Source of the DNA: Solirubrobacterales bacterium
Lineage (GTDB): Bacteria; Actinomycetota; Thermoleophilia; Solirubrobacterales; Solirubrobacteraceae
Length of the DNA stretch: 44,348 nucleotides
Assembly (NCBI GenBank): GCA_019244745.1
Contig: JAFASF010000189.1
Coordinates: forward strand, 1 to 44,348
Reading direction: 5' to 3'
The translations under genes and the position numbers were made by a program. Positions 1 to 44,348 of this stretch are shown piece by piece. Positions within the stretch are counted from its first letter, which is position 1; every line of letters starts with the position of its first letter. The notes beneath the pieces are model-generated. The model made no database searches. It was not told where the DNA came from and worked only from the letters and a program-made list of their open reading frames with translations.

Positions 1-1231
1 CGTGGGAGACCCAACGATCCAGCAAGTCGATCATCGCAGCCATGAACGGCCCGAGGTCGAGGAAGTCGATCGAGCCGGCGGCCCCGGCCATGCCGGCATC
101 GAAGTGGCTCACGCCGCGGAGCTCGTAGGTGCGGTGAGCGTCGCCCAAGCCCTTCTCGCGTAGCACGCGAGTGTTTAACCGTTTGGCTTCGCGATAACTC
201 ACCGGGCGGTACAGCTGGCGGGTGATGTCGATCTGCGGCCTGAAGCGCTCGCGCTCCTCGGCGGTCGTCAACGAGACATCCGTTCCCTCGTCGATTACCA
301 CCGGCACGTAGAGGCCATTGCCGGGGTCATCTAGGAGGAAGCCATCGATGACGGCGCTTCCGTCAAACCGGACGTTGGCGCCGGAGTAGTTGACGACCCG
401 ACCGGTGATACCGCCCCCGGAATGGCCGTAGTAGTACGTCCGCTCAGGCGCAGCGCCCATCGCCGCCTCGACCTCGCGCCGCGCAAAGGCCGCCAACGCC
501 ACGGCCAGTCCCGCGTGAGCCACGTGGGTGGTGCGGATCACCCGGCCGTCGGCGAGGATCGCCTTGGAGAAGCCGCCGGGAGGACGCACCGCGTCCTTGC
601 GCAGCCATGCCACCGCGTAGCCACGGTCGATCATCACTTCGGTGAAGAGGTTGGCGCCGAGGCCCGGTGTGACCCCGGACGGATCGCGCGGTACCAGCGT
701 TCCCGGCGCCGCTAGCCCTTCGCAGTCTCCGGCATAGCAGGCATCCATGTTCATATAGGCACAGGACCCGTGCTGAATGAGAAACAGCCGGCCGTTCCAA
801 TCCGCCCGGTCGGCCGGGCACATCAGCAGCATGCCGGCGCCGTCCGCCGCCTCAAACCGGCCGCGGGCCGGCATCGCCGGGCTCGTGTTGCCGCTACCGG
901 AGCCGAGAGGCAGCGGGTAGGGCTTGTCCGGGTCCACCACCAACAAGTCCTCCTGCGGAAGGCAGAGACTGGGGACGTCGTACAGCCAGCTGTACCGGTC
1001 CGGCGCGAGCTCGGGAACCGGGCCGCGAAGCACGACACACCCGTCAACAAGCCCGGTGAGGGCCAAGTCGATCGAGCGGAATGGCCGCCCGTCGGCACTG
1101 TGCACTTCTGACTCCGTCCGGCTCTCCACCACGATCGAGCGGACGATTGCCTCAACCCGGCCGGCGAACCCAGACTCAACCGACACGTCGATCCGTCTCG
1201 CGGCGGGGATCCTCGCCTCTTCGGGGCTCAT
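1..1231 (-). CDS. Alpha/beta-hydrolase domain protein (Abhydrolase_10-like), 3' end cut by window edge
   Basis: About 410 residues are visible, reading from an ATG at 1231 leftwards off the window edge with no stop. The frame contains a GHSGGG nucleophile elbow at about residue 270, preceded by ERTYYYG, and a late conserved-looking RGVSHFD segment that could carry the catalytic His. The N-terminus (MSPEEARIPAARRIDVSVES) has no signal peptide. Overall this resembles the large alpha/beta-hydrolase domain family often found in aromatic or steroid degradation islands, so an esterase/hydrolase role is inferred; the substrate is unknown. It is divergent from the cupin gene, and a GTATAC palindrome lies between them. 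Confidence is good that it is a real gene, moderate for the family. Confidence 0.72.
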   Translation of the reverse strand, partial: MSPEEARIPAARRIDVSVESGFAGRVEAIVRSIVVESRTESEVHSADGRPFRSIDLALTGLVDGCVVLRGPVPELAPDRYSWLYDVPSLCLPQEDLLVVDPDKPYPLPLGSGSGNTSPAMPARGRFEAADGAGMLLMCPADRADWNGRLFLIQHGSCAYMNMDACYAGDCEGLAAPGTLVPRDPSGVTPGLGANLFTEVMIDRGYAVAWLRKDAVRPPGGFSKAILADGRVIRTTHVAHAGLAVALAAFARREVEAAMGAAPERTYYYGHSGGGITGRVVNYSGANVRFDGSAVIDGFLLDDPGNGLYVPVVIDEGTDVSLTTAEERERFRPQIDITRQLYRPVSYREAKRLNTRVLREKGLGDAHRTYELRGVSHFDAGMAGAAGSIDFLDLGPFMAAMIDLLDRWVSH

Positions 1232-1318
1232 GGTGTCGTGTACGTCGTCGAGGCGGGGCTGCGTCGCGCGGGGGTTCTCGCGAGCCTCAACCCGTGCTCC
1301 TGCTTGAGGGGGCGCGAT

Positions 1319-1326
1319 CGTATACC
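1319..1326. promoter_or_regulatory. GTATAC palindrome between divergent genes
   Basis: CGTATACC lies 80 bp before the cupin start and about 90 bp before the hydrolase start. It is the least complete member of the CTGTATAC-type sites found across the window and lacks the leading CTG. Confidence 0.35.
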
Positions 1327-1399
1327 AAATAGGCTCTGGGGACCCGCCGGCCAATGTTAGGATCGGCCGCCAGTCGCCGCTTGACGAGAGGAGGTCGCA

Positions 1400-1828
1400 G
1401 TGAGCCGTGATGCCGGAATCGTCGTCTCGGGCGAGTCCGTCCCGTGGTTCGAAGTCGCCGATGGGATCGAGATGAAGGTGCTGCACCTGGGGGACGACCT
1501 GCCGACCTGGACGGTGCTGATCCGCTTCCAGGCCGGCGAGCGGCTGCCGCACCACATCCACCTCGCTCCGGCTGAGCTCTACATCATCGAAGGTTCGGGA
1601 ACCCACCGCGCGACGGGCGACTTCAGCACGGGGGACCACGTGTTCGAACACACGGGTGCGCGCCACCAGCCGACGACCTTCCACGAGGAGACCGTGTTGT
1701 TGATGGTCAGCTATGGCCCGGTCGCGGTCCTGAACGAGACGGGCGAGCTCGACTGGATCATGGACGTGGACTTCTTCAAGCAGCAGCTCGGCCCGCAGGC
1801 GACCGCCGCGGTCACGGCATCCGCATAA
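1400..1828 (+). CDS. Cupin-fold protein resembling 2,4'-dihydroxyacetophenone dioxygenase
   Basis: A 142-residue single-domain cupin. The first cupin motif is visible as HHIHLAPAELYIIEGSG (two His and a Glu as metal ligands) and the second around FEHTGARHQPTTFHEE. The layout matches the ChrR-like/2,4'-dihydroxyacetophenone dioxygenase group of Fe-dependent cupins, which cleave a C-C bond in aromatic ketones. The GTG start is supported by a strong AGGAGG a few bases upstream. It is transcribed alone and is followed by a perfect hairpin. Ring or side-chain cleavage is inferred from family and context; a simple metal-binding cupin remains possible. Confidence 0.75.
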   Translation: MSRDAGIVVSGESVPWFEVADGIEMKVLHLGDDLPTWTVLIRFQAGERLPHHIHLAPAELYIIEGSGTHRATGDFSTGDHVFEHTGARHQPTTFHEETVLLMVSYGPVAVLNETGELDWIMDVDFFKQQLGPQATAAVTASA

Positions 1829-1829
1829 C

Positions 1830-1862
1830 CGGCGGGGCCGGTCACGCGGACCGGCCCCGCCG
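1830..1862 (+). terminator. Perfect 13-bp hairpin after the cupin gene
   Basis: CGGCGGGGCCGGT pairs perfectly with ACCGGCCCCGCCG across a 7-nt loop, starting two bases after the cupin stop. No clear T tract follows, as is common in high-GC actinobacteria. Confidence 0.7.
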
Positions 1863-1921
1863 CAAGACGCCGCAGCTGGACGGGTCGGCTCTCCGAAGGC
1901 GAAATCGTCAGGCTGTGTCGG

Positions 1922-3316
1922 ATGGACTCCCGCCGCCTCGAGCACTTTCTCGCGGCCTTCCGCCATGGGAGCCTCGGCCGTGCCGCGGCGGAGCTCCACA
2001 TCAGCCAGCCCGGCCTGAGCAAGAGCATCCGCCAGCTCGAGCGCGAGCTGGAGGTGAAGTTGTTCGAGCGCACGCCGATGGGGCTGCAACCGACCGTCTT
2101 CGGCGAGGCGCTCGCGACCCACGCCAGCTCGGTTCAGTCGGAGCTTGACAGCGCGAGCCGGGAGATCGCGATGCTCCGGGGCGCGGCCAAGGGCGTTGTG
2201 AGGATCGGGGTGACGCCAAGCGTGGCCGCGAGCCTGATGCCCGTGTTCGCCGCCATCGGCGTACCCGGCGGGATCATCGCCTACATCTTCTCCACCTCTC
2301 AGACGTTCCTCGACGTGCTCGCGATCGCAGGTGGCCTCGGCACGATGGTCGGGCTGGCGGCCTACCCGGACGGACTCGCAGCTCGCATGGCCTACGACGC
2401 GCGGCGGCTAAGAGGCTGGTTGAAGGCCCGCCTCGCCCGCTATCTGCCCTTCGCCTCCGGCCCATCAACCGCGCCCAACCTGGAGGCGGGGCAGAGCATC
2501 GCGGCGGTCCGACGTTCGGAACACGAACTCCGCGTCGATGGCCTCGAGGTGCGCTTCGGCGGTGTCGTCGCGCTCGACGGCGTCTCGCTGTCGGTGCGCT
2601 CGGGGGAGATCTTGGCCCTGATCGGCCCCAATGGGGCCGGCAAGACGACGCTGATCGACGCCGTGACCGGGCTCGCCCCCTGCCACGCCGGGACGATCTG
2701 CCTGGACGGAGAGCGCATCGAAGCCTGGCCGGTGGCCCGCCGGGCCCGGGCAGGAATCGCGCGGTCATTCCAGTCACTCGAGCTGTTCGACGACATGACG
2801 GTCGAGGAGAACCTGCGCGCCGCGGCCGAGCGCCCCGCGTCCTGGTCCTACATCGGGGATCTCGTCCGCCCGGCGAACCCGCCGCTGCCCGTTCCCGCGC
2901 TGCGAGCGATCGAGGATTTCCGCCTCGGGAACGATCTGCACCGCCTGCCCGAAGAGCTCTCGTTCGGACGCCGGCGGATGGTCGGGATCGTCCGGGCGGT
3001 GGCTGCGCAGCCAAGCGTGATACTGCTCGACGAGCCCGCGGCCGGACTCGATGAGAGCGAGTCGCTGGAGCTCGCCGGCCTGTTGCGCATGCTGGCCGAG
3101 GCGCGCGGGTTGGCCGTGCTTCTGATCGAACACGACATGAACCTGGTGATGAGCGTCTCCGATCGCGTGGTGGCGCTCGACTTCGGGCGGAAGATCGCGC
3201 AGGGGTCGCCCGGTGAGGTCCGCCACGACCGGGCGGTCATCGATGCGTATCTCGGAGCGGGAGCACCGCTGGATCCTTCCCCGCCGAGGCTCGCGCTTCC
3301 GGGTCGGGGACGATGA
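1922..3316 (+). CDS. In-frame chimera: LysR N-terminus + LivM-type permease tail + LivG-type ATPase
   Basis: 464 residues with three unrelated parts. Residues 3-62 are a LysR winged HTH (RLEHFLAAFRHGSLGRAA, QPGLSKSIRQLE). Residues 91-107 are the usual opening of a LysR effector domain (GVVRIGVTPSVAASLMP). From about 109 the text changes to a membrane-permease tail (FAAIGVPGGIIAYIFSTSQ, then a cationic linker to about 180). Residues 205-440 are a branched-chain amino-acid type ABC ATPase: Walker A GPNGAGKT 235-242, degenerate signature ELSFGRRR 345-352, Walker B VILLDEPAAGLD 366-377, H-loop His404. The LysR effector domain, most of the permease and probably the upstream Liv genes are missing. 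It overlaps LivF by ATGA. A deletion junction near 2240-2250 is the simplest reading; misassembly is the main alternative. Neither regulator nor permease can be functional; the ATPase might be. Confidence 0.8.
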   Translation: MDSRRLEHFLAAFRHGSLGRAAAELHISQPGLSKSIRQLERELEVKLFERTPMGLQPTVFGEALATHASSVQSELDSASREIAMLRGAAKGVVRIGVTPSVAASLMPVFAAIGVPGGIIAYIFSTSQTFLDVLAIAGGLGTMVGLAAYPDGLAARMAYDARRLRGWLKARLARYLPFASGPSTAPNLEAGQSIAAVRRSEHELRVDGLEVRFGGVVALDGVSLSVRSGEILALIGPNGAGKTTLIDAVTGLAPCHAGTICLDGERIEAWPVARRARAGIARSFQSLELFDDMTVEENLRAAAERPASWSYIGDLVRPANPPLPVPALRAIEDFRLGNDLHRLPEELSFGRRRMVGIVRAVAAQPSVILLDEPAAGLDESESLELAGLLRMLAEARGLAVLLIEHDMNLVMSVSDRVVALDFGRKIAQGSPGEVRHDRAVIDAYLGAGAPLDPSPPRLALPGRGR

Positions 3317-4044
3317 GCGGCCAGCGGGCTGCCGCGGCGGTTCCGGTAGGCGGCGATCCGCTTCTGCAAGCCGTCGAGCTGTCGGCGGGCTACGGCGGCC
3401 TGGCCGCCGTGAAAGGCCTCGACCTGGAGATCCACCGGGGCGAAGTGGTCGCGTTGCTGGGCGCCAACGGCGCGGGCAAGACCACGACGCTGCTGACCCT
3501 CGCGGGAGAGCTAGCCCCCCTGTCCGGCGAAGTGCGCTTCTCCGGACGGGCCGCACGAGCGTCGCTGGTGCGTAGCGCGCGCAGCGGGATCGGGCTGGTG
3601 ACGGAGGAGAAGGCGGTGTTCATGGAGCTCACCGTGGCCGAGAACCTGCGGCTCGGTCGAGGCTCTACCGACGCGGCGGTAGCGCTGTTCCCGGAGCTTC
3701 GCGAGCACCTGCACAGGCGCGCCGGCCTTCTCTCCGGCGGTCAGCAACAGATGCTGACGCTGGCTCGGGTGCTCGCCAGTGAGCTCACGGTGCTGCTCGC
3801 CGACGAGCTGTCTCTGGGCCTCGCCCCGGTGCTGGTTCAGCGGCTGCTGGTCGCGGTCCGCGAGGCGGCGGATCGACGCGGGGTCGGCGTGTTGCTTGTC
3901 GAGCAGCACGTGCGTCGGGCGCTCGAGGTCGCCGATCGCGGTTACGTGCTCGCGCGCGGCCGGGTCGTGCTGTCAGGCTCATCCGCCGAGCTGCGCGCCC
4001 GCATCCGCGAGGTCGAAGCGTCGTATCTCGCAACTCCGGTCTGA
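3313..4044 (+). CDS. livF: LivF-type ABC transporter ATPase
   Basis: 243 residues, the normal size of the second ATPase of a branched-chain amino-acid/hydrophobic substrate importer. Walker A GANGAGKT at 50-57, intact signature LSGGQ at 140-144, Walker B VLLADE with Glu165, and H-loop His199 are all present. It starts at an ATG that overlaps the preceding LivG-like ORF by ATGA, so the two are translationally coupled. No solute-binding protein or intact permease lies nearby, because the upstream part appears lost in the chimera. The encoded ATPase therefore lacks visible partners in this window. In aromatic-degradation islands such importers often carry aromatic acids, but nothing here fixes the substrate. 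Confidence 0.88.
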   Translation: MSGQRAAAAVPVGGDPLLQAVELSAGYGGLAAVKGLDLEIHRGEVVALLGANGAGKTTTLLTLAGELAPLSGEVRFSGRAARASLVRSARSGIGLVTEEKAVFMELTVAENLRLGRGSTDAAVALFPELREHLHRRAGLLSGGQQQMLTLARVLASELTVLLADELSLGLAPVLVQRLLVAVREAADRRGVGVLLVEQHVRRALEVADRGYVLARGRVVLSGSSAELRARIREVEASYLATPV

Positions 4045-4067
4045 TGTACGACGTGCCCGCCGGGCTC

Positions 4068-4928
4068 TCAGGTGATCGCGAATCCGCAATCCACGCTGAT
4101 CGACGCCCCGGTCACGAACCGAGCCGAGTCTGAGGCCAGCCACAGTACGGCCTCGGTGATCTCCTCGGGCTCGACGCCCTGGGGCTCTTCGTGGAACAGG
4201 CTGACCTGACCGCCCACCTTGAGCAGGCGCTCGAAGTAGTCCTCGGGAACGTGGGGAGCTTCGGCGCAGGCCAGCAGCGCTGTGTTCACGAGCCCCGGTG
4301 CAACCATGTTGACGCGGATGCCGTATGGGGCGAGGTCGACGGCGAGCGCCTTGGTAAGCCCGAACACTCCATGCTTGGCCGCGGTATAGGCGGCGTTGTG
4401 GGGCATGGTCAGCGTCGAATTTGCGGAGCCCGTGGAGACGATCCGCCCGCCGCCGCGCTCGCGCATGGCGCGGGCGGCGTGGCGGGAGCAGTGATAGACG
4501 CCCGACAGGTCGATGTCGATCACGGTCCGCCATACCTCCAGGGGCATCTCCGTGGCTTCGTGGATCGCGTTGACGCCGGCGTTGTTGACGAGCACGTCGA
4601 GCCTCCCGAACTGGGCGACGACGTCCTCGACCATCCGCGCGACGGCGGGCTCGTCGCGCACGTCGACGGGATAGGAGAGGCAGCGAACCCCGAGGGCTCT
4701 GATGTCCTCGGCCGTCTGCTCGAGCTCCTCCTCACCCGACAGCGGATAGTCGAGCGCCTCGACCGGGGCCGCGACGTCACAGATCGCCACGTCCGCCCCC
4801 GCGCGAGCGAACGCCATCGCGTGAGAGCGGCCCTGACCTCGGGCTCCGCCGGTGACGAGGACGGCCTCCCCTGAGAAGTCCCAGCGCACTCCGCGACCAG
4901 CGCGTCCAGCCTTTGCGACGTCACTCAT
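4068..4928 (-). CDS. Short-chain dehydrogenase/reductase (mycofactocin-type SDR style)
   Basis: 286 residues. The NAD(P)-binding glycine motif is TGGARGQGRS at 26-35, NNAG lies at about 115-118, and the catalytic set is Ser168, Tyr181 and Lys185 (YTAAK). The GGARGQGRSHA signature and the long insert after the second strand (residues 55-75) resemble mycofactocin-dependent SDRs, whose cofactor is bound tightly; this is a family resemblance only. It oxidises or reduces an alcohol/ketone or a dihydrodiol. Its start overlaps the stop of the VOC gene by ATGA, so the two form an operon read leftwards. No mycofactocin biosynthesis genes are present in the window. Confidence 0.88.
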   Translation of the reverse strand: MSDVAKAGRAGRGVRWDFSGEAVLVTGGARGQGRSHAMAFARAGADVAICDVAAPVEALDYPLSGEEELEQTAEDIRALGVRCLSYPVDVRDEPAVARMVEDVVAQFGRLDVLVNNAGVNAIHEATEMPLEVWRTVIDIDLSGVYHCSRHAARAMRERGGGRIVSTGSANSTLTMPHNAAYTAAKHGVFGLTKALAVDLAPYGIRVNMVAPGLVNTALLACAEAPHVPEDYFERLLKVGGQVSLFHEEPQGVEPEEITEAVLWLASDSARFVTGASISVDCGFAIT

Positions 4929-5356
4929 GCCGGCTCCTCACCGAACGGGAGGTCGTCGTTGCGGTAGATCTCGATCAGTTCGTTGTCGGGGCCGAGCACG
5001 AAGGCCAAGGTGGCCTGCTTCGGTGGGTCGCCGTGCAACGTTCGCGTGGATGGAGGCTCGAGCGCCGTCGCTCCGGCCGCCACCACGCGGTCGAAGGCGG
5101 CCTGCACGTCGTCGTAGGCGATGGCGAGGTGCGCCATCCCGCCCTGCTCCTCGTCGGCCGCTGGAGACTCCGAGCCGGGCGCAAGCGCGAAGATCTCAAT
5201 CCAGCCACCTTCCCCCGTCGGGATGAACGCCGCCTGGCTGACGTACGGAGGGGCGTTCCACAGGTACGGCTCTCCCAGGCCGAGCGCTTCGGTGTAGAAG
5301 CGCACGCTGCGGTCGAAGTCGCGGGCGCGCAGGGCGACGTGATGAAGGCGGGGCAT
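4925..5356 (-). CDS. VOC-family (glyoxalase/extradiol dioxygenase fold) metalloprotein
   Basis: 143 residues with one pair of beta-alpha-beta-beta-beta modules. Likely metal ligands are His in LHHVALRA near the N-terminus, His in GMAHLAIA in the second half, and Glu in ELIEIYR. The ATG at 5356 is chosen because GGAGGA lies just upstream and the protein begins directly with MPRLHHVAL; longer in-frame starts would run through the upstream promoter. The family includes glyoxalases, epimerases and small extradiol dioxygenases; a ring-cleavage or isomerase role is possible in this island but cannot be decided. It is the first gene of an operon with the SDR. Confidence 0.82.
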   Translation of the reverse strand: MPRLHHVALRARDFDRSVRFYTEALGLGEPYLWNAPPYVSQAAFIPTGEGGWIEIFALAPGSESPAADEEQGGMAHLAIAYDDVQAAFDRVVAAGATALEPPSTRTLHGDPPKQATLAFVLGPDNELIEIYRNDDLPFGEEPA

Positions 5357-5386
5357 CGATCCTCCGAGGCGACGGGCAAATGAATA

Positions 5387-5396
5387 CTGTAGCCTA
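5387..5396. promoter_or_regulatory. CTGTAGCCTA half-operator between divergent VOC and DapA-like genes
   Basis: A weaker member of the CTGTATAC-type word set. The same string ATACTGTAGCC recurs upstream of the second importer at 24481-24491. AATACT can serve as a -10 towards the plus gene and TACAGT towards the minus gene. Confidence 0.4.
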
Positions 5397-5468
5397 CATT
5401 CTCTAGTCCGATCCGCCGGCGAGCCGCTGCGGTCGCGGGCGGATACCGACCACGGCAACGGAGCCAGC

Positions 5469-6512
5469 ATGCCGCTTCCTTATACACGCGCCGAGATAAA
5501 GGACCGAGCCCGCGAGTGGGTGGGTCTCTGCAACGTCACCCTGCCTTCGTTCAACGAGGCGTTCAGCGATCTCAACGAGGCGGGGATCCGTCACGATGTG
5601 CGCCTCGCGCACGAGTACGGATACTGGGGCACGCTCGTGGCGTCGGAATGTGGCACCACGCTCGAGGAGTACGAGCGCTTCCTCGAGATCGTCGCCGACG
5701 AGGCGCCCGAGGGCTTTCGCGTCGTCGCACATCTCAGCTTCGACACGGTCGAGGACGAGTTGCGCGTGGCCGAGGCGGCCGAGGCCGCGGGTGCGGAGGC
5801 GGCGCTCCTCTCCTACCCGCCCTCGTTCAGGCCCACCTCGGCCGATGAGATTGTCGCCCACACGCGTCACGTGGCCGAGCGCACGGATCTCGCGCTGATT
5901 CTCTTCGGCGTGATGACCTGGGGGTTCAAGCCGCTTCATCCCGCCGGGTTCCCGATCGACGCGTTGGCGGAGATGGCAAAGCTCGAGACCGCGGCGGCGC
6001 TCAAGTACGAGGGCGGCGGGGCGGCGCTGTTCTCGGCCTTCGACGAGGCTTACCGGCGATGCTCCGATCACGTCGTGGTCGAGAACCCGATGGAGATGCA
6101 CATCCCGGCGCTCGTCCGCAACTACGGGGTTCGTTGGTTCGGCACCAGCGGCTACGAATCGGCGCGCGATCGTCCCGTCCGCGTTTTCGAGGCGGCATCG
6201 GCGGGACGTTACGACGAGGCGATGGAGATCTTCTGGAGCTATCACCCAGCCCGCGAGGCGAAGGGCCAGTTCCACGCCAGCTTCGCCGGAGCAGGGCTGA
6301 TCCACCGGGTGGGCTGGAAGTACCTGGGATGGTTGCAGGGCTTCAACGGAGGACTGCTGCGCATGCCCCAGATGCGCCTCAATCCGGGTCAGATGAAGGC
6401 GTTGCGAGCGGGCGCGGCGGCCTCCGGGTTCGAGTTGCCGCCCGACGACACCGAGTTCTACCGGGGGCGTACCGCGGGCATGGCGTTCGCCTCCCGTGGC
6501 CGACACGCCTGA
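5469..6512 (+). CDS. DapA/N-acetylneuraminate-lyase superfamily protein, paralogue 1
   Basis: 347 residues of a (beta/alpha)8 class I aldolase-type protein. A TLPSF motif (26-30) replaces the usual TPF opening, and Lys179 in AALKYEGG fits the Schiff-base lysine. The Tyr of the usual YNxP motif is not conserved: the equivalent strand reads LILFGVM (about 143-149). The C-terminus carries NGGLLRMP and FYRGR, motifs shared with the two tandem paralogues at 36.2-38.3 kb. In aromatic pathways members act as hydratase-aldolases on ring-cleaved pyruvyl products, which is a plausible but unproven role. The start is ATG, with a weak GGAG upstream. It is followed by an overlapping SnoaL-like gene. Confidence 0.8.
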   Translation: MPLPYTRAEIKDRAREWVGLCNVTLPSFNEAFSDLNEAGIRHDVRLAHEYGYWGTLVASECGTTLEEYERFLEIVADEAPEGFRVVAHLSFDTVEDELRVAEAAEAAGAEAALLSYPPSFRPTSADEIVAHTRHVAERTDLALILFGVMTWGFKPLHPAGFPIDALAEMAKLETAAALKYEGGGAALFSAFDEAYRRCSDHVVVENPMEMHIPALVRNYGVRWFGTSGYESARDRPVRVFEAASAGRYDEAMEIFWSYHPAREAKGQFHASFAGAGLIHRVGWKYLGWLQGFNGGLLRMPQMRLNPGQMKALRAGAAASGFELPPDDTEFYRGRTAGMAFASRGRHA

Positions 6513-7002
6513 GAACCGGCGGCGCGACGGCGCCTGGTCGATGGCGGAGCTGCGCGCTCGCCGCGAGGAGACGGTGTTCGCCCACATCCGCGGCGAGCGA
6601 CGAGGCACCGATCTCGACGCTGCCGTGGCCGCGTTCGCCGACGGGGAAGCCACCTACGACGTCATTCCGCTGCGCCCGATCCTGGGAACGCCCGAGGGTC
6701 GCCCCACCCATCCAACCTCGCAAGAGGTCCAGACCCACCTGGCCGAGCTGACCGCGGGCTTTCCCGACCTCGAGCTCGTCGTGCACCGCATTCATCACGC
6801 CGAGTTCGCGCTCATCGTCGAGGGGGTCCAGATCGGCACCCACACGGGCCGGTGGAATGGCCTGGATCCGACGGGCCGGCGGATAACCGTTCCCGCCGCC
6901 GTCTTCTACCGCTTCGATGGCGACCGGATGCTCAACGAGACCGTCTACTTTGACCTGGCGACCATGATGCGCCAGCTCGGCCTCAGCGAGCTGGCGCTGT
7001 GA
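6496..7002 (+). CDS. SnoaL/NTF2-like (ester cyclase type) protein
   Basis: 168 residues with an N-terminal helix and an NTF2-like cone fold: HIRGERRGTDLDAAVAAF, a central FPDLELVVHRIH strand pair and GTHTGRW, ending VFYRFDGDRMLNETVYFD. SnoaL-type proteins are cyclases, isomerases or accessory hydratases in aromatic and polyketide metabolism. The GTG at 6496 overlaps the DapA-like gene by 17 nt; an ATG at 6541 is an alternative start without overlap. Its 3' end overlaps the convergent NmrA-like gene by 20 nt. It is probably cotranscribed with the DapA-like gene. Confidence 0.75.
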   Translation: MADTPENRRRDGAWSMAELRARREETVFAHIRGERRGTDLDAAVAAFADGEATYDVIPLRPILGTPEGRPTHPTSQEVQTHLAELTAGFPDLELVVHRIHHAEFALIVEGVQIGTHTGRWNGLDPTGRRITVPAAVFYRFDGDRMLNETVYFDLATMMRQLGLSELAL

Positions 7003-7864
7003 GCCCGAACACGGCCACGTTGCGATCGATGAACTCCTCGACGGTGGTGGCCGGCCGCTGCAACAGCCGCGGCAGGGTCGGGTCCACGGTGGCGGCGACG
7101 CCCCGCCGGACCCCGACGTGCAGAGTGGTGATGATCGTGGCGTAGGGGAGCGGGGCGCCGGTGCGGCGCAGAGCGCGCCAGTAGGAGAAGGCGCCGATCG
7201 GCTCATAGACGACCTCGCGTTCGAGCGAGTTCGAGAGCGTCGCTGCCAGCTCGCTGAAGCTGACCGCCCGCGGTCCGGTCAAGTGGTAGGCCTGACCGGA
7301 GTGGCGAGCGGGGTCGGCGAAGGAAAGCGCGGCCACCTCGCCGAGGTCGGCGCAGTCGACGAACGAGACCCGGCCCTGGCCGGCCGGAAGCGCCAGGCGT
7401 CCGCTCAGGATCGCCTCCCGGTAGGGGCCGAGCATGTTCTGCATGAAGTGGTTTGCTCTCAGGAAGGTCCAGCTGAGCGAGCTCGCCTCGAGAGCTTTTT
7501 CGACCTTGCGGTGGGGAATCCAGGGTTGACGCGCGGCACCCGCCACCGAAAGGAACACGCAGTGCTCGACTCCGGCCGCCGCGGCACTCCCGAGCGCCTT
7601 CACGAGGGTGCCGCCGACTTTGGTTATGTGCGTCGGGCGAAGCAGGAAGATCCCGCGGGCGCCGGCGGCCGCCGGTCCGAAGGTCCGGGCGTCCTCGAAG
7701 TCGAAACGCACCGTCTCGATCGTGTCGGGAAGTGTGGCCGCAGCCGGGTCGCGGACGGCCGCGCGGACGGGTATGCCCCGCGCCAGCAATGCCCGCACCA
7801 CCTGGCTGCCGACGTTGCCGCCCGGCGTGGTGACCAGAACCGGCCGCTCGGAGGAGTCGCTCAG
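6983..7864 (-). CDS. NmrA-like / NAD(P)-binding atypical SDR
   Basis: About 293 residues. It opens with a Rossmann beta-alpha-beta motif (VLVTTPGGNVGSQVV) and continues with the NmrA-type core (FLLRPTHITK, FLSVAGAAR, WTFLRANHFMQN, FVDCADLGEVAAL). This family comprises NAD(P)H-dependent quinone/azoreductases and redox-sensing proteins. No ATG, GTG or TTG exists at the right place. The frame opens with CTG at 7864, overlapping the TGA of the upstream Rieske gene by two bases, so translation is probably coupled from a rare CTG start. It follows the Rieske oxygenase in the same operon. Confidence 0.75.
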   Translation of the reverse strand: MSDSSERPVLVTTPGGNVGSQVVRALLARGIPVRAAVRDPAAATLPDTIETVRFDFEDARTFGPAAAGARGIFLLRPTHITKVGGTLVKALGSAAAAGVEHCVFLSVAGAARQPWIPHRKVEKALEASSLSWTFLRANHFMQNMLGPYREAILSGRLALPAGQGRVSFVDCADLGEVAALSFADPARHSGQAYHLTGPRAVSFSELAATLSNSLEREVVYEPIGAFSYWRALRRTGAPLPYATIITTLHVGVRRGVAATVDPTLPRLLQRPATTVEEFIDRNVAVFGLTAPAR

Positions 7865-8835
7865 GTGATCAGCTCCCTCGAGGGATGCGCCGCGGGATAC
7901 TCGGCGGCGCGGCGGAACCAGCGCATGAGCGCTCGGTCGGCCGCGATCGGCGTATCGGGTCGGAAGCGCATGGTCATCAGCACGGGGTTGTCGTCTTCCA
8001 TGATCGTGCGAGCGAAGTGCTCGCCGTGATCGATGATCCGCTGAGGATCGGGGGCCGCCGCGAGCGTGCCGGTGACCGTGTAGCCGGTGGTGGCCGCGTT
8101 GTTGATCGGGGTTGCCGTGAACAGGGACAGCAGCAGCATCGGGCCGGTCTGGTTGGCCAGGGTCAGCGTGTTGGTGCCGAAGATCTTGAAGTGCTGCTGA
8201 GTCGTGCCCAAAGTCGGATCGTGGACTTCGTTCTCGAACTCGATCGTGTGCTCCTGGACGTCGAAATGCTGCGGCTCGTGCTCCATCGTCGCCCCATGCA
8301 TGATCGCCACGTGCTGGAAGTCGTGCGTGTTGGAGAGGATCACGTAGGGAGGCACGGGCAGCGGCTCGATTTGGAAGACCCGGGAGACGATGTCCTCGGT
8401 CGCCGTCGTGGGAAACGCGGGCAGGTCGTAGAGGGGCGCTTCGCCGTTGAACGCCCAGATCAAGCCGAAGCGCTCCTGGGTCGGGAAGGAGAACAAACGC
8501 GCGCGCTCGGGAATGTGATCCTGGACCGGGATCTTCGCGCAGCGCCCGTCGGCCCCATATTCCCAGTGATGGAACTCGCACCGGAGCACGCAGCCGTCGA
8601 CCTCGCCCAGGGCGAGGTCAGCCCCCATGTGCCGACAGTAGGCGCTGTGCACGCGGGCCACGCCGTCATCCCCGCGCCACACCACGATCCGCCCGTCGAG
8701 GAACTCCTTGCCCAATACCCGCCCGGACGGCACCTCGTCGGACATCGCGACGGCGTACCAGCACTGGTGGTAGCCATCGACCGCGGGGTCGGGGAAGCGG
8801 ATTGCTGTCGGCTGCTGCTCGGTCTCTAGGGCCAT
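7861..8835 (-). CDS. Rieske non-heme iron oxygenase (single-gene type)
   Basis: 324 residues. The Rieske [2Fe-2S] ligands are C67-x-H69 and C86-x2-H89 (YCRHMG, CEFHHW). The mononuclear iron site is D172-x2-H175-x4-H180 within THDFQHVAIMH. The length and order match KshA/vanillate-demethylase-type oxygenases that function as homotrimers with a separate reductase. It would hydroxylate or demethylate a ring substrate. An AGGAG lies upstream of the ATG. The gene is divergent from a TetR regulator whose two inverted repeats sit in the shared spacer, so TetR control is likely. It is cotranscribed with the NmrA-like gene. Confidence 0.88.
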   Translation of the reverse strand: MALETEQQPTAIRFPDPAVDGYHQCWYAVAMSDEVPSGRVLGKEFLDGRIVVWRGDDGVARVHSAYCRHMGADLALGEVDGCVLRCEFHHWEYGADGRCAKIPVQDHIPERARLFSFPTQERFGLIWAFNGEAPLYDLPAFPTTATEDIVSRVFQIEPLPVPPYVILSNTHDFQHVAIMHGATMEHEPQHFDVQEHTIEFENEVHDPTLGTTQQHFKIFGTNTLTLANQTGPMLLLSLFTATPINNAATTGYTVTGTLAAAPDPQRIIDHGEHFARTIMEDDNPVLMTMRFRPDTPIAADRALMRWFRRAAEYPAAHPSRELIT

Positions 8836-8886
8836 GCCTGTGTCGCTCCTGTCCTGTATTCCGGCGCCTCACCGCTGGGCGCCGTC

Positions 8887-8972
8887 TTCGTCCCGCTTTA
8901 CGTGCCCGAGGGCTCGGGCGCCATTTCGTCCCGCTTTACGTGTCCCAGGGCTCGGGCGCCATTCCGTCCCGC
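8887..8972. repeat. 38-bp tandem repeat, about 2.3 copies, with internal palindrome
   Basis: A unit starting TTCGTCCCGCTTTACGTG begins at 8887 and again at 8925 with only a couple of mismatches. A third partial copy begins near 8963. Each full copy contains the palindrome-like CGAGGGCTCG or AGGGCTCGGG core. It lies just upstream of the Rieske gene start. Confidence 0.75.
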
Positions 8973-8990
8973 CGGGGCGGCAATCGCAAC

Positions 8991-9067
8991 TAGCTTGTCA
9001 GCTCGCAAGCTACGTGTCAACTGGATTCAGTCGCTTGTTGACAACTTGCTGGATGGCAAGCTACAGT
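8991..9067. promoter_or_regulatory. Twin inverted-repeat operators and TetR promoter
   Basis: Site 1 (8991-9012) is a perfect 7-bp inverted repeat, TAGCTTG and CAAGCTA with an 8-nt spacer. Site 2 (9042-9063) is the same repeat with one degenerate arm (CAACTTG/CAAGCTA). They are centred 51 bp apart. TTGACA at 9038-9043 and TACAGT at 9062-9067 form a -35/-10 pair overlapping site 2, so binding would block TetR transcription. Site 1 would face the Rieske operon. Confidence 0.7.
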
Positions 9068-9746
9068 GCCGCCCGTGGAGGCGAGGTCTTCGAGGACGGA
9101 GCAGCTGCCAACCGCGAAACGTCACGCCGCGCGCAGTCGCGAGGCGATCCTCGAGGCTGCCACCGACGTATTCGCCGAACAGGGGTACGCCAGCGCCACC
9201 ATGCAGACTGTCGGTCTGCGCGCCGGGCTCTCCCGCGGTACCCCCGGATACTTCTTCGGCTCCAAGGAGAAGCTCTACCAAGCAGTGCTTGCCCGCGCCT
9301 TCGAGCAGGCAAGGGGCTCGCTCAGGGCCGCACAGGAGGAGGCCGAGAAGCTGAACCTCGACGGTCCGGCGGTGTTCCGCCACGCCGTGTCCGCCTATCT
9401 GGATTTCTTGGCCGCGAATCCTCGCTTCGTGCGCCTGGTCGAGTGGGAGGCGCTGAGCAGCAGCGGCCACTTGGGGTTGGCCGAGACGCATACACAGCTT
9501 GTGATGGCGGCGCTCGAGGGAATGGGTGAGGCGCTCCGAGCGCACCTGCCGCCCGGGTACGACCTGGCCCAGTTGATGCTCAGCATCGCGGGTATGTGCT
9601 GGTTCCCGGTTGCGCATCGCGACACGCTGGCGCGTGTTCTACAAGTCGATCCGCTCGCTGCGGACTTCATCAAGGAACGAAAGGAGCACGTGGGAGACCT
9701 CGTGCTGAAAGGAATGTGCGGCCCCGGCCGCCGAGAGGAGGAGTGA
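9066..9746 (+). CDS. TetR-family transcriptional regulator
   Basis: Up to 226 residues. The N-terminal helix-turn-helix spans about residues 24-70: SREAILEAATDVFAEQGYASATMQTVGLRAGLS, then GTPGYFFGSKEKLY. The C-terminal helical half is a ligand domain. The annotated GTG at 9066 overlaps the predicted -10, so initiation a little downstream, for example the GTG at 9075, is more realistic. It is predicted to repress itself and the divergent Rieske operon through the twin inverted repeats, responding to an aromatic ligand or CoA thioester (inference). Its stop overlaps or abuts the start of the secreted protein gene, so the two form an operon. Confidence 0.88.
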   Translation: MPPVEARSSRTEQLPTAKRHAARSREAILEAATDVFAEQGYASATMQTVGLRAGLSRGTPGYFFGSKEKLYQAVLARAFEQARGSLRAAQEEAEKLNLDGPAVFRHAVSAYLDFLAANPRFVRLVEWEALSSSGHLGLAETHTQLVMAALEGMGEALRAHLPPGYDLAQLMLSIAGMCWFPVAHRDTLARVLQVDPLAADFIKERKEHVGDLVLKGMCGPGRREEE

Positions 9747-9748
9747 CA

Positions 9749-11155
9749 GTGCGCAGCATCATCCGAGGCGCGGGCACCCGTTGCGGGCTGCTCGCGTTGT
9801 TGGTCACGGGAGGGTCTCTGGCCCTGGCCACACCAGCGTTGGCGATCCAAGCCATCAACGTGACCACTACGCAGGACGGAACCGTGGCGGGCAAGACGAC
9901 GCTGCGCCAGGCGATCGACCAGGCCAACGCCGCCAGCGGAGAGGTGGAGATCGTGCTCGCCGCCCGCGGGACCTACACGCTGAGCCAGTGCGCCCCGGGG
10001 ACCGATACGAGTAATCGGGAGGGCCCGCTCACCTACTTCGGAAGCGTGCCGGTCACGTTCGAGGGCAACGGCAACACGCTGCGCCAGACCTGCCCCGGAG
10101 ACCGCATCCTGAACCTCCAGACCGCCGAGCTGGTCAACATCAACGACCTCACGCTGACGGGCGGCGACGCCGCCGGGCAGCCGGGTGGAGGTGTCTGGTC
10201 ACAGGGAACCGGCGAGCTCGACCTCAAGAACGACGTCTTCACCAACAATCACTCCGACGCCGCCGGCGGAGGCGTGGCCAATGGCGGAGGCAAGCTCGTG
10301 ATCACCGGGACCACGTTCAACACGAACTCGGGCACCGAGCTCGCCGGAGGGATCGCCTCCATTGGACCGATGGAACTTGTCAATTCAACCGTGACCGGCA
10401 ACACGGGCGGCACCGCCCCGGGGTCGCCCGCCAACGTGGGCGGGATCGCGGCCAGCAGCGGTCTCACGATGATCTACTCGACGGTGCAGGACAACACGGC
10501 GCAGAACATCAACGTCCAACAGGGCGGCCTGGCCTCGTTCGGTTCTGCGGTCGGCCTCTCACACCCGACGGGCAAGACCTATCCGGACTGCCAGATCAAC
10601 GGGGGCACGAAGTCCTACGGCTACAACTTCAGCGCTGATCAGAGCTGCGGCTTCGGCGGCGGCCCGGGCGACCGGTCCGGCGGTGGCGACCCGAAGTTCG
10701 AGCCCGAGTTCACGACCACCGGCGCGCTCGAGATCGTGCCCAAGAAGGGCAGCAGGCTCATCGACGTGATCCCGAAGTCCGCCTGCGCCCCGCCGGCTGT
10801 CGCGGCTCTAGCCCCGGTCTACGTCAACCTGCACTTCGACCAGGTGGGAACCCGCCGTCCCCAGGGCAAAGGCTGCGACATAGGAGCGATCGAGGTGCCG
10901 ATGCCCACGGCGGCTTTCACGGTCAAGCCGCACGGGCCGAAGGCCGGGCGAACGGTCAAGTTCACCAGCACGAGCAAGGAGCTAGGCGGCCGCGTCGTGT
11001 CCTACACCTGGGCGTTTGGCGACCACAGCCGCAAGGCCCACGGTAGGACCGTGAAGCACGTGTTCAAGCATCGCGGCCGGTACACGGTGACCCTGACGGT
11101 GAAGGACGCCGCCGGTAACACGGCCACGAAGAAGATCCGGATCAAAGTGAGCTGA
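9749..11155 (+). CDS. Secreted beta-helix repeat protein with C-terminal PKD domain
   Basis: 468 residues from a GTG at 9749 (9743 is an alternative overlapping the TetR stop), preceded by GAGAGGAGGAG. A Sec signal peptide is clear: RSIIRG, a hydrophobic run LLALLVTGGSLALA, then ATPALA cleavage. Next come a CSLREAI-like start (TTLRQAIDQANAA) and repeats rich in Gly, Asn and Thr (GGGVANGGG, NSTVTGNTGG) typical of right-handed parallel beta-helices. The last about 83 residues are a PKD-like Ig fold (PTAAFTV, YTWAFGDHS, YTVTLTVKDAAGN). It probably acts at the cell surface; ligand unknown. Co-expression with a TetR regulator of a Rieske operon is unexpected. Confidence 0.82.
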   Translation: MRSIIRGAGTRCGLLALLVTGGSLALATPALAIQAINVTTTQDGTVAGKTTLRQAIDQANAASGEVEIVLAARGTYTLSQCAPGTDTSNREGPLTYFGSVPVTFEGNGNTLRQTCPGDRILNLQTAELVNINDLTLTGGDAAGQPGGGVWSQGTGELDLKNDVFTNNHSDAAGGGVANGGGKLVITGTTFNTNSGTELAGGIASIGPMELVNSTVTGNTGGTAPGSPANVGGIAASSGLTMIYSTVQDNTAQNINVQQGGLASFGSAVGLSHPTGKTYPDCQINGGTKSYGYNFSADQSCGFGGGPGDRSGGGDPKFEPEFTTTGALEIVPKKGSRLIDVIPKSACAPPAVAALAPVYVNLHFDQVGTRRPQGKGCDIGAIEVPMPTAAFTVKPHGPKAGRTVKFTSTSKELGGRVVSYTWAFGDHSRKAHGRTVKHVFKHRGRYTVTLTVKDAAGNTATKKIRIKVS

Positions 11156-11182
11156 ACCCAGCTCGAGTGAGCCCGGGCGGGG

Positions 11183-11323
11183 CTAGAGCAGGTAGTCCGC
11201 CACCGCCCGGGCAAGCTCCCGGACCAGCTGTTCGTCCGAGACCTCACACGGCGACTCGAACTGGGGCCCGTGCGTGATTCGCCGCGCGATCGCGCCGTAC
11301 ACCATTCGATAGGCGACGTCCAC
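11183..11323 (-). pseudogene. C-terminal remnant of a TetR-family regulator
   Basis: A 46-residue minus-strand frame ends with the stop at 11183 and reads DVAYRMVYGAIARRITHG followed by SDEQLVRELARAVADYLL. This resembles the last helices of TetR-type ligand domains. There is no HTH upstream; the region is taken over by the promoter of the ABC operon. I read it as a decayed fragment. The similarity is by eye only. Confidence 0.45.
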
Positions 11324-11422
11324 GGTATAAGAACCATACTTCGTGTTCGAATTGCTTGGAGCAGCGGTGCGGCTTGTGTGCCGGCACCGCTAACGATGGT
11401 TTCGTGCCACTTCCGCTGGCGA

Positions 11423-11432
11423 CTGTATACAC
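11423..11432. promoter_or_regulatory. CTGTATACAC operator-like site upstream of first Rbs-type importer
   Basis: This contains the perfect palindrome TGTATACA, 49 bp before the start codon of the solute-binding protein. TACACT within it could be a -10. A second, looser GTAT/ATAC pair lies at 11325-11339. The remaining intergenic sequence up to the gene shows no other structure. Confidence 0.55.
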
Positions 11433-11480
11433 TCCTACGGTCTAACCCCCACACTAGGCCCGCGAGGGCAGGAGGAGAAG

Positions 11481-12758
11481 ATGCAAGGACATGATTCCGG
11501 CGCGCCGATGCGCTGGTGGGCCCGGCGCCGTACCTGGCTGGTAGGGATCGCCACGCTGAGCCTGGCCCTGGCCGCCTGCGGAAAGACCAGTTCCGGTTCT
11601 TCCTCGAGCGCCCCGTCGGGGACCACAGCTTCCTCGAACTCGTCATCGCCCACCGCCGGAACGAGCTGCGGGACCGTCCCCTCGCTGCCCATCCACGACT
11701 CGAGCGGCGTGATCGCCTCGCTCGGCTCGACCTACACCACGGCCTACAACGGGAATGCCGATGCGATCCTCCCGAGCGCGTTCGCGCACTTCAAGCCCAA
11801 GAGCACCGGCAACTTCACGATCGGGGTCGCCCTGAGCCAGCCGGGCAACCCCTACAATGCGGCCCTGCTCTCGGCGCTCAGCCGGCAGCTGGGCACGGTC
11901 AAGGGCGTGAGCCATGTGACCGTCCTGACCTCGTCGCCGACTCAACCGACGGTACAGATACAGCAGGTCAATCAGCTGATCCAGCAGGGCGTGAGCGTGA
12001 TCGTGACCGAGCCGATCGTTCCTCCGGCGATGGTGCCGCTGGCGGCGAAGGCCAAGGCTGCCGGGATCCCGCTCGTCGCGGTACTCAACGGCATCCCCAC
12101 CCCAGACGCGATCAGCGTCGCCGCCAACTCGGTCGCCGACGGCCTGAACATGGCGGCCGGCGTGGCAAAGCTGACTGGCGGCAAGGGCACCGTGATCGGA
12201 GTGCACGGCATCCCCACGACCGGGAACGACAAGCAGGCTTTCGTCGGCTTCAACGCCGTGTTCGCCAAGTGCCCGAACATCAAGCTCGACAGCTCGATCG
12301 TCGGCGAGTTCTCACCTCCGCTCGCCAAGCAGGCCACGCTGACCTGGCTTTCCAGTCACCCTCAGCCGGTCGCCGGCGCGGTGCAGGCCGCGGTGATGGG
12401 CAGCGGGATCATCCAGGCCTTCGAACAGACCGGGCGTCCGCAGCCGTCGCTCGGCAACATTCAGGCGTCGGCGGGCGATCTGGCGTACTGGAACGCGCAC
12501 AGGAGCACGTACAAGTCCGTGGCCACCACCATCCCGCCCGACGACATCGCGCGAGCCACCGCTTACGCGGTTTCGCAGATCCTCAGTGGTCACGGCCCGA
12601 AGGTGAACGAGATCGTCTCGCCTGGCGCGCTGATCACGAACTCCAACCTCTCCCAGTGGGTGGTTCCCGGTGCGGGGCCAACGAGTCAGGCGCCGGTCTC
12701 CGGACCGTCCGGAAGCTGGATGCCGGACCACTTCCTCGCGCCGCTGTTCAACGGGTGA
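11481..12758 (+). CDS. Solute-binding lipoprotein of an Rbs-type ABC importer
   Basis: 425 residues. A twin-arginine-like basic start (RWWARRR), a hydrophobic stretch and lipobox LAAC with Cys33 predict a lipid-anchored protein. A Ser/Thr-rich linker (residues 36-60) follows. The rest is a type I periplasmic binding fold (FTIGVALSQPGNPYNAAL, VIVTEPIVPPAM, GIPLVAVLNGIPT, GTVIGVHGIPT) of the sugar-binding group. GGAGGAG lies before the ATG. It is the first gene of a four-gene operon. Ligand could be a sugar, but these proteins also bind other small polar compounds, and the context favours a catabolic substrate. It is controlled by a CTGTATACAC site. Confidence 0.88.
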   Translation: MQGHDSGAPMRWWARRRTWLVGIATLSLALAACGKTSSGSSSSAPSGTTASSNSSSPTAGTSCGTVPSLPIHDSSGVIASLGSTYTTAYNGNADAILPSAFAHFKPKSTGNFTIGVALSQPGNPYNAALLSALSRQLGTVKGVSHVTVLTSSPTQPTVQIQQVNQLIQQGVSVIVTEPIVPPAMVPLAAKAKAAGIPLVAVLNGIPTPDAISVAANSVADGLNMAAGVAKLTGGKGTVIGVHGIPTTGNDKQAFVGFNAVFAKCPNIKLDSSIVGEFSPPLAKQATLTWLSSHPQPVAGAVQAAVMGSGIIQAFEQTGRPQPSLGNIQASAGDLAYWNAHRSTYKSVATTIPPDDIARATAYAVSQILSGHGPKVNEIVSPGALITNSNLSQWVVPGAGPTSQAPVSGPSGSWMPDHFLAPLFNG

Positions 12759-14347
12759 GCGAGAACCCGCCTCCGACGCAAATGACGGCGGCACGCGCGC
12801 CTGCGGCCGTGCCGCCCGCTGCGCCCCACAAGGCGCAGCCGGCCGGGATCCTGCTCGAGGTGCATGGACTGGCGAAGGCGTTCGGCCCCACGCGGGCGCT
12901 GCGCTCCTGCACGTTCGAGCTGCGGGCCGGCGAGGTGCACGCGATCGTGGGCGAGAACGGATCGGGCAAGAGCACGCTGGTCAAGATCCTGGCCGGCGTG
13001 CACCGCCCGGACGCGGGCGAGGTGGCGATCGGAGGACGGCGGGTGCGGGGGCGTCCCAGTCCCCGCGCGGCCCAGGAGTCGGGCGTCGTCACCGTGTTCC
13101 AGGAGGTCCTCGTGGTGGGGCCGCAGCCGGTGCTCGAGAACGTGTGGCTGGGGACCGACGGCGTGTTCGCCCGTCGCGTGCCGGTGGCGGAGAAGCGACG
13201 GCGGGCCGAGGAGGCGCTCGGCGAGCTCCTCGTGACGCCGCCCCCGCTGGACGTCCCGGCGGAGGCGCTGTCGCTGAGCGATCGACAGGCCTGCTGTATC
13301 GCCCGTGCGCTCGTCCGCGACCCCCGGGTGCTGATCCTCGATGAGTCGACCTCCGCGCTTGACGTGGCCACCCGCGATCGCCTGTTCGCGACGATCCAGC
13401 GGCTGTGCGCACAGGGGGTGGGAGTGATCTTCATCTCCCACCGCATGGACGAGATCCAGGAGCTGGCCGACCGCGTGACCGTGCTGCGCTCGGGTCAGAG
13501 CGTGGCCACGCTCGGGCGCGGGGACGCCGACACCGGGGTGATCGTGCGCCACATGACGGGCGAGGACCACCTGACCGCCGGCGTGGAGACGGTCCCCTCC
13601 CGCGCTCGCGTGCGCGGCGAGGCCCTCCTGAGTACCGAGGGACTCAGACTGCATCCGGCCGCGGAGCCGATCGACGTGGAGATCCACGGCGGGGAGCTGG
13701 TCGGGCTCGCCGGCCTCGAGGGTCACGGCCAGGATGCGTTCCTCCAGGCGCTGCGGGGCGCCGGGGCGAACGCGGGGCGCGTGATGGCGGGCGAGGAGGC
13801 CCGCACCGAGATCGGCTCACCACTCGAGGCCTTCCGGGCCGGGGTGGTCTACGTGCCGCGCGACCGCCGCGCCGAGTCGGTGTTTCCCACCCTATCGGTG
13901 TTGGAGAACTTCTCGGTGCCGACGCTCGGCAGCGACCGCAGGGCCGCCCTGGTGCGGTGGCGGGCCACGCGCCGGCGGCTGGGCGAGTACGTCCAGCGGC
14001 TCGGCATCCGGCTGGCCCACCCCAACCAGCCCATCGTGGCCCTAAGCGGCGGCAACCAGCAGAAGGTGATCCTGGCCCGCTGGCTGGCTGCTCGTCCGCG
14101 CGTGCTGCTGCTCAACGATCCGACTCGCGGGGTGGATCTGGGCGCCAAGCGTGACCTCTACCGCGTGCTCGAGCAGCTGGCCGGCCAGGGGGTGGCGGTC
14201 GTGATGGTCTCCACCGAGGTCGACGAGCATGTCGAGCTGATGGACCGGGTGCTGGTGTTCCGCGAAGGCTCGCTGTCGAGGACGCTCTCGCGCGAGCAGC
14301 TCTCACGCACGGCGTTGATCTCCGCCTTCTTCGGGGAATCGGCGTGA
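12755..14347 (+). CDS. Rbs-type ABC ATPase with two nucleotide-binding domains
   Basis: 530 residues from a GTG that overlaps the previous stop (GTGA). Domain 1: Walker A GENGSGKS, an unusual signature LSLSDRQACC in place of LSGGQ, Walker B VLILDESTSALD and switch ISHRMDE. Domain 2: degenerate P-loop GLAGLEGHGQD, intact LSGGNQQK and VLLLNDPTRGVDLGAK. In this family domain 2 is naturally degenerate in its P-loop, whereas here domain 1 also has a weak signature. Glu of domain 2 Walker B is replaced by Asn (LLLNDP). It energises import with the two permeases that follow. Confidence 0.9.
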   Translation: MSENPPPTQMTAARAPAAVPPAAPHKAQPAGILLEVHGLAKAFGPTRALRSCTFELRAGEVHAIVGENGSGKSTLVKILAGVHRPDAGEVAIGGRRVRGRPSPRAAQESGVVTVFQEVLVVGPQPVLENVWLGTDGVFARRVPVAEKRRRAEEALGELLVTPPPLDVPAEALSLSDRQACCIARALVRDPRVLILDESTSALDVATRDRLFATIQRLCAQGVGVIFISHRMDEIQELADRVTVLRSGQSVATLGRGDADTGVIVRHMTGEDHLTAGVETVPSRARVRGEALLSTEGLRLHPAAEPIDVEIHGGELVGLAGLEGHGQDAFLQALRGAGANAGRVMAGEEARTEIGSPLEAFRAGVVYVPRDRRAESVFPTLSVLENFSVPTLGSDRRAALVRWRATRRRLGEYVQRLGIRLAHPNQPIVALSGGNQQKVILARWLAARPRVLLLNDPTRGVDLGAKRDLYRVLEQLAGQGVAVVMVSTEVDEHVELMDRVLVFREGSLSRTLSREQLSRTALISAFFGESA

Positions 14348-15321
14348 GACGGGGACAGGCGTTGATCGATACGTTACGCGCGCGCCCGTGGGGGTTCGCC
14401 GCAGTGATCGCGATCGCGCTGCTGATCGCGAACGTCGTCGCGCGCTCCAGCTTCGCCACGCCGAGCTCGTGGCCGGCCACCCTGGCCACGTTCGCTCCGT
14501 TCGCGCTCGCCGCCATGGCCAGCACTCCCCAGATCCTGAGCGGCGCAGGCAACATCGACATCTCCATCGGGCCGCTGCTGAACCTGATCAACATCGTGAT
14601 CGTGGCCGTTCTGATCCCCCACGGCCTGGGCAGCCCCTGGGTGGCGGTCCCTATCGCGCTCGGGATCGGTGCCGTGGTGGGGGCGATCAACGGCGTGCTC
14701 GTGGCCGGGATGCGCTTCCAGGCCGTGCTTGCCACGTTGTGCACGCTGTTCGTGCTCGAGGGCGTCGCGCAGAAGATCCTGCCCAACCCGACCACCGGAA
14801 CCGCGTCCTGGCTGGCTCATCTCGGCAACAAGGTCGGGCCGATCCCCGGCGCGCTCATCCTGATCGTGGTTCCGTTCCTGCTCTGGTTCGCCCTGGGCCG
14901 CACCGCCTACCTGCGCACGCTGTTCTCGGTGGGCGGCGACGACGCCGCCTCGTTCTCGGCAGGCGTCAATGTGACCGCGGTACGCGTGATCGCCTTCACG
15001 TTGGGCGGAGTGCTCGCCGGTGTGGCCGGCATCGCGCTCGCCGCCGCCACCCAGTCGGGCGATGCCTCCCAGGCCATCCAGTACACGTTGCCGGCGCTGG
15101 CCGCGGTCGCCATCGGGGGCACGTCGCTGCTCGGCGGCCGCGGCAGCCTGATCGGCTCGGTGGCGGGCGCGGCGATCATGTTCCTGATCCAGACGCTGCT
15201 CGACTCGCTGGCCGTGTCGGACCTGTGGCTGCAGGTGGTGTACGGCATGCTCCTGCTCCTTGCCATCGTGTTCAGCTCGATGCTCGCGGCGCCGCGCGCG
15301 GTGAAGGCGAGGACGGCGTGA
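14344..15321 (+). CDS. Rbs-type ABC permease, first subunit
   Basis: 325 residues, with about eight to ten hydrophobic segments and the family's GGIDIS-like motif present as GAGNIDISIGPLLNL and the coupling GINVTAVRV analogue (GVNVTAVRVIAFT). The late VAIGGTSLLGGRGSLIGS motif is typical. It begins at a GTG overlapping the ATPase stop by GTGA, and its own stop overlaps the next permease gene. Two different permeases in one operon suggest a heterodimeric channel, unlike the single RbsC of classical ribose importers. Confidence 0.88.
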   Translation: MRRGQALIDTLRARPWGFAAVIAIALLIANVVARSSFATPSSWPATLATFAPFALAAMASTPQILSGAGNIDISIGPLLNLINIVIVAVLIPHGLGSPWVAVPIALGIGAVVGAINGVLVAGMRFQAVLATLCTLFVLEGVAQKILPNPTTGTASWLAHLGNKVGPIPGALILIVVPFLLWFALGRTAYLRTLFSVGGDDAASFSAGVNVTAVRVIAFTLGGVLAGVAGIALAAATQSGDASQAIQYTLPALAAVAIGGTSLLGGRGSLIGSVAGAAIMFLIQTLLDSLAVSDLWLQVVYGMLLLLAIVFSSMLAAPRAVKARTA

Positions 15322-16334
15322 GCACGGTCGGCGCCGAGGCGCGCGCGGACCGCGCGGAGAGGCCGTCGCTGTGGGTGCGGCTGGGCGCGGTGCAGCGGCG
15401 CTTTCAGCTCTTCCAAATCATCGCGCTCGTGGCGCTGTTCGAGTGGGGCACCTGGACGGTCACCGACTTCGCCACCAAGCAGAGTGTCTACTCGATGCTG
15501 GTCACCGCCTCGTTCCTGGGCCTGGCCGGCGCCGGCCAGACGATCGTGGTGCTGGTCGGCGGGATCGACTTCTCGATCCCCGCGTTCATCTCGCTGGGGG
15601 CCATCCTCATGTCGGAGCTGACCGGCAGCCACGGCTGGGCGTTCGTGCCCGCGCTCTTGGTGATCATGGCCTTTGCGCTCGTACTGGGGGCGGTCAACGG
15701 CTACGTCTCCCACCGCTTCCGCGTTCCGCCGCTCGTCGTCACGCTGGGGATGGCCTCGGTCATCACTGGCGGGCTGCTCGTGTGGACGCACGGCCAGCAG
15801 ACGGGCTCGCCTCCGACCTTCCTCGGCAGGCTGAGCTCGGTGAACGGCACCACGTTGGGGATCGGCATACCTCCGGTGGTGGTCATCTGGGCGGTGGTGG
15901 CGATCGTGCTGGGGGTCGTGCTGCGTCGCACGCTGGCGGGTCGCCACGTCTACGCCACCGGCTCGAACCCCGTCGCCGCGGAGCTGGCCCTGGTGCGCAC
16001 CCGACGCGTGTGGGTGGGCGCGTTCGCCGCCAGCGCGCTGCTCGCGGCGTTGCTCGGAGTGCTGATCGCCGGCTATGCGGGCGCGGGCGGCACCACCCTC
16101 GGCGACCCGTACCTGTTCGAGGGGCTGGCTGCGGTGATCGTCGGCGGCACGGCCTTCGGGGCGCGCGGCGATTACTGGCGGACCGTGCTGGGCGCGCTCG
16201 TGCTCACCGTGCTCTCCACCGTGCTCGTCGGCAAGGGCTACAGCTCGGCCGACCAGCAGATCATCTTCGGGATCCTGATCCTGGTGGTGGTGGCCGGCTA
16301 TGGCCGCGAGCTCCGGCTCCGCGACCGCATCTAG
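15318..16334 (+). CDS. Rbs-type ABC permease, second subunit
   Basis: 338 residues from a GTG overlapping the preceding TGA. A long N-terminal cytosolic stretch precedes the first membrane segment (FQIIALVALFEW). Family motifs are VVLVGGIDFSIPAFISLG, LVVTLGMASVITG, YATGSNPVAAELAL and VIVGGTAFGARGDYWRTV. It completes the importer operon and is followed by an 11-bp gap to a convergent gene. Related to, but clearly distinct from, the first permease, consistent with a heterodimer. Confidence 0.88.
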   Translation: MSTVGAEARADRAERPSLWVRLGAVQRRFQLFQIIALVALFEWGTWTVTDFATKQSVYSMLVTASFLGLAGAGQTIVVLVGGIDFSIPAFISLGAILMSELTGSHGWAFVPALLVIMAFALVLGAVNGYVSHRFRVPPLVVTLGMASVITGGLLVWTHGQQTGSPPTFLGRLSSVNGTTLGIGIPPVVVIWAVVAIVLGVVLRRTLAGRHVYATGSNPVAAELALVRTRRVWVGAFAASALLAALLGVLIAGYAGAGGTTLGDPYLFEGLAAVIVGGTAFGARGDYWRTVLGALVLTVLSTVLVGKGYSSADQQIIFGILILVVVAGYGRELRLRDRI

Positions 16335-16345
16335 CGGGTCGCCGA

Positions 16346-16687
16346 TCAGCGTCGGCGTGCGGCGCGGATCTGCTCCAACCGCGCCCGGTACGCCGGCGCC
16401 ATGTTCGCCGGCGACCAGTCCGAGCGCTCGTCGAGCCACACCTCCGCGCTCGCCACGCCATCGAGGCCGGCCAGTAGGTCTCGGGCGCTGGCCAGGAACG
16501 CCGCGCCCATCATGCAGACCGGGTCGGTGAGGCGAATTCCCACCCGCACGTGCGCCCCCTCGGCGAGGTTGTGCACGCTGATCTCGCTGAGCAGCCCGAG
16601 CTCGTCGATGCCCGCGGGGGCGCCGGCGGCCAGGCTGCAGGGATCCTGTATCCGGTTCAGGGCGCACCGAACGTCCTGTTCGGTCAC
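16346..16687 (-). CDS. MIP18/PaaD-family (DUF59) iron-sulfur assembly-like protein
   Basis: 113 residues: IQDPCSLAAGAPAGIDELGLLSEISV resembles the DP...GI.D.GL core of MIP18/PaaD proteins, and RVGIRLTDPVCMMGAAF supplies the Cys-containing motif (family form: T...CPM). These proteins help mature Fe-S enzymes or, as PaaD, support ring oxygenases. A GTG start overlaps the amidohydrolase stop by GTGA, so it belongs to the same operon as the amidohydrolase and flavin monooxygenase. It may serve the Rieske/ferredoxin enzymes or a metal site in a neighbour. Longer in-frame starts would run deep into the amidohydrolase and were rejected. Confidence 0.75.
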   Translation of the reverse strand: MTEQDVRCALNRIQDPCSLAAGAPAGIDELGLLSEISVHNLAEGAHVRVGIRLTDPVCMMGAAFLASARDLLAGLDGVASAEVWLDERSDWSPANMAPAYRARLEQIRAARRR

Positions 16688-17763
16688 GGCCGACGCTCCG
16701 GGGTGAACGCGACATCCCCGCTCCAGGGGGCCGCGAGATGACCGTCGAGGCCGAACTCGTCCTTGCGCTGGGACTTCTTGAGTGACTCGATGTCCAGCCC
16801 CAGAAGTCGGGCCGCGTTGAGGCCGAGGATCTTGCGCTTGGCTTCCGGGGTCAGCGGTCGGCAGCCGGATTGGATTAGCTCCTCTGGGATCTCCAGCGAC
16901 CAGAAGGCCTCGAGCGGCGGCTGGGGATGGACGGCGCTCACCCCGGTCGCCCACAGGATGCGGTCCTCGGCGTCGAACTGGGCCAGGAGCGTGCCGATGA
17001 TCTCGGCGAAGCGGCGAGGCGCATTGTTCAGGTAGGCGGTGGTTCCTTCGAGGTTCACGACCACGTTGGGGAAGCGCCCCAGCAGCATGGCGGTCTCCTC
17101 CAGGAACGCGAACCCACCGTGCACGACCTCAAACGTGAGGTCCGGGAAGGCGGCGGCCGCCACCTCGACGTCCTCGACCCGATAGGGATGGGACGGGAAG
17201 AGACCGAGCGGGATCGCCTTATGTACGGCCACGCTGCGAAGCCCGCGCTGGCGCGCGCGTTCATAGATGGGAAAGAGGAGCCGCTCGTCGTCCATGTGGA
17301 AGGTCTGCACCCGGCCGTGTACCAGGTCCGCGGGGTAGAACTTGATCCCCACGACCCGCTCCTCCTCGACCAGGCGGTCGACCTCGTCCAGCGCATCCGA
17401 GGCATAGGGATCGACGGGGCCATAGAGCGCGACCCGGTTCGGCCAGCGGCGGCGCATGTCGGCCCCCACCCACAGCGGCGAGCCGCCGTCGCGAAACACC
17501 CCGAACTGGGGCACGCCGTGGTAGATGGCAAAGTCGCTCCAGCTCTCGGCGAAGATGCTCGAGGCGAGCAGGTCAGGATCGGCGCCTCGCAGCCAGCGCT
17601 CCTTGTCGAGGATGAACTCGGGCCGGTGGGCGGGCGAGAGCATGGTGTGGATTCGGCGGTGCTCCATCGAGCCGATGTCGGCGTGCACGGAGTCGGTCTG
17701 GTTCTCCGGGGCGAAGTGCAGGCCGTGGGCGACCCCCTCGATCACGTAGACGTCTTCGATCAT
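16684..17763 (-). CDS. Amidohydrolase family 2 metalloenzyme
   Basis: 359 residues of an amidohydrolase-2 type TIM barrel, the group that includes ACMSD and gamma-resorcylate decarboxylase. Features seen are VEEERVVGIKFYPA, a late VVHGGFAF (His after strand 6), and ILWATGVSAVHPQPPLEAFW in place of the usual ILFGSDYP. The usual metal Asp is thus not where expected (ATGVSA for FGSD), and the N-terminal HxH is not obvious. It begins with ATG overlapping the monooxygenase stop by ATGA. Hydrolysis or decarboxylation of a ring-derived acid is inferred. Catalytic status is uncertain. Confidence 0.78.
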   Translation of the reverse strand: MIEDVYVIEGVAHGLHFAPENQTDSVHADIGSMEHRRIHTMLSPAHRPEFILDKERWLRGADPDLLASSIFAESWSDFAIYHGVPQFGVFRDGGSPLWVGADMRRRWPNRVALYGPVDPYASDALDEVDRLVEEERVVGIKFYPADLVHGRVQTFHMDDERLLFPIYERARQRGLRSVAVHKAIPLGLFPSHPYRVEDVEVAAAAFPDLTFEVVHGGFAFLEETAMLLGRFPNVVVNLEGTTAYLNNAPRRFAEIIGTLLAQFDAEDRILWATGVSAVHPQPPLEAFWSLEIPEELIQSGCRPLTPEAKRKILGLNAARLLGLDIESLKKSQRKDEFGLDGHLAAPWSGDVAFTPERRP

Positions 17764-19025
17764 GGTCGGCGGAAGTGGCCGCCCGGGCCCTCGACCCCGA
17801 GGTACAGGCGCCCGAAATCCCCGGCCAGGTCGAGCCGCTGGGCGCTCAGGTGGCCGCAGTACATCGCCACGTCGCGGAAGTAGCGCTGCAGCCGCTCTCC
17901 CCGCCTGGCCGCGCTCGAGCCACCGGTATGGAACATGTGCTCCACCGCGCGGGCGGCGATGTCGCCGGCGTGCTGAAGGATGCCGTAGATCCTCGCGTCG
18001 TCCTCGAGGGTGTAGAGCTCGCCCCGCTCGTAGCGCTCGCGCGTGAGTCGCATGAAGCGCTCGGTCGCGGCGTAGAGCAGCTCCTCGGCCGTGTCGACCA
18101 GGCCCACGGCCAGCCCGTAGTCGCGCTGGTAATCCGGGCTGCGCCAGCGGTCGACGGGAGCCGTTTCGCCGAACGGAGGCAGCGTCGTCTTGCGCATCCG
18201 CAGGAGCATCTCGTACTCGTCGAGCGCCGCCTTGGCCGCCCCCACGATCGGCACGACGAGAGTGGCGTGGTAGAAGGCGTGGCGAAGCCCGGCGTACATC
18301 GGGTTGCCGTGGAGCTTCATGCCCGGGGTCACGCCGCTCTTGTCCCAGTCGAAGGGGACGGCGAACGGTTCGGGTATGACCGCATCCTCGATCACCACGG
18401 TGTTGGATCCGCTGCCCTGCATGCCGAGCACCTCGCCGCCGCGCCAGTCGTCGAGTACGGTGATCTGCTCACGCGGGACGACGACCGCGTACAGCTGCGG
18501 AGCCCTGGCTGCGTCATGGACAAACGCGGTGCCCATGAAATGGGTGGCGTACGGGATGCCCGAGCAATAGCGCCAGCGTCCGCTCACCCGCCAACCTTCC
18601 GGCACCCGCTCGGCCGTGCCGCCGGGGGCCACGCTGTGGGGGCAGCGAAAGTCGCCAGTGGGCCCGAAGATCGCCGCCTGGGCGGCCTCGCTGAAGCGGC
18701 TGGCGATGATGTAGGCGTGGCTTGAGGCGAGGCCCAGGCACCAGGCGGTGCTGGGGCAGCCCGTGCCAATGGCGACCATGACGCGGACGAACGTCGGTAC
18801 GCCGAGCTCGTAGCCGCCGTAGCGCCGGGGCTGGAGGATGCGTGAGAATCCGGCAGAGACGAAGCGCTCGTGCATCCCGATGGAGTAGTGGCCGCGCTCT
18901 TCGGTGCGCTCCTGCTCCTCGCGCAGCAGGGGGATGAGCGCCTCGGCGGACTCGATCAGGAGCTTCGGCGTGATCTCGGCGCCGGACGGCGACCTGCCGG
19001 CTGAGGAAGTCGGGACGGCGCTCAT
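17760..19025 (-). CDS. Acyl-CoA-dehydrogenase-fold flavin monooxygenase (HsaA/DszC type)
   Basis: 421 residues. Class D flavin monooxygenase layout: an N-terminal helical domain, a central beta domain with WRVSGRWRYCSGIPYATHF (the substrate/flavin segment typical of this class) and a C-terminal four-helix bundle ending in EHMFHTGGSSAARRGERLQRYFRD. These enzymes take FMNH2 or FADH2 from a separate reductase and hydroxylate phenols, indoles or sulfur rings. The edge flavin reductase and the FMN reductase at 21.8 kb are candidate partners. The ATG at 19025 has no good ribosome-binding site, but it overlaps the stop of a possible leader ORF by ATGA. It is first in an operon with the amidohydrolase and MIP18-like gene. 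Confidence 0.86.
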   Translation of the reverse strand: MSAVPTSSAGRSPSGAEITPKLLIESAEALIPLLREEQERTEERGHYSIGMHERFVSAGFSRILQPRRYGGYELGVPTFVRVMVAIGTGCPSTAWCLGLASSHAYIIASRFSEAAQAAIFGPTGDFRCPHSVAPGGTAERVPEGWRVSGRWRYCSGIPYATHFMGTAFVHDAARAPQLYAVVVPREQITVLDDWRGGEVLGMQGSGSNTVVIEDAVIPEPFAVPFDWDKSGVTPGMKLHGNPMYAGLRHAFYHATLVVPIVGAAKAALDEYEMLLRMRKTTLPPFGETAPVDRWRSPDYQRDYGLAVGLVDTAEELLYAATERFMRLTRERYERGELYTLEDDARIYGILQHAGDIAARAVEHMFHTGGSSAARRGERLQRYFRDVAMYCGHLSAQRLDLAGDFGRLYLGVEGPGGHFRRP

Positions 19026-19093
19026 GCGCAGATTCGATTGCAGGAGGGCGACCGCGGCGGGATCATCACGACCGCGGACCACGCTGGCACCAT
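19022..19093 (-). other. Possible leaderless leader-peptide ORF (23 codons) coupled to monooxygenase
   Basis: An ATG at 19093 lies 8 nt after a perfect-looking TATACT -10 (19107-19102). It opens a 23-codon frame (MVPAWSAVVMIPPRSPSC, then NRICA) whose TGA overlaps the ATG of the monooxygenase (ATGA). Since the monooxygenase has no ribosome-binding site, translation could be coupled to this leader. No homology is claimed. Confidence 0.4.
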
Positions 19094-19100
19094 GTGTAGA

Positions 19101-19110
19101 TAGTATACAC
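19101..19110. promoter_or_regulatory. TAGTATACAC operator/promoter between divergent operons
   Basis: GTATAC at 19103-19108 sits between the monooxygenase operon and the aldehyde dehydrogenase gene. Leftwards it supplies TATACT as a -10. Its flank ACACTTCTTGAG closely matches TTCACTTCTTGGG at the 23.53-kb site. Confidence 0.55.
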
Positions 19111-19145
19111 TTCTTGAGAATTTCACTCTGGACCCCGGAGGAGCC

Positions 19146-20645
19146 ATGAGCGCGACTACCGCCGCAGATCCGATCGGCACCTACGTCCGCGGTCACGCCT
19201 TCAAGCTGCTGATCGGAGGCGAGCTGTGCGACGCAGCAGATGGTGCCACGCTTCAGACAGTCGACCCCTCCACCGGAGAGGCGTTGACCTCGGTACCGAG
19301 CGCCGGCGCTCAGGATGTGGCCCGCGCTTACGAGGCCGCTGCGGCGGCCCAACCGGACTGGGAGGACATCGGCGTTGAGGGCCGCAGCGAGGTTTTCTCG
19401 CGGCTCGCTGCCGCGATCCAGGCAAACGAGGAACGTCTGGCGGCGCTCGATGCGGTGGACGGCGGCCTGCCGCTGGCGGCCGCGCGGGTGGACATCAAGA
19501 TCTCGCTGGCCAACATTCGCGACTGGCCGACGCTCGTGCGTTGGCACGGCGGCCGCACGATTCCAGCCAGCCCGGGCAACCTGCACTACACGAGCTACCG
19601 GCCCTACGGCGTGGTGGGCAAGATCCTCGCCTACAACCATCCCGCGATGTTCGCGATCACCCGCACGCTGGCCGCCCTGATCGCCGGCAACGCGGTGATT
19701 CTCAAGCCCGCCCCACAGGTTCCGCTGTCGGCGCTCGCTCTGGGGGAGATCGCCCGCGACGTGTTCCCGCCCGGGGTGTTCAACGTGCTCACCGGCGGCG
19801 CGGAGGCCGGCGACGCGATCGTCACCCACCCGGCCATCAAGCGCATCGGCTTCACGGGCTCGGTGCCCACCGGCCTGAAGATCCAGCAGCGGGCCGCCAC
19901 CGCCGCGGTCAAGCACGTCTCGCTCGAGCTCGGCGGCAAGAATCCCATGATCGTCTTCCCCGACGCCGATCTCGACGCCGCGGTGGACGGAGCGGTCAGC
20001 GGGATGAACTTCGGCGTCTGCGCCGGTCAGTCGTGTGGCTCGAACTCGCGCAACTACGTCCACGGCGAGATCTACGACGACTTTGTGAGCCGGGTCGCCG
20101 AGCGGCTCGAGGCGATGCGGGTGGCGCCCGCATATGCCGACGACGTCGACATGGGACCCCTGGTCACGCGCGAGCATTACCAACGCGTAATGGGATTCGT
20201 TCGCTCGGGCAACGAGGAGGGTGCGCGGCTGGTCACCGGCGGCGACCGGCCCAACGGCTCGACCGAGGACGGGGGATTCTTCCTGCGCCCGACGCTGTTC
20301 GCCGACGTCTCCCCGGCGATGCGGGTTGGCCGCGAGGAGATCTTCGGCCCGGTGATGGCGATGGCGTCGTGGGATCAGACCGAGGAGGTGATCGCGGCGG
20401 CCAATGACACCGAGCTCGGCCTCACCGCATCGGTGTGGACGCAGGACCTGACCACCGCGCACCGCGTGGCGAGCCGCCTCCAGGCGGGCTACGTGTGGGT
20501 CAACGACACCGGCCGGCACTACTGGGGAACTCCGTTCGGCGGCGCCAAGAACAGCGGCCTCGGGCGAGAGGAGTCAACCGAAGAGTACGAGAGCTACATG
20601 GAGCTCAAGGCGGTGCACGTGATCCTCCGCGGACGCGGTGGATGA
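19146..20645 (+). CDS. NAD(P)-dependent aldehyde dehydrogenase
   Basis: 499 residues, full family length. Key residues are Asn164 (AYNHP), Lys187 (ILKPAP), Glu261 in ELGGK and Cys297 in GQSC. The NAD-binding GFTGS motif is at 235-239. It oxidises an aldehyde made elsewhere in the island, such as an aromatic aldehyde or semialdehyde. The ATG follows CCGGAGGAGCC. It overlaps the acyl-CoA-dehydrogenase-like gene by ATGA. Regulated from the divergent promoter containing TAGTATACAC. Confidence 0.92.
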   Translation: MSATTAADPIGTYVRGHAFKLLIGGELCDAADGATLQTVDPSTGEALTSVPSAGAQDVARAYEAAAAAQPDWEDIGVEGRSEVFSRLAAAIQANEERLAALDAVDGGLPLAAARVDIKISLANIRDWPTLVRWHGGRTIPASPGNLHYTSYRPYGVVGKILAYNHPAMFAITRTLAALIAGNAVILKPAPQVPLSALALGEIARDVFPPGVFNVLTGGAEAGDAIVTHPAIKRIGFTGSVPTGLKIQQRAATAAVKHVSLELGGKNPMIVFPDADLDAAVDGAVSGMNFGVCAGQSCGSNSRNYVHGEIYDDFVSRVAERLEAMRVAPAYADDVDMGPLVTREHYQRVMGFVRSGNEEGARLVTGGDRPNGSTEDGGFFLRPTLFADVSPAMRVGREEIFGPVMAMASWDQTEEVIAAANDTELGLTASVWTQDLTTAHRVASRLQAGYVWVNDTGRHYWGTPFGGAKNSGLGREESTEEYESYMELKAVHVILRGRGG

Positions 20646-21832
20646 TCGGGCTGACGCCGTCTGAAGACCAGCGGGACCTCCAGAGGCTCGCGGCAGAATT
20701 TGCCGGGCGCGAGCTCAGCCCGCTGGCGCGCCGCATGGACGCCGGCGAGCACGGAGATGAGGCCCGCGCCGCCTACCGGGCGATGTACGCCAAGGCGGCC
20801 GGCATCGGGCTGCATGCGCTCCTGATCGCACCCGAGCACGGCGGGAGCGGCGGGACGTGCATCGATAACGTCCTCGTCCAGGAAGAGCTCGGGGCGGTCG
20901 ACGTCGGCCTCGCGGGAAGCCTCAACCTGTGCACCGGCATGCCCGTGATGATCGCCGCCGGGGCAGACGAGGGGCAGCGTACGCGCTGGTTGGGCGAGCT
21001 CGCGGAGTCCCGTGACCATGTCCTCGCCGGCGCCCTGAACGAGCCCGACGTGGCCGGCTCGGAGCTGTTCTGCCCGCTGCCCGAGCCCAGTCTCGGCGTA
21101 CGCACCACCGCACGCCGCGACGGCGACGGCTACCTCATCAGCGGCAGCAAGGCCGCATTCGTGAGCAACGCCGCGGTGGCCAAGGCGTTCATGGTGTTCG
21201 CCCGCACCGACCTCGAAGCCGGTCCCCTGGAGGGAACGAGCGTCTTCTACGTCCCGGCCGACACACCCGGGGTGGAGGTCGGCGCCCCCACGGAGCTGCT
21301 GGGGATGCGAGGCTCGTGGCACGCAGAGGTGATCTTCGACGGTGCGCGGGTTCCAGCCGGCGCTCGGCTCGGGCCGGAGGGCCGGGGGCTCGAGCTGATG
21401 GGTGCGGGAGCCGCGCCGATGGCGCTCGGCCTGGCCGCGGGGTTTGTGGGCGTCGCGCGGGCCGCTCGCGACGCGGCCGTGGCCTACGCCTCTCAGCGCA
21501 CCAGCTGGGGCAGGCCGCTACGCGAGCACCAGGCCGTGGGATTGCACCTCGCGGACATGGAGATCGACCTCCACGCCGCTCGCCTGCTGGTGTGGGAGGC
21601 GGCGCTGGCGGTCGATCGCCGCGACCCCGCCGCCGCGCGACTCGTGCCCGCCGCCAAGGCGTTCGCGGTCGACGCGGCGATCCGGAACGCCGAGCGCGCG
21701 GTCAAGGTGCACGGCGGCTACGGCGTCGCCCGCGAGTATCCGGTGGAGAAGCTGCTCCGAGATGCCTACACGGGCTGGTCGTGCGACTTCACCGGGGACA
21801 TGCTGCGCCTCCAGGTGTCGCAGGCGCTGTAG
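20642..21832 (+). CDS. Acyl-CoA dehydrogenase family protein with atypical catalytic region
   Basis: 396 residues with the full three-domain ACAD layout: LTPSEDQRDLQRLAAEFAG at the N-terminus, ALNEPDVAGSEL and ISGSKAAFVSNA in the beta domain, VGVARAARDAAVAYASQR and VKVHGGYGVAREYPVEKLLRD in the helical domain. The usual catalytic Glu of the YEG motif is not seen; the corresponding stretch is WSCDFTGD. The true base might lie elsewhere, or the enzyme might be a dehydrogenase variant or oxygenase-like member. Coupled to the aldehyde dehydrogenase, it may oxidise the derived acyl thioester. Confidence 0.86.
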   Translation: MIGLTPSEDQRDLQRLAAEFAGRELSPLARRMDAGEHGDEARAAYRAMYAKAAGIGLHALLIAPEHGGSGGTCIDNVLVQEELGAVDVGLAGSLNLCTGMPVMIAAGADEGQRTRWLGELAESRDHVLAGALNEPDVAGSELFCPLPEPSLGVRTTARRDGDGYLISGSKAAFVSNAAVAKAFMVFARTDLEAGPLEGTSVFYVPADTPGVEVGAPTELLGMRGSWHAEVIFDGARVPAGARLGPEGRGLELMGAGAAPMALGLAAGFVGVARAARDAAVAYASQRTSWGRPLREHQAVGLHLADMEIDLHAARLLVWEAALAVDRRDPAAARLVPAAKAFAVDAAIRNAERAVKVHGGYGVAREYPVEKLLRDAYTGWSCDFTGDMLRLQVSQAL

Positions 21833-21840
21833 CCGGCCCC

Positions 21841-22374
21841 TCAGGCCTGCGGCTTGAGCAGGCGAAGCGCGGGGCTGCCCGCGAGGGCCTCGGTGAGTTC
21901 GCCCAGAGCCGCCCCCTGCCGCGCGGCCAGTTCCGCGAAGGGCTCGCGAAGCCGCCCCTCGTCGTCGAAGCCCTCCGCGGGAACGTACAGCCCGGGAGGG
22001 AGGACGTGGGCGGCGAAGAACCCGGCGAGGATGCTGCGCAGCGGGTCGAGGCCCAGGAAGTGATGCCAGCTGGCGCCCGTCCCAACGAGGACCACAGCGC
22101 GGCCGCCGATCGGCGCGGACTGCTCGCCCCACATTCCGCGCGGTAGCCGGTCGAGCAGCGTCTTCATCGGCGCGGCGTAGGAGGCCCGGTAGATCGGCGA
22201 GCCGAAGATGAACGCGTCGGCTCCCTCGGCCGCCTCGAGCGCCTCCTCCGGCCCACTCGCGAGTGGGATCACCTCCGTGCTGCTGCCGTCGGGAAGCCCC
22301 GAGAGCACCGCGCGAATGGCTGCCTCGGTCTTACCGCCACCCGTCGGAGAGCCGTCGAAGCCGAGCACCCGCAT
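21841..22374 (-). CDS. NAD(P)H-dependent FMN reductase
   Basis: 177 residues of the flavodoxin-like reductase family: VLGFDGSPTGGGKTEAAI phosphate-binding loop and FIFGSPIYRASYAAPMKTLLDRL are hallmark segments. It should supply reduced FMN to monooxygenases. It lies 4 nt downstream of the luciferase-family gene, on the same strand, forming an obvious two-component pair (SsuE/SsuD or SfnF/SfnG style). It might also serve the class D monooxygenase at 17.8 kb. Confidence 0.88.
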   Translation of the reverse strand: MRVLGFDGSPTGGGKTEAAIRAVLSGLPDGSSTEVIPLASGPEEALEAAEGADAFIFGSPIYRASYAAPMKTLLDRLPRGMWGEQSAPIGGRAVVLVGTGASWHHFLGLDPLRSILAGFFAAHVLPPGLYVPAEGFDDEGRLREPFAELAARQGAALGELTEALAGSPALRLLKPQA

Positions 22375-22378
22375 GCTG

Positions 22379-23524
22379 TCACGGCTCGCTCAGCGGCGCC
22401 CGCAGGCCCGCCTCGACCAGCCGGGGGAGGAGCACCGTCTCGTACTGCGCCAGGCCCTCCTCATAGTCGTTCCAGGTCAGAGCGACCCCGTCGAGACCGG
22501 CCTGCGAGAGCTCGACGAGGGCGGCCGCCACCTGTTCGGCCGACCCCGTGATCGGATGGGCGAAATAGCCCCGGATCACCGCCTCGACGAGCGCCTGCAT
22601 CTCCGCCGAGGAATAGTCGATCGTTTGCGAGTGGGCCATGAGCATCCGCAGCACGTTCTCGCCCGCTTCGCGGTCGCCGTGCTCGAGGATGAAGTACCGG
22701 TAGGCCTCCCGGGCCTCCTCCTCCGTGTCACGGCAGGTGATATGGCCGCGCCCGAACACGTGCAGCGTGCGGCCGTATCGCTCGAGCGCCAATCGCTTGA
22801 TCTCCGCCACCGTGTTCGCGGTCTGGGCCGGATCCACAATCGCCGCGAACACCAGGTCGGCGTGCTTGGAGGCGAACTCCCGGCCCGCAGGGCTGATTCC
22901 GGCGCTCATGATCACCGGGTAGGGCTTCTGCAACGGCTTGGGCTCGGACAGCGCGCCGGGCGCGTCGAAAAAGCGGCCGGCGAAGTCGAAGCTGCCGGGC
23001 TCGGTCCAGAGCCGCTTTACCAGCTCAGCCCATTCATCGGAGACCTCGTAGCGCTCGTCGTGCTCGCGCTGAGGAGAGCCGAACATAGCGATCTCCTCCG
23101 GCTGCCAGCCCGCCACGATGTTCAGGCCGAATCGTCCGCCGGAAATGTGATCGATGGTGCTGACCATCTTGGCGGCCATCACGGGGTGGACGGTTGGAAC
23201 GTGGAAAGTGGCGAACACCTGTATGCGGGAGGTGATGGCCGCCAGCCCCGCGGCCCACGTGAAGGTCTCGAAGCAGCGTGACCCTAAGTTGTTTGTTCCG
23301 CCGTAGCCGAGCCAGCGCGCGAGCGGGATGATCGCTTCGAACCCCAGGCGCTCGGCCTCGCGAGCGAGGCGAATGCTCTGCTCCCACGTGGCTTCCGGCG
23401 GCCCGGGGGCGGTCGTCATCACCAGTCCCCGATCGTCGTTTACGCCGAAGACCGCCAGCTTTAGCTTGTTCGGCCCCGACAGAATCGGGGCGCTGGCGCT
23501 CTCTACGCTCGGGTCCTGGGGCAT
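22379..23524 (-). CDS. Luciferase-family FMN-dependent monooxygenase (SfnG/RutA-like)
   Basis: 381 residues of a TIM-barrel flavin monooxygenase. Recognisable segments are LAREAERLGFEAIIPLARW, VFATFHVPTVHPVMAAK, TIDHISGGRFGLNIVAGWQPEE, and PVIMSAGISPAGREFA. The combination resembles dimethylsulfone monooxygenase SfnG and uracil monooxygenase RutA. It would cleave a C-S, C-N or C-C bond using FMNH2 from the adjacent reductase. The ATG at 23524 lies only 6 nt after a TACAGT -10-like hexamer and has no ribosome-binding site, which suggests a leaderless transcript. Confidence 0.88.
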   Translation of the reverse strand: MPQDPSVESASAPILSGPNKLKLAVFGVNDDRGLVMTTAPGPPEATWEQSIRLAREAERLGFEAIIPLARWLGYGGTNNLGSRCFETFTWAAGLAAITSRIQVFATFHVPTVHPVMAAKMVSTIDHISGGRFGLNIVAGWQPEEIAMFGSPQREHDERYEVSDEWAELVKRLWTEPGSFDFAGRFFDAPGALSEPKPLQKPYPVIMSAGISPAGREFASKHADLVFAAIVDPAQTANTVAEIKRLALERYGRTLHVFGRGHITCRDTEEEAREAYRYFILEHGDREAGENVLRMLMAHSQTIDYSSAEMQALVEAVIRGYFAHPITGSAEQVAAALVELSQAGLDGVALTWNDYEEGLAQYETVLLPRLVEAGLRAPLSEP

Positions 23525-23531
23525 CTGCCGA

Positions 23532-23541
23532 CTGTATTCAC
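23532..23541. promoter_or_regulatory. CTGTATTCAC operator and leaderless -10 for the luciferase-family gene
   Basis: One mismatch to GTATAC. Read leftwards it gives TACAGT (23536-23531), then 6 nt, then the ATG at 23524. Confidence 0.55.
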
Positions 23542-23630
23542 TTCTTGGGTGAACTGCAAGGACGCGAGGGGTGCTGACGACGAATTAGGCCTGCGCTGAA
23601 AAAGGGGCCGTATGCAACCTAAATCCAGCG

Positions 23631-23687
23631 CACCCCTCTTCGGGGAGCTCGCCGGGGCTGAACGAGATCCAGCGGCCCAGAGGGGTG
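23631..23687. repeat. Inverted repeat in spacer before GntR stop
   Basis: CACCCCTC at 23631-23638 is the exact inverse complement of GAGGGGTG at 23680-23687, with 41 nt between. It may act as a terminator for the minus-strand GntR gene, which ends at 23712. No T tract was seen. Confidence 0.35.
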
Positions 23688-23711
23688 TCCGAGAACCGGG
23701 GGTGGTGGGGC

Positions 23712-24401
23712 TCAGAACGCCCCGTTACCGCTCTCGGATGGAGCGGCGCTGGGCAGCGACTCGCTCACGCGCTTGTACGTCGTGAGGATGTGCCGCGACA
23801 GGATCTCCTTGGCGCGGTCGACATCGCCGCGCTTGAGCGCTCGCAGTATCTGGCGGTGCTCTCGGCCCGCCTCCTCGACGCGTTGCACGCCCCCGGACCG
23901 CCGCAGGTAGCGCTCCACCTGCCCCGAGAGCCGTTCCACGATCGCCATCGCCACCGGAGATCCACCGGGAGCCAGGAGCTGATGGTGAAAGCGGTGGTTC
24001 AACTCCAGCCACTCCGAATGGCTCGATGTCTTATCCATCACGTCGCAGAGCTCGTTCAGCTCCTTCAGATCCTCGTTGCTCAGCCCCTCCGCGGCGCGCT
24101 CGAGCATGAACGACTCGAGCAGCGCGCGGATGGCGAAGATCTCACCCACCCGCTCCCGGTTCAGGCCGATCACGGTGGCTCGGCGATGCGCCTCGGCGCT
24201 CACCAGTCCCTCGGCCTGCAGGCGGCGCAGCGCCTCTCGAATGGGGACGCGCGAGACGTTGAAGTGTTGGGCCAGCTCAACCTGGTTGAGCTCTTCGCCA
24301 TCCTCGAACTGTCCGGTCACGATCGCTTGGCGCAGCGCATCAGCGACGTGATCGGATGCGGTCTGCCGATCTCCAAGCGATGGCAGTTCAGCTAATGGCA
24401 T
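23712..24401 (-). CDS. GntR-family regulator with FCD ligand domain (FadR subfamily)
   Basis: 229 residues. The winged HTH spans about 15-80 (DALRQAIVTGQFEDGEELNQ, LAQHFNVSRVPIREALRRL), and the all-helical FCD domain follows with metal-type residues in ELNHRFHH and AGREHRQIL. FCD regulators commonly bind metal and an organic-acid effector, and bind short palindromes of the TNGTATACNA kind. It is divergent from the second importer; CTGT-ACAG words occur at both ends of the spacer, one of them overlapping its own start. It is the most likely reader of the CTGTATAC word across the window. The ATG is 8 nt after TATGCT, with no ribosome-binding site, so it may be leaderless. Confidence 0.92.
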   Translation of the reverse strand: MPLAELPSLGDRQTASDHVADALRQAIVTGQFEDGEELNQVELAQHFNVSRVPIREALRRLQAEGLVSAEAHRRATVIGLNRERVGEIFAIRALLESFMLERAAEGLSNEDLKELNELCDVMDKTSSHSEWLELNHRFHHQLLAPGGSPVAMAIVERLSGQVERYLRRSGGVQRVEEAGREHRQILRALKRGDVDRAKEILSRHILTTYKRVSESLPSAAPSESGNGAF

Positions 24402-24411
24402 CTGTCAACAG
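24402..24411. promoter_or_regulatory. CTGTCAACAG palindrome abutting the GntR start codon
   Basis: Directly adjoins the GntR ATG. Its reverse complement CTGTTGACAG occurs again at 43229-43238 upstream of the ThDP enzyme. Leftwards, TATGCT (24415-24410) lies 8 nt from the ATG. Autoregulation is likely. Confidence 0.55.
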
Positions 24412-24478
24412 CATATCGGACCCCTCGGACGGTCCTCGGGCATAACCCTGCGCTAATGGCAGGCCGCGAGGCGTTTCC

Positions 24479-24493
24479 GTATACTGTAGCCAC
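24479..24493. promoter_or_regulatory. GTATAC/CTGTAGCCAC operator-promoter of second importer
   Basis: GTATAC at 24479-24484 overlaps a -10 (TATACT, 24480-24485) about 30 nt before the solute-binding protein start. CTGTAGCCAC follows at 24484-24493. Confidence 0.6.
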
Positions 24494-24518
24494 TTAATCA
24501 AGCCACGGGGGAGCAGTG

Positions 24519-25631
24519 ATGTCAGGTATCTCAGGAATGCGCCTCGGTCGACGCCTCGTCGCCGCCGCAATGGTCATGTCACTCGTCACGGCGCTGGCCG
24601 CCTGCGGCAGCAGCAGCAGCAGCAGTACCAGCGCCTCGAGCGCCGGCGCCAGCACAAGCAGCAGCGGCGCCACGACAGCGTCCACCAGCGGCAAGACGAC
24701 CAACATCGCCTATCTGCTGGCCACGGAGGCAGCCGGCTATCCCCTGGGCATGAAGGCCGCGGCGCAGGCGGTGGCGTCCCAGTACCACGCCAACATCCAG
24801 TTCTTCGACGCGCAGTTCAACCCGGCCACCCAGGTCGCCCAATGCCAGGACGCGATCACCCGGGGCACGTTCCAGGCCATCGTCACGCTCCCGGCAGCTT
24901 CGCCCCCGATGGTCGTCTGCGCCCGCCTGGCCGCGCAGCACCACATTCCCCTGATCGCCACCAACACGCCGATCGGCGACAATCTCGGCCAGATCGCGCC
25001 GACCGTCGCCGGGGTCACGTCTCAGGTGCTCGTTCCCGCGCTCACCTATTTCGGCGGCCAGCCCAATCAGGGGTCCGGCCAGCTGCTGCGCTCCATGTGT
25101 AAGCAGGTCAAGGGAACCTGCCGAATCGCATTCATCATCGGCAATCCGGCGCTGGCGCTCACGACCCCGGCCGAGAACGCGATCCATGCCCTCGCGGCGA
25201 AGTACGGCTGGCAGGTCGTCGGCACGTGCGCGGGCAACTATCAGCGGCAGGGTGGAACGACCTGCATGCAGGATCTGCTGCAAAAGGCCCCCAACCTCAA
25301 CGTCGTGATGTCGCTCTCCGACGACATGGCGCAAGGGGCCACCCAGGTGCTCGAGAAGGCGGGCAAGGTGCCCGGCAAGGACGTGCTCATCGGTACCCAG
25401 GGCGGTAGCTACGAGGGTGTCCCGCTGATCCGCGCCGGCAAGTGGTACGGCTCGATCATCTCTCCCGCCAAGCCCGAGGGTGCGATTCCCGTGCAGCTCG
25501 CGGTCGCGGCCGCACAGGGAAAGACGGTTCCCAACGCGGTGGATCCGCTCAAGGCGGAGAATCTACCGCTGGTGTTCGACCAGCAGAACAAAGACCAGTA
25601 CCCGACCTTCCAGGGTTACTTCCACGCCTGA
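24519..25631 (+). CDS. Solute-binding lipoprotein of the second Rbs-type ABC importer
   Basis: 370 residues from an ATG five bases after GGGGGAG; a GTG one codon earlier is an alternative. Signal: basic start, hydrophobic run, lipobox ALAAC with Cys29. A run of Ser (GSSSSSSTSASS) is a surface linker. The mature part is a periplasmic binding fold (NIAYLLATEAAGYPLGMKAA, IPLIATNTPIGDN, DDMAQGATQVLEKAG). Four extra Cys occur in the mature part (AQCQDA, MCKQVKGTCRIAF, GTCAGNYQ, TTCMQD), which could form disulfides. It is the first gene of an operon with ATPase, permease and two cupins, controlled by the divergent GntR promoter region. Ligand unknown. Confidence 0.88.
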   Translation: MSGISGMRLGRRLVAAAMVMSLVTALAACGSSSSSSTSASSAGASTSSSGATTASTSGKTTNIAYLLATEAAGYPLGMKAAAQAVASQYHANIQFFDAQFNPATQVAQCQDAITRGTFQAIVTLPAASPPMVVCARLAAQHHIPLIATNTPIGDNLGQIAPTVAGVTSQVLVPALTYFGGQPNQGSGQLLRSMCKQVKGTCRIAFIIGNPALALTTPAENAIHALAAKYGWQVVGTCAGNYQRQGGTTCMQDLLQKAPNLNVVMSLSDDMAQGATQVLEKAGKVPGKDVLIGTQGGSYEGVPLIRAGKWYGSIISPAKPEGAIPVQLAVAAAQGKTVPNAVDPLKAENLPLVFDQQNKDQYPTFQGYFHA

Positions 25632-25714
25632 CCCACGGATGTGAGCTCGCCCACGACGATTCCATCGCAGCGGGGGGGCAAGGGCCAGGGGATCCGACCA
25701 ATGCGGCTGCCCAC

Positions 25715-27205
25715 TTGGAGCTGCGCGCAGTCTCCAAGCGGTTTGGCGGCGTACAGGCGCTTCGGGACGTCGACCTCGCCGTCAGGCAGGGATCGATCCA
25801 TGCTCTGGTAGGCGAGAACGGCGCGGGGAAGTCAACCCTTGGCAAGATCATCGCCGGAGCACACCGGCACGACTCCGGCGAGATGCTGGTTGACGGACGG
25901 CCCGTCGCCTACGGCTCTCCGCGGGAGGCTCTGGCCGACGGAATCGCACTGATCGCCCAGGAGCTGTCCCTGGTCCCCGGGCTCAGCGTGATGGAGAACG
26001 TGCTGCTGGGGACCGAGGCTCATCGCCTCGGCATGCTCGACGCCAGAACGATGCGCCGTCGCTTCGGCGAACTCGAGGAACTCGGCTTCAACCTTCCAGC
26101 CGATGTGCCCGTTGGCTCACTGCGGATGGCCGATCAGCAGAAGGTGGAGATTCTGCGGGCCGTAGCGCGGGAGGTCCGCTTGATCGTGATGGATGAGCCA
26201 ACCACCAGCCTGACTCCCGACGAGGCCGAGCGCCTGTTTGCCGTGATCCGCGATCAGGCCGCGCGCGGCACCACCATCATCTACATCTCGCACGCGCTCG
26301 AAAGCGTCCTCGAACTGTGTGAGGAGGTCACCGTCTTGCGCGACGGTCAGGTGGTGCGCACCACTCCAGCCGCCCGGCAAACGGTCGAGGGCCTGGTCAC
26401 CGCGATGATCGGGCGTTCACTGGGTGCGATCTTCCCCCCCAAGCAACCTCCTGCGAGCGACGCTCCGGTGGTGCTTTCGGTGCGGGGGCTGGCGACGAGC
26501 GGCTGGGTGAGAGGCGTCTCCTTCGACGTGCGGGGCGGCGAGATCCTAGGGCTCGCCGGACTGATCGGGAGCGGCCGGTCGGAGATCGCGCGCGCGATCG
26601 CCGGGGCCGAGCGGCGCGAGGCCGGAACGATCGAGATCGACCAACAGCCGGTGCGCATCAACTCGCCGCGCGAGGCCGTCCGCCGCGGCGTCGCCTTGCT
26701 TCCGGAGAGCCGCAAGGCGCAGGGTCTCGTGCTGGGCAACTCGGTCCTGGACAACGTCACCCTGCCGCACATGCATGCCTTTCAGCGGGGGGGCGTGGTG
26801 CTGCGCTCTCGCCAGCGGGCGCGTGTGCAGGAGGTCTGCGATCAGGTCGGCGTACGCGCTCCGACGCTGAGCGGATCCGTGTCCAGTCTTTCGGGCGGCA
26901 ATCAGCAAAAGGTCATGTTCGCTAAGTGGCTTTGCCGGCCGCCGCGGGTGCTGATCGCCGATGAGCCGACGCGGGGAGTCGACGTGGCGGCCAAGCACGC
27001 GATCTATGAGCTGCTGGTCGGCCTGGCCGCTCGAGGTATGGCCATCCTGCTGATCTCCTCCGAGCTCGAGGAGGTCTTGGAGCTCGCCCATCGAGTGCTC
27101 GTCATGCGCCGCGGTCGTATCGCCGGCGAGCTCGATCAGGCCGACGAGAAGGCGGTCCTCCGGCTCGCGTTCGGGACCGCTGAGCCACAGAGCGGAGCCC
27201 GGTGA
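25715..27205 (+). CDS. Rbs-type ABC ATPase of the second importer
   Basis: At least 496 residues from TTG 25715 (MELRAVSKRFGGVQALRDVD). Domain 1 has Walker A GENGAGKST, signature-equivalent LRMADQQK and Walker B LIVMDEPTTSLT. Domain 2 has GLAGLIGSGRSE, LSGGNQQK and VLIADEPTRGVDVAAK. Start assignment is difficult: TTG 25715 has no close ribosome-binding site, while the GTG at 25641 is out of frame. Adding one base to a run of seven G at 25672-25678 would bring it in frame, so an indel there is possible. The ORF is otherwise intact, and its stop overlaps the permease start. Confidence 0.88.
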   Translation: MELRAVSKRFGGVQALRDVDLAVRQGSIHALVGENGAGKSTLGKIIAGAHRHDSGEMLVDGRPVAYGSPREALADGIALIAQELSLVPGLSVMENVLLGTEAHRLGMLDARTMRRRFGELEELGFNLPADVPVGSLRMADQQKVEILRAVAREVRLIVMDEPTTSLTPDEAERLFAVIRDQAARGTTIIYISHALESVLELCEEVTVLRDGQVVRTTPAARQTVEGLVTAMIGRSLGAIFPPKQPPASDAPVVLSVRGLATSGWVRGVSFDVRGGEILGLAGLIGSGRSEIARAIAGAERREAGTIEIDQQPVRINSPREAVRRGVALLPESRKAQGLVLGNSVLDNVTLPHMHAFQRGGVVLRSRQRARVQEVCDQVGVRAPTLSGSVSSLSGGNQQKVMFAKWLCRPPRVLIADEPTRGVDVAAKHAIYELLVGLAARGMAILLISSELEEVLELAHRVLVMRRGRIAGELDQADEKAVLRLAFGTAEPQSGAR

Positions 27206-28236
27206 GCAGCGGCCTGGTTCGTCCGGATTCGCCGCCCGCCGGCGACGCGGTGGCCGGAGACGCCTCGGTCTCCGCTCCCGCTACCAGCTCGAGAACGGCG
27301 CTCAAGGCCCTCGGGGCCGTACGCGACTACGGGGTGCTGGTCAGCCTCGCGGTGCTGTTCGTGGTCCTGTCGTTCACGGCCCAGAACTTCCTCACCAAAG
27401 GCAATCTCCTCAACGTCCTCGACCAGTCGACGGATCTGGGAATCATCGCCACGGCCGGCACCTTGGTGATCGTCGGCGGCGCGTTCGACCTGTCGGTGGC
27501 CGGGACGTTTGCCCTGTCGGGAGTGCTCGCCGCGAAGCTCGCCACCAATGGCGTCGATCCCACGATCGCGCTCATGATCGGCGGTTTCTCCGGCGGCGTG
27601 ATCGGCTTCTTCAACGGGCTGTTCGTCGCTCGCATCGGCATCAATCCCTTCATCACCACCCTCGCCACCGGCTTCATCCTCAGCGGCATCGCCCTGGTCG
27701 TCACGAGCGGTTCGCTGATCCTGGTGACCAATCCGAACTTCGGGTCGATCGGCACGGCGGCCGTCGGTGGGGTCAGCTGGGAGTCGATCATCTTCCTCAT
27801 CTGGGCCGCGATCATGGCCTTCCTCTTGGCTCGTACCGTCTTCGGGCGCTACATATACGCCTGCGGTGGCAACGAGGAAGCCGCACGCCTGTCGGGGGTG
27901 AGGGTGAGCGCCGTGCGCACCGTGACCTTCGTGATGAGCGGCTTTGCCGCGTCGCTCGCCGGCGTCCTGTCCGCGTCCAAGGTGACCACCGGACAGGCCG
28001 ACGCCGGACAGGGCCTCGAGCTCACCGCCGTCGCGGCGGTGGTCGTCGGCGGCACCAGCATCTGGGGAGGTTCGGGTGCCGTGTGGAGGACGATGGTGGG
28101 GATCTTCCTGCTCGGTCTCGTCTCTAACGGGTTCAACCTGCTCGGGTTCAACCAGGTCTGGGAGCAGGTGGTCTTCGGCGGCATCGTGCTGCTCGCGGCC
28201 GCGGTCGACGCCCGGCTGCGGCGCGGCCGGAGCTGA
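27202..28236 (+). CDS. Rbs-type ABC permease of the second importer
   Basis: 344 residues with a long, polar N-terminal tail and then about eight to ten membrane segments. Family motifs: LVIVGGAFDLSVAGTFALSG, INPFITTLATGFILSG, YACGGNEEAARLSGVRV and VVVGGTSIWGGSGAVWRT. Unlike the first importer there is only one permease, expected to form a homodimer. It starts at a GTG overlapping the ATPase stop and precedes two cupin genes in the same direction. Confidence 0.9.
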   Translation: MSSGLVRPDSPPAGDAVAGDASVSAPATSSRTALKALGAVRDYGVLVSLAVLFVVLSFTAQNFLTKGNLLNVLDQSTDLGIIATAGTLVIVGGAFDLSVAGTFALSGVLAAKLATNGVDPTIALMIGGFSGGVIGFFNGLFVARIGINPFITTLATGFILSGIALVVTSGSLILVTNPNFGSIGTAAVGGVSWESIIFLIWAAIMAFLLARTVFGRYIYACGGNEEAARLSGVRVSAVRTVTFVMSGFAASLAGVLSASKVTTGQADAGQGLELTAVAAVVVGGTSIWGGSGAVWRTMVGIFLLGLVSNGFNLLGFNQVWEQVVFGGIVLLAAAVDARLRRGRS

Positions 28237-28246
28237 TAGGGGGCGC

Positions 28247-28648
28247 TTGGCTCTGATCGTCTCATCCGTCCGCCGTCAGTCTCAGGTGATCCGGGGCCTG
28301 CATGGCGGGACCGGGCAGATCCGCGTCAATTACCTGGCGGTCGGCGGCGTGCTGTTCAGCGACATGCAGCTGTTCGAATGGGGAGAGGTGCCCCCCGGTG
28401 CGGGCGCCGCGCGCCACACGCACACCCGGACCGAGGAGCTGTTCCTGCTGCTGAGCGGGCGGGCCGTGGTGGGACTCGGAGCCGATCAGCGCGAGGTCGG
28501 GCCGGGCGACGCGATCCTCACCGGTCGGGGCGGCGAGCACTGGATCACGGCGATCGGCGATGAGCCGTTGAGCCTGCTGATCTTCGAGGCCATGCCGCCG
28601 GAGATCGCCGACCGGCTCCCCGCGCACAGCCCGGTGGGAGACGCGTGA
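28247..28648 (+). CDS. Small cupin protein, first of a tandem pair
   Basis: 133 residues from a TTG preceded by AGGGGG. A single cupin barrel: ARHTHTRTEELFLLLSGRAVV carries the HxHx(n)E motif and GEHWITAIGDEPL the second motif His. The protein is likely metal-binding. The short length suits isomerases, epimerases or dioxygenases. The next gene starts inside its stop codon, so the two cupins are coupled and may be subunits of one enzyme. Confidence 0.78.
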   Translation: MALIVSSVRRQSQVIRGLHGGTGQIRVNYLAVGGVLFSDMQLFEWGEVPPGAGAARHTHTRTEELFLLLSGRAVVGLGADQREVGPGDAILTGRGGEHWITAIGDEPLSLLIFEAMPPEIADRLPAHSPVGDA

Positions 28649-29049
28649 GGACCCCAGGTCGGGCCTCCTTATATGCCGTCGTTCACCTGAGCGCCGAGCC
28701 AACCGGAGCGGCCGGAGGTCCCGCGGAGCCCACGCACATCGACCGGGTGCCGGAGGAGGTGCTGCACGGCGTCTTCGCGGCTCCCTGGCGGGAAATCTGC
28801 CAGCAACGCCTCGCTCCCGGAGCGTCGTTGGGGCCGCGCCACCTGTCCGACAGCGAGGTGATGGTGTTCGTGCATGGTGGCCAGGGACGCGCGTTCACGA
28901 CCGACCGGGAGGCGGTCGAGCTGAGCGCGAACACTGCTCTGACCCTGCTCAAGGGCGAGCTGCTCCACCTCGAGGCCGACCCCGGTGGCGGCGGGCTCGA
29001 TCTGTACCTGGTGGAGATGGGCGTGCGCCAACGAGCGGGCACGTCGTAG
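28645..29049 (+). CDS. Small cupin protein, second of a tandem pair
   Basis: 134 residues from a GTG overlapping the first cupin's TGA. The barrel core is HLSDSEVMVFVHGGQGRAF with GELLHLEADPGG. Metal-ligand spacing is poor (only single His in each motif are seen: RHLSDSEVM and LLHLEA), so it may be a non-metal partner for the first cupin. It ends the importer operon. Function unknown. Confidence 0.7.
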   Translation: MRTPGRASLYAVVHLSAEPTGAAGGPAEPTHIDRVPEEVLHGVFAAPWREICQQRLAPGASLGPRHLSDSEVMVFVHGGQGRAFTTDREAVELSANTALTLLKGELLHLEADPGGGGLDLYLVEMGVRQRAGTS

Positions 29050-29056
29050 CCTTAAG

Positions 29057-29100
29057 GCCTGCGGGAACCTCGTCTAACGCCTGTGGGAACTCCGCCTAGC
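29057..29100. repeat. 22-bp imperfect tandem repeat upstream of the Rieske operon
   Basis: GCCTGCGGGAACCTCGTCTA at 29057 is followed by GCCTGTGGGAACTCCGCCTA at 29079, with 22-bp period. It lies immediately before the operator, and may be an activator or regulator binding region. Confidence 0.45.
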
Positions 29101-29102
29101 GG

Positions 29103-29119
29103 CTGTATACTGTATGCGC
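29103..29119. promoter_or_regulatory. Doubled CTGTATAC word / -10 of the Rieske dioxygenase operon
   Basis: CTGTATACTG (29103-29112) and CTGTATGCGC (29110-29119) overlap with 7-bp spacing. TATACT at 29106-29111 would be the -10, leaving a short leader with GGGAGAG before the ATG at 29139. Confidence 0.6.
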
Positions 29120-29138
29120 GAGCGATGATGGGAGAGTC

Positions 29139-30455
29139 ATGACCACGATGGCTTCGCTGAAGACGGTGGAGCGCCTGCGAGCGACGGTGGAGCCGGAGCA
29201 GGGGCGGATCCCGATGTTCATCTACACGGACCCGGAGGTCTACGAGCTCGAGCTCGAGCGGGTGTTCGGGCGCACCTGGCTATTTGTCGGCCACGAGTCG
29301 GAGGTGCCGGAACCGGGCTCATTCCTGGTCCGCGACATGGGCGAGGAGTCGGTAATCGTGGGCCGTGGCGAGGACAACCAAGTCCGAGTGTTCCTCAACA
29401 GCTGTCGCCACCGCGGAATGCGGCTGGCATGCGAGGACTTCGGGAAGGTGTCGATGTGGCGCTGTCCCTACCACGGCTTCACCTACGACTCGGCCGGGGA
29501 GTTCATGGGGACGCTGATCGCGGCTCCGTACGAGCGCGCCGCCTATCCCGAGGGTCTCGACCGCAAGGCTCTGCACCTGATTGAGGCCCGCACCGACTCT
29601 CACGCGGGCTTGATCTTTGCCACCTGGTCGCAGGACGGCCCCACGCTCGATCAGTTCCTCGGGAACCTGAGCTGGTATCTGGACCTGTTGGTCGGCCGGG
29701 CCGAGATGGAGGTCGTGGGCGCGCCACAGAAATGGGTGCTGCCGGCAGGCTGGAAGCTGCCGTCGGAGAACTTCTGCGCGGACGCTTACCACACCGCCAC
29801 GGCGCACTCGTTCCTCGCGCGGCTGGGGATGGTGAAGGGAGTCGACTTCGGCCGCGACGGCTATCACGTCGATCCCGGCGGCGGTCACGGACTGGGTGTC
29901 GGTGTGCACTTCGATGAGGAGTCTTACTTCCCCGCCGACCTGCGCGACGAATACAGGGCCCACCTCGAGCCCGAGCAGCTCGGCCTGCTCGACCGGGTCA
30001 AGAACCTGCACGGCAACGTATTCCCGAACCTCTCATTCCTGATCCCGAACTTCATCGTCGTCGATGGGCGTCGGGTCAGCGGCATGATGCTCCGGCTCTG
30101 GCAACCGATCGGGCCCGACAAGGTGCAGGTGTGGTCGTGGCATCTGGTGGAGAGAAACGCTCCCGAATGGTGGAAGCGACTCGGGCAGAAGATGTATGTG
30201 CAGACCTTCGGTATGTCCGGAATGTTCGACCAGGACGACACCGAGAACTGGGAAGCGCAGACCCGCAACTCCAACACCGCGCTCTGGCGGCAGGACGAAA
30301 TCATGCTGCACTACGCGATGGGAATCTCGGGCGAGCCGCTCACGGAATTCCCCGGACCTGGCGACGTCTATGACGGGAAGTTCTCCGAGGCGGCGGGGCG
30401 CACCTTCTACCGGACCTGGCTCGACTTGATCCTCGACCAGCGGCCGGAGCAGTGA
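29139..30455 (+). CDS. Rieske aromatic-ring dioxygenase, alpha subunit
   Basis: 438 residues, normal for alpha subunits. Rieske cluster ligands: C89-x-H91 (NSCRHRGMRL) and C109-x2-H112 (WRCPYHGFTYD). Mononuclear iron: D215-x2-H218-x4-H223 (ENFCADAYHTATAHS) plus the late DQDDTENW segment. It catalyses cis-dihydroxylation or monooxygenation of an aromatic ring with electrons from the ferredoxin. The start ATG follows GGGAGAG. It is the first gene in a tight alpha-beta-ferredoxin operon. Sequence style is closer to the benzoate/biphenyl-type alpha subunits, but substrate cannot be read. Confidence 0.95.
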   Translation: MTTMASLKTVERLRATVEPEQGRIPMFIYTDPEVYELELERVFGRTWLFVGHESEVPEPGSFLVRDMGEESVIVGRGEDNQVRVFLNSCRHRGMRLACEDFGKVSMWRCPYHGFTYDSAGEFMGTLIAAPYERAAYPEGLDRKALHLIEARTDSHAGLIFATWSQDGPTLDQFLGNLSWYLDLLVGRAEMEVVGAPQKWVLPAGWKLPSENFCADAYHTATAHSFLARLGMVKGVDFGRDGYHVDPGGGHGLGVGVHFDEESYFPADLRDEYRAHLEPEQLGLLDRVKNLHGNVFPNLSFLIPNFIVVDGRRVSGMMLRLWQPIGPDKVQVWSWHLVERNAPEWWKRLGQKMYVQTFGMSGMFDQDDTENWEAQTRNSNTALWRQDEIMLHYAMGISGEPLTEFPGPGDVYDGKFSEAAGRTFYRTWLDLILDQRPEQ

Positions 30456-30967
30456 TCGCGGCCGGCGCCATCGGCATCGAGACCTGGCTCGAAGTCCATC
30501 ATTTCCTGGTGGCCGAGGCGGAGCTGCTCGACAATCGTCGGTTCGAGGAGTGGCTGGAGCTCTTCACCGAGGACGTCGAGTACACCGCCCCTGTGCGGGT
30601 CACGAAAAAGAATCCAGCACCGGACGTGGTGGCGCAGAACCTTTTGTTCGACGAGAACCTGGCGTCACTGACCCTCCGGGTCAAGCGGCTCGCGACCGAC
30701 GTCGCCTGGGCTGAAGATCCACCCTCGCTCACCCGGAGGCTGATCACCAACATCCGGGTCAATCCCGCCCCCGCCGACGATGAGTTTTTGGTCAAGAGCA
30801 ACGTGCTGCTGTTCCGCAGCCGGGGCGACGTGGGTCGTCACGACATCGTCTGCGGTGAGCGCGAGGACACGCTCCGGCGCCTCGAGGGCGCACTGAAGAT
30901 TGCCCGGCGACGCATCGTGTTTGACCAGGCCTCGCTCGGGACCAAGAACCTGGCGGTGTTTCTTTGA
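30452..30967 (+). CDS. Aromatic-ring dioxygenase, beta subunit
   Basis: 171 residues of the NTF2-like small-subunit fold: VHHFLVAEAELLDNRRFEEW near the N-terminus and a conserved R-I-x-F-D-like end (RRRIVFDQASLGTKNLAVFL). It is structural, forming the alpha3beta3 hexamer. A GTG start overlaps the alpha stop by GTGA, showing translational coupling. The ferredoxin gene follows after 22 nt. Confidence 0.93.
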   Translation: MIAAGAIGIETWLEVHHFLVAEAELLDNRRFEEWLELFTEDVEYTAPVRVTKKNPAPDVVAQNLLFDENLASLTLRVKRLATDVAWAEDPPSLTRRLITNIRVNPAPADDEFLVKSNVLLFRSRGDVGRHDIVCGEREDTLRRLEGALKIARRRIVFDQASLGTKNLAVFL

Positions 30968-30989
30968 TGCGGACGAGAGGAGGACGGCG

Positions 30990-31190
30990 GTGCAAGTCAC
31001 TGTAGATCTCTCGCGCTGCCAGGGTTACGCCAACTGCGTGGGAACCGCGCCGGAGATATTCGACCTAGACGAGGAAACGGGGCAAGCCGTCGTGCTGGTG
31101 CCCGAGCCGCCTACCGACCTGTACGAGGCGGCGCGCGCCGCGGTGGCAGGGTGTCCGGTGCAGGCGATCACGGCGGACGAGGAGTCGTAA
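30990..31190 (+). CDS. [3Fe-4S]-type small ferredoxin
   Basis: 66 residues. Three cluster cysteines are visible: Cys10 and Cys16 (RCQGYANCVGTAPEIFD) and Cys55 before Pro (GCPVQAI), the pattern of actinobacterial one-cluster ferredoxins usually serving P450 or Rieske oxygenases. The GTG start is preceded by GAGAGGAGGA. It would pass electrons from a reductase, perhaps the one at 40.3 kb, to the dioxygenase. A [3Fe-4S] protein with a Rieske dioxygenase is unusual but known in actinobacteria. Confidence 0.92.
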   Translation: MQVTVDLSRCQGYANCVGTAPEIFDLDEETGQAVVLVPEPPTDLYEAARAAVAGCPVQAITADEES

Positions 31191-31228
31191 GGCCGGCCGA
31201 CATGCGAGGCCTGACAACGCGGGCTTGA

Positions 31229-31275
31229 GGGGCTGTCCGAGATTTGCCGCGATATCGGCTTTTCTCGGACGCCCC
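31229..31275. terminator. Bidirectional hairpin between convergent operons
   Basis: Left arm GGGGCTGTCCGAGA pairs with TCTCGGACGCCCC (13 pairs, one bulged T). The loop contains a further GCCG/CGGC stem and TTTT. It fits transcription end for the ferredoxin (+) and the hydrolase (-). Confidence 0.8.
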
Positions 31276-31283
31276 GAGTAGTT

Positions 31284-32240
31284 CTAGCCCCGCTCGCCTG
31301 ACCAGAACCGGATGAACTCGCTGAGCAGCCAGGCGAACTCGCGAGGCTGTTCGCGAAACGCGAAGTGACCAGCCCCGCGGACCGTATAGAAGCGAACGTT
31401 GGGGTTGCTCTGAGATAACAGCTCGAACAGGGCATGACCCTGCTCCAGCACCGCCCATGGATCCTCGCGACCCCAGTAAAGGAGGATCGGCAGTTCCCCC
31501 AGGCGACCAGCTTCGATCTGGCGGTGGGTGTCGGCGCGGATTTCCGCCAGAGAGTGATCCCAGCGGGCCTGGCCGCCGCCCTGCATCACCTCCGCCGTGC
31601 GAAGCGCCTTTGGGCGGGTAGCCATCCAGGCATCGGTGGCCACGAATTCGTCGGTCACATGCTCGGTGCGATAGGACATTCGCTCATAAAGCGCGCGCAG
31701 CTGCTCCGGGCGCTGAGCGGCGAACGTCGGCGGCCGGGAGAAATCGAACACGCCCTCGAGCACGAGTCGCTGGCGGCGGGGAAAGTCTCCCCAGCGGGGC
31801 GCGATCGTCTCGGAGTTGATAATCGTCAGGCCCAGCACCTCGTCCGGGTGCTCGACCGCCAGTCTCGCGGCCAGCCCAGCGCCGCGAGACTGGCCGACCA
31901 GGTGGTAACGCTCGCAGCCGAGCGCCCGGACGAAGTCGTGCATGTGGTCGACCTCGGTCCGATAGACGTAGTCCTCCTCCCGAGCTGGGTTGTCGCTCAG
32001 CCCACACGCGACGCGGTCCGCCGCCAGGACCCGGAGGGTGCCGGCCAGGTCGGAGATGTTCTTGGACCACACGTTGGCGCTGCTGGAGCCACCCCAGTTG
32101 CCGCCGTGGCAAAGCACCACCGGCTGTCCGGTTCCCTCCTCGTAGTAGCGCGTGCGGATGTCTCCGACGTCTATGAACCTGGCCGTCAGCCCTTCGATGG
32201 CGCCGTCTTCGCGCACCGGGGCCTGCACCTGGACGGTCAT
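31284..32240 (-). CDS. Alpha/beta hydrolase, meta-cleavage-product hydrolase type
   Basis: 318 residues with HGG oxyanion-type motif (VVLCHGGNWGG), nucleophile GQSRGAG, an acid region LLYWGREDPWA and final His in GAGHFAF. These match C-C bond hydrolases such as BphD/HsaD, though haloperoxidase-like esterases share the pattern. In this island it would hydrolyse a ring-cleaved product. It is translationally coupled (ATGA) to the luciferase-family gene upstream. Confidence 0.85.
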   Translation of the reverse strand: MTVQVQAPVREDGAIEGLTARFIDVGDIRTRYYEEGTGQPVVLCHGGNWGGSSSANVWSKNISDLAGTLRVLAADRVACGLSDNPAREEDYVYRTEVDHMHDFVRALGCERYHLVGQSRGAGLAARLAVEHPDEVLGLTIINSETIAPRWGDFPRRQRLVLEGVFDFSRPPTFAAQRPEQLRALYERMSYRTEHVTDEFVATDAWMATRPKALRTAEVMQGGGQARWDHSLAEIRADTHRQIEAGRLGELPILLYWGREDPWAVLEQGHALFELLSQSNPNVRFYTVRGAGHFAFREQPREFAWLLSEFIRFWSGERG

Positions 32241-33583
32241 CGGTCCGCCGGGTCCCCGCCGGCACGCCCGTCGGTCGGGAAATAGACCACTCGGCTGCCG
32301 ATGTCACGGGAGCGAAGCTCCCCTCGCGCAGCGAGGAGCGCGAGCCGCGGGTGCGCGAGCGCCGACGGGCACCCGAGCGCGGCCGCGATCTCCTCGGCCA
32401 TCGCCCCTGGGCTGCGGGCGACGGCGGCGGCCAGCGCCTCGTCCGGAGGCCCGGCCGTCGGCAGCGGCGGGGGACCCGGCTCTCCCGCATCGCGGCGGGG
32501 CAGCCCCTGCGGCGGGAAGAAGACGATCCGCGCGCCGATGTCGCGAAGCTGCAGCTGGCCTCGGCCGGCCAGCATCGCCAGCCGGGGATGGGCGAGCCCG
32601 GGGTCGCACCCGACGCTCGCGGCGATGGCCTCGGCCATCGAGCCGGGCGCCCGGGCTACCGCCTCGACGAACGCCTCATCGGCCGGCCAGTCCATCGGTA
32701 TGTCGCCGGGCGGCCCCATCGTGGCGGTAGCGGCGGGCGCAAATGCCGTCATCACGAGGCCGCCGAGGAGCTCGAGCTGCTCGAGGTCCGACACCATCGG
32801 AAACAGGATCACCTCGTCGCAGCCGACCGCTTGGTAAGCGCTCAGAAAACCCATCACCTGCTCGGGCGAGGCGAGCATGTGTTCGGCAAAGATCTCGCTG
32901 ACCTCCGGGGAGAAGTGACTGCGGATGTACTCCCGTCCCCGCTCGGCCGGCCCCTCGCCGAGCGCGTAGAGCCAGGCCCCGAGGAGGTGCGGTTGGCCGG
33001 TGCGGCCCTCCCGCTCCCAGGCCGCGCGCACGGCGCCCGCGTGCGCGGCAAACACGTCCGGAGGGCCGGCAAAGCCGGCAAGCCCGTCGGCGGCCTGAGC
33101 GATCAGCTCGAAGGAGCGTTGCGTGCGGGCGGCGACCAGAAGCTTGGGACCGCCTGGGCGCGCGGGTCGCGGACCGATCGTGTCGCCGGTCCAGAACGCC
33201 CGCAGCGCGTGCAGCGAACGGGCCAGCAGTTCGCGCCGATCCTCCCAACGCAGCCCGGCGGCGGCGTAGTCGGAGGGGTGCGCGCCCACGCCCAATCCCA
33301 ACATCAGGCGTCCACCGCAGAGCACGTCGAGGGTCGCCGTCTCCTTGGCAAAGACGGCGGGGTTGCGAAGCGGCGCCGCGATCGCCGTCGAGGCGAGCCT
33401 GATGCGGTTCGTCGCGCCGGCGCAGAGCGCCAGCGCCGGGATGGCATCGAGGCTGTCGAACGCCAGACGATCCATGGCGGCGAGCGTCGAGAACGGCCCC
33501 GCGTCGGCGGCCCGGGCCCAGTCCAGCAGGCGCTGCTTGTCGACGCCGGGGAGCATGCTCGGCATTCCGACTCCCACCTGCAT
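32237..33583 (-). CDS. Luciferase-family oxidoreductase with duplicated C-terminal module
   Basis: 448 residues. Residues 1-290 are an LLM-class TIM barrel in the F420/FMN style (VGVGMPSMLPGVD, IRLASTAIAAPLRNPAVFAKE, GRLMLGLGVGAHPSDYA). Residues 300-357 and 380-436 are a duplicated module with the form DEAxxxAVAR-PGxMAEEIAAxxGC, LAHPRLAxLAxRGxL, RDIGxRxVxFP, resembling a small winged helix. No such module is usual in this family. The ATG at 33583 lies 7 nt after TACAGT, a leaderless geometry. It overlaps the downstream hydrolase by ATGA. Confidence 0.85.
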   Translation of the reverse strand: MQVGVGMPSMLPGVDKQRLLDWARAADAGPFSTLAAMDRLAFDSLDAIPALALCAGATNRIRLASTAIAAPLRNPAVFAKETATLDVLCGGRLMLGLGVGAHPSDYAAAGLRWEDRRELLARSLHALRAFWTGDTIGPRPARPGGPKLLVAARTQRSFELIAQAADGLAGFAGPPDVFAAHAGAVRAAWEREGRTGQPHLLGAWLYALGEGPAERGREYIRSHFSPEVSEIFAEHMLASPEQVMGFLSAYQAVGCDEVILFPMVSDLEQLELLGGLVMTAFAPAATATMGPPGDIPMDWPADEAFVEAVARAPGSMAEAIAASVGCDPGLAHPRLAMLAGRGQLQLRDIGARIVFFPPQGLPRRDAGEPGPPPLPTAGPPDEALAAAVARSPGAMAEEIAAALGCPSALAHPRLALLAARGELRSRDIGSRVVYFPTDGRAGGDPADR

Positions 33584-33591
33584 ACGCTAGA

Positions 33592-33601
33592 CTGTATACG
33601 C
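33592..33601. promoter_or_regulatory. CTGTATACGC operator shared by two divergent, probably leaderless genes
   Basis: GTATAC at 33594-33599. Leftwards: TACAGT (33596-33591), 7 nt, ATG 33583. Rightwards: TAGACT (33588-33593), 9 nt, TTG 33603. Only 19 bp separates the two reading frames. Confidence 0.6.
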
Positions 33602-33602
33602 T

Positions 33603-34616
33603 TTGCGTCGCTTGTACGCCGCGCTAGAAGGTGTACTGCTCGTGCTTACGGGAGAGGGCACGAAGTGGGCGATCGGAGCGCGGCGGGAGGGCTGGTCTCC
33701 GATGTGCCTGGCCATCGACCCGCGCGACGCCGCGCGCGTGCTGTGCGGCACCTTCGGAGCGGGTCTGTGGATCAGCGAGGACGGCGGCCGCGACTGGCGC
33801 CAGATCGAGCTCGCTCATGACAAGGTGACCGCGCTCGCCTTCGACCCAAGCGAGCCGAGCACCGCGTGGGCGGGCACGGAGCTGAGCGCCGTGTACCGCT
33901 CGGGAGACGGCGGGCGGACCTGGGAGGAGATGGCGGCGCTTCAGCGCCTCGCCTCCAAGCCCGATTGGTTCTACCCGCCCCGCCCGGAGGTTCACTACGT
34001 TCGGTGCATCACGCCGCATCCGAACGAGCCCGGCCGGGCCTTCGTGGCCATCGAGCAGGGAGGTCTGATGAGCACCCGAGATTACGGTGAGACCTGGCAG
34101 GACCGGGTCCCTGGCGGTCCATTCGACATCCACACGCTGCTCATCCACCCGGACGCTCCGGACCGCCTGTGCGCGGTGACGGGGGACGGGTTCGTGCGCG
34201 CCGGCTACGGGTACTGGGAGAGCCCAGACGCCGGCGCGACGTGGTCCTGGCCGACGGCCGGGATGGCGCATCATTACCTGTGGGGGCTCGCCGTGGATCC
34301 CGCCGATCCGGACGCGATGGTCATGTCGGGCGCCAACTGCCCCACCGCCCTGCACAGCCCGATGGTCGGCGAGTCGTTCATCTACCGCCGCACTGGTAAC
34401 GGCTGGGTGCCGTGTGGCGATGGCCTGGCCGATCCCCGGGGCACGATCGAACCGCTGCTGGCCTCGAGCTCCGGCGAGCCCGGCACGTTCTATGCCCTCA
34501 CCAACAAGGGGATCTTCCGCTCGGTCGATCAGGGGGCGAGCTGGCAGGGGCTCGAAGTGCCCTGGGAGCCTCAGTTCGCGGTCAGCGGGCCCCGCGCGAT
34601 CGCCATCGCCGGCTAG
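33603..34616 (+). CDS. Asp-box (BNR/sortilin-type) beta-propeller protein without signal peptide
   Basis: 337 residues with five Asp-box-like repeats: SEDGGRDWRQ, SGDGGRTWEE, STRDYGETWQD, SPDAGATWSW and SVDQGASWQG, spaced through the sequence. This is the pattern of seven-bladed propellers seen in sialidases, photosystem assembly factors and exported glycosidases, but no export signal is present. The start is TTG, with no ribosome-binding site. It could be a sensor/scaffold or hydrolase/lactonase of cytosolic intermediates; function not assigned. It is convergent with the interrupted aldehyde dehydrogenase. Confidence 0.8.
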   Translation: MRRLYAALEGVLLVLTGEGTKWAIGARREGWSPMCLAIDPRDAARVLCGTFGAGLWISEDGGRDWRQIELAHDKVTALAFDPSEPSTAWAGTELSAVYRSGDGGRTWEEMAALQRLASKPDWFYPPRPEVHYVRCITPHPNEPGRAFVAIEQGGLMSTRDYGETWQDRVPGGPFDIHTLLIHPDAPDRLCAVTGDGFVRAGYGYWESPDAGATWSWPTAGMAHHYLWGLAVDPADPDAMVMSGANCPTALHSPMVGESFIYRRTGNGWVPCGDGLADPRGTIEPLLASSSGEPGTFYALTNKGIFRSVDQGASWQGLEVPWEPQFAVSGPRAIAIAG

Positions 34617-34625
34617 CGCCGCGGC

Positions 34626-36101
34626 TCAGAACGGGTAGGTCGCCGGCTCCGCGCGCTCGGTGCGCCACTGCCATTGGAGGAACTCCTCCAGGTTGGCCGG
34701 GCCCCCGAAGCGAGCCCCGTTGCCCGATGCGCCCATCCCGCCGAACGGCGCGGCGGGATCGTCATTGACCGTCTGGTCGCCGATGTGGAGGAGCCCGGTC
34801 CGGACCTGCTCCGCGATCCGGCGGCCGCGCTCGAGGTCGGCGGTGTAGATCCCGGTGCTGAGCCCGTACTCGGTGGCGTTGGCCAGCGCGATGGCCTCTT
34901 CATCGGAGGCGAAGGTCATCACCGGGGCCACCGGGCCGAAGATCTCCTCTCGCCAGGCTCGCATCTCGGGGCGCACCTGGCCGAGTACGGTGGGCGGATA
35001 GTACGGCGAGTCGGCTGCTCCTCCGGCCAGGACCTCCGCACCGTGATCGCGCGCTTCACGCACGAGCGCGTCCACGCGCGCGACGTGCTCCGGATCGATC
35101 AGCGGCCCGATCGCCACCTCCTGGAGGTTGGGATCCCCAATCGGTAGGTGCCTCGCGCGGTCGCTGAGCGCATCGAGGTACGCCTCGGCCAGCCGCTCGT
35201 GAACTAGGTGGCGTCCGGCGGTCATGCAGATCTGCCCCTGATGCACAAAGGAGCCCCAGGCGCCGGCGGAGCTGGCGGCCGCGACGTCCGCGTCCTCCAG
35301 GACGATGAACGCGTTGTTGCCCCCAAGCTCGAGCGCCACCCGCTTGAGGTTCCGACCGCACGCCTCCCCGACCAGGCGACCGACCGCAGTCGAGCCGGTG
35401 AAGGAGACCATCCCGATCTCGGGAACCTCGCAAACGGCCGCTCCGGCCTCCGCGCCACCCGGAAGCACGTGCAGCAGACCCGCAGGCAGGCCCGCGGCAT
35501 CGAGCAGCGAGGAGAGGAAGAAGCCGCCCGAGATGGGCGTATGGGGATCTGCCTTGAGCACCACGGCGTTGCCGAGGGCGAGGGCGGGCGCGACCGAACG
35601 GATGGCCAGGATCATGGGAAAGTTCCACGGGGCGAGCACCCCGACGACGCCCATCGGCACGCGCCGCATGACGCTGCGCCGGCCAGTCGGATCCGGGAGC
35701 TCATGCTCGAGCGGCTCCTCGGTCAGCCGGGCTGCCGCCCGCAGCTCCCCGAGGACCAGCTGCATGACCTCGAGTGCCGCCTTCGGGCGGATCGAGCCGG
35801 CCTCTCGGACCAGCCACCCTTCCGCCTCCTCGTGGTGGGTTTCGAGAAGTTCGGCCGCGCGCGACATCACGGCGGCGCGCTCGCCGGCAGGACGCGCGGC
35901 CCACTGCGACTGGGCGGCGGCGGCCTCGGCGGAAGCGCGCGCGACGTCTTCGGCGTCCGCTTCCCCGACCTCGAGCAGCGTCTCGCCGGTGGCGGGCTCG
36001 CGGACCGCTAGTGTTCGGCGGGCGGGGCGCTACTCGCCGGCCCACAGGTTGGCGCGGGCGGCGTCTGAGTCAAAGATCGTCGATCGGGTTGTCGTGGCCA
36101 A
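34626..36101 (-). pseudogene. Benzaldehyde/vanillin-type aldehyde dehydrogenase interrupted by an amber codon
   Basis: A 491-codon frame from a TTG at 36101 (AGGAGAT upstream) is intact except for TAG at codon 24 (36032-36030). It sits inside LWAGE-stop-RPARR, where homologues typically have a Trp or similar. Downstream the usual ALDH elements are present: Asn of PWNFP, Lys of VLKADP, Glu258 (ELGGN) and Cys292 (GQIC). A shorter product could restart at GTG 35870, which would lack the N-terminal 77 residues and the first strands. TGG to TAG is a single-base change, so recent inactivation, a sequencing error or readthrough are all open. The CTGTATACAG operator lies upstream. Confidence 0.8.
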
Positions 36102-36148
36102 GGGATCTCCTGTCGCTGGTCGGGAACGCTCCGCAAAGGTACCGTATG

Positions 36149-36158
36149 CTGTATACAG
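36149..36158. promoter_or_regulatory. Perfect CTGTATACAG palindrome between divergent genes
   Basis: The most complete operator. It lies 41 nt before the DapA-like start and 47 nt before the aldehyde dehydrogenase TTG. TATGCT at 36145-36150 can serve as the plus-strand -10. Confidence 0.65.
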
Positions 36159-36199
36159 TTGGCAGGATATCGATCGAGGGAGAGGAGAAGGGGTGAGAT

Positions 36200-37234
36200 A
36201 TGGCGACAGGCCGAGGTGAACTCAAAGAGTGGGCCCGGGAACACTTCGTGGGTGCCGAGACGATCGTCATGCCCTCCTTTACGCCGGATCTGCGCGAACT
36301 CGACGAGGCCGGCATCCGCCTCGATGTCCGCCAGAGCATTCGTCACGGCGCGTTCTCGGCCTTCTGCGCGATCGAGACCGGGCTCAGCCACGAGGAGAAG
36401 AAACGCTTCCTGGAAATCGCGGTCGACGAAGCCGGTGATCAGATTTGCGTCGGATTCCCGTTGCAGGGCGACTCGGTGCAGGAGAACCTCGAGCTGCTGG
36501 CGCACGGTCAGCGGATCGGCGCCAGCCATGCGATGGTGAGCTACCCGCAGAACCTGCCGCTGAATGACCCCGACGCGCTGGTGCGCTACCACGAGGAGCT
36601 GATCGAGGCGAGCGATCTCGCCCTGGTGCTGTTTCACAACGACAAGTTCAACCTCTACCACCTGCATCCCAGCGGTTTGCCGATCGGGGTCTACGACCGG
36701 ATCGTGGACCGCGACACGGTGGTGGCGGTCAAGGTCAGCGTGATGGACCTGGCCACGCTCGATCTGTGCTTCGAGCGCTACGGGGGCCGGGTACTGGTGT
36801 CGACGCCGACCGTGCTGCAGCTGCCACTGGTGATGAGCCACTACGACATGCAGTGGACCGGGGCTTGGACGATCGAGGCCTTCCAGACGCCCGAGCAGCC
36901 GCTGGTGATCGAGATGTTCGACGCGCTGCGGGCCGGACGGATCGACGAGGCGATGGGGATCTTCGCCCGCCTCGGGCCGCTGTTCGCGGCGTTCGGACCG
37001 CGGCTCGCCCGGATGATGCCGAGCGGCACCTATCACTGGACCCTGTTCAAGTACATCCAGTATCTGAGCGGCGGCAACGGCGGGGTCACCCGGCCGCCGG
37101 CGATGCGCCTCACCCGGGCGGACATGGAGGAGATCAGGACAGCGTTCCTGGCCTGCGGTTTGCGGTTGGCCGAAGGGTCCGACGAGGACTTCTGCCATGG
37201 CCGGTGCGCCGGAAGGTCGGCGGTGGTTCGATGA
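36200..37234 (+). CDS. DapA/N-acetylneuraminate-lyase superfamily protein, paralogue 2
   Basis: 344 residues. Motifs shared with paralogue 1: VMPSF (23-27), DEAGIRLDVRQ, FLEIAVDEA and SGGNGGVTRPPAMRL, ending DFCHGR. Lys178 in AVKVSVMD fits the Schiff-base residue. Strand 5 reads LVLFHND where family enzymes have a catalytic Tyr (YNxP). The start ATG follows GAGGAGAAGGGG. It overlaps paralogue 3 by ATGA, so a heteromer is possible. Likely role is aldolase/hydratase on a pyruvate-derived ring fragment, inferred. Confidence 0.82.
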   Translation: MATGRGELKEWAREHFVGAETIVMPSFTPDLRELDEAGIRLDVRQSIRHGAFSAFCAIETGLSHEEKKRFLEIAVDEAGDQICVGFPLQGDSVQENLELLAHGQRIGASHAMVSYPQNLPLNDPDALVRYHEELIEASDLALVLFHNDKFNLYHLHPSGLPIGVYDRIVDRDTVVAVKVSVMDLATLDLCFERYGGRVLVSTPTVLQLPLVMSHYDMQWTGAWTIEAFQTPEQPLVIEMFDALRAGRIDEAMGIFARLGPLFAAFGPRLARMMPSGTYHWTLFKYIQYLSGGNGGVTRPPAMRLTRADMEEIRTAFLACGLRLAEGSDEDFCHGRCAGRSAVVR

Positions 37235-38256
37235 GGATCGCCGGCGCCGAGAACATCACGGTCCCGTCCTTTGACCGGACGCTGAGGACGCTCGATGACA
37301 GCGGGATCCGGTGGGACGTCGAGCAAGCGGTGGCCCACGGCTTCGCCGCCTCGCTGCTCGCGCTCAACGCGGGGCTGTCCCCCGAGGAGATGCGACGGTT
37401 CATCGAGGTGGCGGTCGACGCGGCGGCCGGGCGACTGCAAATCGGGATCGAGACGCCCGCTGCCTCGTTTGAGGTGGCGCGCGAACTGCTCGAGATCGTC
37501 GGCCCGATGGGCGTCAGCCACGCGCTGCTGACCGTGCCGGCCGGATTTGCGCCGCGGACCGACGATGAGGTCTATGAGGCGTATAGCTCGCTCGCCGAGG
37601 CGAGCACCGTGCCCTTCGTGCTGCCGGTTGGTCCGGTCGGCTTCCCGCCCGAGCTCGGAGGGGGGGTGCCGTGGGGTGCATGGGCGAGATTGGCCGGTGA
37701 GGGAAGCGCCGGTGGCGTTCACGTCACCACGTGGATGCCGCACGTTCTGTTCGCGGCGCTGCGGATGTTCGCCGGGCGCCTCGAGGTGGGGATCGGTACG
37801 CCGCTGCTGCTCGGCGTAATGCCGCTGCTCCATGAGCACTACGGCGTGAGCTGGCTGAGCCCGGCGCACTGGGAGCTGTGGCAGTCACCGCAACACCCGC
37901 ACCTAGTCAGCTATCTGGAACACCTGCGCGCCGGCCGCAGGCAGCAGGCGCTCGAGGTCCATTGGCGATTGGCGCCCGCGCGGGGGATCGCCTTCGGCGG
38001 CGGGCTGCTCGAGCCCGAGGTCGATGGGATGCCGCACCTGGCGCTCGCCAAATACTGCAGCTGGACCGTGGGGGGCAACGGGGGCGTGACGCGCGAGCCC
38101 GCGCTGCACGTCAACCCCCAGCAGCGTCAAGCCCGGCGAGCGATGCTGCTGGCCCTAGGCATCGAGCCGAGCGACGATTCCGAGGAGCAGTTCCTCGTGG
38201 GACGGACGGCTGCGCGAGAAAGCTCCCCGGCGGCGGGGCCGAACCCCGAACGTTGA
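37231..38256 (+). CDS. DapA-superfamily protein, paralogue 3, lacking the Schiff-base lysine
   Basis: 341 residues with the same framework (TVPSF 10-14, DDSGIRWDVEQ, FIEVAVDAA, VGGNGGVTREPAL, EEQFLVGR). At the lysine position the sequence is GGVHVTTW, with His164 in place of Lys. Strand 5 reads FVLPVGPVGF, also without Tyr. Class I aldolase chemistry therefore seems impossible, so it may be a regulatory or structural partner of paralogue 2, or act by a metal/other mechanism. Its start is coupled to paralogue 2 by ATGA. Confidence 0.82.
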   Translation: MRIAGAENITVPSFDRTLRTLDDSGIRWDVEQAVAHGFAASLLALNAGLSPEEMRRFIEVAVDAAAGRLQIGIETPAASFEVARELLEIVGPMGVSHALLTVPAGFAPRTDDEVYEAYSSLAEASTVPFVLPVGPVGFPPELGGGVPWGAWARLAGEGSAGGVHVTTWMPHVLFAALRMFAGRLEVGIGTPLLLGVMPLLHEHYGVSWLSPAHWELWQSPQHPHLVSYLEHLRAGRRQQALEVHWRLAPARGIAFGGGLLEPEVDGMPHLALAKYCSWTVGGNGGVTREPALHVNPQQRQARRAMLLALGIEPSDDSEEQFLVGRTAARESSPAAGPNPER

Positions 38257-38417
38257 GCGTGCGCGTCGTTGGGGTCTCCGAAGCGCAGCCCCGCTTCCCG
38301 GCACGGCGGCTGCACATTGCCGCCGTGCCGGTCGATGACCTTCGCGAGGAGGTCAGGATCCCCTGACGCCTCGAGCTCGAAGCGCAGCTCGATGAGCTCG
38401 AGTGCCGGGAGCGCCAT
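38127..38417 (-). CDS. Short orphan ORF, probably a gene remnant
   Basis: A 96-residue frame from ATG 38417 starts MALPALELIELRFELEASGD and continues DLLAKVIDRHGGNVQP, then CREAGLRFGDPNDAHA. This part has strong G/C in third codon positions, as in real genes here. The last third overlaps the 3' end of DapA paralogue 3 and looks non-coding. No family recognised. I read it as a truncated fragment of a lost gene. Confidence 0.35.
   Translation of the reverse strand: MALPALELIELRFELEASGDPDLLAKVIDRHGGNVQPPCREAGLRFGDPNDAHAQRSGFGPAAGELSRAAVRPTRNCSSESSLGSMPRASSIARRA
38298..38331. terminator. Perfect 13-bp hairpin between convergent genes
   Basis: CCGGCACGGCGGC pairs with GCCGCCGTGCCGG over an 8-nt loop, 42 bases after the DapA paralogue 3 stop. 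It also lies inside the orphan ORF. It may end both the plus operon and the minus ornithine-cyclodeaminase-like gene. No T tract. Confidence 0.6.
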
Positions 38418-38469
38418 CAGCGACAGGCCGCCTGCGGCCGGTCGTCGCCCTAGAGCGGGTGGCCGGATT

Positions 38470-39477
38470 TCAAGCCACCTCTCCCTCCAGCTGAACCGGG
38501 GCGGTGGCCGGCTTCAGACGGGTGAGCTCGCCCAGCTCGCGGCCGACGCCGCGGGTCGTAGCCGCGGTGATCAATCGCCCAGCCAGAGCCAGATCCTGCA
38601 CCGCCGTGCCAGCCGATTTGAACACGCGCAGGTCGCGCTCCCCCGAGCGCTCGAGCGTCTCCGGTGCGCTCATCACGCCTGCGATCGACACCAGGTGGTC
38701 GGGGGTGACCGCCCCGTGAGCGATGGCGTCGATCAGGTCGCCGCACTCCCGCAGCACCGAGGCGGCGTCGTCGACCATGACCACCGCGGCCCGCCGCAGC
38801 GTCGAGCGGTCGAGCTCGCGCAGGTCGGGGCGCGTCGATCCGATCGAGAGCACGACCGAATCCGGTTGGAGGTCGCGGCCGTCGATCACGGGCTCGCTGG
38901 CCTTCGTGGCGAGCACCACGGTCCGAGCCGTGCCGATCGCCTTTGCCGCCGAGCACACCGGCTTGACATCGATCCCGAGCTCGAGCGTCTGGCGTTCGGC
39001 AAAGGCGGTGCGCCGTTCGACGCTGGGACTGTAGACCGCAACCGACTCCAGCGGCCACAACCTCGCCATCGCCCGCAGGTGGGTGGTGGCCTCGAAACCC
39101 GAGCCGATCAGCGCGATCCGCCGCTGGGGCTCGGGTTGCAGCACATGGGCGGCCACCGCCGTGATCCCCGCGGTTCGAAGCCGCGTCACCTCATCGGCGT
39201 CGAGCATCGCCAGCAGCTCGCCGGTCTCCTGGGTATAGACGAGCAGCAGGTACCGATTGCCGACGCCCCTCACCAGCGTCATCACCTTGAGGCCCATCAG
39301 CCCGTCGAGGGCACCGGGCATCACGCGAAGGAAGCCGCGCGGAAGGTTGACGTCGAGTCGCGGCGGGATCACGGCTCTGCCCTCTCGCTCGGCGTTGACC
39401 GCCGACCGCGCCGCGTCCATCACCAGGTCCGCCGTCGCGAGCTCGCGAACGTCGTCGGTGGAGAGGAACAGCGCCAC
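38470..39477 (-). CDS. Ornithine cyclodeaminase/mu-crystallin family protein
   Basis: 335 residues: an N-terminal dimerisation part, RLRTAGITAVAAHVLQP, a Rossmann loop RIALIGSGFEATTHLRA and the C-terminal FKSAGTAVQDLALAGRL hallmark. The family includes ornithine cyclodeaminase, alanine dehydrogenase, ketimine reductase and tauropine-type enzymes, so amine or imino-acid chemistry is likely. It follows an SDR gene by 26 nt on the same strand and ends near the hairpin. Confidence 0.88.
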   Translation of the reverse strand: MALFLSTDDVRELATADLVMDAARSAVNAEREGRAVIPPRLDVNLPRGFLRVMPGALDGLMGLKVMTLVRGVGNRYLLLVYTQETGELLAMLDADEVTRLRTAGITAVAAHVLQPEPQRRIALIGSGFEATTHLRAMARLWPLESVAVYSPSVERRTAFAERQTLELGIDVKPVCSAAKAIGTARTVVLATKASEPVIDGRDLQPDSVVLSIGSTRPDLRELDRSTLRRAAVVMVDDAASVLRECGDLIDAIAHGAVTPDHLVSIAGVMSAPETLERSGERDLRVFKSAGTAVQDLALAGRLITAATTRGVGRELGELTRLKPATAPVQLEGEVA

Positions 39478-39503
39478 TTACCCGTTCCTCAAGGGGAGCC
39501 CGC

Positions 39504-40253
39504 TCACGCCATCACCAGCCCACCGCTGACCTCGAGCACCTGACCGGTCAGGTAGCGGCTCTCGTCGGAGAGGAGGAACAACACCGGGCCCACGACGTCG
39601 CCCGGCTCGCCGATCCGGCGCAGGGGGATCACCTCGGCTCGGGCCGCCTCGTCGAAGTCGGGGAGATCGTCGAGCATCGGCGTGCGTATCGGCCCAGGCG
39701 CGACGGCGTTGACACGGATCCCGTCGTCACCCAGCTCGGCGGCGGCGGAACGCACGAGTGCCTCCACGCCGGCCTTGGCGGCGGCGTAGTGCGCGCCGAG
39801 CGCATAGGGACGGCGGGCCCAGCCCGAGGAGAAAGCGCAGACGCTCCCGCCTCCGGCGGCGCGCAGACGCGGAACCGCGGCCTTGAGCAGCAGGAACGTG
39901 GCCGTCAAGGAGGCATCGACGATCCGACGCCACTCCTCCAGGGCGAGCTCCTCGAGGGGGGCCTCCGACACCACGCCCGAGGCGCAGACCAGGAGCGAGA
40001 GTCCGCCCAGACGCTCGGTCGCCAGCGCCACCGCGGCGGCGACATCGTCGGGATCGGTCAGATCGCAGCGGAGCATCAGCTCCGCGCCACCGACATCGGC
40101 GTCGGCCAGGTCGAGCACTCCGACGCGGGCCCCCCGCTCGGCGAGGGCGCTCGTCAGCGCGCGCCCGATGCCGCCGGCGCCTCCGGCGATCAGCGCGGGG
40201 CGCCGGTCAAACCCGGACCATCGAGCGGTTGTTTCAGACTTGGCCACGACCAT
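39504..40253 (-). CDS. Short-chain dehydrogenase/reductase
   Basis: 249 residues, classical SDR. The glycine motif is AGGAGGIGRAL at about 23-33, ASG replaces NNAG, and YAAAK is the catalytic pair. The C-terminal LTGQVLEVSGGL is typical. It would oxidise a dihydrodiol or alcohol of the pathway. The ATG lies 8 nt after a TACAGT -10 in the CTGTATACAT word, with no ribosome-binding site. Downstream is the ornithine-cyclodeaminase-like gene. Confidence 0.92.
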   Translation of the reverse strand: MVVAKSETTARWSGFDRRPALIAGGAGGIGRALTSALAERGARVGVLDLADADVGGAELMLRCDLTDPDDVAAAVALATERLGGLSLLVCASGVVSEAPLEELALEEWRRIVDASLTATFLLLKAAVPRLRAAGGGSVCAFSSGWARRPYALGAHYAAAKAGVEALVRSAAAELGDDGIRVNAVAPGPIRTPMLDDLPDFDEAARAEVIPLRRIGEPGDVVGPVLFLLSDESRYLTGQVLEVSGGLVMA

Positions 40254-40262
40254 ATTTGGAGA

Positions 40263-40272
40263 CTGTATACAT
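40263..40272. promoter_or_regulatory. CTGTATACAT operator/leaderless promoter of the SDR gene
   Basis: GTATAC at 40265-40270; leftwards TACAGT (40267-40262), 8 nt, ATG 40253. It lies in the 18-bp gap between two minus genes, so an internal promoter splits the operon. Confidence 0.6.
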
Positions 40273-41468
40273 TAGGAGGCGACGAAAGGCAAGCTGGCGG
40301 CGCGCTGGGCGATCTCCGCTCGCAGCGCGGCGAGCGGGCGGGGCATCCCATAGGCGACGGCGCCGATGATCTGGCCGCGGTGGCGCGCGACAGCCGCGAA
40401 TCGGCGTTCGGCCGGGTCTCCGGCCACCACCTCGAGCTGCTCGCCACGCTCGGGAAGACCGATCGATTGCAAGCGCACGCCGAAGTGCTCGGACCAAAAG
40501 CTCGGTATGGGCGCATACGGCCTGCCGTGTCCAGGCCCGCGCAGGAGCGCGCGAGCGGCGGCCAGGGCCTGCTCGCCGGCATTGCTCCAGTGCTCCACGC
40601 GCATCGGCGAAGGTCCAAACAGAGCATGGGGCCAGCGTGCCACGTCGCCGGCCGCCGCCAGTCCCGGGGCACCGCGGACCAGGCACCACTCATCGCACAC
40701 GACCCCGTCGTCCATCTGCAGCCCGCTGCCCTGTAGCCAGTCGACCGCGGGTTCCGCGCCGACGGCGCTGAGTACCACGTCTGCCTCCAGGCGCGTCTGG
40801 TCGTCGAGCACGAGAAGTTGGCCGGCCTCGCTCCGCTGCACGGCGACCACCGTCCGGGGGATGTGCACGCGGACGCCGTGTTCCGCGAGCAGGCGCCGGG
40901 TGAACTCGCTTACCAACTCGCCCGCGATCGCGAGCGGTGGATCCAGGCTGACCACGTCGACCTCGAGGCCGAGGGACCGCGCGGTCGAGGCGACCTCGAC
41001 GCCGATGAAGCCGGCGCCGACGATCGCCAGCCGATCAGCGGCCGCGAGCGCGCGCCGCAGGGCGAGCGCATCATCCAGCGTGCGGAGCTCGTGAATCCCG
41101 GAGGCTGCTGGATCGAGCGCGCGCAGCCGCCGCGGGCGACTGCCGGTAGCGATCAGCAGCCGGTCGAACGGGAGCTCGTCGCCCGAACCGAGCCTGAGTC
41201 GGCGCCGGACACAATCCAGCCTCACCGCCGAATATCCGAGCAGCCACGTGGCTTGCAGCTCACCAAGGCTCCGCAGTTCGACGTCGGGTGGCTCGAGCCT
41301 GCCGGCGAGCAGCTCCTTGGAAAGTGGCGGCCGGTCGTACGGCCGCCAGCGCTCCCGCCCGACGATGGTCAGTTCGCCGTCGAAGCCCTCCGCGCGCAGG
41401 GCCTCCGCGCCGCGCAGTCCGGCCAGCGAGGCGCCTACCACCACGATCCGCTCCGGAGTCGGGCTCAC
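40272..41468 (-). CDS. FAD/NAD-dependent ferredoxin reductase (BphA4/RHO type)
   Basis: 398 residues. FAD motif IVVVGASLAGLRGAE at the N-terminus, NAD motif LAIVGAGFIGVEVAS in the middle, and a typical GDVARWP plus VEHWSNAGEQ late FAD contact. This is the electron source for ring dioxygenases or P450s and could serve the [3Fe-4S] ferredoxin 9 kb away. Its GTG start overlaps the ThDP enzyme stop by GTGA, making a coupled pair whose logic is unclear. Confidence 0.9.
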   Translation of the reverse strand: MSPTPERIVVVGASLAGLRGAEALRAEGFDGELTIVGRERWRPYDRPPLSKELLAGRLEPPDVELRSLGELQATWLLGYSAVRLDCVRRRLRLGSGDELPFDRLLIATGSRPRRLRALDPAASGIHELRTLDDALALRRALAAADRLAIVGAGFIGVEVASTARSLGLEVDVVSLDPPLAIAGELVSEFTRRLLAEHGVRVHIPRTVVAVQRSEAGQLLVLDDQTRLEADVVLSAVGAEPAVDWLQGSGLQMDDGVVCDEWCLVRGAPGLAAAGDVARWPHALFGPSPMRVEHWSNAGEQALAAARALLRGPGHGRPYAPIPSFWSEHFGVRLQSIGLPERGEQLEVVAGDPAERRFAAVARHRGQIIGAVAYGMPRPLAALRAEIAQRAASLPFVAS

Positions 41469-43210
41469 GCGCCGGCGGTCACGACTTCGACCAAGGCGGG
41501 GTGGCCGCCGCGCACCACGGCCACCGCCCGGCGAAGCGCTGGGACGATCTCCTCCGGGCGCTGCAGCGGACCGATCGACCACACGCCGAATGACTTGGCC
41601 AGGTTGGCGTAGTCGACGTGCGGATGATCGAGGACCGCGCCGACGTGGCGTCGCCCTTCCGGACGCCCGCGCTGCTCGGCGATCCGGGCGGCGTGCTCGA
41701 CCGTGTTGCGGTACTGGCGGTTGTTCTGCACGAGCACCAGGACGGGACTCCGCAGATGGGCCGCGGTCCAGAGCGCCGAGGGCGTGTAGAGCAGGTCTCC
41801 GTCGGGCTGCAGGTCGACGAGCAGCCGGTCGGGGTCGTCGAACCCGAGCGCGGCTCCGATCGAGGCTCCGAGGCCGTAGCCGAGGCCGCCGCCCCCGTGC
41901 CAGCCCAGGTGCGCGCGGAAGCCGCCCAGCGGCCACAGCCGGCGTTCCCAGTCGGTCGTCTTGCTGTGTACGACGCACGGGCGTTCCGGGGCGAGAGCCT
42001 CCCAGGCCTCGACCGCGAGCCGGGCAGGATGCACGGCATTCCGCGCGCCGGCGTCGGATGCCTCCCGCCAGAGAGCCTCACGGCGAGCCCGCGCCCTTCC
42101 TGCCAGGCGCCGCCGCCGCTCGGACAGGCGGGTCGCCTCGGGGCCCTGGCGCTCGATCCGCGACACGAGCGCAGGCAGCGCCGTCTCCGGGCTGGCGGTG
42201 ATCTGCCGCTCGGCCGCCACCAGCTCGCCTACGTCGTGCGCCCAGGAGCGCACCCGCAGGTGCCCGGCGGAGACGTGGACGACGGCTGCCGATCCCTCTC
42301 CGCGCGGTGGTGGCCGCGGCGTGGATCCGAGTCCGGCGGCGTCGAGCGCGCCGTAGAGGTCCTCCACGTCAAAGCCGACGACCAGATCGGCCTCCCCGAG
42401 GATTTCGGGCAACTCGGTGAAGTTGAGCTCGTGGTCGACCGGCATGTTGTGCCGCGCGCCGCGGTCGATCACCGGAGCGTGCAGCCGCTCCGCGAGGGCC
42501 ACGAACCCCTCGAAGCCGGCAGCGGTGTCACCCGCGTAGTCGCTGATCAGCACCGGCAACCGCGCCTCGCGCAGCCGCGACGCCAGCGCGTCGAGCTCCG
42601 TCTCGGTGGTGGCCGGCGCGGTGGGCGCGGGGAACGAGTCCGGCGACGGCCAGGACCCGCCCTGCCATGGCTCCTCCTGCAGCCCCGCGTCGAGACACAG
42701 GTACACCGGACCCGGAGGTTGGGCCCGGGCGAAGTTCAAAGCGCGGGCCAACGCACGGGGGATCGACGCGGCATCGGCCGGCTGGTCATCCCATTTGACG
42801 TAATCGCGAACCTGTTCGCCCTGCACATTGGCGGTGTGGATCCAATCGATCCACGGCCTCCGCTTGGCGGTCGAAACCGGTCCCGTCCCTCCGAGCAGCA
42901 GCACCGGCACGCGGTCGCACCACGCGTTGTAGATGGCCATCGCGGCATGCTGAAGCCCGACCACATCATGTAGCAGGACCGCCATGGGGCGCCCGGTGGC
43001 CTTGGCGTAGCCGTGGGCGACCGCCACGCTGATCTCCTCGTGCGTGCAGAGCACGGTGCCGGGTCCGTCCGAGCGGTAGTTGACCAGTGAATCCTGTAGG
43101 CCGCGAAAGCTCGCGCCGGGATTGAAAGCGACGTGGCTGATTCCGGCTGCGGTGAGCAGGTCGACGATCGCATCCGAGACCCAGCTGGCTGTGGTCGCGC
43201 CCGTCGACAT
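41465..43210 (-). CDS. Thiamine-diphosphate-dependent enzyme of the acetolactate-synthase/decarboxylase superfamily
   Basis: 581 residues with three ThDP domains. The catalytic Glu58 is in CTHEEISVAVAHGYAKATG. The cofactor motif is DLQPDGDLLYTPSALWTAA and ends VQNNRQYRN (GDG...NN form changed to PDGD...NN). Substrate specificity is not recognisable; it may decarboxylate a 2-oxoacid such as a benzoylformate-type or phenylpyruvate. ATG at 43210 is 10 nt after TACACT; longer starts run through the operator. Coupled to the ferredoxin reductase. Confidence 0.88.
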   Translation of the reverse strand: MSTGATTASWVSDAIVDLLTAAGISHVAFNPGASFRGLQDSLVNYRSDGPGTVLCTHEEISVAVAHGYAKATGRPMAVLLHDVVGLQHAAMAIYNAWCDRVPVLLLGGTGPVSTAKRRPWIDWIHTANVQGEQVRDYVKWDDQPADAASIPRALARALNFARAQPPGPVYLCLDAGLQEEPWQGGSWPSPDSFPAPTAPATTETELDALASRLREARLPVLISDYAGDTAAGFEGFVALAERLHAPVIDRGARHNMPVDHELNFTELPEILGEADLVVGFDVEDLYGALDAAGLGSTPRPPPRGEGSAAVVHVSAGHLRVRSWAHDVGELVAAERQITASPETALPALVSRIERQGPEATRLSERRRRLAGRARARREALWREASDAGARNAVHPARLAVEAWEALAPERPCVVHSKTTDWERRLWPLGGFRAHLGWHGGGGLGYGLGASIGAALGFDDPDRLLVDLQPDGDLLYTPSALWTAAHLRSPVLVLVQNNRQYRNTVEHAARIAEQRGRPEGRRHVGAVLDHPHVDYANLAKSFGVWSIGPLQRPEEIVPALRRAVAVVRGGHPALVEVVTAGA

Positions 43211-43228
43211 CCGAGGAGAAAGTGTATC

Positions 43229-43238
43229 CTGTTGACAG
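43229..43238. promoter_or_regulatory. CTGTTGACAG palindrome upstream of ThDP enzyme
   Basis: It is the exact reverse complement of the site at the GntR start. GTATCC at 43224-43229 adjoins it. It may regulate the divergent ThDP and SDR genes. Confidence 0.5.
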
Positions 43239-43314
43239 TAACCGACGCCTGACGCTAGCCTCCGCTCGATGCACGCGGTTCTATCGCAGTGCGAGGAGGT
43301 CCAGCCGGCGCTAG

Positions 43315-44142
43315 TTGCCGGGAATGGCGCTGAATGCGGCTTGTGATGATCAATCCTGGATGAAGGAAGTACGCGCGACGAGGGTTTCGGGAGCGCCTCC
43401 AAAGCGACTCACCGAACGAGTGGCGGTGGTCACCGGCGCTGCTTCCGGCCTCGGCCGGGCCTACGCCGCTCGTTTGTCGGCCGAGGGCGCGCACGTGTGC
43501 ATCGCGGATATCGCGGACGCCTCGGAAACCGTGCGGCTGGTAGAGGACGCCGGCGGATCGGGATGGTGCGCGGACTGTGACGTCAGCTCCCAGGACAGCG
43601 TGGGGAAGTTCGCCGCGCAGGTTCACGATCGTCACGGACGGTGCGACATCCTGGTCAACAACGCGGGTATCTATCCGGTGGTGCCGTTCGAAGACACGTC
43701 GTTCGAGATCTGGAGAAGGGTGATCGCGATCAACCTCGACGGGACGTTTTTGATGTGCAAGGCGTTCCTGCCCGGGATGCGCGAGCGCGGTTACGGGCGC
43801 GTGGTGAATATCGCAACCACGATTCCGTGGTTGACGGTCGGTGATTTCAGCGCCTATAGCGCCTCGAAGATGGGGGTGATTGGCCTCACCCGGGCGCTGG
43901 CCACCGAATACGGCACCCACGGTGTCACCGTCAACGCCGCCGCGCCGAGCCTGGTTCGGACCGCGACGACAGAGGCGGGGCCCCAGGCGGAAATGTTTGA
44001 CGCCGTCGCCCAGGCGCAGGCGATCAAGCGCACCCAACAGCCCGTGGACATGGTTGGAGCGATCGCCTTCCTGGCCTCCGATGATGCCGCGTTCCTGACC
44101 GGCCAGACGATCGTCGTGGACGGAGGTCTGGTGAGGCTGTAG
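43315..44142 (+). CDS. Short-chain dehydrogenase/reductase
   Basis: Up to 275 residues: TGAASGLGRAYA glycine motif, NNAGIYPV and catalytic YSASK. The start is uncertain: TTG 43315 lies 15 nt after GGAGG; ATG 43324 or ATG 43360 would give shorter proteins, all keeping the conserved core. Resembles 2-hydroxy/3-oxoacyl or dihydrodiol-type dehydrogenases. The flavin reductase gene begins immediately at its stop. Confidence 0.9.
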   Translation: MPGMALNAACDDQSWMKEVRATRVSGAPPKRLTERVAVVTGAASGLGRAYAARLSAEGAHVCIADIADASETVRLVEDAGGSGWCADCDVSSQDSVGKFAAQVHDRHGRCDILVNNAGIYPVVPFEDTSFEIWRRVIAINLDGTFLMCKAFLPGMRERGYGRVVNIATTIPWLTVGDFSAYSASKMGVIGLTRALATEYGTHGVTVNAAAPSLVRTATTEAGPQAEMFDAVAQAQAIKRTQQPVDMVGAIAFLASDDAAFLTGQTIVVDGGLVRL

Positions 44143-44348
44143 ATGGTGCCCGTCTCCAGTGTCGAAGCTCAGCTGTTCCGCCACGTCCTCGGGCATCTGC
44201 CCACCGGAGCCTGCGTGGTGACGACGATCGGCCCGTCCGGCCAGCCCCTGGGCCTGTCCTGCAACTCGTTCACCTCCGTCTCACTGTCCCCTCCGCTGGT
44301 TGCCTTCTGCCCAGCCAAGTCCTCGACAACCTGGCCGCTGATGAGACC
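44143..44348 (+). CDS. Flavin reductase domain protein, cut by window edge
   Basis: The first 68 residues are visible. They start [20 protein letters not shown] and continue VVTTIG, then [20 protein letters not shown]. This matches the N-terminus of the HpaC/HsaB-type flavin reductase family that makes FADH2/FMNH2 for two-component monooxygenases. It abuts the SDR stop (TAGATG), so it is cotranscribed. A partner of the class D monooxygenase at 17.8 kb is possible. Confidence 0.88.

What the first reader, a model, noticed from the sequence alone, without database searches (positions are those of the whole stretch)
1319..43238. A recurring CTGTATACAC-like word at most promoter regions: a possible local regulon of the GntR/FCD regulator
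Aligned 10-mers: 11423 CTGTATACAC, 23532 CTGTATTCAC, 24402 CTGTCAACAG, 24484 CTGTAGCCAC, 29103 CTGTATACTG, 33592 CTGTATACGC, 36149 CTGTATACAG, 40263 CTGTATACAT, 43229 CTGTTGACAG, 5387 CTGTAGCCTA, plus related GTATAC at 1320 and 19103. Nearly all are upstream of start codons in intergenic DNA. FCD-type GntR regulators are known to bind short palindromes with a GTATAC core, and the sole FCD gene has such words on both sides. If it governs all of them, one regulator controls importers, oxygenases, aldolases and dehydrogenases.
Basis: partly seen in the sequence, partly recalled or inferred. Interest (0 to 1): 0.78.

Follow-up and report, generated by a model that had tools for sequence, protein, structure and literature searches.

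The report
GntR-family operator regulon, aromatic-catabolism cluster
A soil-type actinobacterium carries a 44-kb cluster of uptake and ring-breaking genes in which most promoters hold the same short DNA switch, most likely bound by the one GntR-type regulator encoded in the middle; it is a clear new regulon of a familiar kind rather than a new kind of system.

Summary
GTATAC occurs 8 times in the window against 0.8 expected, and is not enriched genome-wide. A symmetrised 22-bp model (consensus TGRCAACTGTATACAGTTGYCA), built only from relatives' loci chosen by homology to the window's FCD/GntR protein, finds 12 sites of at least 10 bits in the window, 11 of them between genes, but 1 in 359 kb of the same genome elsewhere. 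Seven of eight window GTATACs have matching arms, against 0 of 31 elsewhere; the word at 1320 does not belong. In six other genomes of the order the operator lies 22-60 bp before the orthologous Rieske oxygenase, and 8 of 14 related regulator genes carry it upstream. Five more distant homologues in genomes without a close regulator have none. The protein is predicted to be a VanR-subgroup FCD regulator with an N+3H metal-site signature, like Atu1419, which binds ATGTATACAT over the -10 box. Most likely it is a repressor at 16 gene starts, relieved by an unknown, probably aromatic or N-heteroaromatic, acid. Binding, inducer and sign of control are inferred. A new, operator-rich member of a known kind.

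The parts
23712..24401 (-). FCD/GntR regulator (229 aa, P0001), predicted VanR subgroup
   Evidence: Pfam GntR 5e-18 and FCD 5e-27; AlphaFold model: wHTH plus six effector-domain helices; N135 nearly invariant, H139, H182, H204 invariant in 12 of the 14 clade sequences, the ones aligned
5374..5395 (.). operator (19.1 bits) between Glyox-SDR1 (-) and DHDPS1-SnoaL (+)
9015..9036 (.). operator (11.9 bits) upstream of TetR gene
11417..11438 (.). operator (19.8 bits) upstream of first sugar-type ABC importer (PBP 11481-12758)
19095..19116 (.). operator (14.0 bits) between HsaA-like monooxygenase (-) and aldehyde dehydrogenase (+)
23526..23547 (.). operator (13.9 bits, GTATTC core) at start of RutA/SfnG-like luciferase-type monooxygenase (-)
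24396..24417 (.). weak operator (6.7 bits) overlapping the regulator's start codon; same register in L066 scores 11.5, a register 7 bp away 22.8
24471..24492 (.). operator (15.7 bits) between regulator (-) and second ABC importer (+)
29097..29118 (.). operator (17.7 bits) upstream of Rieske dioxygenase alpha-beta-ferredoxin
33586..33607 (.). operator (16.4 bits) between luciferase-like monooxygenase/alpha-beta hydrolase (-) and Vps10-like gene (+)
36143..36164 (.). operator (25.4 bits) between aldehyde dehydrogenase 2 (-) and DHDPS-like 2 (+)
40257..40278 (.). operator (21.5 bits) upstream of SDR2-OCD (-)
43216..43237 (.). operator (16.9 bits) upstream of TPP enzyme - ferredoxin reductase (-)
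43081..43102 (.). possible intragenic site (10.9 bits) inside the TPP enzyme gene; may be chance
5469..6512 (+). DHDPS-family enzyme (aldolase/hydratase-like), marker of the cluster: 74-76% identical orthologues in 6 other genomes (the one of G168 partial)
29139..31190 (+). Rieske ring-hydroxylating dioxygenase alpha, beta, ferredoxin
38470..40253 (-). SDR and ornithine-cyclodeaminase/mu-crystallin family enzyme
40272..43211 (-). HcaD-like ferredoxin reductase and TPP-dependent enzyme
11481..16334 (+). ABC importer 1 (PBP, ATPase, two permeases)
24516..28236 (+). ABC importer 2 (PBP, ATPase, permease)

Best explanation
The words are operators of the FCD/GntR regulator encoded at 23712-24401. 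A dimer reads GT-N2-AC in the core of a 22-bp palindrome (TGRCAACTGTATACAGTTGYCA). Because the core overlaps the likely -10 region or lies just before the start codon, the protein most likely blocks RNA polymerase at 16 gene starts in the window: importers, Rieske dioxygenase, flavin monooxygenases, aldolase-like, dehydrogenase and TPP enzymes, a TetR gene and its own gene. An effector, probably a carboxylate intermediate of the aromatic or N-heteroaromatic compound degraded here and bound at the predicted metal site, would release it. Shown: the sites, their statistics, their conservation before orthologous genes and their co-occurrence with the cluster and, in most cases, the regulator. Inferred: physical binding, the dimer, repression, the effector.
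For: A matrix trained on 13 sites from six loci of other genomes, none from the window, gives 12 window sites of at least 10 bits. 100 Markov simulations give 0.16 on average, at most 2, and 359 kb of own genome gives 1. Window GTATAC arms: 7 of 8 score above 0, against 0 of 31 elsewhere in the genome. Each of the 6 training loci left out in turn, its sites still score 4.3-16.7 bits on arms alone. Orthologous Rieske alpha genes (68-78%): an operator 22-60 bp upstream in 7 of 7 (own plus 6; only the G100 one was a training site), against 1 of 8 for paralogues at 39-42%, or 2 of 8 if a site cut by a contig end in G168 is counted. Regulator gene: a site within 100 bp upstream in 8 of 14 clade members. 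In G136 and G049 every ACTGTATAC found in the genome lies in one stretch (44 kb and 35 kb) around the cluster. The DHDPS orthologue (at least 74%) is in 7 of 232 order genomes, own included, the same ones that have the Rieske orthologue. The other 11 FCD genes of the genome lack sites nearby. The motif fits the published FCD rule GT-N2-AC and the Atu1419 operator.
Against: No binding data. Six of 14 clade regulators (G136, G192b, G177b, G066, G100c, G108) have no strong site before their own gene, and the G066, G100c and G108 loci have no site of at least 8 bits at all. G168 has the sites and cluster but no detected close regulator; its contig ends inside the aldolase gene, next to which the regulator lies in G136. 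In G177 and G192 ACTGTATAC (2 and 2) is no commoner than its reversed control (5 and 3), and G177's two lie on another contig than its cluster. The homologues without sites in regulator-less genomes are only 38-54% identical, so that comparison is loose. Window sites are weaker than relatives' (10.9-25.4 bits against up to 30.6). 5384 lies 85 bp upstream of DHDPS1, so activation there is not excluded.
Confidence: 0.85

Rival explanations
1. The operators belong to another regulator of the cluster (the TetR-type protein at 9083-9746, or the LysR-type HTH at the start of ORF 1922-3316).
For: A TetR gene lies in the window with a site 58 bp upstream.
Against: tblastn of the window TetR found no counterpart in the relatives' loci at E 1e-8 (L066-L077) or, in the filtered list, at 1e-12, while the GntR gene is there with the same motif. 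The motif is the GT-N2-AC palindrome published for FCD regulators.
Confidence: 0.05
2. The word is an alternative -10 promoter element shared by the cluster's promoters, not an operator.
For: The core often reads TATACT/TACAGT at a plausible -10 place, several times with the start codon 12-21 bp after the site centre.
Against: Arms out to +/-10 are conserved, orientation relative to genes varies, and 31 of 31 other GTATACs examined in the genome lack the arms. A -10 element would not be confined to one cluster.
Confidence: 0.03
3. Same operator and regulator, but the protein activates some or most promoters.
For: Sites 80-85 bp upstream of gntR and DHDPS1 allow it.
Against: 14 of 16 starts lie 12-63 bp from a site centre, several sites overlapping the likely -10 or start codon, which suits steric repression; Atu1419 represses from the same position.
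Confidence: 0.1
4. A chance or mobile repeat (for example an uptake or restriction site) clustered here.
For: Local clustering only.
Against: Sites sit before genes, 11 of 12 outside coding DNA, and recur before orthologous genes in other genera.
Confidence: 0.01

Closest known systems
Atu1419 (VanR subgroup of FCD, Agrobacterium fabrum; PDB 6z74, 6za3)
   Same: FCD regulator, six effector-domain helices, Asn + 3 His metal site; binds ATGTATACAT palindromes that overlap the -10 box of two hydroxycinnamate-catabolism promoters (PMC7797058, passages and section 23); Foldseek hit E 2e-9
   Different: 26-28% identity over the structural match; 10-bp palindrome and three identical sites, against a 22-bp element with conserved arms and 11 intergenic operators here
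PmiR, Pseudomonas aeruginosa (PDB 7xp0/7xp1)
   Same: best fold match of the model (E 2e-10, TM 0.76-0.77) and second-best PDB sequence match
   Different: 27-28% identity; its pathway and operator are not known from any call here
[quoted passage not shown] 2015
   Same: palindromic GT-N2-AC operators; weaker extra boxes 7-12 nt from the centre in many GntR-family groups (PMC4494728, sections 10 and 17)
   Different: regulon sizes were not compared; none appears as regulator of a Rieske/monooxygenase cluster in the passages read
TM0439 (PDB 3sxy)
   Same: metal-binding VanR-type FCD fold (TM 0.77)
   Different: 23% identity; DNA site not compared

Membership tests
GntR superfamily, FCD (PF07729) regulators | N-terminal GntR wHTH and C-terminal FCD domain | tested here: met
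   PF00392 5e-18 and PF07729 5e-27, both above cut-off
GntR superfamily, FCD (PF07729) regulators | operator of the form (N)yGT(N)xAC(N)y | tested here: met
   core GT-N2-AC: G/C at +/-3 in all 43 relative and 12 window sites, T/A at +/-2 in 83% and 71% of half-sites; rule from PMC4494728. That this protein binds it is not tested
VanR subgroup of FCD | six, not seven, helices in the effector domain | tested here: met
   helices 82-104, 109-124, 128-146, 149-168, 175-190, 194-214 in the AlphaFold model, pLDDT 86; criterion from PMC7797058
Metal-binding FCD | Asn/Asp plus three His | tested here: met
   N135 nearly invariant; H139, H182, H204 invariant in 12 sequences; metal binding itself not tested
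Atu1419-type repressor | operator overlaps the -10 box | tested here: inconclusive
   by eye on 18 promoter views; no mapped transcription starts
Atu1419-type repressor | direct DNA binding, tetramer, effector release | not testable with these tools
   needs protein
Autoregulated local regulator | operator at own gene | tested here: met
   24481 (80 bp, shared with the divergent importer) and weak 24406; 8 of 14 clade members have a strong site within 100 bp upstream, 6 do not

The most novel reading that the evidence does not exclude
The 22-bp element is a three-box operator with 7-bp period (GRCAAC-T-GTATAC-A-GTTGYC; in several sites extended as tandem GTATRC-T-GTATAC), read by two or three cooperating dimers or by a tetramer. 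Eleven such operators spread over 38 kb could then be bridged, so that the cluster is silenced as one looped domain by a single local FCD protein.
Probability: 0.12. Interest if true: 0.65.

Novelty: new member of a known kind. Interest (0 to 1): 0.45.

Why it matters
It gives a comparatively supported regulon, with operator sequence and regulator, in what appears to be Solirubrobacterales. Two full-text searches of the held library returned no paper with Solirubrobacter, GntR and regulon and one listing, on urban tree microbiomes, with Solirubrobacterales, aromatic, dioxygenase and transcriptional regulator. It ties 16 otherwise separate gene starts (importers, Rieske dioxygenase, RutA-like and luciferase-like monooxygenases, aldolase-like, OCD and TPP enzymes) into one pathway, and it points to genes elsewhere (contig C312) that probably belong to it. 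That makes the pathway's substrate testable through the regulator's inducer.

Tried and rejected
The GTATAC at 1320 was tested and rejected. A plain -10 element was considered and rejected as the full explanation. A strict 13-mer (RACTGTATACAGT) scan over 201 genomes matched only 3 (G100, G136, G168) and is too narrow to be sensitive: it misses the own genome. A scan of 396 genomes drawn across the phylum for the DHDPS marker found only the own genome at E 1e-60. Function of the pathway: of 20 proteins scanned with NCBIfam (19 of the window, 1 of C312), none reached the curated cut-off of any family shown; for four of them only the best 25 of 26-39 families were shown. The PDB comparison of DHDPS1 gives only weak N-acetylneuraminate-lyase-like and DHDPS hits. 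The N-heteroaromatic idea rests on a RutA-like monooxygenase and, in G136, a molybdenum hydroxylase next to a site; in G168 a similar operon was read from the DNA by eye only. It stays a guess. The sister regulators without sites (G066, G100c, G108) were not followed to their own operators.

The control is not a random sample: its 20 stretches are from contigs that earlier GTATAC, CTGTATAC or FCD searches had turned up, which should make it richer, not poorer, in such words. The matrix was made symmetrical by counting both strands, so its symmetry is partly imposed.
Full report
What was checked. The palindrome GTATAC occurs 8 times in the 44,348-base window (69% G+C) where shuffles give 0.81 and at most 4. 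The window is contig C96 of a 4.89-Mb, 463-contig genome. A named relative of its regulator (77% identical) is on a contig of a Solirubrobacterales MAG; a contig of the same length with the match at the same place is in G016, a genome of the window's own genus. So the organism is taken to be of that order (inference). Over the whole genome GTATAC occurs 136 times and its reversed control 149 times. It is therefore not a favoured word in this genome, and 1.2 would be expected in the window (Poisson P 3e-5). CTGTATAC has 16 distinct places, 5 in the window.

An independent motif. A group of 13 matches at 40-79% identity and E 1.3e-41 or better, in 8 other genomes, stands apart from the listed rest at E 3e-31 or worse and 38% or less, one at 40% over 159 residues aside. 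With 13 chosen outgroup sequences they form one clade with the window protein. DNA around them was fetched as 11 loci. Six of the 11 held 13 GTATACs, five held none. A 22-position matrix was made from these 13 sites, counting both strands, with none from the window. In the window it gives 12 sites of at least 10 bits. First-order Markov sequences give 0.16 on average, at most 2, in 100 runs. Twenty stretches of the same genome (359,002 bases) give 1. All of these stretches came from contigs that earlier searches had turned up, and the one with the hit was chosen because it held CTGTATAC, so the control leans against the finding. Taking only GTATAC words, the arms of 7 of 8 in the window score positive (0.7 to 12.0), while 31 of 31 distinct ones examined elsewhere in the genome score negative (-1.2 to -27.1). 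The word at 1320 scores -15.5 and is not part of the set.

Where the sites lie. Eleven of 12 are outside genes, and 11.7% of the window is non-coding by a gene list that I set by hand from ORFs and Pfam matches. The twelfth (43091) is inside the TPP-enzyme gene and may be chance. The eleven sites lie within 130 bp of 16 gene starts, five of the sites between divergent genes. Fourteen of the 16 starts are 12-63 bp from a site centre, and two (regulator 80, DHDPS1 85) are further. Gene-oriented views show the core as TATACT, TATACA or TACAGT at a plausible -10 place, with the start codon only 12-21 bases after the site centre at five starts (Luc1, Luc2, SDR2, TPP, HsaA-like). So the operator would cover the -10 or the start of a leaderless message. 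This was judged by eye; no transcription start is known.

Conservation. The DHDPS-like gene has orthologues of 74-76% in 6 of the 231 other genomes of the order examined: G049, G100, G136, G168 (partial), G177, G192. Three matches at 38-41% complete the list. The Rieske alpha orthologue (68-78%) is in the same 6. An operator of 17.7-30.2 bits lies 22-60 bp before the matched start of this Rieske gene in all 7 genomes, own included; of these only the G100 site was in the training set. Of 8 paralogous Rieske genes at 39-42%, one (G136, 79 bp upstream) has a site; a second, in the same genus (G168), has ACTGTATAC about 80 bp upstream at the very end of its contig, where the matrix could not score it. 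For DHDPS1 the site is 85 bp upstream in the window and 44 bp in G136. In G049, G100, G177 and G192 it is 0.8-1.4 kb upstream; in G177 and G192 (SDR2) and G100 (an AA_synth-family gene) another gene lies between, as at the head of an operon, and in G049 the gap was not examined. In G168 the contig ends inside the gene. Homologues of DHDPS, Luc1 and Rieske in genomes without a close regulator (5 loci: G058 three, G084, G091; 38-54% identical) have no site of at least 10 bits. The clusters also share OCD (54-61%), TPP enzyme (48-57%), aldehyde dehydrogenase (58-61%) and ferredoxin reductase (50-60%). In 22 loci of relatives (345 kb) 43 sites of at least 14 bits were counted in 15 loci, 13 of them the training sites. 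Six of the other loci, 110 kb of sister-clade regulators, a paralogous cluster and far flanks, have none of at least 10 bits.

Genome-level test. In 22 chosen genomes ACTGTATAC has 5, 7, 9, 8, 2 and 2 strand matches in the six with the cluster (G049, G100, G136, G168, G177, G192) and 7 together in the sixteen without. In G136 all 9 lie in one 44-kb stretch and in G049 all 5 in 35 kb. Against the reading: in G177 and G192 the reversed control is at least as common (5 and 3), and G177's two matches lie on another contig than its cluster; 5 of the 9 sites listed for the loci of these two genomes have a GTATTC core instead.

Link to the regulator. Eight of 14 clade members have a strong site within 100 bp upstream of their own gene: window, G016, G049a, G049b, G100a, G100b, G192a, G177a; four of these sites (G049a, G049b, G100a, G100b) were training sites. 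Six do not: G136, G192b, G177b, G066, G100c, G108. The loci of G066, G100c and G108 have no sites; G066 and G108 also have no DHDPS match at E 1e-60, while G100 has its cluster on another contig. They probably have another task. G168 has sites and cluster but its best regulator match is a distant one (36%); its contig ends inside the aldolase gene beside which the regulator lies in G136. The other 11 FCD genes of the own genome have no site in the up to 1.5 kb held on either side, some cut by contig ends (best 4.9 bits). The window's TetR has no counterpart in L066-L077 at E 1e-8.

The protein. Pfam GntR and FCD match. With 12 of the 14 clade sequences AlphaFold gives a model of pLDDT 86 with a wHTH and six effector-domain helices, the mark of the VanR subgroup (PMC7797058, passages and section 23 read). 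N135, H139, H182 and H204 are conserved and match in order and partly in spacing Atu1419's zinc ligands Asn137, His141, His192, His214. The first fold matches are PmiR, 6ep3 (Lar/MouR), 3c7j, Atu1419 and, at rank 11, TM0439. Atu1419 binds ATGTATACAT, which overlaps the -10 box of two of its promoters. It was the only paper of the held library found with both TGTATACA and GntR in the text. The FCD operator rule with 2-nt spacing, and weaker extra boxes 7-12 nt from the centre, are described in PMC4494728 (passages, sections 10 and 17 read). The outer arms seen here, GRCAAC and GTTGYC at 7-bp steps from the core, look like such boxes.

What it does. The enzymes behind the sites are a ring-hydroxylating dioxygenase with ferredoxin and reductase, HsaA-like, RutA/SfnG-like and luciferase-like monooxygenases, an HsaD-like hydrolase, amidohydrolase, aldolase-family, dehydrogenase, OCD-family and TPP enzymes, and two sugar-type importers. 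They suggest uptake and breakdown of an aromatic, perhaps nitrogen-containing, compound. In G136 a site stands before a molybdenum hydroxylase. The substrate cannot be named. The most likely mechanism is repression lifted by a carboxylate intermediate; sign, ligand and binding are inferred.

Verdict. It is a new member of a known kind, notable for the number of operators under one local FCD regulator and for a second locus on contig C312 (27.9 bits, before a monooxygenase 60% identical to Luc1). No claim is made that such operator numbers are unprecedented; that was not searched.

Noticed in passing
L077 (G000:C312) 4684-4705: Best operator seen in the genome (27.9 bits) upstream of a luciferase-like monooxygenase, TPP enzyme and FAD oxidoreductase, at the end of a 4.8-kb contig; may be another part of the same regulon or an adjacent piece of the cluster.
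   Followed up: partly
window 1922-3316: ORF with an N-terminal LysR-type HTH (PF00126) followed by a branched-chain-type ABC ATPase; fusion or frame artefact unclear.
   Followed up: no
window 8885-8980: Short imperfect repeats (CGTCCCGCTTTACGTG...GGGCTCGGGCGCCATT) in the gap between the Rieske gene and the TetR gene, seen by eye.
   Followed up: no
L066, L067, L070, L072-L074 upstream of the regulator genes: Regulator genes with and without an operator show TATGCT or TATCCT shortly before the start, suggesting leaderless promoters; in others the operator core takes that place.
   Followed up: partly
L075, L076 (G192, G177): Operators often have a GTATTC core where the regulator's wing reads HHV instead of HRR/HRL: possible protein-DNA coevolution, though G136 (HRL) also has GTATTC sites.
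   Followed up: no
window 33603-34616: ORF with a Sortilin/Vps10-type match, sharing an operator region with Luc2.
   Followed up: no

Follow-up and report, generated by a model that had tools for sequence, protein, structure and literature searches.

The minus strand of the window (the whole 44,348-nt stretch of DNA that was analysed) carries at positions 32237..33583 an ORF of 448 amino acids, whose product is a genuine luciferase-like (LLM) class oxidoreductase with a C-terminal tail. PF00296 (Bac_luciferase) matches residues 15-221 with 104.4 bits against a cut-off of 27.9 (E=9.9e-30), which bears out the family that the sequence-only reading had assigned to ORF 33583-32237 (-); by this match and the end of the alignments with its relatives, the catalytic domain was delimited to residues 1-277 (32753..33583, minus strand). 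The best NCBIfam model for the protein was TIGR03619, an F420-dependent LLM subfamily, scoring 106.2 bits and thus below its cut-off of 166.9; moreover, neither TIGR01916 nor PF01996 matched anywhere in the own genome (91% complete) when a CofE/FbiB F420 ligase was looked for. F420 dependence is thus unsupported, and because the ligase was not found in this genome FMN seems the likelier cofactor. A second LLM enzyme, SfnG-like and 381 aa long, is encoded on the same contig (22379-23524, minus strand) and is devoid of such a tail.

The stop codon of the LLM gene overlaps, in an ATGA, the start of a gene for an HsaD/BphD-like alpha/beta hydrolase (31284..32240, minus strand), an overlap that suggests translational coupling of both genes. 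On the opposite strand lie the genes for the alpha and beta subunits of a Rieske ring-hydroxylating dioxygenase (29139..30967, plus strand); further neighbours within the window are an aldehyde dehydrogenase and a DHDPS-like gene, and the neighbourhood is a catabolic island. The window also contains a 919-aa ORF (17760-20519, minus strand) that resembles HsaA (acyl-CoA dehydrogenase fold) over its last ~400 residues; the first ~520 have no Pfam match, and the true start is probably near residue 520.

The closest relatives are stand-alone LLM proteins of ~280 aa, a PF00296 group encoded near salicylyl-CoA 5-hydroxylase-type genes, which come from haloarchaeal plasmids and from a single genome (G060) of the same order; they are homologous over residues 1-277 with 44-46% identity, the alignments running from the first residue to about 277, where these proteins stop. 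A match at E<=1e-40 was present in 18 out of 299 genomes sampled from the class (own genome counted), and among those 18 it was only in the own genome that the frame ran on unbroken into the tail. According to these alignments the catalytic domain ends cleanly at about residue 277. The stand-alone relatives adjoin genes for a salicylyl-CoA 5-hydroxylase-type flavin monooxygenase/OYE and for benzoate-CoA ligase, in one case also a tryptophan 2,3-dioxygenase gene, and from these neighbours the group seems to belong to aromatic-CoA catabolism. While the relatives are tail-less and have CoA-aromatic neighbours, the enzyme described here has a tail, and a Rieske dioxygenase and an alpha/beta hydrolase nearby. 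The pairing of an LLM oxidoreductase gene (product of ~280 aa) with one for a salicylyl-CoA 5-hydroxylase-type monooxygenase/OYE protein recurs in bacteria and haloarchaea (loci L056, L058, L059, L107 and L108; families checked in L059 and L108), and in several cases benzoate-CoA ligase and creatininase-like genes accompany it.

Beyond the catalytic domain, the tail is composed of two winged-helix-like modules, module 1 (residues 300-360; 32504..32686) and module 2 (residues 379-439; 32267..32449), separated by a Pro/Gly-rich linker (residues 361-378; 32450..32503), all on the minus strand. Two near-duplicate copies had already been noticed at this place, at residues 300-357 and 380-436, and both are indeed there with slightly longer extents. 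They are identical at 39/61 positions (64%) in a gapless BLASTP alignment (E=4e-28), and the best ungapped internal self-match of the protein scores 217, whereas 60 shuffles of the sequence reached no more than 52. Regarding the core motifs proposed for the copies, LAHPRLAxLA and RDIGxRxVxFP are found in both, but PGxMAEEIAA is exact in copy 2 only, its counterpart in copy 1 being PGSMAEAIAA. At the DNA level the copies share 65.6% identity (75/80/41% at the three codon positions), with dN 0.29 and dS 1.24. Read from this pattern, the frame is truly coding and the duplication is ancient, both copies having been maintained under purifying selection at the protein level; a divergence of this size excludes a recent or assembly-made duplication.

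The structure of module 2 was predicted with AlphaFold2 using module 1 as the sole aligned relative. The module was predicted to be structured, with helices at 3-12, 16-25 and 35-42 followed by strands at 46-51 and 54-59 (pLDDT 70; pTM 0.43, a value at which global packing is unreliable), and this helix-helix-helix-strand-strand order is that of a minimal winged helix; helix order and spacing are also the same as in HTH_IclR (PF09339) and ArsR-type winged helices. A single-sequence prediction of the whole 448-aa protein was unusable (pLDDT 37.6). Foldseek returned no significant match for the module model (E values >0.4), its weak list being mostly made of winged helices (SmtB/ArsR, MarR, Z-alpha, AspA), and VIA-align gave three chains only, with Z 2.0-2.1, among them the Z-alpha domain of PKZ and BpsR. 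Profile searches gave sub-cut-off matches to HTH_IclR, with 21.1 bits on the tail (E=2.6e-4; cut-off 22) and 16.9 bits on the whole protein, and EutK_C (PF16365), with 18.2 bits on module 2 (E=0.0025; cut-off 27.5). No Pfam or NCBIfam model reached its cut-off on the tail, and PDB sequence searches gave insignificant matches only. When the module profile was compared by hhalign to seven EutK_C-type winged helices from related genomes a score of 30.0 was obtained (84.5% probability), the best score in 100 column shuffles being 17.5.

The resemblance to a winged helix put forward from the sequence thus finds moderate support in the secondary structure, the sub-threshold profiles, hhalign and the kind of folds among the weak Foldseek matches, though the three-dimensional matches are weak, and we consider it quite probable, as a supported rather than proven assignment, that the modules have this fold. 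The description of the module as new-looking holds for its sequence and architecture but not for its fold.

As for its distribution, the number of LLM enzymes found to carry the module is one, in a single draft genome (463 contigs, 91% complete). No second case of an LLM enzyme with the tail was found in samples of the order (232 genomes) and the phylum (396 genomes); a class-wide search with the tail (399 genomes, E 1e-4) retrieved the window itself only, and no tail relative was detected in 84,980 GTDB genomes (contigs), IMG/VR viral contigs or plasmids, bearing in mind that sequence searches of this kind miss strongly diverged copies. Besides the LLM gene itself, searching the own genome with the tail turned up just two matches, both insignificant and in improbable frames, and no homologue of the tail was seen in the frames of the other LLM genes. 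LLM oxidoreductases are abundant, with 30 PF00296 matches in this genome, and elsewhere they were tail-less in everything examined; the suspicion that such enzymes do not normally carry this tail therefore agrees with every relative and genome inspected. The matches to the module profile in the order and phylum samples were all rejected as chance: some fell in an MshA-like glycosyltransferase or in frames antisense to it (L042-L045), some in further proteins without relation to the tail, such as a short-chain dehydrogenase, a phosphodiesterase-like protein and a peptidase, and some in high-GC frames unlikely to be coding. EutK_C-family matches in related genomes corresponded to chance frames, to basic winged-helix tails on other proteins or to further HTH proteins, and in no case was there a fusion to an LLM enzyme. 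Literature searches yielded nothing relevant on LLM enzymes with winged helices. We regard the LLM domain followed by a tandem winged-helix-like tail as a new architecture made from known folds, the function of which we infer.

The modules had been suggested to turn the enzyme into a DNA- or partner-binding sensor, or else to bind a substrate. One reading of the tandem is that both modules are true DNA-binding winged helices and the protein a moonlighting "trigger enzyme", through which the state of the flavin or substrate would act on transcription of the catabolic cluster. The profile resemblance, IclR-type HTH included, is in line with this, two modules could span two half-sites, and IclR regulators are found near LLM relatives in haloarchaea; furthermore, conservation between the copies is highest in regions that include helix 3 (11/14) and a portion of the wing, as would also be expected of nucleic-acid binding. 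However, the modules are acidic (pI 5.6-5.65 and net charge -1 each; -4 for the whole tail), a basic linker is absent from the tail, and in each copy LAHPRLA places a proline, residue 35 of the module, within what would be the recognition helix; in the model this helix begins only at 35. In addition, no profile rises above its cut-off. EutK_C-type domains of related genomes display pI values of 9.2-10.7 and several of them lie behind basic linkers. DNA binding is thus unlikely in our opinion and the DNA-binding sensor is left unsupported, since acidic modules and a proline in the recognition helix favour protein docking or self-association; partner binding would be the best of the options suggested, and substrate binding finds no support. 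The more specific version in which the tail senses flavin or substrate state and its winged helices switch the expression or assembly of the own cluster, as a new kind of trigger enzyme, seems to us quite doubtful.

It could also be argued that in this one lineage the tail does no more than aid solubility or oligomerisation, has no regulatory or docking role, and leaves the working of the enzyme unchanged when absent. Its restriction to one genome would fit, as would the fact that all relatives, judging from the stand-alone genes, function tail-less; nevertheless, the copies are still 64% identical in protein despite a dS of 1.24, which implies that some function constrains them, and we find this explanation improbable. 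An assembly or frame artefact, in which the tail would come from another gene or organism, is very unlikely: the genome is indeed a draft of 463 contigs, no relative carries the tail, and an ORF of the same contig (1922-3316) resembles a LysR/LivM/LivG chimera, yet the frame is continuous from the LLM domain into the tail, G+C3 matches between them (0.87 and 0.88), the end of the tail overlaps the start of the next gene and the repeat is far too diverged for an assembly duplicate. The ORF at 1922-3316 (+), at the left end of the contig, joins a LysR HTH (residues 4-62) to a full LivG-type ATPase, with residues about 109-200 matching branched-chain amino acid transport proteins in which permease and ATP-binding parts are fused; it was probably created by a deletion or by misassembly, with the junction near nt 2245, unless the fusion is real.

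The explanation that we favour, tentatively and with slightly less than an even chance of being right, is that of an LLM enzyme of aromatic catabolism whose tandem winged-helix-like tail serves for docking. A flavin-dependent LLM oxidoreductase, part of a catabolic cluster of the aromatic or acyl-CoA type, would have gained, beyond its normal end, two modules of winged-helix fold with a Pro/Gly-rich linker between them. These would be repurposed winged helices that, rather than binding DNA, give the enzyme a bivalent means of docking onto protein or of self-association; the tail may hold the enzyme to a partner, such as the overlapping alpha/beta hydrolase or the oxygenase components, so that its product is handed on. 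The first candidate is possibly the hydrolase encoded in the overlap.

PutA is a trigger-enzyme oxidoreductase with an N-terminal ribbon-helix-helix; both proteins combine an oxidoreductase with a potential DNA-binding module, although DNA binding by the LLM tail is disfavoured. PutA is the counterpart of the trigger-enzyme reading, the less likely one. Regarding regulators, the LLM protein differs from HTH_IclR and ArsR-type proteins in that it has no IclR effector domain and in that the charge of its modules and the proline of the recognition helix are atypical. Another parallel, with profile similarity, is the C-terminal domain of EutK (PF16365, PDB 3i71), likewise a winged-helix module ending a metabolic, non-regulator protein, and a helix-turn-helix domain that is itself unexplained, with no established role (PMC5821096). 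Unlike EutK_C, the LLM modules score below the Pfam cut-off, are present in two copies, are acidic and are borne by an enzyme, EutK being a shell protein. An enzyme whose winged-helix-like tail was duplicated and then kept by selection would be a test case for DNA-binding folds becoming docking modules in metabolism; less probably, it would be one for feedback from enzyme to gene.

In genomes of the same order, seven loci (L083, L084, L091, L094, L098, L103 and L106) code for small proteins that end in a winged helix of EutK_C type (..YLYRVLPELEAEGKIRKQG..); they have a probable coiled-coil start and a basic Lys/Arg-rich linker, and resemble nucleoid-associated proteins.
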